Below are positions 1 through 64,000 of a stretch of 64,000 bases of DNA, one piece after another (within the stretch, counting starts at the first letter, position 1; each line of letters opens with the position of its first letter). The translations under genes and the position numbers were made by a program. This DNA is from Ottowia beijingensis (GTDB taxonomy: Bacteria > Pseudomonadota > Gammaproteobacteria > Burkholderiales > Burkholderiaceae_C), in NCBI RefSeq assembly GCF_013423955.1, contig NZ_JACCKX010000001.1, positions 1,178,001 to 1,242,000 on the forward strand, written 5' to 3'. The notes below the pieces were generated by a model. That model did no database searches and had not been told where the DNA came from. It saw only the letters and a list, made by a program, of their open reading frames with translations.

Positions 1-102
1 CTTGCGGTTGGCCTTGCGCACGCCCGCCTCGGCCACGCCGATGCGCACGCCCGCCACGGGGTGCAGGCTGGAGGCGACGGGAGCGGTCAGGTTCACGGGC
101 AT
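1..102 (-). CDS. argJ: ArgJ, glutamate N-acetyltransferase (N-terminal tip only)
   Basis: Only the first 34 codons lie in the window; the gene runs off its left edge. The tip begins MPVNLTAP and continues with [19 protein letters not shown], the conserved opening of the bifunctional ornithine acetyltransferase / N-acetylglutamate synthase family, which recycles the acetyl group in arginine synthesis. It is read in the same direction as secA and lies downstream of it, an arrangement common in Burkholderiales. Domains and the autocleavage site are outside the window. Confidence 0.82.
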
Positions 103-122
103 GGCGGGATCCTCAGGACGGT

Positions 123-200
123 TTGGATTTCAAGCGATTTTGGGCTCTGGCGCTTGATGGGCAAGCGCCGAAAGCTATATTTAATATAGCAATCCGAGTG
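123..200. repeat. AT-rich hairpin repeat (AATAGC/GCGCTTG family)
   Basis: The gap between secA and argJ holds a hairpin GGCGCTTGAT-GGGCAAGCGCC at 149-169, followed by AAAGCTAT and an AT-rich stretch. The same core recurs near 9545, 22400, 36000, 42400 and 47285 in this window. It may also act as a terminator or mRNA stem between the two genes. Confidence 0.7.
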
Positions 201-217
201 GCAATGAAACGACTACC

Positions 218-3005
<2,788 letters not shown>

Positions 3006-3189
3006 GCGTGAGCGGTCACCGCGACGCCTTGCGTGCGCACCGGACGGTGATCCGAAAAGTTCAAAAGTGACGCGAAGTGGGGGCGCCTGGCCCGCATGCA
3101 AGCGCCTGCGAACCGCAGCACCCACAATCCGCGGGGCAACTGGGCATTTTAACTGGCCCGTGCCGGCCGATAATCCACGCCATCAAACC

Positions 3190-3512
3190 ATGTCCCGCAC
3201 CGTGACTTCCTCGACCCGCACTGCCCTGACGCTGCAACAGGCCGTGGCCCAGGCCCCCACCCTGGCGCGGCTCAGCGAGCTGGCAGCCGAGTCGGCCGCG
3301 CGACTCGCCATCGTCCGCCCCTTGCTGCCGCCCGCCCTGCGCACGCTGGTGCAGGCAGGCGCACCCGATGCGGATGGCTGGACGCTGCTCGCCCCCACAA
3401 CGCGGCGGCCGCCAAGCTGCGCCAGTTGGCGCCAGCACTGCTTGCAGCCCTTGACGGCGCAGGCCACCCGGTGAACGCCATCCGGGTGAAAGTGCTGCGC
3501 AGCACCCCGTGA
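3190..3512 (+). CDS. dciA: DUF721 / DciA-type helicase-loading protein (one frame break)
   Basis: A small protein divergently transcribed from secA, as DUF721 genes often are. The ATG at 3190 starts MSRTVTSSTRTALTLQQAV; the segment LARLSELAAESAARL matches the N-terminal helix region of DUF721. The frame breaks near 3400: LLAP should continue NNAAAAKLRQLAPALL, needing one A in the CCCCCACAAC stretch. With that repair the protein is 107 residues, ending VKVLRSTP. DciA proteins are ancestral loaders of the replicative helicase DnaB; family assignment is good, function by homology only. A strong hairpin follows directly after the stop. Confidence 0.75.
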
Positions 3513-3516
3513 AAGA

Positions 3517-3546
3517 AACCCGCGCCACCTTGCGGTGGCGCGGGTT
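3517..3546 (+). terminator. GC-rich hairpin after dciA
   Basis: AACCCGCGCCACC at 3517-3529 pairs perfectly with GGTGGCGCGGGTT at 3534-3546 around a 4-base loop, five bases past the dciA stop. No clear T run follows on the plus strand. The hairpin lies between the convergent dciA and the minus-strand tRNA-Thr, so it could serve either. Confidence 0.7.
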
Positions 3547-3561
3547 GAAGCAATGCTTTGA

Positions 3562-3637
3562 TGGTGCCGGCTGTCGGATTCGAACTGACGACCTACCGCT
3601 TACAAGGCGGGTGCTCTACCAACTGAGCTAAGCCGGC
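3562..3637 (-). tRNA. tRNA-Thr (anticodon TGT)
   Basis: Read on the minus strand this 76-base gene folds into a standard cloverleaf: acceptor GCCGGCT pairs with AGCCGGC, the D arm contains AGCTCAGTTGGTAGAGC, the anticodon loop is CTTGTAA giving anticodon TGT (reads ACA codons), and the T arm has GTTCGAATC. The terminal CCA is encoded at 3562-3564. It lies just downstream of sspB. Confidence 0.97.
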
Positions 3638-3678
3638 GAAAACACGCGGATTCTAGCCACCTCCTGCCGATGATCTTG

Positions 3679-4206
3679 TCATTTGACGCGCTTGAGCGCC
3701 GGGCGCTTGCGCGCGGGCGGGGATGGCGGCGGATCGTCGCTGGATGACCCGTCCTCGTCTGCCGCTTCCGTGCTGGGCACCAGCTGGATGCCACCGCGTG
3801 GGACCGCGTCCTCGGTTGCAGCCGGGGCGCCCGCCTGCTGCGCATCAACGGCTGGCTCCACGCCATCGTCGGAGACTGTCGGCACAGGCACGGGAAACGC
3901 CATGCCCTGGCCGTTCTCGCGCGCATAGATGGCGATGACACGGTCCATGGGCACGATGATCTCGCGCGGGACACCGCCGAAGCGCGCCTTGAACTCGACG
4001 AACTCGTTGCCCAGCTTCAGGCCGCTGGTGGCGTCGAAACTGATGTTGAGCACGATCTCGCCGTTCTGCACGTACTCGCGCGGCACCTGCACCGTGTCGT
4101 CGGCCAGCACGGCGATGTACGGCGTGAGCGCATGGTCGGTGCACCACTCGTACAGGGCCCGGATCAGGTACGGACGGGTGGAGGCGGATTCAAGCGCATT
4201 CATCAT
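3679..4206 (-). CDS. sspB: SspB, ClpXP specificity-enhancing factor
   Basis: SspB binds ssrA-tagged peptides and tethers them to ClpX for degradation. The N-terminal fold domain includes STRPYLIRALYEWC, YIAVLADDTVQVP and NISFDATSGLKLGNEF, all typical. It is followed by a low-complexity acidic linker (EDGSSSDD) and a basic tail (ARKRPALKRVK) where the ClpX-binding peptide normally lies. The start is chosen at ATG 4206, preceded by AAGG; a GTG six bases upstream and an ATG three bases downstream are alternatives. It follows sspA by 9 bases and is surely co-transcribed with it. Confidence 0.93.
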   Translation of the reverse strand: MMNALESASTRPYLIRALYEWCTDHALTPYIAVLADDTVQVPREYVQNGEIVLNISFDATSGLKLGNEFVEFKARFGGVPREIIVPMDRVIAIYARENGQGMAFPVPVPTVSDDGVEPAVDAQQAGAPAATEDAVPRGGIQLVPSTEAADEDGSSSDDPPPSPPARKRPALKRVK

Positions 4207-4215
4207 GCCCACGCC

Positions 4216-4827
4216 TTACTTGCGCATCACCTTCTCGGACGGCGTCAGCGCCTCGATGTAGGCGGGGCGCGAGAAGATGCGCTCGGCGTACTTCAACAGC
4301 GGCGCGGCGTTCTTCGACAGGTCGATGCCGTAGTAGTCCAGGCGCCACAGCAGCGGCGCCAGGGCCACGTCCAGCATGGAGAAGTTGTCGCCCAGGATGA
4401 ACTTGTTCTTGAGGAACACGGGCGCCATCTGCGTCAGGCGGTCGCGGATGTTGGCGCGCGCCTTTTCCAGGGCCTTCTCGTTGCTCTTGGTGGCACGGTT
4501 CTCCAGCGTGGACACGTGCGAGAACAGTTCCTTCTCGAAGTTGAGCAGGAACAGGCGCACGCGCGCGCGGTCGACCGGGTCGCCCGGCATCAGCTGGGGG
4601 TGCGGGAAGCGCTCGTCGATGTACTCGTTGATGATGTTCGACTCGTACAGGATCAGGTCGCGCTCGACCAGGATCGGCACCTGTCCGTAGGGGTTCATCA
4701 CGCCGATGTCTTCGGGCTTGTTGTAGAGATCGACATCGCGGATCTCGAAGTCCATGCCTTTCTCGAACAGCACGAAGCGGCAACGGTGAGAGAAAGGGCA
4801 GGTCGTACCGGAATACAGCACCATCAT
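4216..4827 (-). CDS. sspA: SspA, stringent starvation protein A
   Basis: A glutathione-S-transferase-fold protein of 203 residues that associates with RNA polymerase during starvation. The N-terminal thioredoxin-like domain opens MMVLYSGTTCPFSHRCRF; the NPYGQVPILVERDLILYES segment and the helical C-terminal domain with GDNFSMLDVALAPLLWRL match SspA. It lies downstream of petC and upstream of sspB, the standard betaproteobacterial order, and has an AGGAG-like site about 8 bases before the start. Confidence 0.95.
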   Translation of the reverse strand: MMVLYSGTTCPFSHRCRFVLFEKGMDFEIRDVDLYNKPEDIGVMNPYGQVPILVERDLILYESNIINEYIDERFPHPQLMPGDPVDRARVRLFLLNFEKELFSHVSTLENRATKSNEKALEKARANIRDRLTQMAPVFLKNKFILGDNFSMLDVALAPLLWRLDYYGIDLSKNAAPLLKYAERIFSRPAYIEALTPSEKVMRK

Positions 4828-4929
4828 GTGAGGAGGCTCCTTAAAACCGAAGGAGTGGGGCGGCGCCTGGCCGGCACCGCCCCACTCCACCGCCCCGGCC
4901 AGGCGCCGGGGGCAACTTGAAAGCGAAGA

Positions 4930-5697
4930 TTACTTGACGTCTTTCCAGTACGCCGCGTTGAGGCGCCACGCCAGGAAAGTGAAGAACAGCAGGAACAGCA
5001 GAACCCAGACGCCGATGGACACCCGCTTGTTCTGCGCCGGCTCGCCCATCCACTGCAGGAAGTTGACCAGATCGCCCACCGTCTTGTCGTACTCCTGCTG
5101 GCTCATGGTGCCGGGTGTCACCTGCTCCCAGCGGCCGGTGAAATGCTGGACTTCATGGCCATGCTGCTGGCTGACCTCGAAGATGGGCTTGCGCTCGCCC
5201 TGCAGTTCCCACAGCGGGTGCGGCATGGCGATGTTGGGGAAGGTGAGGTTGTCCCAGCCCGTGGGCTTGATCGGATCGCGGTAGTAGGTGCGGAACAGCG
5301 TGTAGATGTAGTCCGCGCCCGAGCCGCCGGCACCGGCACGCGAGCGGGCGATCAGCGTCAGGTCGGGCGGGTTGACGCCGAACCAGGCCTTGGCTTGGGC
5401 CGGGTTGATGGCCGACTTCATCATGTCGCCGACCTTCTCGGACGTGAACAGCAGATTGTCCTGAATCTGCTGATCAGTCAGGCCGATGTCCCTCAGGCGG
5501 TTGTAGCGCATGAAGGTGGCGGAGTGGCAGTTGAGGCAGTAGTTGACGAAGATCTTCGCGCCGTTCTGCAGCGAGCCCTGGTCGTTCACCTTGCCAGGCG
5601 CCTTGTCCCAGGCGGCGCCACCGGCCGCGGCTTGGGCACCCGTGATCAGGCCGAGCGCCAGCGCAGCGCCAAGGGCCAGTTTCTTCCAGACGTTCAT
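4930..5697 (-). CDS. petC: Cytochrome c1 of the bc1 complex
   Basis: The c-type heme subunit of ubiquinol-cytochrome c reductase. A signal peptide (LALGAALALGLITGAQA) is followed by the heme site CLNCH at residues 54-58. The stretch around MPHPLWEL supplies the probable Met axial ligand, and a C-terminal membrane anchor (VWVLLFLLFFTFLAWRL) holds the heme domain in the periplasm. At 255 residues it is full length. It is the last gene of the petABC operon, 20 bases after petB. Confidence 0.96.
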   Translation of the reverse strand: MNVWKKLALGAALALGLITGAQAAAGGAAWDKAPGKVNDQGSLQNGAKIFVNYCLNCHSATFMRYNRLRDIGLTDQQIQDNLLFTSEKVGDMMKSAINPAQAKAWFGVNPPDLTLIARSRAGAGGSGADYIYTLFRTYYRDPIKPTGWDNLTFPNIAMPHPLWELQGERKPIFEVSQQHGHEVQHFTGRWEQVTPGTMSQQEYDKTVGDLVNFLQWMGEPAQNKRVSIGVWVLLFLLFFTFLAWRLNAAYWKDVK

Positions 5698-5717
5698 GTT
5701 GTTATCTCCAGCGGTCT

Positions 5718-7186
5718 TCAGTGCGGCTTGAAGGTGACGCGGTCGGGCACAGGCTTGGGCGTACCCAGTTGGCTCCACCAGGGCATCAGCAGGAAGAAGC
5801 CGAAGTAGAACAGCGTACCGATCATGGCAACCAGTTCGTTGGTGAGCCACGGCAGCGCCGGATGCAGCGGACCCGGCACCATGATGCCCAGCACCGTCAG
5901 GATCAGGAACCAGATCACGAACACGGCGTAGACCCACTTGTGCCAGTTCGGGCGGTAGCGGATGGAGCGCGCCGGGCTGTGATCCAGCCAGGGCAGGAAG
6001 AACAGGATGACGACGGCACCACCCATCACCACCACGCCCCAGAACTTGGCGTCGAAGGTCTTCAGCAGCGCGATGGCCACCAGGCCGGCGACGGCCATGC
6101 CGATTTTCAGCGCCATCGAGCACTTGCACTTCAGGAAGGCCAGCACCACACCCAGGGCGATGATGGCGACCAGCACGTTGACCATCACGTCGGTGGTGGC
6201 GCGCAGCATCGAGTAGAAGGGCGTGAAGTACCACACCGGCGCAATGTGCAGCGGCGTGACCAGCGGGTCGGCCGGCACGAAGTTGTTGTACTCAGGAAGT
6301 AGCCACCCATCTCCGGCGCGAAGAACACCACGGCGAAGAAGATCATCAGAAACACGCCCACGCCCATGATGTCGTGGATGGTGTAGTACGGATGGAACGG
6401 GATGCCGTCGGCCGGTGCATCGGGCGACCAGCGGTTGCCCTTGGGGCCGGCCTTGATCTCGATGCCGTCCGGGTTGTTCGAGCCCACGTCGTGCAGCGCC
6501 AGCAGGTGGGCCACCACCAGGCCGATCAGCACCAGCGGCACGGCGATGACGTGGAAGCTGAAGAAGCGGTTCAGTGTCGCGTCGCCCACCACGTAGTCAC
6601 CGCGGATCAGCAGCGCCAGGTCGGGGCCGATGAAGGGAATGGCGGAGAACAGGTTCACGATCACCTGCGCGCCCCAGTAGGACATCTGGCCCCAAGGCAG
6701 CAGATAGCCCATGAAGGCCTCGGCCATCAGCGCCAGGAAGATGGCGCAGCCGAAGATCCAGACCAACTCGCGCGGCTTGCGATACGAGCCGTACAGCAGC
6801 CCGCGGAACATGTGCAGGTAGACCACCACGAAGAACGCCGACGCGCCGGTGGAGTGCATGTAGCGGATGAACCAGCCACCCGGCACCTCGCGCATGATGT
6901 ATTCAACCGAGGCGAAGGCGATGGGCGGCGCGCCCAGGATGCCACCCACCGGGCCGGCATCGGGCTTGTAGTGCATGACCAGGAAGATGCCGGTGACGAT
7001 CTGGATCACCAGCACCAGCATGGCCAGCGAGCCGAAGAAGTACCAGAAGTTGAAGTTCTTCGGCGCGTAGTACTCCGACATGTGCTTGCGGTATTCCGCA
7101 AACGCGGTCGGAAACCGGTTCTCGAACCAGTTGGTCACTTTGGCGCCCAGCGGCGCGTTGGGGGAGATTTCCTTGAACTCTGCCAT
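5718..7186 (-). CDS. petB: Cytochrome b of the bc1 complex (one frame break)
   Basis: The membrane quinol-oxidising subunit with two b hemes. Helices with heme-ligand histidines (YMHSTGASAFFVVVYLHMFR and FSFHVIAVPLVLIGLVVAHL) and the Qo-site region APVWYFTPFYSMLR are clear. The frame breaks near 6294: GGYFL should continue EYNNFVPADP, needing one G. The repaired protein is 489 residues, normal for the unsplit betaproteobacterial form. It lies between petA and petC. Confidence 0.95.
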
Positions 7187-7195
7187 GACCGCCTC

Positions 7196-7815
7196 TTATG
7201 CCTTCTTGTCTTCGCCGATCAACAGCTTGTTGTCGGACAGGTACATGTGCGGCGGCACCTCCAGGTTGTCGGGCGCCGGCTTGTTCTTGAACACGCGGCC
7301 CGCCAGGTCGAAGGTGGAGCCGTGGCACGCGCAGAAGAAGCCACCCGGCCAGTTGTCGGGCAGCGAGGGCTGCGCGCCGGGGGTGAACTTGTCGCCGGGC
7401 GAGCAGCCCAGGTGGGTGCAGATGCCGATCGCCACCAGCACCTCGGGCTTGATGGAACGGGTCTGGTTCTTGGCGTACTCGGGCGTGGGGAAGGCGGTGC
7501 GGTCGGAATTGGGGTCGGCCAGTTCGCCCTCGACCTGCTTGAGGGTCTCGAGCTGCTCGGGCGTGCGGCGCATGATCCACACCGGCTTGCCGCGCCACTC
7601 GACGGTGATCTTCTCACCGGGCTTCACCGCGGCGATGTCCACCTCGACGGCGGCACCGGCCGCCTTGGCCCGCTCGGAGGGCGCGAAGCTGGCGACGAAG
7701 GGGTTGCCAAGGCCGCGGCACCGGCAGCGCCAGCGCAACTCGAGGCGATGAGCCAGGTTCGCTTGCTGCTGTCCATGGGCGCTGGGGTGAATTTGCTTGT
7801 GGGGGCGTCACTCAT
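7196..7815 (-). CDS. petA: Rieske iron-sulfur subunit of the bc1 complex (one frame break)
   Basis: The [2Fe-2S] protein that carries electrons from quinol to cytochrome c1. Cluster ligands lie in CTHLGC and CACHGS. The N-terminal part SSKRTWLIASSCAGAAGAAAL is a Tat-like signal/anchor, in keeping with the tatABC genes nearby. The frame breaks near 7709 inside the sequence after AAAL, where one G restores GNPFVASFAPSERAKAAG. The repaired protein is about 206 residues. It is the first gene of petABC. Confidence 0.94.
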
Positions 7816-7965
7816 GGCTGTCCTCTGGCGATTTCTTGTGTCCGGATCAACGGGGATTGTAGCGGAGCGCAACATCGCCCCCGGCGGGCCGAGCGCACGG
7901 GATTGACAACCATCAAGCGGTCGCAATACTGGCGCCGTCTTCAACAACCCGCTGAGGGAAACAAC

Positions 7966-8378
7966 ATGGGAATGATGCAAGAGTTCAGGAATTTGCCGTC
8001 AAGGGCAACGCCATTGATCTGGCCGTGGGCGTGATCATCGGCGGCGCCTTCGGCAAGATCGTCGACTCGATCGTGGGCGACCTGATCATGCCGATCGTCG
8101 GCCGGCTGTTCGGCGGGCTGGACTTCTCCAGCTACTACATCCCGCTGGCGGGCCAGGCCAGCGGCCTGGCGCTGGAAGAGGCCAAGAAGGCCGGCGCCGT
8201 GTTCGCCTACGGCAACTTCATCACCATCCTGGTGAACTTCATCCTGCTGGCCTTCATCATCTTCATGATGGTCAAGCAGATCAACCGCCTGAAGCGCGAA
8301 GAGCCGGCCCCCGCCCCCGAGGCGCCGCCGGAAGAGGTGCAGCTGCTGCGCGAAATCCGCGACAGCCTGAAGCGCTGA
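7966..8378 (+). CDS. mscL: MscL, large-conductance mechanosensitive channel (one frame break)
   Basis: A pentameric channel that opens under membrane tension to release solutes on osmotic downshock. The N-terminus is read from ATG 7966 (MGMMQEF) after an AGGGAA ribosome site. The frame breaks near 7990, where one A restores the amphipathic helix [17 protein letters not shown]. The pore helix [12 protein letters not shown], the periplasmic loop, the second helix ([19 protein letters not shown]) and the cytoplasmic helix LLREIRDSL follow. Repaired length is 137 residues. It is transcribed alone, convergent with pdxA. Confidence 0.94.
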
Positions 8379-8396
8379 TCAGATCAAGCGAAAACG

Positions 8397-9475
8397 CTAC
8401 ACAAACCGTAGCTCAAGACGCCCGTTCGCCCTGCGCGACGGGCGTTTTGTTTGCGCCATGCGGCGTGCCATGCGCACCGCCGCCAGCAGGCTGGCCGCGT
8501 CGGCGCGGCCGCTGCCGGCGAGGTCGAAGGCGGTGCCGTGGTCGGGGCTGGTGCGCACGAGGGGCAGGCCCAGCGTGACGTTCACGCCCTGCTCCACGCC
8601 GAGGTACTTCACCGGGATCAGCCCCTGGTCGTGGTACATCGCCACCACCACGTCGAACTCGGCGAAGCCGCGCGCGCGCATGAACACGGTGTCGGGCGCG
8701 AAGGGGCCTTGGGCGTCGATGCCTTCGGCGCGCGCCTGGGCGATGGCGGGGGCGATCGCCTCGATCTCCTCGCGCCCGAACAACCCGCCTTCGCCCGCAT
8801 GCGGGTTGAGCCCGGCCACCGCGATGCGGGGCTGCCGCTGTAGCGCCGCCCCAACAGAAGTGTGCGCGATGCGCAACGTCTGCAGGATGTTGCCCACTGT
8901 TACCTTTTCGATAGCATCGCGCAAAGACAGGTGAATGCTCACCAGCACGGTGCGCAGTTCGCCGTTGGCCAGCATCATGCGCACCGGCAGCTCGGCCACG
9001 GGTTTGCCCAGGTGTTCAGCGGCGACAGCCTGTAGCAGCTCGGTGTGGCCGGGGTAGCGCGCATACGGGGCGCCGGCGGCCGACAGCGCCTCCTTGTGCA
9101 GCGGCGCGGTGACCAGGCCCGCGATGTCGCCGCGCAGCGCGCGCGCGCGGCCCAGTCCACGGCATCGCCCGCCATGCGGCCGGCCACGGCGCTGATGCGC
9201 CCCAGCGGCACCGGCACGGCCGGCGGCTCGACCACCTGCAGCACCGGCACGCAGCGCGGCGGCACGGCCAGCGCATCGGCGGGGCGCTCGATCAGCGCCA
9301 CCGGCAGCGGCACGCCCGCGCCCTGCACGATGGCGGCGGCGCGGCGCAGCGTGGCCACATCGCCAGCGACGAAGCAGCCGCGCAGCGCCTCGGGCGCGTC
9401 GCGAAAGGCCTTGGCGATGATTTCGGGGCCGATGCCGGCCGCATCGCCCATGGTGATGGCGAGAGGAAGGGTCAT
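8397..9475 (-). CDS. pdxA: PdxA, 4-hydroxythreonine-4-phosphate dehydrogenase (one frame break)
   Basis: PdxA oxidises 4-phosphohydroxy-L-threonine in vitamin B6 synthesis. The start MTLPLAITMGDAAGIGPEI at 9475 is typical. The frame breaks near 9146, where one G after DWAARA restores LRGDIAGLVTAPLHKEAL. Metal-ligand segments GHTELLQ and MYHDQGLIPVKYLG, and the ending LVRTSPDHGTAFDLAGSGRAD, follow. The last 15 or so codons are read through the hairpin at 8418-8445 and are probably a non-conserved tail. Repaired length is 359 residues, slightly long for the family. Confidence 0.93.
8418..8448 (+). terminator. Rho-independent terminator of mscL
   Basis: ACGCCCGT at 8418-8425 pairs with ACGGGCGT at 8438-8445, followed by TTTTG. 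It lies 40 bases past the mscL stop. The same bases encode the C-terminal tail of the convergent pdxA. Confidence 0.75.
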
Positions 9476-9534
9476 GGGTGAAGACGAAGAAGGTGCAGGA
9501 AGGAGGGGGACTTCCAAGATTTTTTGATTAATTA

Positions 9535-9590
9535 AAAATGCTTTTGGCGCTTGATTAGCGGGCGCAAGCAGCTCATATTTTCATACTCAT
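9535..9590. repeat. AT-rich hairpin repeat between Nif3-like gene and pdxA
   Basis: TTGGCGCTTGATTAGCGGGCGCAAGC around 9543-9570, with CAGCTCATATTTTCAT after it, is another member of the GCGCTTG/AATAGC family. The rest of the 9476-9667 gap shows nothing else. Confidence 0.55.
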
Positions 9591-9667
9591 GAATGGCGTC
9601 AAACCGCTATCGCCTGTTTAAGCACCTGTGCCGCCCCGTCGAGCCCCGCGCGCCGGCCCTCCGCCGC

Positions 9668-10450
9668 TCACGCCGGGTTGTCGATCTCAATGAACTGGTG
9701 CGCGATGCCCAGCTGCGCCGCCACGTGCGCCGCGAAGGCCGGCGCGCCGTAGCGCTCGGTGGCGTGGTGGCCGCAGGCGTAGAAGACCACGCCGCATTCG
9801 CGCGCCAGGTGCACCTGCGGCTCGGAGATTTCGCCGGTGATGAAGGCCTGCGCCCCGGCGGCGATGGCGGATTCGAAATAACCCTGCGCGCCGCCGCTGC
9901 ACCAAGCTATTATTTCAATAGCATCCGGCGCTTGCCCCACCTGCGTCACAGGCCGGTTCAGCACATGCTCCAGCTGCCAGGCCAGCACGTCGGCATCGGC
10001 AAAGGCTTCGCCGTCGGCGCGCTGGCCGATGAAGCCCAGCTCCTGCTCGCCAAAGCGCCCGGTGGCCACCAGCCCCAGCCGCTGGCCCAACTGCGCGTTG
10101 TTGCCGAGCGTGGGGTGCGCGTCCAGCGGCAGGTGGTAGGCCAGCAGGTTGATGTCGTGCGCCAGCAGGCGCTTGAGGCGCTCTTTCATCCAGCCCGTCA
10201 CCGTGCCGTCCTGCCCGCGCCAGAACAGGCCGTGGTGCACCAGGATGGCATCGGCCCCGGCGTCGATGGCGGCGTCGATCAGCGCGCGGCTGGCCGTCAC
10301 ACCGCTCACCAGCTTGCCGATGTGCGGCTTGCCCTCCACCTGCAGGCCGTTGGGGCCGTAGTCCTTGAACAGGGCCGGCTGCAGCTCGGCGTTGCAGGCC
10401 GCCAGCAGGGCGGCGCGGTCGATGGAGGGCGGTGCAGACATGCGGCGCAT
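9668..10450 (-). CDS. Nif3-like dinuclear metal-binding protein (YbgI type)
   Basis: A 260-residue member of the Nif3/YbgI family, hexameric toroids that bind two metal ions. Opening DRAALLAACNAELQP, then DYGPNGLQVEGKP and the metal site HHGLFWRGQDG; the second half has TGEISEPQVHLARE and GHHATERYGA with more ligands. The enzymatic role is not established for the family. The stretch encoding APDAIEIIAW (9905-9935) matches the AT-rich repeat found elsewhere in the window, so a mobile repeat seems to have been absorbed in frame. It is a single gene between pdxA and the flavoprotein. Confidence 0.9.
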   Translation of the reverse strand: MRRMSAPPSIDRAALLAACNAELQPALFKDYGPNGLQVEGKPHIGKLVSGVTASRALIDAAIDAGADAILVHHGLFWRGQDGTVTGWMKERLKRLLAHDINLLAYHLPLDAHPTLGNNAQLGQRLGLVATGRFGEQELGFIGQRADGEAFADADVLAWQLEHVLNRPVTQVGQAPDAIEIIAWCSGGAQGYFESAIAAGAQAFITGEISEPQVHLARECGVVFYACGHHATERYGAPAFAAHVAAQLGIAHQFIEIDNPA

Positions 10451-10579
10451 TGTCGACCATCGCCCTTTGCCTGACGCAGATCAAACCCGTTTACCCGTGC
10501 TTCACAAGAGTTCAGAAGCACTTCAGGCCGCCCGCTTAAGCTGAATCTTGCTCAACACAACAAGATTGGAGGTCAAGCC

Positions 10580-11923
10580 ATGAAGCGCATCGCCTGGGTT
10601 TTCTGGGGCTTTCTGGCCCTGCTCACCGGCCTGTGGCTGATGGCCGATACGCTGCTGCCCGCGCAGCGCGGCTACTTCGACTTCCGCACCGTGTGGGTGC
10701 AGTACACGGGCGTCATCGCCATGGGCGTGATGTCGCTGGCCGTGGTGCTGGCCGTGCGGCCGGTGTGGCTGGAGCGGCACCTCGACGGCCTGGACAAGAT
10801 GTACCGCCTGCACAAGTGGCTGGGCATCGGCGCGCTGGTGGTGGGCACGGTGCACTGGCTGTGGGCCAAGGGCACCAAGTGGGCCGTCGGCTGGGGCTGG
10901 CTGACCAAGCCGGCGCGCGGTGCGGGCGGCGGCGCGGCGGAGTTGGGCGCCATCGAAGCCGCGCTGCGCGGCTGGCGCGGCACGGCCGAGACGATGGGCG
11001 AATGGGCCTTCTACGGCGCCGTGCTGCTGATCGTGCTGGCGCTCGTCAAGCGCTTCCCCTACCGCCTCTTCGCCAAGACGCACAAGCTGCTGGCCGTGGC
11101 CTACCTGGTGCTGGTGTTCCACACCGTTGTGCTGACCAAGATCGACTACTGGGCGCAGCCGGTGGGCTCGGTGCAGGCGGTGCTGCTGGTGGCGGGCACG
11201 GTGTCGGCGGTGATCGTGCTGCTGGGCCGCATCGGTGCGCGGCGCACCGCGCACGGCACCATCGAGTCGCTGGAGCGCTTTCCCGCCCTGCACATGCTGG
11301 AGACCACGCTGCTGCTGGATGAGCGCTGGGCCGGCCACCAGCCGGGGCAGTTCGCCTTTCTCACCTCCAGCGCGTCGGAGGGCGCGCACCCCTACACCAT
11401 CGCCTCGGCCTGGAACCCGCAGGACCGGCGCATCAGCTTCGTCACCAAGGCGCTGGGCGACCACACCGGCACGCTGCACGAGCGCCTGCGCGTGGGCGAC
11501 CGCGTGAAGATCGAAGGCCCCTACGGCCACTTCACCTTCGAAGGCGATGCGCCGCAGCAGATCTGGATCGGCGCCGGCATCGGCATCACGCCCTTCATCG
11601 CCCGCATGAAGCACCTGGCGCAGGCCGGCGCGCGCGGCCCGACGGTGGTCGACCTGTTCCACCCCACCGCCGCCATCGACCCCGCTGCGCTGCAGAAGCT
11701 GCAAGCCAACGCCCGGGCCGCCGGCGTGCGCCTGCACCTGTTGGTCGACGGCCAGGACGAGCGCCTGACAGGCGAACGCCTGCGCCAGATGGTGCCCGGC
11801 TGGAAGAACGCCAGCGTGTGGTTCTGCGGCCCCGCAGGCTTTGGCCAGGCGCTGCGTGCCGACCTGACCGCGCAGGGCTTGCCGGACGATGCCTTCCACC
11901 AGGAGCTGTTCCAGATGCGGTGA
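10580..11923 (+). CDS. Ferric-reductase-like membrane flavoprotein
   Basis: A 447-residue protein whose first 210 or so residues hold six membrane spans of the ferric reductase transmembrane domain, with candidate heme histidines in YRLHKWLG, VGTVHWLW, KTHKLLAVAY and LVFHTVVL. The cytoplasmic half is an FAD/NAD(P)H reductase: HPYTIASAW binds FAD, GPYGHF and IGAGIGITPF bind nucleotide, and CGPAGFG ends the fold. It resembles NADPH-oxidase-type or YedZ/ferric-reductase oxidoreductases; the acceptor is not evident. A good GGAGGT ribosome site lies at 10567-10572. It is divergent from the Nif3-like gene and transcribed alone. Confidence 0.87.
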   Translation: MKRIAWVFWGFLALLTGLWLMADTLLPAQRGYFDFRTVWVQYTGVIAMGVMSLAVVLAVRPVWLERHLDGLDKMYRLHKWLGIGALVVGTVHWLWAKGTKWAVGWGWLTKPARGAGGGAAELGAIEAALRGWRGTAETMGEWAFYGAVLLIVLALVKRFPYRLFAKTHKLLAVAYLVLVFHTVVLTKIDYWAQPVGSVQAVLLVAGTVSAVIVLLGRIGARRTAHGTIESLERFPALHMLETTLLLDERWAGHQPGQFAFLTSSASEGAHPYTIASAWNPQDRRISFVTKALGDHTGTLHERLRVGDRVKIEGPYGHFTFEGDAPQQIWIGAGIGITPFIARMKHLAQAGARGPTVVDLFHPTAAIDPAALQKLQANARAAGVRLHLLVDGQDERLTGERLRQMVPGWKNASVWFCGPAGFGQALRADLTAQGLPDDAFHQELFQMR

Positions 11924-11984
11924 ACGACGGCCGCGCCAGTCCCTTGCGCCCGGAGCGCGTGGCCACCCAACGCCCTCCTCCCTC

Positions 11985-12059
11985 TGTGGGAGCGGGCTGG
12001 CCCGCGATGACGGCCTCGCCATAACGCAGGCGCCCATCGCGGGCCAGCCCGCTCCCACA
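11985..12059. repeat. Inverted pair of REP-like palindromes (GGAGCGGGCTGGCCCGC)
   Basis: TGTGGGAGCGGGCTGGCCCG at 11985 onward and its inverse at 12035-12059 form a divergent pair with a 25-base spacer. The same unit recurs at 45487-45562, 57746-57821 and, as a single copy, near 47186. It sits between the flavoprotein stop and htrA. Confidence 0.85.
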
Positions 12060-12194
12060 ACACACCGATACCCTCACGCCGCGCGCGGGTGCCGCACGGC
12101 TTGAAGTCGCGCCCCGCGGCCTACAATTTCGGCCCTGCGCGCGCAGAGCGCCTTCGCCCCCGAAAGCGCCGCGCCGCCCGACTTCTGGATCCCC

Positions 12195-13349
<1,155 letters not shown>

Positions 13350-13375
13350 TACGTACTTGCTTTCAAGGATGACGA

Positions 13376-13458
13376 ATGACCAATGACTTCGCTGCGCTTC
13401 AATGACAAAGAAGACATTTGCCGTTTGTCATGCGGCGCCAGCCGCGGTCATTGGTCAT
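13376..13458. repeat. Nested inverted repeat downstream of htrA
   Basis: ATGACCAATGAC at 13376-13387 pairs perfectly with GTCATTGGTCAT at 13447-13458. Inside it ATGACAAA at 13402-13409 pairs with TTTGTCAT at 13424-13431. The two-level stem lies in the convergent gap between htrA and tatC and could act as a transcript end; no T run is seen. Confidence 0.6.
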
Positions 13459-13518
13459 CGCTTGAACCGCGACACGGCATGAGGCGCTCGGCCCGCGCAG
13501 AGGGCACAGAGGGCACAT

Positions 13519-13578
13519 ATACCCCCACCATGCCGGCCGCCAGCGCCCGTCAACAGGGCGCTAGAGGCACATACTCCC
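13519..13578 (-). repeat. Paired-box element 1 (GGGAGTAT x2, 52 bp apart)
   Basis: Seen on the minus strand. ATACTCCC at 13571-13578 is a perfect box; ATACCCCC at 13519-13526 is a degenerate one, 52 bp away. Between them lies the hairpin CAGCGCCC-GTCAACA-GGGCGCT at 13541-13562. It lies between the convergent htrA and tatC. Confidence 0.7.
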
Positions 13579-13621
13579 TTATATTTTCATCCGGGCGCTG
13601 AAACGCCCGCGCTGCCGGCGC

Positions 13622-14424
13622 TCAGGTCTTGGCGGCCGGTTCGGCCTCGTCCTCGGGCCGCTTGGTGTGCTTGATGAACAGCCGCGCCGCCCAGATGCCG
13701 ACCTCGTACAAGAGGCACATGGGAATGGCCAGCGCCAGCTGCGACACCACGTCGGGCGGCGTGACGATGGCGGCGATGACGAAGGCCAGCACGATGAAGT
13801 AGCCGCGGAAGCTCTTGAGCTGCTCGATGCTCACCACGCCCAGGCGCGCCAGCACCACCACGGCGATCGGCACCTCGAACGCCATGCCGAAGGCCAGGAA
13901 CATGGTCAGCACGAAGCTGAGATAGGCCTCGATGTCCGGCGCCGCCGTCACGCTTTGCGGCGCGAACTTCTGGATGGTCGAGAACACCGTGCCGAACACG
14001 AAGTAATAGCTGAACGCCACGCCGACGAAGAACAGGATGGTGCTGGACACCACCAGCGGCAGCACCAGCTTCTTCTCGTGCGAATACAGCCCCGGCGCCA
14101 CGAAGGCCCACACCTGGTACAGCACCACCGGCAGCGCGATCAGGAAGGCGGCCATCAGCAGCACCTTGATCGGCACCATGAAGGGCGAGATGACCGAGGT
14201 GGCGATCACCGTCGCCCCTTGGGCAGGTGCGCCACCAGCGGCGCGGCCAGCAGGTCGTACAGCGAGTTCGCGCCCGGGTAGATCGCCAGCACCACCGCCA
14301 CCACGCCGATGGCCACGACGGAGCGGATCAGCCGATCGCGCAGCTCCATGAGGTGCGTGACGAAGGGCTGCTCGGTGCCGGCCAGTTCGTCTTCGGGGTC
14401 GGTCTTGGGCTTGGGATCGGTCAT
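13622..14424 (-). CDS. tatC: TatC, twin-arginine translocase receptor subunit (one frame break)
   Basis: The six-span membrane subunit that recognises twin-arginine signal peptides. The start at 14424 reads MTDPKPKTDPEDELAG, then the conserved cytoplasmic motif TEQPFVTHLMELRDRLIRS. The frame breaks near 14215: LVAHLPKG should continue ATVIATSVISPF, needing one base. Helices LLMAAFLIALPVVLYQVWAF and the rest follow; the tail is acidic. Repaired length is 267 residues. It ends the tatABC group, which probably serves the Tat-type Rieske protein among others. Confidence 0.95.
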
Positions 14425-14555
14425 GGAACAGCGATTGTCGCCTGTGTGGCGATGACAAGATGACTTGGCCTTTGGCGCGGCCTCGATGACGGAATGACTT
14501 GCGCTGCCCGAGCCCGAGGTGCCGTCACCGAAGGCCGCGGGCCGGGGTCATGTCG

Positions 14556-15041
14556 TCATTTGGGCTTCGGGCGATAGCGGGCCACCCGTGCCGCACCCGA
14601 CTGCACCTGCCGGCGCACGCCGTGGCGCGCCTTGTACCACTGCGGCGTGGCGCCGCGCTTGAGGCGCCAGTTCTTGTTGGGGCGGCGGTATTCGGGCGGC
14701 GGCGGCTCCCAGGTGGAGGACGTGGTGCTGCCGTCGCTGCTGCTGCCCGCGCCTTCCAGGCCCGCGGTGACGTCGGACCAGTCCTTCTCGAAGTCGGCCT
14801 TGGTGGAGTAGATGCCTTTTTCAACCTCGCGGCCGGCTTCTTCCACCGATTCCTTCATCTTCTTGAGTTCGTCCAGGTCCATGGCGCGGTTGACCTCGGC
14901 CTTGACGTCGGACACGTAGCGCTGCGCCTTGCCCAGCAGCGTGCCCACCGTGCGGGCCACGCGCGGCAGCTTCTCGGGGCCGATGACGATCAGCGCCACG
15001 GCGCCGATCAGCGCCATCTTGGAAATGCCAAGGTCAAGCAT
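14556..15041 (-). CDS. tatB: TatB, twin-arginine translocase subunit
   Basis: A 161-residue protein with an N-terminal span starting [20 protein letters not shown], the GPEKLPR motif of the hinge, and an amphipathic helix [21 protein letters not shown] long acidic coiled region and a basic tail follow. TatB passes substrate from TatC to the TatA pore. It lies between tatA and tatC. Confidence 0.95.
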
Positions 15042-15122
15042 GGATGGGAATCTCTAACCCGCAGCGGCACCGCGCTCGCGCGGCAACTGCTCGATTCGGC
15101 CGCAGACCGAATCGAGGGTGCG

Positions 15123-15359
15123 TCAGGATTTTTCCTTGGCCTGCACGTCGATGGTTTCCTTGGCCGCGGCGGCGTTGGTCACCTGGCCGGCGGGCGGCTG
15201 GTTGGCATCGGCCTCGGCGGCGCCGTCCTTCATGCCGTCCTTGAAGCCCTTGACGGCGCCGCCCAGGTCGGAGCCGATGTTCTTGAGTTTCTTGGTGCCG
15301 AAGATCATGACCACGATCAGCAGAACGATCAGCCAGTGCCAGATGGAAAAGGTACCCAT
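15123..15359 (-). CDS. tatA: TatA, twin-arginine translocase pore subunit
   Basis: A 78-residue protein opening [20 protein letters not shown], a single membrane span, then [20 protein letters not shown], the amphipathic helix that lines the translocation site. The tail is charged and variable. It is first in tatABC and follows hinT by about 90 bases. Confidence 0.95.
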
Positions 15360-15448
15360 GGTGTTGCTCCTTGCGCCGGTGAAAGATTTGGCGCGGTTGA
15401 TTCGATTTTAGACGGTGGGGGTGCTCGGGGTTCCTTGCGGCCTCAGGG

Positions 15449-15817
15449 TCAACCCTTCAGCCACGGGCGCGGGCCGCCCATCACGTGCATGTGCAGGTGG
15501 TGCACCTCCTGCCCGCCCTGGGCGCCGGTGTTCACCACGATGCGGAAGCCGCCATCCGGATAGGGCTCGCAGCCCCGCTCCAGCGCCAATTTGGGCGCCA
15601 GCGCCATGATGCGGCCCAGCAGCGCCTCGTGCTCAGGGCCCACGTGCGCCATCGACGCGATGTGCGCCTTGGGCACGATCAGAAAGTGCACCGGCGCCCA
15701 GGGGTTGATGTCGTGGAAGGCGTACAGCTCATCGTCCTCGTACACCTTTTTCGACGGAATCTGTCCGGCAACGATCTTGCAGAAGATGCAGGCCGGGTCT
15801 TGTGGGTGGGTGGTCAT
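15449..15817 (-). CDS. hinT: HinT-like HIT-family nucleotide hydrolase
   Basis: A 122-residue histidine-triad protein that hydrolyses AMP-linked substrates. It opens with CIFCKIVAGQIPSKKVYEDD, and the catalytic triad is in VHHLHMHVMGG near the C-terminus. The start at ATG 15817 (MTTHPQDPACIFC) is preferred over an upstream ATG because family proteins begin close to the CIFC motif. It lies upstream of tatA, the usual position in this order. Confidence 0.93.
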   Translation of the reverse strand: MTTHPQDPACIFCKIVAGQIPSKKVYEDDELYAFHDINPWAPVHFLIVPKAHIASMAHVGPEHEALLGRIMALAPKLALERGCEPYPDGGFRIVVNTGAQGGQEVHHLHMHVMGGPRPWLKG

Positions 15818-15840
15818 GCGGCAAAGCTTGGGTGAAGGGG

Positions 15841-16883
15841 TCAGCCCCGAGTATGGCGGACTTCCTCGACACTGGAGCACACGCCGATGTCGTCGTAATG
15901 CTGCGCCAGCCAGTACTGCCCGGCACCGCGCCCCAGCTCGAACAGGCGGCGCAGAAAGGCCATGTCGGCGCGCGCCTTGCTGGCCGCGCCGTGCTCGGCC
16001 AGCGCCGCGCCGCCGTCCACGCGGTGCAGCAGCACGTTCTTGTAGCGCTCGGGGTCCAGCCGGCCTTCGGCCAGCAGGCGCGAGACGAAGGCCATGGCGC
16101 GCATCTCGGCCAGCAGCGGCGCGTTGAAGGTGATCTCGTTCACGCGCTCCATGATGTCGGCCGCGCTGGCGCCGGGGGTGTGGCTCGATTCGATGGGGTT
16201 GATCTGCACCAGAATCACGTCGGCGCTCTTGGTCTCGTAGATCAGCGGGTAAATGGCGGGGTTGCCCGAATATCCGCCGTCCCAGTAGTACTCGCCCTCC
16301 ACCTGCACCGCCTGGAACAGGGTGGGCAGGCAGGCCGAGGCCATCACCGCGTCAACCGACAGGCGTTTGCCGCTGAAAATTTCACCACGCCCGGTGCGCA
16401 CGTTGGTGGCGGCCACGAAGACCTTCATGCTCCGCGTGCGCGGCGGGCGCGCCAGCAGCTCGAAATCAACCTCGCGCTTGAGCAGGTCGCGCAACGGGTT
16501 GAGCCCAAAGGGGTTGGCCTGGTAGGGCGAAAACCATTGCGCGAACCACGAGCCCATGGCCTGCGTCGCGGCCAGCGGCAGGCCGCTGGTGAAGGCGCCC
16601 ATCACGCCCACGCCGTCCCAAAGCGCGACAGCGCCGCGCGCGCGGCCTCGTTCACGTCCTGGCCGCGCTGGCCGTCGGCGCGGGCACGCGCCAGCGCGTG
16701 CGCCAGCACCACGGCGTTCATGGCGCCGGCGCTGGTGCCGCTGGCGGCCTCGAAGCGCACGCGCCCGTCTTCCAGCAGCGCGTCGAGCACGCCCCAGGTG
16801 AAGGCGCCGTGCGAGCCACCGCCCTGCAGGGCCAGGTTCACGGTCTTGTGGGCCGCAGGGCGGCCATTGCCATTCTTTGCCAT
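15841..16883 (-). CDS. Patatin-like phospholipase (one frame break)
   Basis: A serine acyl hydrolase of the bacterial patatin family. The oxyanion motif is in LALQGGGSHGAFTWGVL, the nucleophile serine in GTSAGAMNA, and the catalytic aspartate in YYWDGGYSGNPA. The frame breaks near 16617: ALSRFGTAW should run into LWDGVGVMGAFTSG with one added base. Repaired length is 347 residues. The C-terminal region includes helical segments ending at EEVRHTRG. The lipid substrate is unknown. The gene sits between the DUF4870-like gene and hinT, an uncommon addition to an otherwise conserved row. Confidence 0.88.
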
Positions 16884-16982
16884 GTTCTTGTTCGGTGCTT
16901 GAAGCGTCGCCGGCGGCCCTTGTGAACCGTGGCCGCCGGCGAGCGAGGGGACAGGGCCGCCGACGCGGCCCGAGGGAAAGGT

Positions 16983-17398
16983 TTACGCGATCACCGCGCG
17001 GCCGGCGTTCATGCGCACCATGCCCTTGACGATGCGGTAGAGGAACCAGATCGAAATGACGATCCAGGCCGGGTTGAACAGGAACAGGCCCAGCAGGAAG
17101 AACGGAAAGGTGACCAGGTACAGCACGCCGGCCCACAGCACCGAGCGGATGCGCCACTTGAAATGGCTCTCCTGCCAGGTGCCGGCGGCGTCGTCCTTCT
17201 TCACCAGGTCCATCACCAGCGCGATGATGAGCAGCGCGATGCTGACCTGCGCGCCGGGCACCACGGCGGCCACGGCCACGATCAGGTGCAGGACGTAGCT
17301 GACCCAGCCCCAGGTCTTGAACGAATCGGCGGCCCGGCCGCCACCGCGGTGCCGCGGCCGTTGATGGGTTCCACGTCAATGATGTCGTTGTTGCGCAT
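16983..17398 (-). CDS. Small multi-span membrane protein, DUF4870-like (one frame break)
   Basis: Read from ATG 17398 (MRNNDIIDVEPINGRG) the frame breaks near 17340; one added G restores DSFKTWGWVSYVLHLIVAV and gives 138 residues. Three or four hydrophobic spans follow, including VSIALLIIALVMDLV and LYLVTFPFFLLGLFLFNPAW, with a polar loop KKDDAAGTWQESHFKWRI. This layout and the W-x(2)-SHF-x-W pattern resemble DUF4870 proteins. The function is unknown. It is commonly found next to hisE in Burkholderiales, as here, 23 bases downstream. Confidence 0.75.
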
Positions 17399-17421
17399 GA
17401 GCCAGCTCCTTTCAGTGCGGT

Positions 17422-17784
17422 TCATTCAGCCTCGCGCTCGCGCACCTTGCGCAGCGCTTTTTCTTCTATGCCTGAGAGTCCCTCGCGGCGCGCCAGTTCC
17501 GCCACCACGTCGGCGGCGGACAGGCCGTAATGCGCCAGCGCCACCATGCCGTGGAACCACAGGTCGGCCATCTCGGCGACGATCTTCTCGCGCGGGCCGC
17601 CGTGGTCGGCGTCCTTGGCGGCCATCACCACCTCGGTGGCTTCCTCGCCGATCTTCTTCAGGAAAGCGTCCGGCCCCTTGTGCAGCAGGCGCGCGACGTA
17701 GCTCTTGTCGGGGTCGCCGCCAGCGGAAGGCTTGCGGCTGTCGATGACGGCCGTGAGGCGCGCCAGGGTGTCGTCAGAGGACAT
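17422..17784 (-). CDS. hisE: HisE, phosphoribosyl-ATP pyrophosphatase
   Basis: A 120-residue MazG-fold enzyme catalysing the second step of histidine synthesis, PR-ATP to PR-AMP. The helical core has [20 protein letters not shown] and [12 protein letters not shown] with the acidic metal ligands, and [18 protein letters not shown]. HisE and HisI are separate proteins here, the usual state in betaproteobacteria. It starts 6 bases after hisI. Confidence 0.95.
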
Positions 17785-17790
17785 AGGTCG

Positions 17791-18180
17791 TTATTTGTAG
17801 ATCGACTCGGGATCTTTCAAGACCGGCTCCACCGCCTGCCAGGCGCCGTCCTTCAGCACGCTGAAGAAGCAGCTGTGGCGCCCCGTGTGGCAGGCGATGC
17901 CGGGCTCGTGCCCGAGCTGCGTCACCTTCAGCAGCACCACGTCGGCATCGCAGTCGATGCGGACTTCGTGCACCGTCTGCACGTGGCCCGACTCCTCGCC
18001 CTTGAACCAGAGCTTGCCGCGCGAGCGGCTGTAGTACACGGCGCGGCCCAGCTCGGCGGTCTTCTGCAGCGCCTCGCGGTTCATCCAGGCGAACATCAGC
18101 ACGTCGCCCGTGCCCTGCTCCTGCGCGATCACGGGCACCAGGCCCTGCGCGTCCCACTTCACTTCGTCGAGCCAGTTCAT
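17791..18180 (-). CDS. hisI: HisI, phosphoribosyl-AMP cyclohydrolase
   Basis: A 129-residue metal-dependent enzyme that opens the purine ring of PR-AMP, step three of histidine synthesis. Signature segments are [22 protein letters not shown], the metal-binding [11 protein letters not shown] and [10 protein letters not shown] with the zinc cysteine. Unlike the usual order it does not follow hisF directly: gdhA and 390 bases of repeat-bearing DNA lie between. Confidence 0.95.
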
Positions 18181-18280
18181 GTCCGCATTGTCGGTGATTC
18201 AGATGACGCGGCCGGCAAGCCGCGGCAGCGCCGCGGTCAGGTTGCCAGCAGGCAGTGCGCGCAGGCACACATCAAACATG

Positions 18281-18341
18281 GGGAGTATGCAGCGTTAGCG
18301 ACCGTCTACTGGGCGCTGGCAGCCGCTATACAGGGGAGTAT
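18281..18341 (+). repeat. Paired-box element 2 (GGGAGTAT x2, 53 bp apart)
   Basis: Perfect boxes at 18281-18288 and 18334-18341. Between them the stem is weaker than in the other copies (AGCG at 18291 against CGCT near 18314), but the segment GGGCGCTGGCAGCCGCTATA keeps the family right flank. It lies upstream of hisI. Confidence 0.75.
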
Positions 18342-18396
18342 ATGGCCACATGGCCGTCCAGAGTGTGCCCGCAGACGCACGGCATCGGGTGCCATC

Positions 18397-18510
18397 CGTC
18401 GGAATCGCTGCGCGGTTCCGACCTACCCGGCTTGCTGAATCCATCGGGATCGAATGGCCGCGGAGCAGGCCACGCCAGCGATCGCCATGGCCGGGCTTGC
18501 ACCGGCCATC
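18397..18510. repeat. Two REP-like palindromes between gdhA and hisI
   Basis: GTCGGAATCGCTGCGCGGTT at 18398 onward closes with CCGAC (the GTCGGAA-TTCCGAC type), and CATGGCCGGGCTTGCACCGG closing with CCATC lies at 18486-18510 (the GTGGCCGGACC-GGCCAC type). Both types recur, next to a transposase at 61.5-62.1 kb and at 35683 and 63274 respectively. The remainder of the 18181-18569 gap shows no gene. Confidence 0.65.
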
Positions 18511-18569
18511 GGCGATGCCCCTCGAGGGGGTGGCGAAACAACGCGAAGCGTGTGCAGCCTGGGGGTGGG

Positions 18570-19897
18570 CTACAGCACGCCCTGCGCCAGCATGGCGTCG
18601 GCGATCTTCACGAAGCCGGCGATGTTGGCGCCTTCCACGTAATTCACCGTGCCGTCGCTGCGCTCGCCGTGGCGAACGCAGTTGCCGTGGATGTCCTTCA
18701 TGATCTCGTGCAGGCGCAGGTCGACCTCGCTGTGCGTCCACGACAGGCGCATGGCGTTCTGGCTCATCTCCAGGCCCGAAGTGGCCACGCCGCCGGCGTT
18801 GCTGGCCTTGCCGGGTGCGTACAGCGTGCCGGCCTCGAGGAAGCAGTCCACCGCCTCCAGCGTGCTGGGCATGTTGGCGCCCTCGGCCACGCACACCACG
18901 CCGTTGGCGATCAAATGCCTGGCGTCTTCGGCGTCCAGCTCGTTCTGCGTGGCGCAGGGCAGCGCGATATCGACCGGCACGTGCCAGGGGCGCTTGCCGG
19001 CCTCGAACTTCAGCTTGTGCTGCTTGGCAAAATCCTTCAGGCGGCCGCGCTGCACGTTCTTGAAATCCATCACGTCCTGCAGCATGCCTTCGCTCAGGCC
19101 GCCCTCGCACACCAGGGTGCCATCGGAGTCGGACAGGGTGACGACCTTGGCGCCCAGCTCCATCGCCTTGGCGGCGGCGTACTGCGCCACGTTGCCCGAG
19201 CCGGAGATGCTCACGGCCCGGTCCTCGAAGCCCATCTGCTTGCGCCGCAGCATCTCCTGCGCGAAGTACACCGTGCCGTAGCCAGTGGCCTCGGGCCGCA
19301 TCAGGCTGCCGCCGTAGGCGATGCCCTTGCCGGTGAACACGCTGCCGGCATCGTTGCTCAGCTTCTTCATCATGCCGGCCATGAAGCCGACCTCGCGCGC
19401 GCCCACGCCGATGTCGCCGGCGGGCACGTCGGTGTCGGCGCCCAGGTGGCGGTACAGCTCGGCCATCAGCGCCTGGCAGAAGCGCATCACCTCGCCGTCG
19501 CTCTTGCCCTTGGGATCGAAGTCGGAGCCGCCCTTGCCGCCGCCCATGGGCAGCGTGGTCAGCGCGTTCTTGAAGGTCTGCTCGAAAGCCAGAAACTTGA
19601 GGATCGACTGGTTCACGCTGGGGTGAAAGCGCATGCCGCCCTTGTAGGGGCCGATGGCCATGCTGTGCTGCACGCGGAAGGCGCGGTTGACCTGCGTCTT
19701 GCCCTTGTCGTCGACCCAGGCGACGCGGAACTGGATCACGCGGTCGGGCTCGCACAGGCGCTCCAGCAGGCCGTGTTCGCGGTACCTGGGGTGCTTCTCC
19801 AGAAACGGCCACAGCGACATCATCACTTCACGCACCGCCTGCAGGAACTCTGGCTGAAGGGGTCGCGCTGCTCGATCTGGCGCAGGAATTCATTCAT
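18570..19897 (-). CDS. gdhA: GdhA, NADP-type glutamate dehydrogenase (one frame break)
   Basis: It catalyses reductive amination of 2-oxoglutarate with ammonia. From ATG 19897 the protein opens MNEFLRQIEQRDPF, then breaks near 19860; one C restores QPEFLQAVREVMMSLWPFL. The glutamate-binding PMGGGKGGSDFDPKGKS with the catalytic lysine, GVGAREVGFMAGMMKK and the nucleotide-fold SGSGNVAQYAA follow. At 442 residues it matches the hexameric bacterial class. With gltBD in the same window it gives both routes of ammonia assimilation. Its place between hisF and hisI is atypical and repeats border it. Confidence 0.95.
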
Positions 19898-20099
19898 GCT
19901 GGCGGATGTCTTCAATGGGGGCTCCTTCGATGGGTTCGGCATGGCCATCGGCTCAGCAGACGATCATGCACCAAGTCCTCCCTGCGTTTCCTGACGGAAG
20001 ACAAAGGGCGGACGCTTTGTTTTTGATAGCGACCGGCGCTGTCTGGCGGTTGGCCAGGGGCTTATTTTGACGCAAAAAGCAGCAGCACCAGCCGCCGCG
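19898..20099. other. Intergenic gap between gdhA and hisF with a repeat fragment
   Basis: TTTTTGATAGCGACCGGCGCTGT around 20020-20044 resembles the AT-rich GATAGC/GGCGC repeat. Elsewhere in the gap I see no gene and no convincing terminator. Confidence 0.45.
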
Positions 20100-20879
<780 letters not shown>

Positions 20880-20887
20880 GGTGTGGT

Positions 20888-21637
20888 TCAGGCGGGGTCG
20901 CCGTTCAGTTCGTCGGCGCGGGCCTGCGCGGCGGCGAAGTCGAGGTCGCCGGTGTAGATGGCGCGGCCGGCGATGACGCCCTCGACGCCCTCGTCTTCCA
21001 CCGCGCACAGCGCGTCGATGTCGGCCATGTTCGACAGGCCGCCCGAGGCGATGACCGGAATGGTGGAGGCCTGCGCCAGCTTCACGGTGGCATCGATGTT
21101 GATGCCGGACAGCATGCCGTCGCGGCCGATGTCGGTGTAGATGATACTGTCGACGCCCCAGTCCTCGAACTTCTTCGCCAGGTCGCCCACCTCGTGGCCG
21201 GTCATCTTGCTCCAGCCGTCGGTGGCCACCTTGCCGTCCTTGGCGTCGAGGCCGACGATGATGTGGCCGCCGAAAGCGGTGCAGGCGTCCTTCAGAAAGC
21301 CTGGGTTCTTCACCGCCGCCGTGCCGATGATGACGTAGCGCAGGCCGGCGTCGATGTACTTCTCGATCGTGTCCAGGTCGCGGATGCCGCCGCCCAGCTG
21401 CACCGGAATCTCGTCGCCCACGGCCTTCAGGATCGCCTTGATGGCCGCCAGGTTCTGCGGCTTGCCGGCGAAGGCGCCGTTCAAATCCACCAGGTGCAGG
21501 CGGCGCGCGCCCTGCGCCAGCCAGTGCGCGGCCATGTCGGCCGGGCTTTCGCTGAAGGTGGTGACCTGGTCCATGTCGCCCTGTTTCAGGCGCACGCAAT
21601 GCCCGTCTTTCAAGTCGATGGCGGGAATGATCAGCAT
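20888..21637 (-). CDS. hisA: HisA, ProFAR isomerase
   Basis: A 249-residue TIM barrel catalysing the Amadori rearrangement of ProFAR to PRFAR. It opens [17 protein letters not shown] with the catalytic aspartate; the second-half aspartate is in [12 protein letters not shown]. Phosphate loops QLGGGIRD and IASGGLSN are present. It lies between hisH and hisF in the conserved order. Confidence 0.96.
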
Positions 21638-21721
21638 GGTGAAATGTGGATGAATTGAGGCTCAGAGGCCGTGGATATTGCGCCAGCAGCTACTGATGTT
21701 GCAGCGATCGAGGGTGGTCGA

Positions 21722-22392
21722 TCAGGGGTTCCAATGCAGGAAGTTGCGGTACAGCGCCAAGCCCTGGTCGGCGCTCTTTCAGGGTGGAACTGGGTGGCAA
21801 AAATATTATCGCGTGCCACCGCCGAGGTAAAGCGCGCGCCGTACTCGGTTTCGCCCACGCTGTGACGTGGATCAAGCGGACGGGCGTAGAAGCTGTGCAC
21901 GAAGTAGAACCATTCGCCGTCGGGCACGCCGCCCCACACCGGGTGCGGGCGGCGTTGGTGCACGCGGTTCCAGCCCATCTGCGGCACCTTGTAGCGGCTG
22001 CCGTCGGGCGCGAGCTGGCCGGCCAGGTCGAACCGGATCACCTCGCCGGCGATCAGCCCCAGGCCCGGCGTGCCGGCGGCGGTGCGGCCTTCGGCGCTGT
22101 GGTCCAGCAGCATCTGCATGCCGACGCAGACGCCGAACAGCGGCTTGGTGGCCGCGGCCTCCAGCACCGATTCGAGCAGGCCGGATTCGCGCAGTTCGCG
22201 CATGCAGTCGGCCATGGCGCCCTGCCCTGGCAGCACCACGCGGTGGGCGTCGCGCACCTGCTGCGGGCTGCTGGTGATGACGGCGTTGACGTGCGTGTCG
22301 GTGGTCGCATGGATCACCGCCTGCGCCACCGAGCGCAGGTTGCCCATGCCGTAATCGACCACGGCCACCGTCTGGTTTACTACTGAATTCAT
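21722..22392 (-). CDS. hisH: HisH, glutaminase subunit of IGP synthase (one frame break)
   Basis: A class I glutamine amidotransferase that supplies ammonia to HisF. It opens with [18 protein letters not shown]; the cysteine nucleophile is in [15 protein letters not shown], and the His-Glu pair in ATQFHPE. The frame breaks near 21780, just after FHPE; one A restores [18 protein letters not shown] and a stop at 21722, giving 223 residues. Unrepaired, the frame would run on into hisA. Confidence 0.95.
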
Positions 22393-22436
22393 AGCTGATC
22401 GCGCTTGATGGATAAGCGCTGGAGGCCTATTTGACT
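22388..22436. repeat. AT-rich hairpin repeat between hisB and hisH
   Basis: ATAGCTGATCGCGCTTGATG, then GATAAGCGCTGGAGGCCTAT and TTGACTTA. This is the clearest full copy of the AATAGC family. Its right flank GCTGGAGGCCTATTTGA closely resembles the right flank of the paired-box element at 26597 (GCTGGCGGCCTGTATGA). Confidence 0.75.
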
Positions 22437-23035
22437 TATAAAACGCCCTTGGTCGAGGGCACGGTGCCGGCCATGCGCGGGTCGGGCGTGAGCGCCATGC
22501 GCAGCGCGCGGCCGAAGGCCTTGAAGATGGTCTCGGCCTGGTGGTGGGCGTTGATGCCCTTCAGGTTGTCGATGTGCAGCGTGACGTGGGCGTGGTTGAC
22601 GAAGCCCTGGAAGAACTCGTGGATCAACTGCGTGTCGAGCTGGCCGATCATGCCGGCGGTGAACTGGGCGTTCAGCGCCAAGCCGGGGCGGCCGGAGAAG
22701 TCCACCACCACGCGCGACAGCGCCTCGTCCAGCGGCACGTAGCTGTGGCCGTAGCGGGTCAGCCCCTTCTTGTCGCCCACGGCCTGGCGCACGGCCTGGC
22801 CGATGCAGATGCCCACGTCTTCCACGGTGTGGTGGCCGTCGATGTGCAGGTCGCCCTTGCACTGCACGTCGAGGTCGATCAGGCCGTGGCGCGCGATCTG
22901 GTCCAGCATGTGGTCGAAAAAGCCGATCCCGGTGGCCAGCTTCGACTGTCCGGTGCCGTCCAGGTTGAGGGTGACGGTGATCTTGGTCTCGGCAGTATCG
23001 CGCGAAACGGTGGCGGTGCGTGCTTCAATGGTCAT
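22436..23035 (-). CDS. hisB: HisB, imidazoleglycerol-phosphate dehydratase
   Basis: A 199-residue monofunctional dehydratase (no HolPase domain), as usual outside enterics. Manganese ligands are in [24 protein letters not shown] and [11 protein letters not shown]. The start overlaps the hisC stop by four bases, consistent with translational coupling. Confidence 0.96.
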
Positions 23036-24130
23036 AGCGAGGCTTCAAGCGCGGCCAGCATCTGCGCGTTCTCGTCGGCGGTGCCCACCGTGAGACGCAC
23101 GCAGTTGGCCAGCAGCGGGTGCATTTTAGAAACGTTCTTGATCAGGACGCGGCGCGCCTTCATGCCGTCGAACGCCTTCACGGCATCAGGCACGCGCACC
23201 AGCAGCATGTTGCCTTCGCTGGGGAAGGGCATCACCCCGGGCAGCCTGGCCAGCGCGTCGATCAGCCGGGCGCGCTCGGCGCGGATGTCGGCCGCCTGCG
23301 CCGCGAACACGTCGGCGTGCTCGATGGCGAACAGCGCGCATTCGGCGTTCAACACGCTGATGTTGTAGGGCGGGCGCACCTTGTCGATTTCGGCGATCAG
23401 GCCCGCATCGCCCAGCATGTAGCCGATGCGCACGCCCGCCAGGCCGAACTTGCTGAGGGTGCGCATGACAAGCACGTGGCGGTGCTTTTCCGGCGCGGCG
23501 CGTGCGTTCTCGATCCAGCTGCGCGCGGCGAAGGGCTGGTAGGCCTCGTCCATCACCACCAGGCCGCCCTGTGCGCCCTGCGCGGCGATCAGGCGCTCGA
23601 TCACGCCCGCGTCCCACAGCGTGCCCGTGGGGTTGTTGGGGTAGGCCAGGTACAGGATGGCAGGCTTGTGCTGGGCGATGGCGGCGAGCATCGCCGCCTC
23701 ATCCAGCGCGAAGTCGGCCGTGAGCGGCACGCCGTGGAAGGCCAGGCCCTGCAGTTGCGCGCTCATCGGGTACATCACGAAGCCCGGCACCGGCGCCACG
23801 ATGCTGGCGCCCGGAATGTCGCAGGCCATGGCCAGCAGGCTGATGAGCTCGTCCGAGCCGTTGCCCAGCATCAGCGACCAGCCTTCGGGCGGCTGCGCCC
23901 AGGCGTGCAGCGCGGCCTTCAGCTCGTCGACGCGCGCGCCGGGGTAGCGGTTGATGGCGACCTCGCCGAGGCGCCGGCCCAGTTCCGCCTGCAGTTCGGG
24001 CGGCAGACGATGGGGTTCTCCATCGCGTCCATCTTCAGCATGCCGGTCGAGTCCTGTACCGCGTAGGCGTGCATGGATTGCACGTCCTGGCGGATGCGGG
24101 CGAGGGGTTGGGGGCGGTGGTTTCAGTCAT
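23032..24130 (-). CDS. hisC: HisC, histidinol-phosphate aminotransferase (two frame breaks)
   Basis: A PLP enzyme of fold type I. The lysine that binds PLP is in [15 protein letters not shown], with [10 protein letters not shown] and [10 protein letters not shown] upstream of it. From ATG 24130 (MTETTAPNP) the frame breaks near 24105 (one C restores [14 protein letters not shown]) and again near 24022 (one C restores [15 protein letters not shown]). The repaired protein is 366 residues. The ATG overlaps the end of the upstream PIN-toxin gene by 8 bases, so hisC translation may be coupled to that accessory gene. Confidence 0.93.
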
Positions 24131-24581
24131 CTGGCGTGGCGGGCAGTTGGTCGGGGCCGACAAGGTAGGGGTTGAGCACCTGCACGGTTTCGAAGCGCTG
24201 CTGGTGCGGCAGGTCTTCGCTCAGCAGGTAGCGGCAGCCCTGCTGCTGGGCCGAGGACACGATCAGCGCGTCCCAGTAGCCCAGCGCGTGGCGGTCCTGC
24301 AGCGCCCAGGCGCCGTCGATCACGTAGGTGTCGAGGTGCGGCGGCTGCCACTGGCGCAGGTTGCGCACCTGGGCGCGCGCCTGCTGCACCGGCATCACGC
24401 TGCGAAAGCGCGTGATGGCGTTGTGGTACAGCTCGTTCAGCACCTGGGTGCTGATGCGGCCGGCGCGCTGCGTCCAGCACCAGCGCAGCCATTCGCGCGC
24501 ACGCGCCTGGCGGTCCGGGTCGCGGTCGTCGGCGGTGCGCAGCAGCACCGGGGTGTCGACGAAGACCAAGGGCGCGGTCAT
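24123..24581 (-). CDS. PIN-domain ribonuclease toxin (VapC-like)
   Basis: A 152-residue PIN-fold protein. Acidic residues for metal binding fit the family: Asp9 (PLVFVDTPVL), Glu50 (STQVLNELYHN), Asp104 (GYWDALIVSSA) and Asp123 (LSEDLPHQQ). Such proteins are usually RNA-cleaving toxins. It overlaps the ribbon-helix-helix antitoxin gene by 4 bases (ATGA) and overlaps hisC at its other end. Target RNA is unknown. Toxin assignment rests on the fold and the pairing. Confidence 0.85.
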   Translation of the reverse strand: MTAPLVFVDTPVLLRTADDRDPDRQARAREWLRWCWTQRAGRISTQVLNELYHNAITRFRSVMPVQQARAQVRNLRQWQPPHLDTYVIDGAWALQDRHALGYWDALIVSSAQQQGCRYLLSEDLPHQQRFETVQVLNPYLVGPDQLPATPDD

Positions 24582-24796
24582 TGGATCTCACTCAGCCGCA
24601 GGTAGGGGCCGTCGCTGGCGCCCCAGGATTCGAAGCGCAGCGCGCTGCGCATGGCCTGCGCGTAGGCGTCTTCCTGGCGCATCTTCTCGGCCAGCATCTC
24701 GCCCACCAGGCGCGACACGCTGCTGCCGCGCTTGGCGGCTTCGACACGCACCCATTCGAGTACGCTGTCCTCGACCGTGATGGTGACGTTCTTCAT
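24578..24796 (-). CDS. Ribbon-helix-helix antitoxin (VapB/CopG-like)
   Basis: A 72-residue protein opening MKNVTITVEDSVLEWVRVEA, the beta strand and first helix of a ribbon-helix-helix DNA-binding domain, then AAKRGSSVSRLVGEMLAEK. The C-terminal part FESWGASDGPYLRL is the likely toxin-neutralising region. The gene starts 14 bases downstream of two tight palindromes, its probable operator, and precedes the PIN gene. Confidence 0.85.
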   Translation of the reverse strand: MKNVTITVEDSVLEWVRVEAAKRGSSVSRLVGEMLAEKMRQEDAYAQAMRSALRFESWGASDGPYLRLSEIQ

Positions 24797-24809
24797 GGGG
24801 CGCGAGTTT

Positions 24810-24840
24810 ACACGAAATTCGTGTTGCACGAATTTCGTGT
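24810..24840 (-). promoter_or_regulatory. Double palindromic operator of the toxin-antitoxin pair
   Basis: ACACGAAATTCGTGT at 24810-24824 is a 7-bp dyad around one base, and CACGAATTTCGTG at 24827-24839 is a second dyad of the same half-site CACGAA. The two centres are 16 bases apart, about one and a half helical turns. This fits cooperative binding of ribbon-helix-helix dimers and autoregulation from a minus-strand promoter, which I cannot place exactly. Confidence 0.8.
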
Positions 24841-24998
24841 TCTCACTTGTGGTGCATGACCGCTTGATGACGAAGCCCCTGGTATCGACCCCAGCTGGGG
24901 CGCTTACCAGCTCGTAACGCGCCGGATGGCGGGCGCGCGCTGGCTGCGCTGCAATACACGTCAAGGCTTCGCACCGGCGGGGCACGGATCCAAAAGCC

Positions 24999-26150
24999 AT
25001 GTCGATCAACCCCACCTCCATCGGGCGCGGCGGCGCGCTGGCTGGGCACGCGGCCCAGGCGCTGTCGCCCGCCGCCCGGCAGGCGCTGGACGGCGCCACC
25101 ACGCTCGGCGTCGTCAACCCCGCCCAACTGGCGCAGCAGCTGAAGCGCGCACCCGACGGCGCACGCCAGCAGCTGCTGAACGAGCTGGCCCCGCACCTGT
25201 CGCCGCGCGATCTGGATGACGTAAGCCGCCAGATCGGCCAGCCGCCGCGCGCCAAGCCCGGCATCGACGCCGACCTGGCGCTGGACCTGACGCAGATCGG
25301 TCTCGACATCGCCGGCTTCTTCGACCCCACGCCGATCTCGGACGGCGCCAACACGCTGATCTCCCTCGGCCGGGGCGACTGGCTGGGCGCGGGCCTGAGC
25401 GCGATCAGCATGGTCCCCTACATCGGCGATGCGGCCAAGCTGGGCAAGCTCGGCAAATACGCGCAGACCATGGCCAAGGCCATCGACGCCGCGCGCGCCA
25501 ACCCGGCCCTGCGCGAGGCGCTGGCGCCCGCCGTCAAGGGCATTGCCGACGCCATCGCCAAGCTGCCGCTGGACAAGCTGCCCGACAGCGCGCGCAAGCA
25601 GATCGCCACGCTGAAAGAGCTGACCGGCATCTTCGCCAAAGAGTCCGACGCCGCCGCGCGCCAGGCCCTGAAGGCCGCCGACGACGTGCCCGCCAGCGCC
25701 ACCACCCGCGCCGCCGCAGCCGCCAGCCGTGTCGGCGCGCAGCCGGCCTGGGGCAAGTACATCGACGACATCAAGGCGCAGACCGGCATGGCCGTCGGCG
25801 CCAAGCAGCAGAAGCTGATCGACGCCGCGCTGGACAAGAAGGACTACACACGCCTGTCCACCGCCGATTCGAAGGCGCACCGCGCCCAGTTCAACAAGGT
25901 CAAGAACGACCTGATCGCCCAGTGGGAAACGCAAACCGGCAAGAGCTGGCCGCGCTACACCGAAGACCTGTACTCGAAGAACGGCACGCTGGTGCGCCGC
26001 GCGGGCCAACCTTATGATGCGCACCACATCATCGAGAGCAGCTACGGCGGCCCCAACGAGTGGTGGAACATGCACCCGGCGCGCTTTCCCGACCAGCACC
26101 AGCAGGGCATCCACCGCGCGGGCGGGCCCGGCAGCCAAGTTTTCCCCTGA
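24999..26150 (+). CDS. Polymorphic toxin with C-terminal HNH/Endo VII-type nuclease
   Basis: A 383-residue protein without a signal peptide. Residues 1-85 are alanine-rich and may be a loading or linker region. Residues 88-153 (ALDLTQIGLDIAGFFDPTP, GDWLGAGLSAISMVPYIGD) resemble the conserved pre-toxin segment found before the toxic tip of polymorphic toxins. The tip has YDAHHIIESSYGGPNEWWN and DQHQQGIHRAGG, placing His342/His343, Asn357 and His367/His372 as candidate HNH metal and catalytic residues. The SUKH-type gene that starts 4 bases after it is the expected immunity partner. The secretion route (type VI or other) cannot be told from the window. Confidence 0.82.
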   Translation: MSINPTSIGRGGALAGHAAQALSPAARQALDGATTLGVVNPAQLAQQLKRAPDGARQQLLNELAPHLSPRDLDDVSRQIGQPPRAKPGIDADLALDLTQIGLDIAGFFDPTPISDGANTLISLGRGDWLGAGLSAISMVPYIGDAAKLGKLGKYAQTMAKAIDAARANPALREALAPAVKGIADAIAKLPLDKLPDSARKQIATLKELTGIFAKESDAAARQALKAADDVPASATTRAAAAASRVGAQPAWGKYIDDIKAQTGMAVGAKQQKLIDAALDKKDYTRLSTADSKAHRAQFNKVKNDLIAQWETQTGKSWPRYTEDLYSKNGTLVRRAGQPYDAHHIIESSYGGPNEWWNMHPARFPDQHQQGIHRAGGPGSQVFP

Positions 26151-26153
26151 CCC

Positions 26154-26552
26154 ATGAGCCAGTTCGACGACCTTGCAGCCGACCAGGGGCAGCCGCCCCT
26201 GGACAAGCTCACGCCTCTGCCCTCCGACGCGCTGGCGCGCCTGCGCGCGGCGCACCCGCAGGCGCCCGAGGGCTATATCGACTTTCTCACCACGCTGGGC
26301 TTTGGCGAGCTGGGCGAGGCTTCGTTCATGCTCTACGGCGGCCTGCTGGCGCCCGACGAGGTGTTCGGCGAAACGCCCGACGGCCTGCAGGGCGTGTGGC
26401 TGTTCGGCGACGACTTCGCCGGCACCAACTGCGGCTTCGACAGCGCCGACGGCTGGCGCATCGTCGAGATCGACCCCACCAACTTCAGCAAGGACGTGGT
26501 TGGCGAGGACTTCGCCGCCTTCATCCGCATCCGCATCGCCGCGGCAAGCTGA
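26154..26552 (+). CDS. SUKH (SMI1/KNR4) family immunity protein
   Basis: A 132-residue protein with the SUKH pattern: RLRAAHPQAPEGYIDFLTTL, GFGELGEASFMLYGG, and a later strand-rich part GVWLFGDDFAGTNCGFD and WRIVEIDPTN. SUKH proteins are common antidotes to HNH-type nuclease toxins. The ATG follows the toxin stop by 3 bases, and the pair is surely co-transcribed. A paired-box repeat follows it. Confidence 0.85.
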   Translation: MSQFDDLAADQGQPPLDKLTPLPSDALARLRAAHPQAPEGYIDFLTTLGFGELGEASFMLYGGLLAPDEVFGETPDGLQGVWLFGDDFAGTNCGFDSADGWRIVEIDPTNFSKDVVGEDFAAFIRIRIAAAS

Positions 26553-26596
26553 GCGGCCAGGCGGGCGCCGGCAGCCATGGCCCGCAAGCAGATACA

Positions 26597-26657
26597 GGGA
26601 GTATGCCTTGCCAGCGCCCGTCAGACGGGAGCTGGCGGCCTGTATGATGGGGAGTAT
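26597..26657 (+). repeat. Paired-box element 3 (GGGAGTAT x2, 53 bp apart)
   Basis: Perfect boxes at 26597-26604 and 26650-26657. Hairpin CCAGCGCCCGT-CAG-ACGGGAGCTGG at 26611-26635 has an 11-bp stem with one mismatch. It lies between the convergent immunity gene and FAD oxidoreductase gene. Confidence 0.85.
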
Positions 26658-26685
26658 GTGCTGCGTGCCGCCTCGTGAAGCGGCT

Positions 26686-27888
26686 TCAGATCACACACTG
26701 CTCCTGCAGCGGCCGGTTCTCCAGCACGCGCGCCCAGCCCAGCGGCGACAAATCCAGCGTGCGGTAGCCGCCGTGCGCAATCCACTCGGCCACGCCGCAC
26801 CCCACGGCGGGCGACTGCTGCAGGCCGTGGCCCGAGAAGCCGTTGGCGAAGATCAGGTTGTCGCACGCCGGGTGCGGGCCGACGATGGCGTTGTGGTCGA
26901 ACCCGTTCATCTCGTAATAGCCGGCCCAGGCGCGGTGCAGCCGCAGCGCCTCGAAGGCCGGGATGCGCGCGGCCAGCGTGGGCCAGACGAAGGCCTCGAA
27001 CGCCGCATGGTCGGGCTCGTCCAGCGGCAGGTCGTCGCCGTCCTGATCGGGCGGCGGCGCAAAGCCGGTGATGAAGCCCGCGCCCTCGGGCCGCAGCCAG
27101 ATGCCGGAAGGATCGATCAGCAGCGGGCAGCGTGGCAGCGGCACGGGGCAGCTGACGTGGAACACCGTGCGCCGCCGCGCCACCACCGGCAGCGCGATGC
27201 CGGCCCACGCCGCCACGTGGCGCGCCCAGGGGCCGGCCGCGTTGACCACCACGCTGGCGTCGACATGCTCTCCATTCGATAGCTGCACGCGCCCGATGGA
27301 CGGGCGCGAGCCCCGGCTTGCCATCTCGAAGCCCACCGCCTCGGCGGGCACGTAGCGAGCGCCCTGCGCCCGCGCCTGGGCGCGAAAGGCCTGCAGCAGG
27401 CTGTAGCCGTCGAACCAGCCCTCGCCCGACAGGCCGAGCGAGCCGAGCGCGATGCCCTCGGTGGCGAGCCACGGAAAGCGCGCCTGCAGCTCGGCCGGCG
27501 ACAGCAGCGCCACATCGGCCCCGCTGGCGCGCTGCCGCGCGTGGTTGTCGCGCAGCACGCCCTCGCCCGCCGGCGTGGCCAGGTACAGGTAGCCGCCTTC
27601 GTGCAGGCCGATCTGCGGCGGCGGCTCGCCCGGCACGGCCAGCTCGCGCGCCGCATCGCGCAGCACGCCGATGCCGTAGGCCGAGATGGCCATGTTGATC
27701 GCGGTGGAGAACTGCTGCCGGATCGACGACGCCGACAGCGCCGACGAGGCGCGCGCGTAGCTGAAGTCGCGCTCCAGCACCGTCACGCGGCAGGGGCGCG
27801 CGGCCTGGCTGGCGGGCCGCGTCAGGTAGCGCGCAATGCTGCTGCCGACGGCGCCGCCGCCGATGATCACCACATGGTCGTCGCTCAT
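26686..27888 (-). CDS. FAD-dependent oxidoreductase (DAO family)
   Basis: A 400-residue flavoprotein of the D-amino-acid oxidase / glycine oxidase superfamily. The FAD motif is HVVIIGGGAVGSSIARYL at the N-terminus; VVVNAAGPWARHVAAWAG and a C-terminal ANGFSGHGLQQSPAVG complete the fold. The arrangement resembles FOXRED1-like or sarcosine-oxidase-like proteins. The substrate is unknown. It is transcribed alone, opposite to its left neighbours. Bases 27270-27295 carry an AT-rich ATTCGATAGCTGCACGCGC tract that resembles the dispersed repeat. Confidence 0.88.
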   Translation of the reverse strand: MSDDHVVIIGGGAVGSSIARYLTRPASQAARPCRVTVLERDFSYARASSALSASSIRQQFSTAINMAISAYGIGVLRDAARELAVPGEPPPQIGLHEGGYLYLATPAGEGVLRDNHARQRASGADVALLSPAELQARFPWLATEGIALGSLGLSGEGWFDGYSLLQAFRAQARAQGARYVPAEAVGFEMASRGSRPSIGRVQLSNGEHVDASVVVNAAGPWARHVAAWAGIALPVVARRRTVFHVSCPVPLPRCPLLIDPSGIWLRPEGAGFITGFAPPPDQDGDDLPLDEPDHAAFEAFVWPTLAARIPAFEALRLHRAWAGYYEMNGFDHNAIVGPHPACDNLIFANGFSGHGLQQSPAVGCGVAEWIAHGGYRTLDLSPLGWARVLENRPLQEQCVI

Positions 27889-27914
27889 GGGTGCTATTCT
27901 GGGGGCATCATGTA

Positions 27915-28033
27915 ACTATGTTATTGATAGCTTCCTGCAAAGACAGGGCGGGCGCTGAGGGCCGATTGGGCTGACAACCCCAGGGCGTTGCGCCGGCCCC
28001 ACCTGCACCGCCCGCCTCCCCCAAGGGGAGTAT
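27915..28033. repeat. Repeat remnants: AATAGC-type fragment and a solitary GGGAGTAT box
   Basis: TTATTGATAGCTTCCTGCAA at 27920 onward followed by GGGCGGGCGCTGAGG is a degraded AT-rich repeat. A lone GGGAGTAT box lies at 28026-28033, with no partner 53 bp on either side. It precedes the lipocalin gene. Confidence 0.5.
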
Positions 28034-28074
28034 GTTGCGGCCTGCACCTACACCCACGGCGCGGCGGCGCGGCT

Positions 28075-28674
28075 ATGCTGGCGCCCCAGATGAGACTGAG
28101 ATCACTCGCATTGCTCGGCGCTGGCGGCTGGGCCCTGTACCGGCTGACCCAGCAACTGGGCCGGCCGGCCGGTGTCGAGCCCGTGCGCCCGTTCAGCCTG
28201 ACGCGCTACCTCGGCCGCTGGTACGAGATCGCGCGCATCGAGCACTCCTACGAGCACGGCCTGACCAACACCAGCGCCGACTACCGGCCGCTGCCGGGCG
28301 GGCGCGTGCAGGTCGTCAACCGCGGCTACCACCCGGCCAGCGGCCGCTGGCGCGAGGCCCGCGCCACGGCCAGCCCGGTCACCGGTGCCGCCGGCGCGGC
28401 GCAGCTGCAGGTCAGCTTCTTCTGGCCGGTGCGCGCCAGCTACATCGTGTTCGCGCTGGACGACGATTACCAGCACGCCCTGGTCAGCGGCCCCACGCAC
28501 GACTACCTGTGGCTGCTGTCGCGCACGCCGCAAATCCGCCCCAGCGTGCGCGCCACGCTGCTGGAGCAGGCGCGCGCCGCCGGCTTCGACACCGGCCGCC
28601 TGCTGTGGGTGGACCAGCGGCGCAACACCGCCGGCCTGCGGGGCGATCTGCCGCGCCGCAAACTGCCGCGCTGA
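28075..28674 (+). CDS. Lipocalin family protein (Blc-like)
   Basis: A 199-residue protein (194 from the second ATG at 28090). After a hydrophobic N-terminus (SLALLGAGGWALYRL) comes the lipocalin signature YLGRWYEIARIEHSYE, then NTSADYRPLPGG, VVNRGYHP, SYIVFALDDDYQHALV and DYLWLLSRTPQI. Blc-type lipocalins bind lipids at the outer membrane. No lipobox cysteine is visible, so it may be anchored or released instead of lipidated. It leads a short plus-strand row with the methyltransferase and flavodoxin. Confidence 0.9.
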   Translation: MLAPQMRLRSLALLGAGGWALYRLTQQLGRPAGVEPVRPFSLTRYLGRWYEIARIEHSYEHGLTNTSADYRPLPGGRVQVVNRGYHPASGRWREARATASPVTGAAGAAQLQVSFFWPVRASYIVFALDDDYQHALVSGPTHDYLWLLSRTPQIRPSVRATLLEQARAAGFDTGRLLWVDQRRNTAGLRGDLPRRKLPR

Positions 28675-28741
28675 GCGGCGCCCCACCGCAGGCAAGCCGG
28701 CACGCCTGCAGGGCCTTGGGTGCGGGGGCAGAATCGGCCGC

Positions 28742-29356
28742 ATGACCAACAACACCCCTCACCCGTCCGTCTGGGACCAGAACTACCGCGCCACCGCCGA
28801 CTTCAAGTACGGCGAGCAGCCCAATGCCTTCCTCGTCGCGCAGGCCGCGCGCCTGGCACCCGCCTCGCGCATCCTGCTGCCGGGCGACGGCGAAGGCCGC
28901 AACGGCGTGTGGCTGGCCGAGCGCGGCCACGCCGCATTCAGCATCGACGGCTCGGCCGTCGGCCTGAACGCGCGCAGGACCTGGCGCGCCGCCGCGGCGT
29001 GACGCTGCACACCACCCACGCCGACCTGGGCGCGTGGCAGCCCGAGCCGGCCAGCTTCGACGCCGTGGTCGCCATCTACCTGCACCTGCCGCCGGCGCTG
29101 CGCGCGCCGGTGCACCGCAAGCTGGTGCAGGCGTTGGCCCGGCGGGCTGCTGATCCTCGAAGCCTTCCACCCCGATCAACTGCCCTTGAGCAGCGGCGGC
29201 CCCAAGGACGTGGCCATGCTCTACACGCTGGCCATGCTGCGCGCCGACTTCGCCGACATGACCGAACTGCTGGCGGAAGAGACCGACGCCGTGCTCGACG
29301 AAGGCTCGGGCCACCAGGGGCCGGCCAAGGTCACGCGCTGGATCGGCCAGCGCTGA
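28742..29356 (+). CDS. Class I SAM-dependent methyltransferase (frame breaks)
   Basis: It opens MTNNTPHPSVWDQNYRATAD with the AdoMet site ASRILLPGDGEGRNGVWLAE and a second motif HAAFSIDGSAVGL. The frame breaks near 28968 (one G restores ERAQDLARRRGVTL) and again near 29145, where two bases in the C and G runs restore a GGLLILEAFHPDQL-type ending. Motifs FDAVVAIYLHLP and the tail DEGSGHQGPAKVTRWIGQR fit the TehB/UbiE-like small-molecule group. Repaired length is about 205 residues. The substrate is unknown. Confidence 0.8.
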
Positions 29357-29376
29357 GGCTGAACAAGGGGGCCGCC

Positions 29377-29868
29377 GTGAAAACCCTGCTCATCGTTTAC
29401 CACTCGATGACCGGCGGCACCGAGCAGCTGGCGCACGCCGCCGCGCGCGGCGCGCAGAGCGAGGCCGGCGTGCACGTGCGCCTGCTGACCGCACCGCAGG
29501 CCGGGCCGGACGACGTGCTGGCGGCCGACGCCTACCTGTTCGCCTGCCCCGAGAACCTGGCCGCCATCGCCGGGCTGATGAAGGACTTCTTCGACCGCTG
29601 CTACTACCCGGTGTTGGGGCGCATCGAAGGCCGCCCCTATGCCACGCTGATCTGCGCCGGCAGCGACGGCAGCAACGCCGCACGGCAGATCGAACGCATC
29701 GCCACCGGCTGGCGCCTGAAGCCCGCCGCACCGCCACTCATCGTCTGCACCCACGCGCAGACGCCGGAGGCGATCCTGGCGCCGAAGCGCATTCCGCCGG
29801 AGGAACTGCAACGCACGGAGGAGCTGGGTGCAGCGCTGGCGGCGGGGGTGGCGATGGGGGTGTTTTGA
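29377..29868 (+). CDS. Flavodoxin-like NAD(P)H-dependent reductase
   Basis: A 163-residue flavodoxin-fold protein read from GTG 29377 (MKTLLIVYHSMTGGTEQLAH). The FMN phosphate loop is HSMTGGTEQ, and further contacts come from CPENLAAIAGLMKDFFDRCY and ICAGSDGSNAARQ. It starts 20 bases after the methyltransferase stop and may share its transcript. The electron partner is unknown. A paired-box repeat begins two bases after the stop. Confidence 0.85.
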   Translation: MKTLLIVYHSMTGGTEQLAHAAARGAQSEAGVHVRLLTAPQAGPDDVLAADAYLFACPENLAAIAGLMKDFFDRCYYPVLGRIEGRPYATLICAGSDGSNAARQIERIATGWRLKPAAPPLIVCTHAQTPEAILAPKRIPPEELQRTEELGAALAAGVAMGVF

Positions 29869-29870
29869 AC

Positions 29871-29931
29871 ATACTCCCCTCATACCCATCCGCCAGCGCC
29901 TGACCATCAAGCGCTGACGGCATATACCCCT
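29871..29931 (-). repeat. Paired-box element 4 (53 bp spacing, one degenerate box)
   Basis: ATACTCCC at 29871-29878 is perfect; ATACCCCT at 29924-29931 is degenerate, exactly 53 bp on. The hairpin CAGCGCCTGACCATCAAGCGCTG at 29894-29916 is the inverse of the GCGCTTGATGG core of the AT-rich family. It lies between the convergent flavodoxin and hisD genes. Confidence 0.75.
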
Positions 29932-29941
29932 ATCTTGATCG

Positions 29942-29972
29942 CAGGTCGGAACCCCGAAGGGATTCCGACGCG
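29942..29972. repeat. REP-like palindrome GTCGGAACC-GATTCCGAC
   Basis: GTCGGAACCCCGAAGGGATT closing with CCGAC forms a compact stem and belongs to the type flanking the transposase gene at 61.5-62.0 kb. It lies between the paired-box element and the end of hisD. Confidence 0.65.
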
Positions 29973-29988
29973 GCTCGCGCGCCCCGGC

Positions 29989-31314
29989 TCAACGCAAGCG
30001 CATCTCCGCCGCCCGCGCATGCGCCTGCAGGCCCTCGCCATGCGCCAGCACGCTGGCGATGCGGCCCAGTTGCTGCGCGCCGGCTTCGCTGACCTCGATC
30101 AGGCTGGTGCGCTTCTGGAAGTCGTACACGCTCAAGGGGCCTGAGAAGCGCGCTGTGCCGCTGGTGGGCAGCACGTGGTTGGGGCCGGCGCAGTAGTCGC
30201 CCAGGCTTTCGCTGGTGTAGGCGCCGAGGAAGATGGCGCCGGCGTGGCGCAGCAGCGGCTCCCACTGGTGCGGGTCGCGGCTGCTCACCTCCAGGTGTTC
30301 GGGCGCGATGCGGTTGCTGATGTCGCAGGCTTCTTCCATGCTGCGCGTGTGGATCAGCGCGCCGCGGCCGTTCAGGCTCTTGGCGATGATCTCGGCGCGC
30401 GGCAGGGTGGGCAGCAGGCGGTCGATTTCGCGCTGCACGGCGTCGATGTAGGCGGCGTCGGGGCACAGCAGGATGGACTGCGCCAGCTCATCGTGCTCGG
30501 CCTGGCTGAACAGGTCCATCGCCACCCACTCGGGCGGCGTGCTGCCGTCGGCCAGCACCAGGATTTCGCTGGGGCCGGCGATCATGTCGATGCCCACGGT
30601 GCCGAACACGTGCTTCTTGGCGCTGGCCACGTAGGCGTTGCCGGGGCCGGTGATCTTGTCCACCTTCGGCACCGTCTGCGTGCCGTAGGCCAGCGCGCCG
30701 ATCGCCTGAGCACCGCCGAGGGTGAAGGCGCGGCTGACGCCCGCCACGTGCGCGGCGGCCAGCACCAGCGGGTTCTTCTCACCTTTCGGCGTCGGCACCA
30801 CCATGATGATCTCGCCCACGCCCGCCACGTGCGCCGGGATGGCGTTCATCAGCACGCTGCTCGGGTAGGCCGCCTTGCCGCCGGGCACGTAGATGCCCAC
30901 GCGGTCCAGCGGCGTGACCTTCTGGCCCAGCAACGTGCCGTCTTCGTCGCGGTAGGTGGCGGTCTCGCCGCCCTGGGTTTTCTGCCACTCGTGGTAGCGG
31001 CGGATGCGCGCGGCGGCCTGCTGCAGCGCGCCGCGCTGTTCGGCGGGCAGGCTGTCGAAGGCGGCCTTCAGTTCGGCGGCGGTCAGTTCCAGCTCGGCCA
31101 TCGACGCAGCGGCCAGCCCGTCAAAGCGCGCCGTGTATTCCAGCACCGCCGCATCGCCGCGCGTGCGCACGTCGGCCAGGATGTCCTTCACGCGCTGCTC
31201 GATGGCATCGTCCTGCTCGGCGCTCCAGTGCAGGCGGGCGGTGAACTGCGCCTCGAAGTCAGGCTGCGTGGTGGAAAGGCGAAGAGGCTTGGCGGAGAGG
31301 GACATGGTCATCAT
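29989..31314 (-). CDS. hisD: HisD, histidinol dehydrogenase
   Basis: It oxidises histidinol to histidine in two NAD-linked steps. Conserved segments are [75 protein letters not shown] with zinc ligands, and the ending [19 protein letters not shown]. The start is set at ATG 31314; ATG 31305 is an alternative and an upstream in-frame start would add an atypical leader. At about 441 residues it is full length. It is separated from hisC by 5.9 kb and from hisG by 1.6 kb of accessory DNA. Confidence 0.95.
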
Positions 31315-31437
31315 GGCGCCACGGCGGGCGGCTACAGTCAACAGCGCCCGCCGTGTGCTGCGGGCCAGCGGGTTATTGTCTCACCCGGGATTCCTGAGCG
31401 GGCGCGCCAGCAGGGCCTGCGTGGCACACTCGTCGTC

Positions 31438-31995
31438 ATGGACGATGGTGACATCATCTGGATCGAGCCTCGCAGCGCGGCACTGGCTTTCCGGTCTCGG
31501 CTGCTGAACTCTGCCCCCAAGCCGTTGCAGGCTCTGGTCGCCTGTGGTGAAGATGCGCAAACCCTGCTGTGGCAGCTCGATTGAGCGCAGTTGGCTGCCG
31601 ACGAACGCACCTGGCTCGAAGGTGGGGAATATCTGCCAGCGCTGGCCTTCGACTGGCTTGATCGTGCCGCGGCACTGATGCGCCTGTGTGATCAGCAAAG
31701 ACAATCGGCAGCGCTGCTTGAGGTGCCCTCGCGCCGCCTGACCCAGCTCTCGATCAGCGACCTCATGCACGCCATGGGGAGCGACGTTTGGCTTGACGAC
31801 GCTCAGGTGGCGCTGGTCTGGGGCTTTGCGCACGACGCACTGATGCACCCGCAGACGATCCGCTGGCCCCTGCCGTGCCGCGGCGCCGTCATCCCCACGG
31901 CGACGGACTCAGCGTGGGCTGGTGGGCGCCATCGGCGGACATCGCGTTGCTCGGCTCCATCCGACACTGAAAGCCGGTCCGGTTTCGACATCGTG
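31438..31995 (+). pseudogene. Hypothetical protein interrupted by an in-frame TGA
   Basis: The frame opens MDDGDIIWIEPRSAALAFRS and stops at TGA 31582-31584 after 48 codons (LLWQLD). It then continues without shift as AQLAADERTWLEGGEYLPAL, FDWLDRAAALMRLCDQQRQS and DLMHAMGSDVWLDDAQVALV. Both halves read like one soluble protein, with less extreme GC at third positions than the neighbours. The true end is unclear because the frame runs into the next gene. It could be a decayed acquired gene, a sequencing substitution, or two small genes. No family recognised. Confidence 0.4.
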
Positions 31996-32005
31996 ATGCG
32001 GCAAG

Positions 32006-32775
32006 ATGATGGCCTTGACGCATCACCCGCCGCGCGCCAACGCCATGCTCGACTGGCTGAAAAAGCTCACCCCAAGACGCACCCCAGCCCCGGCAGACGC
32101 ACCGCCCGACCTGAAGGCCGTGTTCCGCCTGGCCCTGGCCCATTACCCCGCCCACGTGCCGCCGCATCGTGGCCTGGGCGGGCATATCACGCCCGAGCAG
32201 GCGCAGCACAACCTGGACTGGTTTCGGCGCTCGGTGCCCGAGCGGCTGCACGCCCTGCGCGCGCTGGCGGCCGACACCGGGCTGGCGCTGCCGGCCGACC
32301 TGCAGCGGCCGGTTGCTTCGCTGGACGAGGCCAAGGAATTGGTGGCGCGGCTGATCGCGTGGACACGCGCCTGCTGGCCTGATCGGCCCTACCGGCCCGA
32401 GCATCTGAGCGACAGCCACTGGGCCATGAGCGCCCGCACCGGCGACGACGCGATCTTCAGCGTGGTGCTGGACGTGGCCACGCTGCTGGGCCAGGTGGCG
32501 ATGACCGGGCGCAGCGAATGGCGCTGGGGCCTGGACATGGCGCGCGCCAGCCGGGGCCGCAGCCCATGTTCTCGGCGCGGCGCGTGGTGCTGTTCACGCC
32601 GCCGCTCGGCGAGCAGCGCGCACCCTGCATGATGGACATGGAAGCGCTGGTGCTGGAGCGCTACCGCCGCCCGAAGGACTTCAGGTTCAACCAGACGCTG
32701 GAATACGACCCGTGGATGGAATACGTGCGCGATGGCTACACGGGACGCGTGATCGATCTGATGGCGGGTCGGTGA
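32006..32775 (+). CDS. Hypothetical protein, family unknown (one frame break)
   Basis: Read from ATG 32006 (MMALTHHPPRANAMLDWLKK), with a frame break near 32560; one base restores GRQPMFSARRVVLFTPPLGE and the ending YDPWMEYVRDGYTGRVIDLM, giving 256 residues. Features seen are a proline-rich linker after residue 20, a helical middle (EQAQHNLDWFRRSVPERLH) and a possible strand-rich end. No signal peptide or membrane span. Its place between hisG and hisD and its orientation against the operon mark it as an accessory insertion. Confidence 0.65.
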
Positions 32776-32812
32776 AGGCCGCGCCGGCGCTGATCAGCGG
32801 TCAATCCATAAG

Positions 32813-32872
32813 GGGAGTATATGCCTTCAGCGCCCGTCAGCCGGGCGCTGGCGAACAGGATAAAGGGAGTAT
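32813..32872 (+). repeat. Paired-box element 5 (GGGAGTAT x2, 52 bp apart)
   Basis: Perfect boxes at 32813-32820 and 32865-32872. The hairpin CAGCGCCCG-TCAGC-CGGGCGCTG at 32828-32850 is a perfect 9-bp stem, the best of the family. It lies between the convergent hypothetical gene and hisG. Confidence 0.87.
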
Positions 32873-32910
32873 CTTGATATCCCCGCCTTTTTAGCGCCAT
32901 CCACGCGCGC

Positions 32911-33555
32911 TCACGCCGGCTGGTGCATCGCCTGCGCGAAGGCGTCGATGATCGTGCGGATGGCCGCCGTCTTGAGCTTGAGCGCCGCCTGGTTGACCAC
33001 CAGGCGCGAGCTGATGTCCATGATGTGCTCGACCTCGACCAGGTTGTTGGCCTTCAGCGTCTTGCCGGTGCTGACCAGATCGACGATGGCGTCGGCCATG
33101 CCGGTGAGCGGGGCCAGCTCCATGCTGCCGTAGAGCTTGATCAGGTCGACGTGCACGCCCTTCTCGGCAAAGAAGTTGCGCGCAATCGTCGTGTACTTGG
33201 TGGCCACGGTGATGCGGCTGCCCTGGCGCACGGCCTTCTGGTAATCAAAGCCGGCGGGCGCGGCCACGGCCATGTGGCACTGGGCGATCTGCAGGTCCAG
33301 CGGCTGGTACAGGCCGGCGCCGCCGTGCTCGATCAGCACGTCCTTGCCGGTCACGCCGATGTCGGCGCCGCCGTATTCGACGTAGGTGGGCACGTCGGTG
33401 GCGCGCACCAGCACCACGCGCACGCCCTCCTGGTTGGTGGGCAGGATGAGCTTGCGCGACTTCTCGGGGTCTTCCAGCACCTCGATGCCCGCCGCGGCCA
33501 GCAGCGGCAGGGTCTCGTCGAAGATGCGGCCTTTGGACAAAGCCAGGGTGATCAC
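32911..33555 (-). CDS. hisG: HisG, ATP phosphoribosyltransferase (short form)
   Basis: It commits ATP and PRPP to histidine synthesis. The start is GTG 33555 ([19 protein letters not shown]), preceded at good spacing by AGAAGGAA; the frame is open further upstream but that part is non-conserved. Segments [16 protein letters not shown] and [18 protein letters not shown] (PRPP loop) are typical. At 214 residues it lacks the C-terminal regulatory domain, so it is the short class that needs HisZ as partner. HisZ is not in this window. Confidence 0.95.
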
Positions 33556-33596
33556 GATGGGTTTCCTTCTAGCGAACTTGTCGTCGTCGATGCCCA

Positions 33597-34310
33597 CTAT
33601 TGTCGCGCCGGTCCGTGCAAGCGCGGCGCCCAGTCTTCGGCGGCGCCCTGTTCCAGCCGGCGCTCGAACAGCTTGCGCCACGAGGGCGGCAACGGCAGAG
33701 CCAGCACGGCGTGCAGCGTGGCGGGTTCGCACACGCGCTGGCGGATCAGGGTGGCCACGCGGTCCAGCGGCCAGTCGGGGTGCGGGCGGGTGATCAACAC
33801 CACAGGATCGTCCGCCTGCAGGCTGCCCTGCGCCAGCACGCGCAGGTACCAGCCGGTGCGGCCAGTGTCCTGCACCCGGCGCGCCATGTGGGGCTCGCCA
33901 AAGCGGTCGTTCAGCTTCCAGCACGGCTGGCGGCCTTGGCTGACGGCGAAGCGTGCGCTGCCGATCTGCCATTCGTCGCCCAGGCACACGCTCTGCTCAT
34001 CCAGGCCATCGACGCTCAGGTTCTCGCCGAAGGCGCCGGGCGCGGCCAGCAGCGGCCGGTCGCCCAGCTCGCTGCGCCAGATCGCGTAATGCGCCCATGG
34101 GTAGACGTGCACCGCCTTGTCGGGCCCGCCGTGCACGCGGCGGTCGCCCTGTTCGTCGCCGGCCAGCGATTCGGCCCCCACGGCGACGGGGCCGCTCACG
34201 GACTGCTTGTCGATGGCGCTGAAGGTGCCTGGCCGCGTGTAGGGCACGGCGCGCCCGGTCAGCACGGCGCGCACCTGGCCGATGACGGGGGCTGCGCTGC
34301 GTGCCGTCAC
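33597..34310 (-). CDS. MOSC domain protein (YiiM-like)
   Basis: A 237-residue protein of the molybdenum cofactor sulfurase C-terminal family. Conserved parts are [35 protein letters not shown] and the cysteine motif [13 protein letters not shown]; the C-terminal three-alpha part follows. YiiM-type proteins reduce N-hydroxylated compounds using Moco; the substrate here is unknown. It lies between murA and hisG, an addition to the usual order. Confidence 0.9.
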
Positions 34311-34315
34311 CGCCG

Positions 34316-35620
<1,305 letters not shown>

Positions 35621-35682
35621 GGCTGGATTGAAAAGGCTCGGTGGATATCGAGAGGCCGCAGCGCAGGCCAGGCGCGAGCACC

Positions 35683-35709
35683 CGTGGCCGGACCTGCGCC
35701 GGCCACTGG
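35683..35709. repeat. REP-like palindrome GTGGCCGGACC-GGCCAC
   Basis: CGTGGCCGGACCTGCGCCGG closing with CCACTGG is almost identical to the copy at 63274-63300. It lies in the ibaG-murA gap and is followed by a small CCCCCTGCGGGGCG stem. Confidence 0.65.
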
Positions 35710-35740
35710 TGCGTCCCCCTGCGGGGCGACTCAGGGGATT

Positions 35741-35977
35741 TCATTTGGCTGCCCATTCGGCAGGGGTCAGCGTCTTCATCGACAGCGCATGCACCTCGTC
35801 GGTTTTCAGGCGCTCGCCCAGCGTGGCGTACACGCGCTGGTGGCGCGCGATGGGGCGCTTGCCCTCGAACTCGGGCGAGACGATGGTGGCGAACCAGTGG
35901 CGGCCGTCGCCTTCGACTTCGAGGTGCTCGCAGGCCATGCCGGCGGCGATGAGGGCTTTGAGTTGGTCAGCGGTCAT
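35741..35977 (-). CDS. ibaG: BolA family protein (IbaG-like)
   Basis: A 78-residue BolA/IbaG protein read from ATG 35977 (MTADQLKALIAAGMACEHLE); the TTG 15 bases upstream is less likely. The conserved helix-strand pattern includes VEGDGRHWFATIVSPEFEG and RHQRVYATLGERLKTDEVHA with the invariant histidine for Fe-S binding with glutaredoxin. It sits between the ABC permease gene and murA as in most betaproteobacteria. Confidence 0.92.
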   Translation of the reverse strand: MTADQLKALIAAGMACEHLEVEGDGRHWFATIVSPEFEGKRPIARHQRVYATLGERLKTDEVHALSMKTLTPAEWAAK

Positions 35978-35989
35978 GTCGGGGGTTAT

Positions 35990-36085
35990 CAAAATAATAG
36001 CTGCTTGCGCTTGTCAATCAATGGTTTCAAATGTTTTTCGCTTGAAACAACCAACTGGCGGGCGCAAGCCACTCTCAATTCATGA
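35990..36085. repeat. AT-rich repeat pair between ibaG and the ABC permease
   Basis: AAAATAATAGCTGCTTGCGC at 35992 onward and, inverted, CGGGCGCAAGCCACTCTCAA near 36059-36078 bracket an AT-rich loop with TTTCAAATGTTTTTCGCTTG. It is a long member of the AATAGCTGCTTGCGC family. Confidence 0.7.
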
Positions 36086-36118
36086 GCACCGGCTTGCTTG
36101 CGCCCGGCACCCACGACC

Positions 36119-36925
36119 TTAGCCGCGCAGCTTGTAGCCGGTCTTCAGCAGGTACAGCGTCAGCGCCGACACCAGCGCCACCGCCGAGCCAGCCACGCCC
36201 AGGCTGAGCCAGGGCGACACGTCGCTGACGCCGAAGAAGCCGTAGCGGAAGCCGTCGATCATGTAGAAGAACGGGTTGAAGTGGCTGATCGTCTGCCAGA
36301 AGCCGGGCAGCGAATGGATGGAATAGAACACGCCGGCGAGGAAGGTCATGGGCATGACGATGAAGTTCTGGAACACGGCCATCTGGTCGAACTTGTCGGC
36401 CCACAGCCCGGCCAGCAGGCCCAGCACGCCCATCAGCCCCGCGCCCAGCAGCGCGAACACCAGCACCCAGGGCAGCGAGGCGGCGCGCGGCGGCGCATAC
36501 AGCAGCGTGACGAGGTACACGCCCAGCCCCACCAGCAGCCCGCGCAGCACGGCGGCGCCCACGTAGGCCACAAACCAGTGCCAGGCCGACAGCGGCGTGA
36601 GCAGCGTGAACACCAGGTTGCCCATGATCTTGCTCTGCACCAGGCTGGAGGCGCTGTTGGCAAACGCGTTCTGCAGCACGCTCATCATCACCAAGCCGGG
36701 CACCAGAAAGGCGACGTAGCTGACGCCGGGGTACACCTGCACGCGGTCGCTGAGCACGTGGCCGAAGATCAGCAGGTACAGCACGGCGGTGAGCACCGGC
36801 GCGGCGATGGTCTGGAAGGCCACGCGCCAGAAGCGCAGCACCTCCTTCTTCAGCAGCATCTTCCAGCCGTCGTTGGGCGCCGGCAGGGCCTGCAGGTGCG
36901 TGGTGCGCATCACCGATTCGTTCAT
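36119..36925 (-). CDS. ABC-2 type transporter permease (YadH-like)
   Basis: A 268-residue six-span permease of the ABC-2 exporter family, opening MNESVMRTTHLQALPAP from ATG 36925. Hydrophobic spans include IAAPVLTAVLYLLIFGHVL, VAFLVPGLVMMSVLQNAFA and QNFIVMPMTFLAGVFYSIHS; the HFNPFFYMIDGFRYGF motif is characteristic. With the ATPase gene that overlaps its start by 4 bases it forms an exporter whose substrate is not known. It lies downstream of mlaB. Confidence 0.92.
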   Translation of the reverse strand: MNESVMRTTHLQALPAPNDGWKMLLKKEVLRFWRVAFQTIAAPVLTAVLYLLIFGHVLSDRVQVYPGVSYVAFLVPGLVMMSVLQNAFANSASSLVQSKIMGNLVFTLLTPLSAWHWFVAYVGAAVLRGLLVGLGVYLVTLLYAPPRAASLPWVLVFALLGAGLMGVLGLLAGLWADKFDQMAVFQNFIVMPMTFLAGVFYSIHSLPGFWQTISHFNPFFYMIDGFRYGFFGVSDVSPWLSLGVAGSAVALVSALTLYLLKTGYKLRG

Positions 36926-37887
36926 GACAGCACTCCTGCGGTGGTGGTTGGCGGCGGCGTGGCGATGGCGGGCGCGTTCATCAACTGGATGAACACGTCC
37001 TCCAGGTCGGCCTTGCGGATTTCCAGGTCTTCGACCGCCACGCCGGCCTGGCGCAGCGCGGCCAGGTGGGCCTCGATCTCGGCCGGGCCGCTGGCCGGCA
37101 ACTCGACGATGCGGCCGGTGGTGCGCGCCTGCGCGGCCAGCTCGGGCGGCAGGGCGTTGTCGGTCTTGAAATACAGCACGTTGGCGGTGGCGTTGTTCAG
37201 CAGCGTGCTGGTGCGCTCCAGCGCGATGACCTGGCCCTTCTTGAGCATGGCCAGGCGCTGGCACAGGGCCTCGGCCTCTTCCAGGTAGTGCGTGGTCAGC
37301 AGCACGGTGTGGCCCTTGCGGTTGAGCGCGGCGACGAACTGCCACAGCGTCTGGCGCAGTTCCACGTCGACGCCGGCGGTGGGCTCGTCGAGCACGATGA
37401 CGGGCGGCTTGTGCACCAGCGCCTGCGCCACCAGCACGCGGCGCTTCATACCGCCAGAGAGCTGGCGCATGTTGGCCCTGGCCTTGTCGGCCAGGCCCAG
37501 GCCGGACAGCAGCTCGTCGATCCAGTCGTCGTTGCGGTGCAGGCCGAAGTAGCCGGACTGGAAGCGCAGCGCCTCGCGCACGGTGAAGAAGGGGTCGAAC
37601 ACCAGCTCCTGCGGCACGATGCCGAGGTGGCGGCGCGCCTGCATGAAGTCCTGCTGCACGTCGTAGCCATGCACCTTGACGGTGCCGGCCGTGGCGCGCG
37701 CCAGGCCGGCCAGGATGGAGATCAGCGTCGTCTTGCCCGCGCCGTTGGGGCCGAGCAGGCCGAAGAATTCGCCTTCTTCGATGTCGAAGCTGACGTTGTC
37801 GAGGGCTTTCAGGGGAGCGGCGCCGGATTTGCCCGCGGCCGGATAGACCTTGGACACCGACTGAAAGGAGATGGCAGGCATAGGCAA
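36922..37887 (-). CDS. ABC transporter ATPase (YadG-like)
   Basis: A 321-residue ATP-binding subunit. Walker A GLLGPNGAGKTTLISILAG, Q-loop LGIVPQELVFDPF, signature MRQLSGGMKRRVLVAQAL, Walker B VIVLDEPTAGVD and switch histidine LTTHYLEEAE are all present. The C-terminal part has the DLEDVFIQL motif of ABC-2 partners. Its stop overlaps the permease start, ensuring equal synthesis. Confidence 0.94.
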   Translation of the reverse strand: MPMPAISFQSVSKVYPAAGKSGAAPLKALDNVSFDIEEGEFFGLLGPNGAGKTTLISILAGLARATAGTVKVHGYDVQQDFMQARRHLGIVPQELVFDPFFTVREALRFQSGYFGLHRNDDWIDELLSGLGLADKARANMRQLSGGMKRRVLVAQALVHKPPVIVLDEPTAGVDVELRQTLWQFVAALNRKGHTVLLTTHYLEEAEALCQRLAMLKKGQVIALERTSTLLNNATANVLYFKTDNALPPELAAQARTTGRIVELPASGPAEIEAHLAALRQAGVAVEDLEIRKADLEDVFIQLMNAPAIATPPPTTTAGVLS

Positions 37888-37959
37888 CCGGCCATTTTAC
37901 GATTTTGGGCCGTTCCGCGTGGTGCGCAACCGGCCCAGCCCCTGGGGGCGCAGGCTCTT

Positions 37960-38253
37960 TCAGGCCGCGGTGTCCTCGGGCAGGGCGGGATCGGGTAGCA
38001 GGGCCGAGATGCCGTACAGCCCGGCCAGCTCACGCAGCCGCGGCGCCAGGCCGCGCACGGCAAAGCGCTTGCCGTCCTGCAGGCATTCGCGCCGGCACTC
38101 CAGCAGCACCGCCAGGGCGGACGAATCGAAACGCGTCAGCGCCGTGGCGTCGACCAGCACCTGCGGCTCGCTCTCGGCCCGCGCGGCCTTCAGCAGCATG
38201 TTCAGGCAGGTGGGCGCCTGGGCGTGCGTCAGTTCGGCGGGCAGCACCAGCAT
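37960..38253 (-). CDS. mlaB: MlaB, STAS-domain subunit of the Mla transporter
   Basis: A 97-residue STAS protein read from ATG 38253 (MLVLPAELTHAQAPTCLNML). The core VLVDATALTRFDSSALAVLL has the conserved serine position near the helix start. MlaB binds the MlaF ATPase and stabilises the inner-membrane MlaFEDB complex. It starts 5 bases after mlaC. The frame is open upstream through mlaC but that is a shadow reading. Confidence 0.88.
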   Translation of the reverse strand: MLVLPAELTHAQAPTCLNMLLKAARAESEPQVLVDATALTRFDSSALAVLLECRRECLQDGKRFAVRGLAPRLRELAGLYGISALLPDPALPEDTAA

Positions 38254-38258
38254 GGCGG

Positions 38259-38915
38259 TCAGGTCTTGCCGCTGGCGGCGTTGCTCTGGTTGCGCTCGGA
38301 CAGCGACCTGATCAGCGCATCGACGCCGCCGGCATTGATCTGCTGCGCGAACTGCGGGCGGTAGTTGTCGACCAGCCACACGCCGACCACGTTCAGGTCG
38401 TAGATCTTCCAGCCTGCGCCCTGGCCGGGCGTCTTCTCCATGCGGTAGTCGACCTGCACCGGGTCGCCCTGGCCGCGGATGAGGGTGCGCACCACCACTT
38501 CCTTGTCGGTCGGCGCGCCGCGCAGCGGCAGTACCTCGACGCTCTGGTTCTTCACCTGGCGCAGCGCGCCCGCGTAGGTGTGCACCAGCAAGGTCTTGAA
38601 CTCGCTCTGCAGGCGCTGGCGCTGCTCGGGCGTGGCCTTGCGCCAGGCCGGGCCGGTGGCCGAGGCGGTCATGCGCGTGAAGTTCACGTAGGGCATGACC
38701 TTGGAATCCACCACGGACATGATGCGGTTGATGTCGCCACCCTGCAGCGCCGCGTCGCCCTTGATCAGTTCCAGCACCTCGTTGCTGACGCGGGTCATCA
38801 TGGCGTTGGGGGCCTCGTCGGCCGCCTGCGCCCACGGCGCGGCACCCGCCATGGCCAGCGCGCCCAGCGCACCGGCGGTGAAACGGACAAAGGAACGGCG
38901 ATCGGCAATCTTCAT
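38259..38915 (-). CDS. mlaC: MlaC, periplasmic phospholipid carrier
   Basis: A 218-residue protein of the toluene-tolerance Ttg2D / MlaC family. The signal sequence MKIADRRSFVRFTAGALGAL carries an RRSF twin-arginine-like motif. The body has VDSKVMPYVNFTRMTASATG, FKTLLVHTYAGALRQVKN and GWKIYDLNVVGVWLVDNYR, all typical. It shuttles phospholipid between MlaA at the outer membrane and MlaD. The start at 38915 is preferred over one nine codons upstream because it begins at the signal. Confidence 0.94.
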   Translation of the reverse strand: MKIADRRSFVRFTAGALGALAMAGAAPWAQAADEAPNAMMTRVSNEVLELIKGDAALQGGDINRIMSVVDSKVMPYVNFTRMTASATGPAWRKATPEQRQRLQSEFKTLLVHTYAGALRQVKNQSVEVLPLRGAPTDKEVVVRTLIRGQGDPVQVDYRMEKTPGQGAGWKIYDLNVVGVWLVDNYRPQFAQQINAGGVDALIRSLSERNQSNAASGKT

Positions 38916-39007
38916 CGGTCTGTCTTTCTCGGGACGGCGCACCCCGGCGCCCTTGGCATTTTGAATCTGCCGCGCCCCAGGGTTCCCCAGCGCTGTTACA
39001 AGTTGTG

Positions 39008-39804
39008 CTAGCGGGCCGGCTGCGGGGCGGCATCAGAGCCAGCGGGTGCCGGCGCGGCCCCGCCCTCTTCTTCCAGGTCGTAGCGCTCCTCGTCCTGCGG
39101 CGGGTTGCCGTCGTGGATCTCGTTGCGGCGCTTCTGCAGGAAGGCGTCGCGCTGGAAGCTGTACTTGTCGAGCGCGGCGGATTCAAGAAAGTCGGTCGTC
39201 GTCAGCAGGCTGGCGCGGGTCTGGATGACGTTCACACCGATCAGCGAATTGCGCACCGACACATCGTTGACGTGGCCGACCGCGCTGCCGTACGCATCGA
39301 CCGGCAGCGCCGCGGCGTCGCGCAGCGTCGACGGTCCGAACAGCGGCAGCACGAAATACGGCCCCGCCGGCACGCCCCAGTAGCCCAGGGTCTGGCCGAA
39401 GTCCTCACGGTGGCGCTGCAGTCGCATCTCGGTCGCCGGATCCAGCACGCCGCCCAGCCCCATGGTGCTGTTGATGACGACGCGCCAGAACGAGTGCAGC
39501 GCGCCCTCGGGCTTGGCCTGCAGGATGTTGTTCACGAAGGACCAGGCATCGCCCAGGTTGCCGAAGAAGTTGCTCACCCCCGTGCGCACCGGTTGCGGCA
39601 GCACGTCGCGGTAGGCCGTGGCCACGGGCTTGAGCACGGCCGTGTCCACCGCCTCGTTGAAGCTGTACATGCTGCGGTTGTAGCGCTCCCACGGGTCGCG
39701 CGGATCGGCGCCGGGGCACTGGCGCAGCCGGCCAGCAACACCAGCGCCACGGCACCAGCCAGACCTTGCACGCGCTGCCTGGCGCCCATGCTTTGCTTGC
39801 TCAT
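39008..39804 (-). CDS. mlaA: MlaA (VacJ), outer-membrane lipoprotein (one frame break)
   Basis: It removes phospholipid from the outer leaflet of the outer membrane. The lipoprotein signal LAGAVALVLLAGCASAP has its lipobox at LAGC. The frame breaks near 39716; one base restores GADPRDPWERYNRSMYSFNE. Then AWSFVNNILQAKPEGALHSF, MRLQRHREDFGQTLGYWGVP and GPYFVLPLFGPSTLRDAAAL match VacJ. A long acidic/proline-rich tail ends the 265-residue protein. It lies between mlaD and mlaC. Confidence 0.94.
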
Positions 39805-40391
39805 TGAAATACCCCTGTTGCTTTCGCGGTGTCGCTGGCTGCTTGCGGCGCGCCAGCGCTGGCTGGCGGCCTGCGGCTGCCGAAGGCGTGATTGAACCCC
39901 ACCGGCGGCCTACTTTCCACCCTTGTCGGGGATGCGGCATTGGCCGCGCTGTTGAAGAGAAACTGGCTGATCAGGTTCTCCAGCACCACGGCCGACTGCG
40001 TGCTGGTCACATTATCGCCGGCGGCCAGGTTGTCCTCGGCCGCGCCGGCCTCCACGCCGATGTACTGCTCGCCCAGCAGGCCGCTGGTGAGGATCTTGAG
40101 CGAGCTGTCCTTCGGAAACTTGAAGCGCGCGTCCATGTCCAGGTCGATCCGGGCCTGGTAGCGCTCGTCGTCGAAGCTGATGCCCGCCACGCGCCCCACC
40201 ACCACGCCGCCGCTGCGCACCGCCGCCTTGGGCTTCAGGCCGCCGATGTTGTCGAACTGCGCCGTGATGCGGTAGGTGGACTGGAAGTTCAGCGACAGCA
40301 GGTTGGCCGCCTGCAGCGCCAGAAACACCAGCGCCGCCAGCCCGATCATCACGAACAGGCCGACCCAGAGATCATTCTTGGAGCGTTCCAT
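39801..40391 (-). CDS. mlaD: MlaD, MCE-domain subunit of the Mla transporter
   Basis: A membrane-anchored MCE protein. The N-terminal span follows MERSKNDLWVGLFVMIGLAA; the MCE domain has GLKPKAAVRSGGVVVGRVAG and the pore-loop segment LLGEQYIGVEAG. As read it is 196 residues and its TGA overlaps the mlaA start by 4 bases. One extra C near 39925 would instead end it at TAG 39910 with PDKGGK, so the last 36 residues (NHAFGSRRPPASAG and on) may be an artefact of a frame error. Confidence 0.9.
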   Translation of the reverse strand: MERSKNDLWVGLFVMIGLAALVFLALQAANLLSLNFQSTYRITAQFDNIGGLKPKAAVRSGGVVVGRVAGISFDDERYQARIDLDMDARFKFPKDSSLKILTSGLLGEQYIGVEAGAAEDNLAAGDNVTSTQSAVVLENLISQFLFNSAANAASPTRVESRPPVGFNHAFGSRRPPASAGAPQAASDTAKATGVFQ

Positions 40392-40407
40392 CTAGCTCGC
40401 CCTCACA

Positions 40408-41190
40408 TCAATAGGAAAACATCAGCGCCGTGAGCAGGAAGTCCAGCCCCAGCACCATCAAGGACGCCATCACCACCGTGCGAGTGGTGGCGCGCGCCAC
40501 GCCGTCGGCCGTGGGCTTGGCCATGTAGCCTTGCAGCAGGGCCACGAAGGTCACGGTGATGCCGAAGGCCACGCTCTTGATCACCCCGTTGCCCAGGTCG
40601 GAGAAGATGTCCACGCCGCCCTGCATCTGGCTCCAGAAGGCACCGGGGTCGACGCCGATCATCGGCACGCTGACGATCCAGCCACCCAGCACGCCCACCG
40701 CGTTGAACACCGCCGTCAACAGCGGCATGACGATGATGCCGGCCCAGAAGCGCGGCGCGATGATGCGCTGCACCGGGTCCACCGCCATCATCTCCATGGC
40801 GCTGAACTGCTCGCCCGACTTCATCAGGCCGATCTCGGCCGTCAGCGACGTGCCTGCGCGCCCGGCAAACAGCAGCGCGGTGACCACCGGCCCCAGTTCG
40901 CGCAGCAGCGACAGCGCCACCATCAGCCCCACCGCCTCGGCCGAGCCGTAGCGCTGCAGGATGTTGTAGCCCTGCAGCGCCAGCACGAAGCCGACGAACA
41001 GCCCCGACACCGCGATGATGGCCAGCGAATAGTTGCCCAGGAAGTGGATCTGGTCGCGCACCAGCGAGAAGCGCCGCAGCGTCGGCCCCAGCAGCGCGAC
41101 CAGGCGCCAGAAGAAGCGCGCGGCGTAGCCCACATCGGCCAGCGCGCGGCGCGTGGCGAAGCCGACGTCGGACGGGCGCCACCAGCTCAT
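40408..41190 (-). CDS. mlaE: MlaE, permease of the Mla transporter
   Basis: A 260-residue MlaE/YrbE permease. Conserved parts are [60 protein letters not shown] and [14 protein letters not shown]. Two MlaE copies with hexameric MlaD form the core of the inner-membrane complex. The start overlaps the end of mlaF by 4 bases. Confidence 0.96.
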
Positions 41191-42047
41191 CGGGCCACCT
41201 CGATGCCAAAGTCCTGCTCCACCGTGGGGCCGGGGTAATGAAACTCCACCGGGCCCTCCATGTCCATGCCGACGAACTGGCGGATCAGCGGGTCGCTGCT
41301 GGCGCGCACCTCGTCCGGCGTGCCCTGCGCGGCCACCTTGCCGTCGGCCAGGATGATCACCTGGTCGGCGATGAGGAAAGTCTCCTGCACGTCGTGCGAC
41401 ACCACGATGCTGGTGATGCCCAGCGCGTCGTTGAGCTGGCGGATCAACTTGGCCGCGGTGCCAAGCGAGATCGGATCCAGCCCGGCGAACGGCTCGTCGT
41501 ACATCACCAGTTCAGGGTCCAGTGCGATGGCCCGCGCCAGCGCCACACGCCGCGCCATGCCGCCGGAGATCTGCCCCGGCATCAGATCGCGCGCGCCGCG
41601 CAGGCCCACGGCGTCCAGCTTCATCAGCACGATGTCGCGGATCAGCGCCTCGGGCAGTTTGGTGTGCTCGCGCAGCGGAAAGGCCACGTTCTCGAACACG
41701 CTCAGGTCGGTGAACAGCGCGCCGAACTGGAACAGCATGCCCATGCGCCGGCGCGCGGCGTACAGCTGGGCCTCGTCCATCGGGCCGATGTCCTTGCCGT
41801 CGAACAGCACCTGCCCCTGCTGCGCGCGCTGCTGCCCGCCGATCAGGCGCAGCACCGTCGTCTTGCCGCCGCCCGAGGCGCCCATCAGCGCCGTCACCTT
41901 GCCGCGCGGCACCGCCAGCGACAGCCCGCTCAGCACCGGGCGCGTGCCATAACCAAAGGTCACGTCGCGCAGCTCGACCAGGGCGTCGGTCGATGCGGCA
42001 CCCGACGCCGGAACAGAGGGCACTGCGATGGAAGAAGGCGATGACAT
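41187..42047 (-). CDS. mlaF: MlaF, ATPase of the Mla transporter
   Basis: The ATP-binding subunit of the phospholipid transporter. Walker [16 protein letters not shown], signature [16 protein letters not shown], Walker [15 protein letters not shown] and switch [13 protein letters not shown] are clear. The start is set at ATG 42047 ([16 protein letters not shown]); an upstream in-frame start would add 21 residues of no similarity. It is the first gene of a long minus-strand run. Confidence 0.95.
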
Positions 42048-42445
42048 CGTCAAAAAGACAGAGCCGGCATGACAACCGGCTCGGCCCGCCATCATAAGGG
42101 ATTTCAGCAACGTTGGCCGCGCGCCACCTCAGCCTCGAATCGGCACGAAACCCCTTGCCAGCATGCGCAAGTCGCTACATTTATCGAAGCAAGCCAGCTG
42201 GGTTGGCGCCGCCTGGGCCTCGCGTTCGACGGCGCCGGGCCGTGCGGGCGAAGGGCTGGTGGTTCAGTGCAGCGCCGCTGCGTCGCGCGGCGTGCCGTCT
42301 TGCGCCCTCTCCCGCCGGCGGGAGAGGGTTGGGGTGAGGGTAACGCAGGTTGAATATTCATAGCTGCTCGCGCCCGCCACACAACGATTTCAGACACTTT
42401 TATTTTGAAATCAAGCCCCAACAAGCGCAAGCCACTATTTATTCA
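42048..42445. repeat. Gap upstream of mlaF: CTCTCCC palindrome and AT-rich repeat
   Basis: CCCTCTCCCGCCGGCGGGAG followed by AGGGTTGGGGTGAGGGT at 42305-42341 is a palindromic repeat of a type met in many proteobacterial genomes. From 42358 to 42445 lies a long AT-rich copy: ATAGCTGCTCGCGCCCGCC, then TTTTATTTTGAAATCAAGCC and AAGCGCAAGCCACTATT, closing inverted. From 42048 to 42300 I see nothing. Confidence 0.6.
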
Positions 42446-42611
42446 GTAGCATCCACCTTCTCGCGCACCACTGCGCCCACCGGCGGCACGCCATCCCGCG
42501 CGCCGCAGCCGCCGCGCCCCAGCCCCGCCGCCAGCAGGCAGCCATGTCCTGTCGATGAAACTTGCTACTGGACGCAAGCGCGGCCAAGCGTAGCCGAGCC
42601 ATGGTCGTTGG

Positions 42612-42635
42612 CATGTCGCCATTTCTGGCGACATG
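42612..42635. promoter_or_regulatory. Perfect 10-bp dyad upstream of the response regulator
   Basis: CATGTCGCCA at 42612-42621 and TGGCGACATG at 42626-42635 are exact inverses around TTTC. The dyad ends 33 bases before the regulator ATG. It is a candidate operator for self-control of the two-component genes, or a leader stem. The rest of 42446-42668 shows no gene. Confidence 0.6.
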
Positions 42636-42668
42636 ACGGCGCCGGCCAAATGGCGGCAAGATGCGCGC

Positions 42669-43382
42669 ATGACGCCCACATCGCCCGCTGCCAGTGCCAT
42701 CGACGTCGCCGTGGTGGAGGACGACGCGGCCTGCCGCATCGCGCTGGTGGCGGCGCCGAACGCGGCGCCGGACATGCGGCTGCTTTGGGCCGCGGCGACC
42801 CGGGCCGAGGCGCTGGCGGCGCTGGGCGACCGGATGGCGCAGGCGCCCGATGTGCTGCTGGTGGACCTGGGCCTGCCGGACGGCAGCGGGCTGGACGTGA
42901 TCGCCGCGGCGCGCACGCGCTGGCCGGGCGTGGCGCCGATGGTGAGCACGATCTTCGGCGACGAGGAACACGTGCTGGCGGCGATCGAGGCCGGGGCCAT
43001 GGGCTATCTGCTGAAGGACGCGACGCCGGAGGCGGTGATCGGCGAGGTGCGCAGCCTGCACGCCGGCGGCAGCCCGATCAACCCGCTGGTGGCGCGCAAG
43101 CTGCTGCTGCATGCGCAGCGCGGCGGCGCGCCGGCCGCCGACGTTGCCGAGGCCATCGAGGCCGCCGCGGGCGACGAGCTGCCCAGCCTGTCGGCGCGCG
43201 AGCTGGAGGTGCTGCGCCTGGTGTCGCGCGGGCACACGCTGGCCGAGGTGGCGCAGGCGCTGGTGGTGTCGCCGCACACGGCGCGCACCTTCGTGCGGCG
43301 CATCTACGCCAAGCTGCAGGTGAAGTCGCGCGGCGAGGCGGTGCGCGTGGCGGCGCATCAGGGGTTGCTGGATGGCGGTTGA
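42669..43382 (+). CDS. LuxR/NarL-family response regulator
   Basis: A 237-residue regulator. The receiver domain opens IDVAVVEDDAACRIALV with the acidic pair, and has the phospho-acceptor aspartate in VLLVDLGLPDGSGLDV and the switch region GAMGYLLKDATPE. The C-terminal LuxR helix-turn-helix is SARELEVLRLVSRGHTLAEV, then AQALVVSPHTARTFVRRI. ATG 42669 is chosen since an upstream start adds no receiver residues. Its stop overlaps the histidine kinase start by 11 bases. Confidence 0.92.
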   Translation: MTPTSPAASAIDVAVVEDDAACRIALVAAPNAAPDMRLLWAAATRAEALAALGDRMAQAPDVLLVDLGLPDGSGLDVIAAARTRWPGVAPMVSTIFGDEEHVLAAIEAGAMGYLLKDATPEAVIGEVRSLHAGGSPINPLVARKLLLHAQRGGAPAADVAEAIEAAAGDELPSLSARELEVLRLVSRGHTLAEVAQALVVSPHTARTFVRRIYAKLQVKSRGEAVRVAAHQGLLDGG

Positions 43383-45356
43383 TGGTTTTGAAAGGAAAAG
43401 ACCTATATCCCGCGCCAGACAAGCGCGGGAAGCTATTGTTTTTGCATTCATCAGCTGGCTGCTGGCGCTGGCGCAGCCGGTGTGCGCGGCGGCGCCGCCG
43501 GCCCTGCACCTGACGCAGGCCGAGCTGTGGCACTCGCCTTCGGGCAGCTGGGCGCCGCCGGACACGCTGACGCACAGCGACGACGCCGTGCTGGAGGCCG
43601 CCACGCCGTGGCAGACGGTGGCGCTGCCGCACGTGCGGCCGCGCGCGGTGGCCACCCGGCGAAGGCGGCGCAGGCGCCGCCGCAGGTGGCCTGGTACCGG
43701 CTGCAGGTGCCGGCGGCGGCACTGGCGGCGTCGCCGCAGGGGCCGCGCGTGTACATCCCGCGCTGGCAGACTTCGGGCACGGTGGCGGTGTACGCCAACG
43801 ACCGGCTGCTGTGGCAGACGCGCGGCAGCCGCACCTGGAACAGCACCAACCGGCCGGTGTGGATCGACCTGGGCGGCGCGACGCCGGCCGACACCACGCT
43901 GACGCTGCACGTGCGCATGGCCAGCCAGCAGGGCGTGGGCGGCGCGCTGTCCACGCTGTGGGTGGGCCCGGCCGAGGCGCTGCTGGCGTCGTGGCGTGCG
44001 CGCACGCTGCTGCAGGCGGACGGGGTGGCGTTCTCGCGCGGCTCGTACCTGGTGATCGGCCTGTTCGCACTGCTGCTTTGGCTGGCACGGCGGCGGCGCG
44101 GCGAGGGGCTGTACCTGCTGTTCTTCGTGATGTCGGTGTTCCAGGTGCTGTCGATGCTGCACTACATGGTGGACAGCGAGGGCTTCGGCCTGCCGGACGA
44201 GTGGTTCGCCTGGCTGGCCTACGTGGCCGGCTCCATGGGGTCGGCGCTGTGCTCGTTCCTGTTCCTGTGCGTCATCAACCAGCTGCGCCTGCCGCGCCTG
44301 AAGGCCGCCATGCTGCTGTACGTGGGCGCGGCGTGCCTGATCACGCTGCCGCCGCTGGGGCTGCTGGAGCTGAACACCGCGCTGCCGGCGCTGCGGCTGG
44401 CGCTGATTCCGCCGGGGCTGGTGATGATCGGCGTGGGGGTGTGGGGCGCCATCCAGCGGCGCACCTGGGGCAGCGCGCTGCTGGCGCTGTGGCTGCTGCT
44501 GTCGCTGCCGATCGGCTTTCACGACCTGGGGCTGCAAAGCTACCGCGGCGACATCGAGTCGATCTACCTCACGCCCTACGTCTACGTGGGGCTGTTCACC
44601 ATGTTCCTGCTGATCGCCTACACGCGCTACGTGCGCGCGCTTGACGTGGCGGCCCAGGCCAATGCGACGCTGGAGCGCCGCCTGGCCGAGCGAGAGGCGG
44701 AACTGGCCGCCAGCCACGAGCGCCTGCGCCAGGTGGAGCGCGAGCAGACGCTGATGACCGAGCGCCAGCGCCTGATGCGCGAGATGCACGACGGCATGGG
44801 CTCGTCGCTGATGACGGCGCTGCGCGTGATCGAGCACGGCGAGCGCGACCGCGTGGACGTGGCGCAGGTGCTGAAGGAGTGCATCGACGACCTGAAGATC
44901 TCGATCGACTCGCTGGAGCCGCTGGACGCCGACCTGCTGGCGCTGCTGGCGACGCTGCGCTTCCGGCTTGGCCCGCGCCTGGAGGGCGCCGGCCTGGCGC
45001 TGCACTGGGCGGTGCAGGACGTGCCGCCCCTGCCCTGGCTGGACGCGCAGAGCGCCCTGCACGTGCTGCGCATCCTGCAGGAGGTGCTGACCAACATCGT
45101 CAAGCACAGTGGGGCGCGCGAGATCACGGTGTCGACCGCCGAACAGGCGCAGGGCGGCGTGCCCGGCGTGGTGGTGCGCATCGCCGACGATGGCCGGCCC
45201 TTCAGCCCGCCGCCGCCCGAGGCGCTGCCGCCCGGCCGCCGCGGGCTGGGCAATATCCGCAGCCGGGTGGCGCTGCTGGGCGGCGACTGTGCCTGGGCGC
45301 CCGGTGGCGAGCGCGGCACGGTGTTCACGCTGTGGCTGCCGCTGCGGCGGGGCTGA
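43372..45356 (+). CDS. Membrane histidine kinase, 7TMR-DISM plus HisKA_3 (one frame break)
   Basis: Partner of the LuxR regulator. A signal peptide (VFAFISWLLALAQPVCAAA) precedes a periplasmic beta-rich domain and about seven membrane spans (SYLVIGLFALLLWLA to YVYVGLFTMFLLIAYTRY), the 7TMR-DISM layout. A coiled coil leads to the HisKA_3 phospho-histidine in LMREMHDGMGSSLMTALR; the ATPase part has LQEVLTNIVKHSGA, RIADDGRPF and GRRGLGNIRSR. The frame breaks near 43662: RAVAT should run into AKAAQAPPQVAWYRLQVP with one base. Repaired length is 661. The first 20 codons are built from a copy of the GCGC hairpin repeat. The signal sensed is unknown. Confidence 0.9.
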
Positions 45357-45992
45357 TGCATGACTCGCAAGAAAGCAACTTGAAAAACCCTTGAACGCGA
45401 AAATCGCCAAGGCAGCGCAGAAGACGCAGAAGACGCAGAAGAATCATCTGCCGTTCATCAGGGAAGCTTGAAGTCTCAGACCCTGGTGTGGGAGCGGGCT
45501 TGCCCGCGATGAGGCGCCTCGTCGCCACCAACGCTTGATCGCGGGCAAGCCCGCTCCCACACGGGGATGCGGTCGCTGCGTCATCTGACGCCTCTTGATC
45601 ATCAAGCAAGGAAGATAGCCACCATCGCTTGTGAAAGCTGAAGTCACGCAAGGTTTTCACCATCTTGTTCTGCGCCTTTTGCGAAGTCCTGGCGTTCTCT
45701 GGACTCAAGAATTCAGCGCACCTTCAAGTCGGTGGCTTGACCATCCATCATGCCCTTGCCGCTCTGGATGACCGGATGGCTGGGTGACCGCGCTGGCCTG
45801 CCCCTGCGTCATTCCGGCGCAAGCCGGAATCCACTTGGCCTCCAGCCACCCATCGGTGTGCGCAAGCGCTCTGGATTCCGGCTTGCGCCGGAATGACGGG
45901 GTTGGGAGGTGCTGGTTCGGCGCCAGTGCCGGCAGATATGCAGATGCCCAGGGCGGACAGGCACAGCGCCGCCCATCGCCCCTTGGCGCCGC
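45357..45992. repeat. Gap with two types of REP-like palindrome pairs
   Basis: TGTGGGAGCGGGCTTGCCCG at 45487-45511 faces its inverse at 45537-45562 (same type as 11985 and 57746). TCATTCCGGCGCAAGCCGGA at 45809-45834 faces GATTCCGGCTTGCGCCGGAA at 45874 onward. A short tandem of GCAGAAGAC lies near 45417-45440. No gene is supported in the gap; the open frame across 45325-45708 only translates the repeats. Confidence 0.75.
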
Positions 45993-46979
45993 CTACAGCT
46001 GCTCGGCGCGCAGCTGCTCGGCGCTGTGCGGCGACAGCAGGCCGGGCGCCACGTCGAACACGGTCTTGGCGCCGTACTGGCCTTGGCCGTGCAGGCGGTG
46101 CACGGCGCGCGCATAGGCCACCAGCACGGCCGAGGTGAACTCGGGGTTGCTGTCGAGCTTCAGGCCGTACTCGATCACCTGCGTGGTGCCGGCGCTGGTG
46201 CTGCCGCTGCGGATGACGAAGCCGCCGTGCGGCATGGCGCCGTGGTCGCGGCGCAGTTCGTCGGCGCTGATGAAGGTGACGGTGGTGTCGTACTCGTCGA
46301 AGTAGTGCGGCATGGTGACGATGGCGCGCCGCACCGTGTCGGCATCGGCGCCATCGGCCAGCACCACGAAGCATTCGCGCGTGTGCTTCTGCCGCGTGGT
46401 GAGTTGCGGGCGGGTGCCGCTGCGCACCTGCTCCACCGCGGCGGGCACCGGCACGGTGTACTGCACGCCGCCGGCCACGCCGGGCACGCGGCGGATGGCG
46501 TCGGAGTGGCCCTGGCTGAGGCCCTTGCCCCAGAAGGTGTAGGTGGCGCCTTCGGGCAGCAGCGCCTCGCCGATGACGCGGTTGATGGAGAACATGCCGG
46601 GGTCCCAGCCGGCGGAGATGAGCGCGGTCTTGTGGTTGGCACGCGCCGGCGCGTCGACGGCGGCGAAGTATTCGGGGATGCGGGCGTGGGTGTCGAAGCT
46701 GTCGACGGTGTTGAACAGTGCGGCCAGTTGCGGGCCCTGCTCGGGCAGGTCCTGCTTGGAGCCGCCGCACAGGATCAGCACGTCGATCTGCCCGGTGTGG
46801 CCGGCCAGCGCGTCCATGCCGTGCACCGGCACGCCGGCGGTGAGCGGCTGCAGTTGCGCGGGCGGGCGGCGGGTGTAGATGCCGACGAGCTGCATGTCGG
46901 GGCTGCGGGCGACGGCGGCCTCGACGCCGCGGCCCAGGTTGCCGTGGCCGGCAATGGCGATGCGAATGGGAGATGTCAT
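45993..46979 (-). CDS. ddh: meso-Diaminopimelate D-dehydrogenase
   Basis: It makes meso-diaminopimelate from tetrahydrodipicolinate in one NADPH-dependent step. The nucleotide fold opens IRIAIAGHGNLGRGVEAAVA; diagnostic segments are QIDVLILCGGSKQDLPEQGP, TALISAGWDPGMFSINRV, TYTFWGKGLSQGHSDAIRRV and the ending SAVLVAYARAVHRLH. At 328 residues it is the normal size for type I enzymes. It offers an alternative to the succinylase route of lysine and peptidoglycan precursor synthesis. It stands alone between the two-component genes and gltD. Confidence 0.95.
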   Translation of the reverse strand: MTSPIRIAIAGHGNLGRGVEAAVARSPDMQLVGIYTRRPPAQLQPLTAGVPVHGMDALAGHTGQIDVLILCGGSKQDLPEQGPQLAALFNTVDSFDTHARIPEYFAAVDAPARANHKTALISAGWDPGMFSINRVIGEALLPEGATYTFWGKGLSQGHSDAIRRVPGVAGGVQYTVPVPAAVEQVRSGTRPQLTTRQKHTRECFVVLADGADADTVRRAIVTMPHYFDEYDTTVTFISADELRRDHGAMPHGGFVIRSGSTSAGTTQVIEYGLKLDSNPEFTSAVLVAYARAVHRLHGQGQYGAKTVFDVAPGLLSPHSAEQLRAEQL

Positions 46980-47185
46980 GGGGAATGCTGGTTGCGTGCG
47001 GGGCCGGGGCGGCCGGGTCATCAATGGCAGGCTGGCGCGCGGGGCGCCGGCGGGCCGCTGGATTATGTCTGAGCGGGGGTGGGGTGCGGGCCGGAAGCCG
47101 GCGCCGCGGGCGGCCTGGCGGGCGGGTTGGGCGGTGGTGGACACGGCTTGGGCCGTGATCAGGCACCGCGCGGGCGGTGCGCCGC

Positions 47186-47340
47186 CATCGCGGCCAAGGC
47201 CGCTCCCACAGGGGCTGGGCGGTGGCCGCTGGGGGCCTGAACAAGCGATAACGGATTGGTGCGGCGAACTGGTTTGAAAAGAATAGCTGCTTGCGCCTGA
47301 TGGACGGGCGCAAAAGCAAATTATTGATTGGCAAAAAATT
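47186..47340. repeat. REP-like unit and AT-rich repeat upstream of ddh
   Basis: CATCGCGGCCAAGGCCGCTC with CCACAG at 47186-47211 is a single unit of the GGAGCGG type. AATAGCTGCTTGCGCCTGAT at 47282 onward with GGACGGGCGCAAAAGCAAAT is an AT-rich family copy. The stretch 46980-47185 shows no gene. Confidence 0.6.
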
Positions 47341-47640
47341 TCGGAAGTCCCCCGTTTGCCGCACCGATGAGGCGGGTCGCTGACATCCGTCAGCAATTCA
47401 TCGGCGGCGCGCGCTGCCTGGCGACCTTCTTGCCACGCACGCGGTCAGCGTGCAGGTCGTCATGCCGCCCGCCGGGCGATCAGGAGGGCCGCACCCTAAC
47501 GCCTCAACGCGGCAGGTCGCTTGAACCCATCAGGAACTCATCCACCGCACGCGCGGCCTGGCGGCCCTTCCCTGCACGCGGTCAGCGTGCAGGTTGTCAC
47601 GCCGCCCGCCGGGCGATCAGGAGGGCCGCGCCCCGACGCC

Positions 47641-49130
<1,490 letters not shown>

Positions 49131-49154
49131 GATGTTTCTCTCTTCAATGTTCTT

Positions 49155-49601
49155 TCAGCCCGCGACCACGCGCGGCTCGCAGCGCACGTCGGTCTTGACG
49201 GAGTTGGCGATGAAGCATTCCTCGTGCGCTTCGTGGTGCATGGCGGCGATGTCGCCCGCGTTCGGCAGGCGCTCGCCCGAGAACCACACGGCCGGCCGCA
49301 GCGTGACCACGGTCATCGCCATGCGGCGCTCGGCGTTGCGCGCCATCACGCCCTCGGCGGCGTCCTCGTAGCGGTCGACGCAGAAACCGCGCTGGGCCGC
49401 GATGGACAGGAACCACAGCATGTGGCAGCTGGCCAGGGCGGCGACAAAGGCCTCCTCGGGGTCGACCGCCGACGCGTCCGACCACGGCAGCGGCACCACG
49501 TGTGGCGACGAGGAGCCGGGCAGTTCCACCCCCATCGAAGCGGATCAGGTGGCGGCGGCTGTAGCGGTTGGACAGGAAATCCTGCCCCTCTCGCTCCCAC
49601 G

Positions 49602-49626
<25 letters not shown>
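49155..49626 (-). CDS. OsmC/Ohr-family peroxide-related protein (frame break)
   Basis: It opens [20 protein letters not shown]; the frame breaks near 49530 in a run of G, where two bases restore [20 protein letters not shown]. The body has [20 protein letters not shown] with the first active cysteine, and the second lies in [17 protein letters not shown]. OsmC-type proteins reduce organic hydroperoxides with a cysteine pair. Repaired length is 157. It is wedged between gltB and gltD with tight spacing, so it is co-transcribed with them. Confidence 0.85.
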
Positions 49627-54412
<4,786 letters not shown>

Positions 54413-54600
54413 CGCTCTATTCCATCCATCAGATCAATTCCGGAAGCGCGAGCATAGTGCACTGCAACATCGTCGCCAAGTTTTTAATTGGGGTCAGATC
54501 AAAATTAAATTGCCAGATTGAATGAATCAGAATAATAAGGGACATATCAAATAACGTAGCGCCAAGTGAAACACTGACGAGCCTCAATGCCCCGTTTGAA
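54413..54600. other. AT-rich gap between gltB and the transposase, with a GGGGTCAGATC tag
   Basis: GGGGTCAGATCAAAATTAAA at 54490-54509 lies on the 3' side of the transposase gene. I have met this tag beside many REP-type transposase genes. The gap is markedly richer in AT than its surroundings. It probably also carries the gltB promoter, which I cannot place. Confidence 0.5.
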
Positions 54601-55296
54601 TCAGTTTTCCGCCGGCTTGGGCGGCCGCCCTGCGGCGGCACGCGCGACCCGGCGTTCGGTGCGGCGCTGCAGCTCGGCGATGAAATCCGCCCCGCCCAAC
54701 GCCCAGCCGCTGTGGGCAGCGCGCGTCAATGCGGTCATCTGGTCCGGGTTCAGGCCGGCGCCCACCATCTCGGCATAGGCGCGCTCGCGCGCGAACGGCG
54801 TGTTGCCCAGTTGCCAGTACAGCGGATGGGGCGTGATGAGCGGGTCCGTCCGCAGGCCGATGTGGTGCCCATGACTCGACCAGGGATAGTCCTGCGGCCG
54901 CGCCACCATGCCGGCGCGCACGGGGTTCAGGTCGATGTAGGCCATGCAGGCCAGCAGATGGCGCTCGGCCTCAATCACGGTGCTGCGGTAGCGCCCTTCC
55001 CACATCGTGCCGCTGCGGCCATGCCGGCGGTTGAACCAGCGCACGTAGCCGCGACCCACGCCCTGCATCATCAAGGGCAGGCTGTCGCCGGCCTCGGGCG
55101 TGACCAGCAGGTGCAGGTGGTTGCTCATCAGCACATAGGCGTGCACCGCCACCCCATGTGCGCGGGCGTGCTCGGCCAGGTCGTCCAGCAGGCGCTGGCG
55201 GTCGGCGTCGTCGACCACGATGGGCTGCCGGTTGTTGCCACGCTGGATGACGTGGTGCGGGTAGCCGGGAACCGTGAGGCGGGGCAGGCGGGACAT
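54601..55296 (-). CDS. REP-associated tyrosine transposase (Y1/HUH, RAYT-like) no. 1
   Basis: A 231-residue single-strand transposase-like protein. The start MSRLPRLTVPGYPHHVIQRG is typical, with GNNRQPIV after it. The HUH histidines are in VLMSNHLHLLVTPE; the catalytic tyrosine is in LACMAYIDLNPVRAGMV, after MWEGRYRSTVI. The C-terminal part with WALGGADFIAEL and RRTERR is basic. RAYTs act on REP palindromes, and none lies tightly against this copy. The AT-rich 3' flank and lone position suggest transfer. Confidence 0.9.
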   Translation of the reverse strand: MSRLPRLTVPGYPHHVIQRGNNRQPIVVDDADRQRLLDDLAEHARAHGVAVHAYVLMSNHLHLLVTPEAGDSLPLMMQGVGRGYVRWFNRRHGRSGTMWEGRYRSTVIEAERHLLACMAYIDLNPVRAGMVARPQDYPWSSHGHHIGLRTDPLITPHPLYWQLGNTPFARERAYAEMVGAGLNPDQMTALTRAAHSGWALGGADFIAELQRRTERRVARAAAGRPPKPAEN

Positions 55297-55496
55297 GGCA
55301 AATCTTAAGCCAGCCTCGGTTTGTCGCGCGCTTTCATGCGCAGACCCGTGTTTTCCCGCATACCCCACACCGTCTGGCCCAGCGTGACAAAGTTGTGAGG
55401 CGCATCGCCCGCAAGCCGGTAGAGTCGGCGCCACTTGCTTTCAGCATCCCTTGAACCATCCGCGCGCCGTTGCGGCCGCGCCTGGGAGAACTCGAC

Positions 55497-56627
55497 ATGA
55501 AGAAACTGTGGTATTGGGCCGCGTCGGCCCTGCTGGCGCTGCCCCTGCACATGGCCCATGCGCAGGACGTGGTGGTGGCGCACGTGGGCCCCATGTCCGG
55601 GCCGCTGGCGGGCAACGGCATCGCCAACTACGAAGGGGCCAAGGCCTACTTCGACCAGGTCAACGCCCAGGGCGGCATCAACGGCCAGAAGGTCCGCCTG
55701 GTGCGCGAGGACGACCAGTACAAGGCCGACGAAACCATCCGCCTGGTGCAGGAGGTGGCCAAGCGCGACCGCCCCGTGGCCTTCATCAACCTGCTGGGTT
55801 CGGCCAACGTCACGGCGATGTTCAAGGACAAGACGTTCGACAAGGTCGCCACGCCCTTCGTCGGCATCACCCCCGGCGCCGAGGCGCTGCGCAACCCCGG
55901 CAGCCCCTGGATGTTCCACGTGCAGGCCGGTGACCGCGCGCAGCTGCGCCGCGTGCTGACGCACCTGTCCACCATTGGGCTGAACAAGATCGCCGTGGTG
56001 TACCAGGACATCCCCTTCGGCAAGTCGGGCCTGGGCTTCGTCGACGAGATGGCGCCGGGCCTGAAGGTGGAGATTGCGGCGCGCATTGCCGCGCCCTCCG
56101 CGTCGGAGGACTTCAAGGCCGTGGCGCAGCAGCTCAAGGCCGCCAACGCCAAGACCTACCTGATGATCCTGACGCCCAACAGCGGCGCGGCCATGGTGCG
56201 CGACCTGCGCGCCGCGGGCGACCGCACGCCGATCTACAGCATGTCCTACGTACCGGCCAGCGCCATTCTGGAGAAGGCGCCGCTGAAGGACGCAGTGGGC
56301 ATCGCGCTGGCGCAGGTCACGCCCAACCCCGACGTGCCGCACACCCCGCTGAGCCGCGACTTCCGCGCCGCGATGGACAAGTTCCTGCCCGAGGTGAAGG
56401 CGCGCTCGTCGATGCAGATGATCGGCTACGTCAACGCCCGCATCGCCGGCGAGGCCATCCGCCGCGCCGGCCCCAACCCCACGCCCGACAAGGTGGCCGC
56501 CGCGCTGCGCCAGCTGCGCGTCGATCTGGGCGGCTACCTGGTCGACTTCCCGGCCAACGGCAAGAACGTCGGTGCCGAGTTCGTCGACATCGGCGTGGTC
56601 GACAGCCGCGGCAAGCTGATGTATTGA
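55497..56627 (+). CDS. Periplasmic ABC substrate-binding protein (branched-chain amino-acid type)
   Basis: A 376-residue type I periplasmic binding protein. The signal MKKLWYWAASALLALPLHMA ends near AHAQ. The mature part opens DVVVAHVGPMSGPLAGNGIA, and QGGINGQKVRLVREDDQYKA and AFINLLGSANVTAMFKDKTF match the LivJ/Peripla_BP_6 family. The ligand is unknown. It starts at ATG 55497, eight codons into the open frame, after GGGAGAA. No transporter genes accompany it, so it may be an orphan receptor or serve a transporter elsewhere. Confidence 0.92.
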   Translation: MKKLWYWAASALLALPLHMAHAQDVVVAHVGPMSGPLAGNGIANYEGAKAYFDQVNAQGGINGQKVRLVREDDQYKADETIRLVQEVAKRDRPVAFINLLGSANVTAMFKDKTFDKVATPFVGITPGAEALRNPGSPWMFHVQAGDRAQLRRVLTHLSTIGLNKIAVVYQDIPFGKSGLGFVDEMAPGLKVEIAARIAAPSASEDFKAVAQQLKAANAKTYLMILTPNSGAAMVRDLRAAGDRTPIYSMSYVPASAILEKAPLKDAVGIALAQVTPNPDVPHTPLSRDFRAAMDKFLPEVKARSSMQMIGYVNARIAGEAIRRAGPNPTPDKVAAALRQLRVDLGGYLVDFPANGKNVGAEFVDIGVVDSRGKLMY

Positions 56628-56786
56628 TCTGAGTGCAACCCTGCACCGGCCTGCGGCCGGCCAGGGCGCCCACGGGCCACAGCCGCGTGACGAAAGTCAC
56701 GCCCGGTGGCCGCTGTCATGCGGCCCCGCACCCAGGCATGGAACAGTCGCGCCGACCCGTTCATTCATCGACCGAGGGAGGCGCTC

Positions 56787-57605
56787 ATGAACACGCAGGA
56801 CATCTGGAACTTCATCACCACGCAGGGCGTGGATTTCGGCATCAAGCTGCTGACGGCCATCGTCGCCTGGATCGTCGGCCGCTGGCTGATCAACCTGGCC
56901 GTGGGCCTGATCGGCAAGGCCTTCGAGCGCGGCGGCAAGATCGACGCCACGCTGGCCAACTACCTGAAGTCGATCATCGCCATCGTGCTGAACATCGTCC
57001 TGATCCTGGCGATCCTGGACATCTTCGGCGTGCGCACCACCTCGTTCGCGGCGCTGCTGGCCGGCGCGGGCCTGGCCATCGGCGCGGCCTGGAGCGGCAT
57101 GCTGGGCAACTTCGCCGCCGGCGTGTTCATGCAGGTGCTGCGCCCCTACAAGGTGGGCGACTTCATCCAGGCCGGCGGCGTGACCGGCACGGTGAAGGAG
57201 CTGGGCCTGTTCGGCACCACCATCGTCACCATGGACAACGTGACCACCATCGTCGGCAACGGCAAGGTGTTCGGCGACAACATCCAGAACTACAGCGCCC
57301 TGCCCGTGCGCCGCGTGGACTGCGTGGCCAAGGTGGCCAACAGCGTGAACCCGATGGACGCCATCGCGCGGCTGCGCCCCGTCATTGCCGCCATCCCCAA
57401 CGTGGCGCAAGACCCGGCACCCGACATCGAGATCCTCGAGTTCACGCCCGAAGGCCCCAAGCTGTGCGTGCGCCCCTACACGCACACCGACCACTACTGG
57501 CAGGTCTATTTCGACACCCACAAGGCCATCGTCGAAACCTTCGGTGCCGCCGGCTACCCGGTGCCCGAATTGCCGGTGGCGCACCGCACGGTGACGTCGG
57601 CCTGA
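56787..57605 (+). CDS. mscS: MscS-family small-conductance mechanosensitive channel
   Basis: A 272-residue channel subunit. Three N-terminal spans end in the pore helix, with SFAALLAGAGLAIGAAWSGM and LGNFAAGVFMQVLRPYKVGD as the conserved TM3 and beta-domain entry. VTGTVKELGLFGTTIVTMDN and VGNGKVFGDNIQNYS follow. The start MNTQDIWNFITTQGVDFGI at 56787 has GAGGGAGG upstream. With mscL it supplies osmotic release; the two genes are unlinked here. Confidence 0.93.
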   Translation: MNTQDIWNFITTQGVDFGIKLLTAIVAWIVGRWLINLAVGLIGKAFERGGKIDATLANYLKSIIAIVLNIVLILAILDIFGVRTTSFAALLAGAGLAIGAAWSGMLGNFAAGVFMQVLRPYKVGDFIQAGGVTGTVKELGLFGTTIVTMDNVTTIVGNGKVFGDNIQNYSALPVRRVDCVAKVANSVNPMDAIARLRPVIAAIPNVAQDPAPDIEILEFTPEGPKLCVRPYTHTDHYWQVYFDTHKAIVETFGAAGYPVPELPVAHRTVTSA

Positions 57606-57670
57606 GCGGGCGGGGCCGGCTGCGGCGCCGAAAGCTGGCCCGTCAGCGCAGGCACGTCACGTTCTCGATG

Positions 57671-57731
57671 GGGAGTATGTGACTCCAGCGCTTACCCAAT
57701 AAGCGCTACCGTGGTGCATACAAGGGAGTAT
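57671..57731 (+). repeat. Paired-box element 6 (GGGAGTAT x2, 53 bp apart)
   Basis: Perfect boxes at 57671-57678 and 57724-57731. The hairpin AGCGCTTA-CCCAA-TAAGCGCT at 57687-57707 is a perfect 8-bp stem but differs in sequence from the others, so pairing is kept while bases change. Confidence 0.85.
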
Positions 57732-57745
57732 CTGATCCCTTCGGC

Positions 57746-57821
57746 TGTAGGAGCGGGCTTGCCCGCGATGAAGCGCCACAGTGCGCGGGCCGCCGCCATC
57801 GCGGGCAAGCCCGCTCCCACG
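57746..57821. repeat. Inverted pair of GGAGCGGGCTTGCCCGC palindromes
   Basis: TGTAGGAGCGGGCTTGCCCG at 57746-57770 faces CATCGCGGGCAAGCCCGCTC at 57797-57821. It is lodged between two paired-box elements. No gene is seen in 57606-58109. Confidence 0.85.
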
Positions 57822-57857
57822 CAGCCGCCACTCCTCGTCACGGCCGGGGCATTCATG

Positions 57858-57918
57858 GGGAGTATCGTCTTCCAGATCCCTACAGTTGGGCGCCAGCGGC
57901 ATGATTACCAGGGAGTAT
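57858..57918 (+). repeat. Paired-box element 7 (GGGAGTAT x2, 53 bp apart)
   Basis: Perfect boxes at 57858-57865 and 57911-57918. The interior has GGGCGCCAGCGGCATGATTA, the right flank of the family, but the left arm of the hairpin is worn away. Confidence 0.8.
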
Positions 57919-58109
57919 CCACGGCACCCAGCCCTGGCAACCCGCTCTGACCACGACCGGCCCACCCCGCTGCCCGCGCCCACGGCCGAAGATTCAAGCC
58001 GGATCAAGCTCCGGCACCAGCAGCGCCCGATTCCGCAGCGCCCGGCCGCAGCCTCGTCCCTGCCACCGGCACGACACCCCCGCGCGCAGGCCGCTCCCAT
58101 AATCGGCCC

Positions 58110-59761
58110 ATGCCCCGCCCCAGCCAACTCCTGCATCCGCAGCGCGATCCCGCGCCGCTGCGCCCGCCGCCACCGTGCTGCTGCTGCGCGACACGCCCGC
58201 CGGCATCGAGGTGCTGATGACGCGCCGCTCGCTCACCGCCAGCTTCGCGCCCGGCGCCTACGTGTTCCCCGGCGGCGGCATCGACGCGGCCGACGCTGCC
58301 GCACACGCCCACGCCACGCGCCGCCCCACGCAAAGCGACGAACACCTGACGCAGGCCATCGCCGCCATCCGCGAGAGCTTCGAGGAACTGGGCGTGCTGC
58401 TGGCGCGCCATGCCGACGGCACGGCGGCCACGGCCGACGACATCGCCGCGCTCGACCGCCACGCGCCCTTCGTGCCGCAGTGCAGCGCGCGCGGCCTCAC
58501 GCTGGCCGCCGCCGACGTGTACGTGCTGGCGCACTGGATCACCGACCGTGACCTGCCGCGCCGCTTCGACGTGCCCTTCCTCGTCGCCCGCATGCCCGAG
58601 GGCCAGACACCCGTGGCCGACGAGGCCGAGCAGTTCGAGCCCGTGTGGGTGCGCCCCGCCGATGCGCTGACGCGACACGAAGCGGGCCAGTTCTTCATCA
58701 TCTACCCCACCATCCGCACCCTGCAGCGCCTGACCGTGCACCCCACCGTGGACGCGGTGCTGGCCGCCTGCGCCGGCGAGCACCCGCTGTGGACCAGTTG
58801 CCCGCGAGCCGGCTGGCTGGCCGGCAAGGAAGCGCGCTACATGGAGCACGAGCCGCCCTTTGGCGAGCTGGAGCTGGTCAGCCCCGACGGGCAACTGCTG
58901 CACCAGCTCGACTGGCAGACCGACCAGCCCGTGCCGCTGCTGAAGAACGTGCAGCGCCTCACCGCGCCCAACCCCGGCTTCATGACCGGCCCCGGCACCA
59001 ACAGCTACCTGGTGGGCGACCCGCGCACCGGCTACATCGCCATCGACCCCGGCCCGGCCGATGCGGCGCACATCGAGCGGCTGTGGCGCGCCGCCGGCGG
59101 CAACATCAAACTCATCGTCTGCACCCATTCGCACGCCGACCATTCGCCCGGCGCCAAGCCGCTGCAGGCGCTGTGCAACGGCACGCCGCCGCCCATCCTG
59201 GGCCTGCCCTCGCAGCCCACGGCCCGCGCCAACAGCGCCTTCACGCCTGATCGTTTGCTACAGGATGGAGAGCGACTCACGCTGACTGGCAAAGGCCCAG
59301 AGGGCGAAATCACCCACACCCTGCGCGCCATCCACACGCCCGGCCACGCCGCCAACCACCTGTGCCTGCTGCTCGAGGAAGATGGCCTGCTGTTCAGCGG
59401 CGACCACATCCTGAACGGCAGCACCACCGTCATCGACCCGCCCGATGGCGAGATGACGGCCTACCTGGATTCGCTCGACAAGCTCGACGCCGCCTGCGCC
59501 GCGCACGACGCGCGCTTCATCCTGCCCGCCCACGGCCACGTGCTGGGCAGCGCGCGCGACACCATCGCCCACCTGAAAAAGCACCGCCTGGCGCGCGAGG
59601 CCAAGGTGCTGGCCGTGATGCAGGCCGACCCCGACGGCACCATGGACGACTGGGTCGCCAAGGCCTACGACGACGTGCCGCCGCGCGTGTGGCCCGTGGC
59701 CAAGCGCTCGCTGCTGGCGCATGTGGAGCGCATCCAGGCCATGCAGCCGGGGAACGACTGA
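58110..59761 (+). CDS. NUDIX hydrolase fused to metallo-beta-lactamase (one frame break)
   Basis: Read from ATG 58110 (MPRPSQLLHPQRDPAP); the frame breaks near 58167, where one base restores ATVLLLRDTPAGIEVLM. The N-terminal NUDIX-like domain has FAPGAYVFPGGGIDAADA and RESFEELGVLLARH, a variant NUDIX box. The C-terminal metallo-beta-lactamase domain, about 290 residues, has the zinc motif THSHADHSPG, IHTPGHAANHLCLLLEEDG, LFSGDHI and ILPAHGHVLG; it resembles the LACTB2-like clade. Repaired length is 550. A single chain suggests sequential hydrolysis or channelled detoxification; the substrate is unknown. Confidence 0.87.
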
Positions 59762-59776
59762 GGCCCCCAGCACCCA

Positions 59777-59854
59777 TGCAGGAGCGGCGGAAGCCGCGAA
59801 TAGGCGAGCCTGAGGCCAGGAGAACTCGATTCGCGGCTTCTGCCGCTCCTACAC
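59777..59854. repeat. Inverted REP-like pair GGAGCGGCGGAAGCCGCGAAT
   Basis: TGCAGGAGCGGCGGAAGCCG at 59777-59801 faces ATTCGCGGCTTCTGCCGCTC at 59829-59854. It lies between the convergent NUDIX-lactamase and DUF3025 genes and could end both transcripts. Confidence 0.8.
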
Positions 59855-59876
59855 GCCTTGGCGCCGTTTGTTCGTA

Positions 59877-60611
59877 TCACGTCCGCAGTGGCCGGAACAC
59901 CGTCGCGTCGTCGTAGAACGCCGCGTCTTCATTCGCCGCCCACCAGCCGGGCACGCCCAGCAGCGGCAGCGGCGCGAACGGCTTGGGCACCAGGCGCTCG
60001 GCGCTCAGCCAACTGGCCAGCCAGGCATCCGCCTCTTCTATCGTTTCGATAGCTGTCGGCGCTTGCATGACGTGCGCCGTGATCGATTTGTACGGTGACA
60101 CCAGCTTCTCCAGCGCCGCGTGCCCGAACACCCACAGCCGTGCCTCGGCCCACAGCGGGCGCAGCGGCCCGAACAGCACGGCCCAGCGGCGCGCGCGCAG
60201 CGCCGCCCACAGCGCCTCGGGCGCGGCCAGCAGCGCACCGTTCTCGTCGAACACCGTCACCGCGTCGCGCACCGGCCCGCGCGTGGCGCGCACGCCATCG
60301 CGCGCGATCTCGGCGTGCTGCAATTCGTTCAGGCGCTGCTTGGCGCGCGAAAACGCGCACCAGATCAGGCCGTTGAAGAAGTCGTGCAGGTTGTCGCGCG
60401 TGGGCACGGCACGCTGCGCAAAGATGAACTGCTCGTAGGCCACGCCCTCGGGCAGCGCGTGCTGCGGCACGAAGCGCACCGGAGCGGCGCCCAGCGCGTT
60501 CAGCACATCGGCCGCCGACGCGCCCGCGCGCCAGACGGCCTCGGCCGGCTCGCCCCAGCGGCGCGTGGACGCGTTCCACGGCCGCGCCCAGTCGATGGCG
60601 GGCTCAACCAC
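59877..60611 (-). CDS. DUF3025 family protein
   Basis: A 244-residue protein of unknown function. Family segments are IDWARPWNASTRRWGEPAEA, FAQRAVPTRDNLHDFFNGLI and WCAFSRAKQRLNELQ, with AVTVFDENGALLAAP following. The start is GTG 60611, which lies across the stop of the upstream NYN gene; no better start is seen in frame with conserved sequence. The MQAPTAIETIEEAD segment (bases 60037-60066) is a repeat insertion like that in the Nif3 homologue. Overlap with the NYN gene implies co-translation. Confidence 0.82.
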   Translation of the reverse strand: MVEPAIDWARPWNASTRRWGEPAEAVWRAGASAADVLNALGAAPVRFVPQHALPEGVAYEQFIFAQRAVPTRDNLHDFFNGLIWCAFSRAKQRLNELQHAEIARDGVRATRGPVRDAVTVFDENGALLAAPEALWAALRARRWAVLFGPLRPLWAEARLWVFGHAALEKLVSPYKSITAHVMQAPTAIETIEEADAWLASWLSAERLVPKPFAPLPLLGVPGWWAANEDAAFYDDATVFRPLRT

Positions 60612-61437
60612 CGCGCCGGGCGGCGCGCTTGTCGCGCACCGCCACGCGCGAGGTGCCCTCGTCGCGGAACTCGAACGCATCCACGGCCCCCAGCAGCTTG
60701 CTGAGCGTGGCGTAGCCGTAGTTGCGCGGGTCGAAGCTGGCCTTGTTGCTGATCTGCGTACCGACCTCGCCCACGCGCGCCCAGCCCGCTTCGTCCTGCA
60801 CCGCATGCACGGCGTCGCGCAGCAGGTTCATCAGCGCCGTGTCCTGCCGCAGTTGCGAGGTCGGCACGCGCACGCGGTGCGCCGCCGGTGCGGGTGCGGA
60901 CGCGGGTGCGCCCGCACCGTCGGGCTTCGGTTTGCCTTCGGCCGCGGCGGTGGGCAGCCCCGCCCTGTCGCCCTCGGCTTCGGCGTGCGCCTCGGCCAGT
61001 GCCTCCAGGTACAGGAAACGCGAGCACGCGTTGACGAACGGCTTGGGCGTCTGCGCCGCGCCGAAGCCGTACACGGCCGCGCCCTTGGCGCGCAAGTGCA
61101 TCACGAGCGGCGTGAAGTCGGCGTCGGACGAAACGATGCCGAACGCATCGGGCCGCTCGGTGTAGAGCAACTCCATCGCATCCACCGTCATCGCCATATC
61201 GCTGGCGTTCTTGCGCTTGGAATAGTCGAACTGCTGCATCGGCCGGATGGCGAACTCCAGCAACCGCTCCTGCCAGCCGTTCAGCCCCGACTTGGTCCAG
61301 TTGCCATACGCGCGGCGGATGTTGATCACGCCCAGCGTCGACAGCTCGGTCAGGATCTCGTCGATCAGATCGGCCGGCGCGTTGTCGGCGTCGATGAGGA
61401 GGGCGATGCGGGGTTGGGTGTTCGGGTTGGCGCTCAT
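60604..61437 (-). CDS. NYN-domain nuclease-like protein with OST-HTH (LOTUS) domain
   Basis: A 277-residue protein. The N-terminal NYN (PIN-like) domain opens RIALLIDADNAPADLIDEIL and has KRKNASDMAMTVDAMELLY and DAFGIVSSDADFTPLVMHL, giving the acidic triad expected of an RNase. A proline/alanine-rich linker (about residues 165-190) leads to an OST-HTH/LOTUS RNA-binding domain (TALMNLLRDAVHAVQDEAGW, FDPRNYGYATLSKLLGAVD). This resembles limkain-b1/MARF1-like bacterial proteins of unknown target. It overlaps DUF3025. Confidence 0.88.
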   Translation of the reverse strand: MSANPNTQPRIALLIDADNAPADLIDEILTELSTLGVINIRRAYGNWTKSGLNGWQERLLEFAIRPMQQFDYSKRKNASDMAMTVDAMELLYTERPDAFGIVSSDADFTPLVMHLRAKGAAVYGFGAAQTPKPFVNACSRFLYLEALAEAHAEAEGDRAGLPTAAAEGKPKPDGAGAPASAPAPAAHRVRVPTSQLRQDTALMNLLRDAVHAVQDEAGWARVGEVGTQISNKASFDPRNYGYATLSKLLGAVDAFEFRDEGTSRVAVRDKRAARRGG

Positions 61438-61454
61438 GACAGGCAGTTCAGACG

Positions 61455-61487
61455 GTAGGTCGGAACCGCCGCAGGCGATTCCGACGC
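61455..61487. repeat. REP palindrome at the 3' side of transposase no. 2
   Basis: GTAGGTCGGAACCGCCGCAG followed by GCGATTCCGACGC forms a stem with GTCGGAA and TTCCGAC arms. Inverse copies lie on the other side of the transposase gene. Confidence 0.8.
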
Positions 61488-61493
61488 ATGGCG

Positions 61494-62024
61494 TCAATCA
61501 TCGTAAGCCATGTCGATGTCGCCACCGGCGGCCCAATTCCGGGTGTAATGCCTCTTCTCCACATGCTGCAGAAAACTGGAATGCGGCCAGTTTGCCGGCG
61601 CAGCACACCAGCCATGCTTGACGGGGTTGAAGTGGATGTAGTCCATGTGCCGTGCCAAGTCTTCTTGGTCTCGAATCTGATGCTCCCAGAACCGCCGCTG
61701 CCAGATGCCGCGCTCACCTTTGGCCAAGCGCACCGGCGAGCGGTACTCGGTGGCGGGCAATCCTTTCGAGAAAGCGGTCTTGATGCGCCGCCTGCGGGTA
61801 GAAAAATCCGCATCGTCCGCAGGCAGTCGCCACAACCAGTGCATGTGCTCCGGCAGCACGACCCAGGCCAAAATCTGGAACGGTCGGCGGGCCTTTTCCT
61901 CCGCCACGCATTGCCGAAGCCGGTCGATGTGCCGCACCAGCAAATCGTTCCCCTGTCGTTGCAGCAGGTTCACGGTGAAGAACCACGTCGCGCCCGGCGT
62001 CTTGGAACGAATGTAGTTGGGCAT
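61494..62024 (-). CDS. REP-associated tyrosine transposase (RAYT) no. 2
   Basis: A 176-residue Y1/HUH transposase of the RAYT group, opening MPNYIRSKTPGATWFFTVNL. The histidine motif is in WVVLPEHMHWLWRLP; the catalytic tyrosine is in HMDYIHFNPVKHGW, preceded by GIWQRRFWEHQIRDQEDL. REP palindromes sit close on both sides (61455-61487, 62037-62066, 62087-62119). This is the standard layout of a RAYT with its own REPs and makes it the probable source of the same palindromes at 18397 and 29942. Confidence 0.92.
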   Translation of the reverse strand: MPNYIRSKTPGATWFFTVNLLQRQGNDLLVRHIDRLRQCVAEEKARRPFQILAWVVLPEHMHWLWRLPADDADFSTRRRRIKTAFSKGLPATEYRSPVRLAKGERGIWQRRFWEHQIRDQEDLARHMDYIHFNPVKHGWCAAPANWPHSSFLQHVEKRHYTRNWAAGGDIDMAYDD

Positions 62025-62036
62025 CGCGCCATCGTA

Positions 62037-62119
62037 TGGCGGCACCGCCGCAGGCGATTCCGCCATCCGGGTTGATGTGTCGCCGTGCGTCGGAATCGCC
62101 TGCGGCGGTTCCGACCTAC
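62037..62119. repeat. Two REP palindromes upstream of transposase no. 2
   Basis: TGGCGGCACCGCCGCAGGCG with ATTCCGCCA at 62037-62066, and inverted GCGTCGGAATCGCCTGCGGC with GGTTCCGACC at 62087-62119. The pair faces each other across about 20 bases, as in a REP doublet, between the transposase start and the pyrC stop. Confidence 0.82.
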
Positions 62120-62123
62120 GCGC

Positions 62124-63167
62124 CTACATCAGCTTCCAATGGACAAGCTCGCCACCCCTCAACGGCTTCACCACCGCCTCGCCAAACGCCACTTCGTCGG
62201 GAATCGTCCACGTTTCTTTCCGCAGCGTGACGCGCCCGCTGTTCCTCGGCAAACCGTAGAAATCGGCCCCGAAGAACGACGCGAAGCCCTCCAGCTTGTC
62301 CAGCGCGCCCGCGGCCTCGAAGGCTTCGGCGTACAGCTCCAGCGCCGTCAGCGCGGTGTAGCAGCCGGCGCAGCCGCACGGGTGTTCCTTCAGGTGTGCG
62401 GGGTGCGGCGCCGAGTCGGTGCCGAGGAAGAACTTGGGGCTGCCGCTGGTGGCGGCCTGCACCAGCGCCTGGCGGTGCACTTCGCGCTTGAGCACGGGCA
62501 GGCAGTAGTAGTGCGGGCGGATGCCGCCGAGGAAGATGGCGTTACGGTTGTAGAGCAGGTGGTGCGCGGTGATGGTGGCCGCCGTGTGCGCGTCGGCATC
62601 CGCCACGTACTGCGCGGCCTCCTTCGTGGTGATGTGCTCGAACACGACCTTCAGTTCCGGGAAGTCCTTGCGCAGCGGCGTCATCACGCGGTCGATGAAC
62701 ACGGCCTCGCGGTCGAACAGATCGATGTCGGGGTCTGTCACCTCGCCGTGCACCAGCAGCTTCAGGCCGGCGCGCTGCATGGCTTCCAGCGTCTTGTAGG
62801 TCTTGCGGATGTCGGTGACACCGGCGTCGCTGTTGGTGGTGGCGCCGGCGGGGTAAAGCTTGAGGGCGACGATACCGGCCTCGGCCGCGCGGGCGATTTC
62901 ATCCGGCGGCGTGACGTCGGTCAGGTACAGCGTCATCAAGGGCTCAAACGCCATTGCTGCAGGCACCGCCTGCGCAATGCGCTCTTTATACGATAGCGCC
63001 TGCACCGTGGTGGTGACCGGCGGGCGCAGGTTCGGCATGATGATGGCGCGGCCGAACTGGGCGGCCGTGTGCGGCACCACCGAGGCCAGCGCAGCGCCGT
63101 CGCGCACATGCAGATGCCAGTCGTCGGGGCGGGTGATGGTGAGGGTTTCGGAGGCAGAAGCGGTCAT
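62124..63167 (-). CDS. pyrC: PyrC, dihydroorotase
   Basis: A 347-residue zinc amidohydrolase that closes the dihydroorotate ring in pyrimidine synthesis. The metal motif HLHVRDG is in [20 protein letters not shown]; the carboxylated lysine region is [16 protein letters not shown], and later ligands are in [20 protein letters not shown] and [15 protein letters not shown]. The ending [20 protein letters not shown] is typical of the class II enzyme. The stretch encoding VQALSYKER (62986-63006) resembles the dispersed AT-rich repeat. Confidence 0.96.
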
Positions 63168-63202
63168 GCACCAATTGTCCCACCGGTGCCTCCACCAACA
63201 GA

Positions 63203-63232
63203 AAAGGCCATCGCTGCAGGACGATGGCCTTT
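63203..63232 (-). terminator. Rho-independent terminator of the YXWGXW gene
   Basis: AAAGGCCATCG at 63203-63213 pairs with CGATGGCCTTT at 63222-63232. Read on the minus strand it ends CCTTTTCTGTT. It lies between the lipoprotein gene and pyrC. Confidence 0.8.
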
Positions 63233-63273
63233 CTTGTGTTCGCGTGGCCGCGGAGCAGGCCCTCCTGGAACGC

Positions 63274-63300
63274 CGTGGCCGGACCTGAGCCGGCCACCAG
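63274..63300. repeat. REP-like palindrome GTGGCCGGACC-GGCCAC
   Basis: CGTGGCCGGACCTGAGCCGG closing with CCACCAG; one-base difference in the loop from the copy at 35683. It lies 3' of the lipoprotein gene. Confidence 0.65.
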
Positions 63301-63345
63301 CGTTGTCCCTCTCAGGGGAAGGCGCGCCAGCGCCACAGGGGAGGG

Positions 63346-63789
63346 TCAGTTTCTCCAGGCGCCCGGCGTCCACACCCAGGTGTTGCTGGAGGTGTTGTAG
63401 GCCCAGTAGCCCGGCACCCAGTACGCCGTGGCATGGGGCGCATTGCCCATGGTCTCGGCCTGCGGGGCCGGGATGGCGGGTGCCGCACCCTGGATCCAGC
63501 GGCCCGGCTGCCACACCCAGCGCACGCCGTCCCAGGCCCAGTAGCCGGTCAGCCAGCTGTAGCCCGCGCCGGGCGACACGCCGCGCTGCTCGTTGATGGG
63601 GCCGGGCATGGTGCGCACGTTGGCCGGTGCGGCGGCCACGGGCTGCTGCACCACCACGGCGGGCGCGGTGGGGCGCTCGACGACGACTTCGCGCGTGCGG
63701 GTCACGCAGCCGGTCAGCGCGGCCAGGGTGACGATGGCGCCCAGGGCGGCAACGCCTTTGACGGACACGGGTTGGTTGCTCTTCAACAT
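63346..63789 (-). CDS. YXWGXW-repeat lipoprotein
   Basis: A 147-residue lipoprotein read from ATG 63789 (MLKSNQPVSVKGVAALGAIV), with AGGAG-like sequence upstream. Lipobox LTGC is in VTLAALTGCVTRTREV. The mature part is proline/valine-rich, then has two copies of the YXWGXW-like unit: GYSWLTGYWAWDGVRWVWQP and TAYWVPGYWAYNTSSNTWVW. Such lipoproteins are abundant in Burkholderiales and of unknown role at the cell surface. Confidence 0.88.
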   Translation of the reverse strand: MLKSNQPVSVKGVAALGAIVTLAALTGCVTRTREVVVERPTAPAVVVQQPVAAAPANVRTMPGPINEQRGVSPGAGYSWLTGYWAWDGVRWVWQPGRWIQGAAPAIPAPQAETMGNAPHATAYWVPGYWAYNTSSNTWVWTPGAWRN

Positions 63790-64000
63790 TTTTCGCTCCT
63801 TGTCTTGGATGGCGCGGCCGCCGAAAAAGCGAAGCCGCTGAAGCGATATTGAAAGCGCCGGCTGCACCGCCGTTGCGGGCAGCCTTCCTTGCGCCGTGAA
63901 GGACGGCACCTTCACGCCACGTAGCACAACAGGCCGGCACGCCGACCGATGTGAGCGATTGCTTACGGCTCCGCGCAAGGCCGCTCGGCACAGCGCGGCT
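63790..64000. other. Upstream region of the lipoprotein gene, nothing further recognised
   Basis: A small stem GTGAAGG / ACCTTCAC lies near 63896-63915. The promoter of the lipoprotein gene must lie here but no clear -35/-10 pair stands out. No coding frame is supported up to the window edge. Confidence 0.4.

What the first reader, a model, noticed from the sequence alone, without database searches (positions are those of the whole stretch)
13519..57918. A dispersed repeat made of two GGGAGTAT boxes held 52-53 bp apart around a changing hairpin
Seven loci in this window share one design: box GGGAGTAT, 52 or 53 bp, box GGGAGTAT in the same direction (13519/13571, 18281/18334, 26597/26650, 29871/29924, 32813/32865, 57671/57724, 57858/57911; first and fourth on the minus strand, each with one degenerate box). 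The interior sequence varies but usually forms a hairpin near CAGCGCCC...GGGCGCTG, and at 57687 the stem is rebuilt with other bases. Fixed spacing of about five helical turns between same-direction boxes is not what ordinary REPs show and suggests a protein that reads both boxes on one DNA face, or a small mobile unit with fixed ends. I know of no description of it.
Basis: seen in the sequence. Interest (0 to 1): 0.72.

Follow-up and report, generated by a model that had tools for sequence, protein, structure and literature searches.

The report
Two-box hairpin repeat between genes
A short DNA element, two like signal boxes held about five helix turns apart around a hairpin, sits behind many genes in a few related bacteria; it keeps its boxes while the rest drifts, which points to an unidentified protein that reads both boxes.

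Summary
The genome holds 98 exact GGGAGTAT pairs, all 51-53 bp apart, against 0 for the reversed pattern. Looser box patterns give 138 and 150. Copies lie behind genes, mostly between convergent ones, in either orientation.

Boxes and spacing are held tightly, while interiors differ from their consensus at 36% of sites. Copies with three box mismatches are no commoner than chance, and only 1 of 27 single mismatches falls in GTAT. Among 98 compared copies the closest pair, a local duplication, is 87% identical inside; the next pairs are 82%. Some copies sit at the same spot in sister species, boxes kept.

The same geometry recurs with other hairpins and shorter boxes (core RGTAT) in two sister species and two other Comamonadaceae genera, and is rare or absent in nearly all other relatives searched. 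A commoner hairpin repeat shares the core but has other ends.

Best reading: a two-box protein-recognition unit kept in place by selection; the protein is unknown. It is not a canonical REP, REPIN or MITE.

The parts
13519..13578 (-). two-box element; left box 13571-13578 GGGAGTAT, right box 13519-13526 GGGGGTAT, spacing 52
   Evidence: model R1 match 13513-13588, 64 bits; between convergent genes
18281..18341 (+). two-box element, both boxes perfect, spacing 53
   Evidence: four sister genomes carry the other (ATAGCT) hairpin repeat in this intergenic region
26597..26657 (+). two-box element, both boxes perfect, spacing 53; member of the closest pair among the 67 perfect 61-bp copies
   Evidence: between convergent genes
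29871..29931 (-). two-box element; left box 29924-29931 AGGGGTAT, right box 29871-29878 GGGAGTAT, spacing 53; orthologous copy in G023, G009 and G013
   Evidence: between convergent genes
32813..32872 (+). two-box element, both boxes perfect, spacing 52
   Evidence: between convergent genes
57671..57731 (+). two-box element, both boxes perfect, spacing 53; first half of an element-REPIN-element composite
57747..57820 (.). inverted pair of ordinary REPs (GGAGCGGGCTTGCCCGCG) lying between the two elements; not part of the element itself
57858..57918 (+). two-box element, both boxes perfect, spacing 53; second half of the composite

Best explanation
The element is one bipartite recognition unit of about 61-75 bp. 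Two RGTAT boxes (here GGGAGTAT, each with an AT-rich 5' side) lie about five helical turns apart, and a hairpin starts 7 nt after the left box. Shown: boxes, spacing and left-box-to-hairpin distance are held while the rest drifts, over many loci in this genome and at a few orthologous loci across species; related genomes have the same geometry with other hairpin letters. Inferred: one lineage-specific DNA-binding protein (or complex) reads both boxes together as a rigid assembly, and the sites are kept in place by selection. The most likely role is a boundary behind genes (roadblock, termination or local chromosome organisation), since copies sit at 3' ends and between convergent genes in either orientation. 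Copies probably spread in an old burst or by rare duplication; some travelled passively in transferred DNA blocks.
For: Spacing 51-53 only, though 43-63 was searched; 98 against 0 control. Box mismatches at spacing 53: 69 copies with 0, 27 with 1, 14 with 2, control 0; up to 3 mismatches gives 115 against 5 control, so no decayed tail. Interiors differ from consensus at 36% of sites, which would predict 5.8 mismatches in the 16 box bases. Only 1 of 27 single mismatches falls in GTAT, p 4e-7; 11 of 27 are left-box A4 to G. Interior length varies almost only in the right spacer (26 of 30 gap letters). Six of ten sister-species copies examined lie where this genome has a copy. At 29871, G000 against G023, G009 and G013: boxes 88-94% identical, interiors 60-64%, flanks close to shuffled level on the 5' side. 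Context: 52 convergent, 36 tandem, 2 divergent of 90; tandem copies lie nearer the upstream stop (median 75 vs 195 bp, p 0.0003); orientation neutral, 20 vs 16. Same geometry with other hairpins or boxes in G027, G026, G043, G050.
Against: No protein was found and no binding tested. Patchy distribution within one genus, from a handful of copies to over 100, is more like a mobile element than a host signal. Left and right boxes tolerate change differently, so they may not be equivalent half-sites. Stem covariation is weak here. Pairwise identities are significantly more spread than independent columns give, in G000 and G027, so the copies are not a perfect star and may differ in age. Copies with box mismatches are slightly, not significantly, further from the consensus (p 0.08), as slow decay would give. 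The context background (38 gaps, one window) is small and rests on my own simple gene caller.
Confidence: 0.45

Rival explanations
1. It is a REPIN-like non-autonomous replicator: a Y1/HUH (REP-type) or other transposase recognises boxes plus hairpin, and box conservation reflects which copies could replicate, not a host function.
For: Extragenic, many copies, hairpin dialects, patchy distribution, mosaics with true REPINs, and same-strand near-pairs: 9 of 9 within 400 bp in the G000 listings (p 0.004; one opposite-strand pair lies just outside, at 443 bp), one of them 87% identical inside. In G043 the Y1 gene lies between one intact AGGGGTAT pair and one degenerate copy. Passages of PMC6006769 name Y1 subclasses with atypical flanking structures, so a non-canonical Y1 partner is possible.
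Against: Apart from that local duplication no pair of the 98 compared copies exceeds 82%, and there is no decayed tail. The Y1 gene of the window has no box pair beside it, and relatives exist in element-poor genomes. A second Y1 gene, L187, has its own ordinary REPs. G043 is dense in elements, so flanking is weak evidence.
Confidence: 0.3
2. It is a single-strand mobile unit of IS200/IS605 type whose two cleavage sites are identical because one hairpin and one guide serve both ends.
For: Direct repeats on both sides of one hairpin, rigid left-box-hairpin distance, stem covariation in G027.
Against: No conserved guide tetranucleotide at the hairpin foot: the 7 nt between left box and stem carry only 0.2-0.6 bits each. 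Orientation does not follow local GC skew. Near-identical copies are missing.
Confidence: 0.1
3. It acts as RNA: a protein-dependent or hairpin terminator, or an mRNA 3'-end stabiliser.
For: Position behind stop codons; the sequence folds better than mononucleotide shuffles, mean z -1.2 and -1.7 on the two strands here (40 copies) and -3.1 and -3.4 in G027 (33 copies).
Against: No orientation preference relative to transcription, 20 vs 16; no terminator-like site was listed at the five elements in the stretch scanned; box order differs between the two transcripts of a convergent pair.
Confidence: 0.1
4. It is an inert old repeat whose boxes look conserved because I searched for intact boxes.
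For: The main set was chosen by perfect boxes.
Against: Relaxed searches show no decayed tail and a position-specific mismatch pattern; the geometry recurs in other species with other hairpins.
Confidence: 0.05

Closest known systems
REP / REPIN with RAYT (TnpA-REP); PMC3116915 and PMC6006769 passages, PMC8049555 abstract start in a listing
   Same: Short, extragenic, high copy number, hairpin, species-specific sequence, long-lived populations
   Different: Canonical REPs carry GTAG or GTGG 0-2 nt from the hairpin foot and REPINs are inverted doublets; here RGTAT boxes are direct repeats 53 bp apart and 7 nt from the foot. True REPINs are present in the same genome as a separate family.
Common Comamonadaceae hairpin repeat with ATAGCTGC ends (found here; no name found)
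   Same: Same stem-loop core (AGCGC..GCGCTGGMGGCC), similar size, sometimes in the same intergenic regions
   Different: Ends are CTAT-N7-ATAGCTGC and ATTTNNCTTNAAA, with no direct-repeat boxes; at least 150 copies in 9 of 20 genomes searched, including this one
BRE, Betaproteobacterial repeat element (Hot et al. 2011, PMC3110155; abstract, passages and section 14 read)
   Same: Dispersed, mostly intergenic repeat, also in Comamonadaceae
   Different: About 90 bp, sometimes in tandem arrays, mean 69% GC in Bordetella; its sequence is not in the text I could read, so no sequence comparison was possible
MITEs
   Same: Small, non-coding, dispersed
   Different: No terminal inverted repeats, no near-identical copies

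Membership tests
REP (RAYT-associated) | GTAG/GTGG tetranucleotide 0-2 nt 5' of the hairpin | tested here: not met
   Foot positions of the alignment read nCTn; nearest conserved motif is the box, 7 nt away; definition from PMC6006769 passages, which also mention atypical Y1-associated structures
REP (RAYT-associated) | high-copy, extragenic, hairpin-forming | tested here: met
   98 exact copies; 91 of 96 distinct copies overlap no called gene by more than 25 bp; stem pairing
REP (RAYT-associated) | cognate RAYT gene flanked by the element | tested here: inconclusive
   Not at the window's Y1 gene; in G043 one intact box pair and one degenerate copy flank the Y1 gene; Y1 genes of G026 and G027 not searched genome-wide
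REPIN | two REPs in inverted orientation forming one long hairpin | tested here: not met
   Boxes are direct repeats
MITE | terminal inverted repeats | tested here: not met
   Same-direction ends; no inverted ends seen in the alignment
MITE | target-site duplication / empty sites | tested here: inconclusive
   Joined-flank search over held sequences found no empty site; its four spanning hits were the filled loci themselves; intergenic flanks of sister species are too diverged
IS200/IS605-type ends | guide sequence at hairpin foot matching the cleavage site | tested here: not met
   No conserved foot sequence
Rfam RNA family | match to a curated family | tested here: not met
   No family at the elements at gathering score in the window, nor at E<=5 in five loci, two with the two-box element and three with the ATAGCTGC repeat
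BRE | sequence similarity to the Bordetella repeat | not testable with these tools
   Sequence not in the text read; alignment is a figure, list is in a supplement

The most novel reading that the evidence does not exclude
A lineage-restricted DNA-binding protein defines a genome-wide set of 3'-boundary sites in some Comamonadaceae. Each site is a rigid two-box, five-turn unit around a hairpin, its dialect (box prefix and hairpin letters) evolves species by species with the protein, and hundreds of sites can mark the gene borders of one genome.
Probability: 0.3. Interest if true: 0.82.

Novelty: new variant of a known kind. Interest (0 to 1): 0.62.

Why it matters
Small intergenic repeats are usually explained as REPs moved by a RAYT. 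This family shows conservation of two direct boxes and their distance at individual loci with little sign of recent copying, which ordinary REP dynamics do not obviously predict. If a protein is found, it would give a testable case of a repeat family that became, or always was, a set of functional gene-border sites, with species dialects as natural mutants.

Tried and rejected
Canonical REP or REPIN: rejected on tetranucleotide position and box orientation. Window Y1 transposase as the cause: not supported, since Y1 genes occur in all 8 genomes tested, including G010 with no excess of pairs. Replication-strand signal: rejected, mean local GC skew on the element strand -0.001. Short coding peptide: dropped by inspection of the listing, since copies such as 18281 have an early in-frame stop. 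Conversion of the common ATAGCTGC repeat into the two-box form at the same loci: only shared intergenic regions were seen, and at 13519 the two are in opposite orientation, so descent was not shown. Transposition into other genomes: two near-identical copies elsewhere turned out to be whole shared blocks, 1.2 kb at 99.4% (G274) and 3.8 kb at 97.2% (G015; transfer or assembly contamination, not decided). Viral contigs: 50 stretches, none with the hairpin core on inspection.
Full report
What is there. All seven loci of the finding exist. Three of the 98 are one sequence on contigs C1, C3 and C4, leaving 96 with distinct flanks: 67 at spacing 53, 28 at 52, 1 at 51. Looser patterns give 138 (GGRGTAT pairs, control 3) and 150 (GRGTAT-RGTAT, control 5).

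Anatomy. Left box GGGAGTAT, 7 variable nt, a stem of 9 pairs with a 5-nt loop (CAGCGCCCG...CGGGCGCTG), a fairly conserved GGCGG, an AT-rich stretch, right box GGGAGTAT. RTG follows the left box in 34 and the right box in 42 of 96 copies. The six nt before each box are AT-rich (0.71 and 0.66 against 0.30 further upstream). Conservation ends about 7 nt before and 3 nt after the pair. One-base length differences fall in the right spacer (26 of 30 gap letters), so left box and hairpin are the rigid part.

Where it lies. By my own simple gene caller, 90 of the 96 copies lie between two called genes: 52 convergent, 20 and 16 tandem in the two orientations, 2 divergent. Background for comparison is only the window: 6 convergent and 8 divergent of 38 gaps of 90 bp or more (Fisher p 1e-5 and 9e-4). 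Tandem copies sit nearer the upstream stop codon than the downstream start (median 75 vs 195 bp, n 36). Orientation follows neither transcription nor local GC skew. In G027 the context is less one-sided: 11 convergent, 16 tandem and 3 divergent among copies placed between two called genes.

Constraint. Interiors of the 67 perfect 61-bp copies are 52% identical on average and at most 82%. With the 31 listed one- and two-mismatch copies added (98 in all) the closest pair is 87%, two neighbours at 1937106 and 1937249, and the next pairs are 82%. Against this reading of an undivided star: identities are significantly more spread than independent columns give (sd 0.084 vs 0.067, 0 of 300 shuffles; maximum reached in 5 of 300), so some copies are nearer the consensus than others. 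Mean distance to the consensus is 36% over the 94 copies with 0 or 1 box mismatch, which would predict 5.8 changes in 16 box bases. Observed at spacing 53: 69 copies with none, 27 with one, 14 with two, and with up to three allowed 115 against 5 in the control. So there is no decayed tail. Of the 27 single mismatches, 11 are left-box A4 to G, 11 are at G1 of either box, 4 at G2 or G3 and 1 in GTAT. Copies with box mismatches are slightly but not significantly further from the consensus (p 0.08). Of the 14 two-mismatch copies only 4 were listed and used.

Orthologous copies. The 29871 copy is at the same place in G023, G009 and G013. G000 against these three: boxes 88-94% identical, with differences only at box positions 1 and 4; interiors 60-64%; the 33 nt before the element 50-56% after gapped alignment, against 47-54% for one shuffle; the 25 nt after it 30-39%. 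G023 and G009 share a second site with G000 (L236) and G013 shares one (L228); a third G013 copy lies beside the same gene as a G000 copy. In all, 6 of 10 sister copies examined (G023 2/2, G009 2/2, G013 2/4, G022 0/2) match a held G000 copy. Syntenic genes are about 80-91% identical between G000 and these species.

Distribution. Of 100 genomes including the own one, 6 have an exact pair: G000 98, G050 49, G043 19, and 2 each in G009, G022, G023. With GGRGTAT boxes, 10 of 299 family genomes have a match: G043 209, G000 138, G050 54, G013 4, G023 and G210 2, four others 1. With GRGTAT-RGTAT, 398 family genomes: G043 328 (control 4), G000 150 (5), G050 56 (1); no other exceeds 16, and most are near their control. 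Within the genus (29 genomes), at most three mismatches gives an excess in G026 (72, control 6), G007 (31, 4), G027 (21, 2) and slightly G022 (9, 2); the others are near control. G007, G026 and G027 were not drawn. So the element is patchy, in at least three genera. Ramlibacter belongs to Comamonadaceae.

Dialects. In G027 the boxes shrink to GRGTAT and RGTAT and the hairpin is TCGCCGGC...GCCGGCGA, at the same positions. In 115 kb of G027, 40 RGTAT pairs lie at spacing 53 against 0.16 per other spacing; all 11 stretches were chosen because they held hits, so the density is biased upward. In 122 kb of G026, partly N, 10 lie at 53 and 12 at 54, against 0.32 per other spacing. Eight other congeners, 118 kb together, have none at 51-55. 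Ramlibacter (G050) often uses ACCGC...GCGGT. The stem shows compensatory change in G027 (13 double changes against 6.2 shuffled, 0 of 1000 reach it) and less in G000 (30 against 20.7, 5 of 1000); pooled pairing in G000 barely exceeds shuffles (83.6 vs 82.9%, 55 of 500), and RNAalifold gave no structure. G027 interiors are 51% identical on average, at most 73%.

Relation to a commoner repeat. Congeners and G000 itself carry another hairpin repeat with the same core but ends CTAT-N7-ATAGCTGC and ATTTNNCTTNAAA. A model of it reaches its 150-hit ceiling in 9 of 20 genomes, 133 in G030, 25 in G054, 2 in G043 and 0 in 8. At windows 13519 and 18281 sister genomes have this repeat in the same intergenic region, and at 57671 G023 has a hairpin that resembles it. 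Its own stem shows no compensatory change. I found no description: four exact strings returned 0 papers.

Mobility and neighbours. Near-pairs within 400 bp are all on one strand (9 of 9 in the listings, which omit most two-mismatch copies and mismatched copies at spacing 52); the next pair, at 443 bp, is on opposite strands. One pair is clearly a local duplication (L453). In five, a REPIN-like inverted pair lies between the two copies (L218, L230, L016, window 57671/57858, L454). The Y1 transposase of the window has no box pair beside it; G043's lies between an intact AGGGGTAT pair and a degenerate copy. Y1 genes occur in all 8 genomes tested, carriers or not. Two copies in other genomes came with shared blocks.

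Judgement. Shown: real family, rigid geometry, box conservation including a few orthologous loci, dialects, patchiness. Inferred: a protein that reads both boxes, and a role at gene borders. Not settled: the protein, how copies arose, and why sisters have so few. Literature seen: PMC3110155 abstract, passages and section 14; passages of PMC2267715, PMC3116915 and PMC6006769; PMC3733652 searched by six terms without a hit; other papers only as listings. Absence from print rests only, in one open-access library.

Noticed in passing
L249-L265, L298, L304 and others; e.g. window 47268-47343: A high-copy hairpin repeat of Comamonadaceae (CTAT-N7-ATAGCTGC-hairpin-GGCC), at least 150 copies in 9 of 20 genomes searched; some copies may lie inside genes (not checked); no description found.
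   Followed up: partly
window 57671-57918; L218, L230, L016, L454: REPIN-like inverted REP pairs lie between two same-direction two-box elements, the two elements 186-199 bp apart in four cases and 354 bp in one.
   Followed up: partly
window 54601-55434, minus strand: A Y1 (REP-type) transposase gene with relatives in the seven other genomes tested, without a box pair beside it.
   Followed up: partly
L187, about 1320-1930: A second Y1 gene match, with one stop inside the matched stretch, flanked by its own REPs (TAGGAGCGGCGGAAGCCGCGA).
   Followed up: no
L238 1-1231 and L343: A 1.2-kb block 99.4% identical between this genome and a genome of another genus (G274), carrying one element: recent transfer or contamination.
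   Followed up: partly
L451 and L449: A 3.8-kb block 97.2% identical between this genome and G015, carrying one element with 1 difference in 61 bases.
   Followed up: partly
G000 contigs C1 (about 3.81 Mb), C3, C4: The same element and the same ATAGCTGC repeats occur on three contigs, so the assembly holds duplicated or redundant stretches.
   Followed up: no
L236 1000-1065, L344, L349: The element fills the gap between two same-strand genes, and its right box (GGGGAG) stands where a ribosome-binding site for the next gene could be.
   Followed up: no
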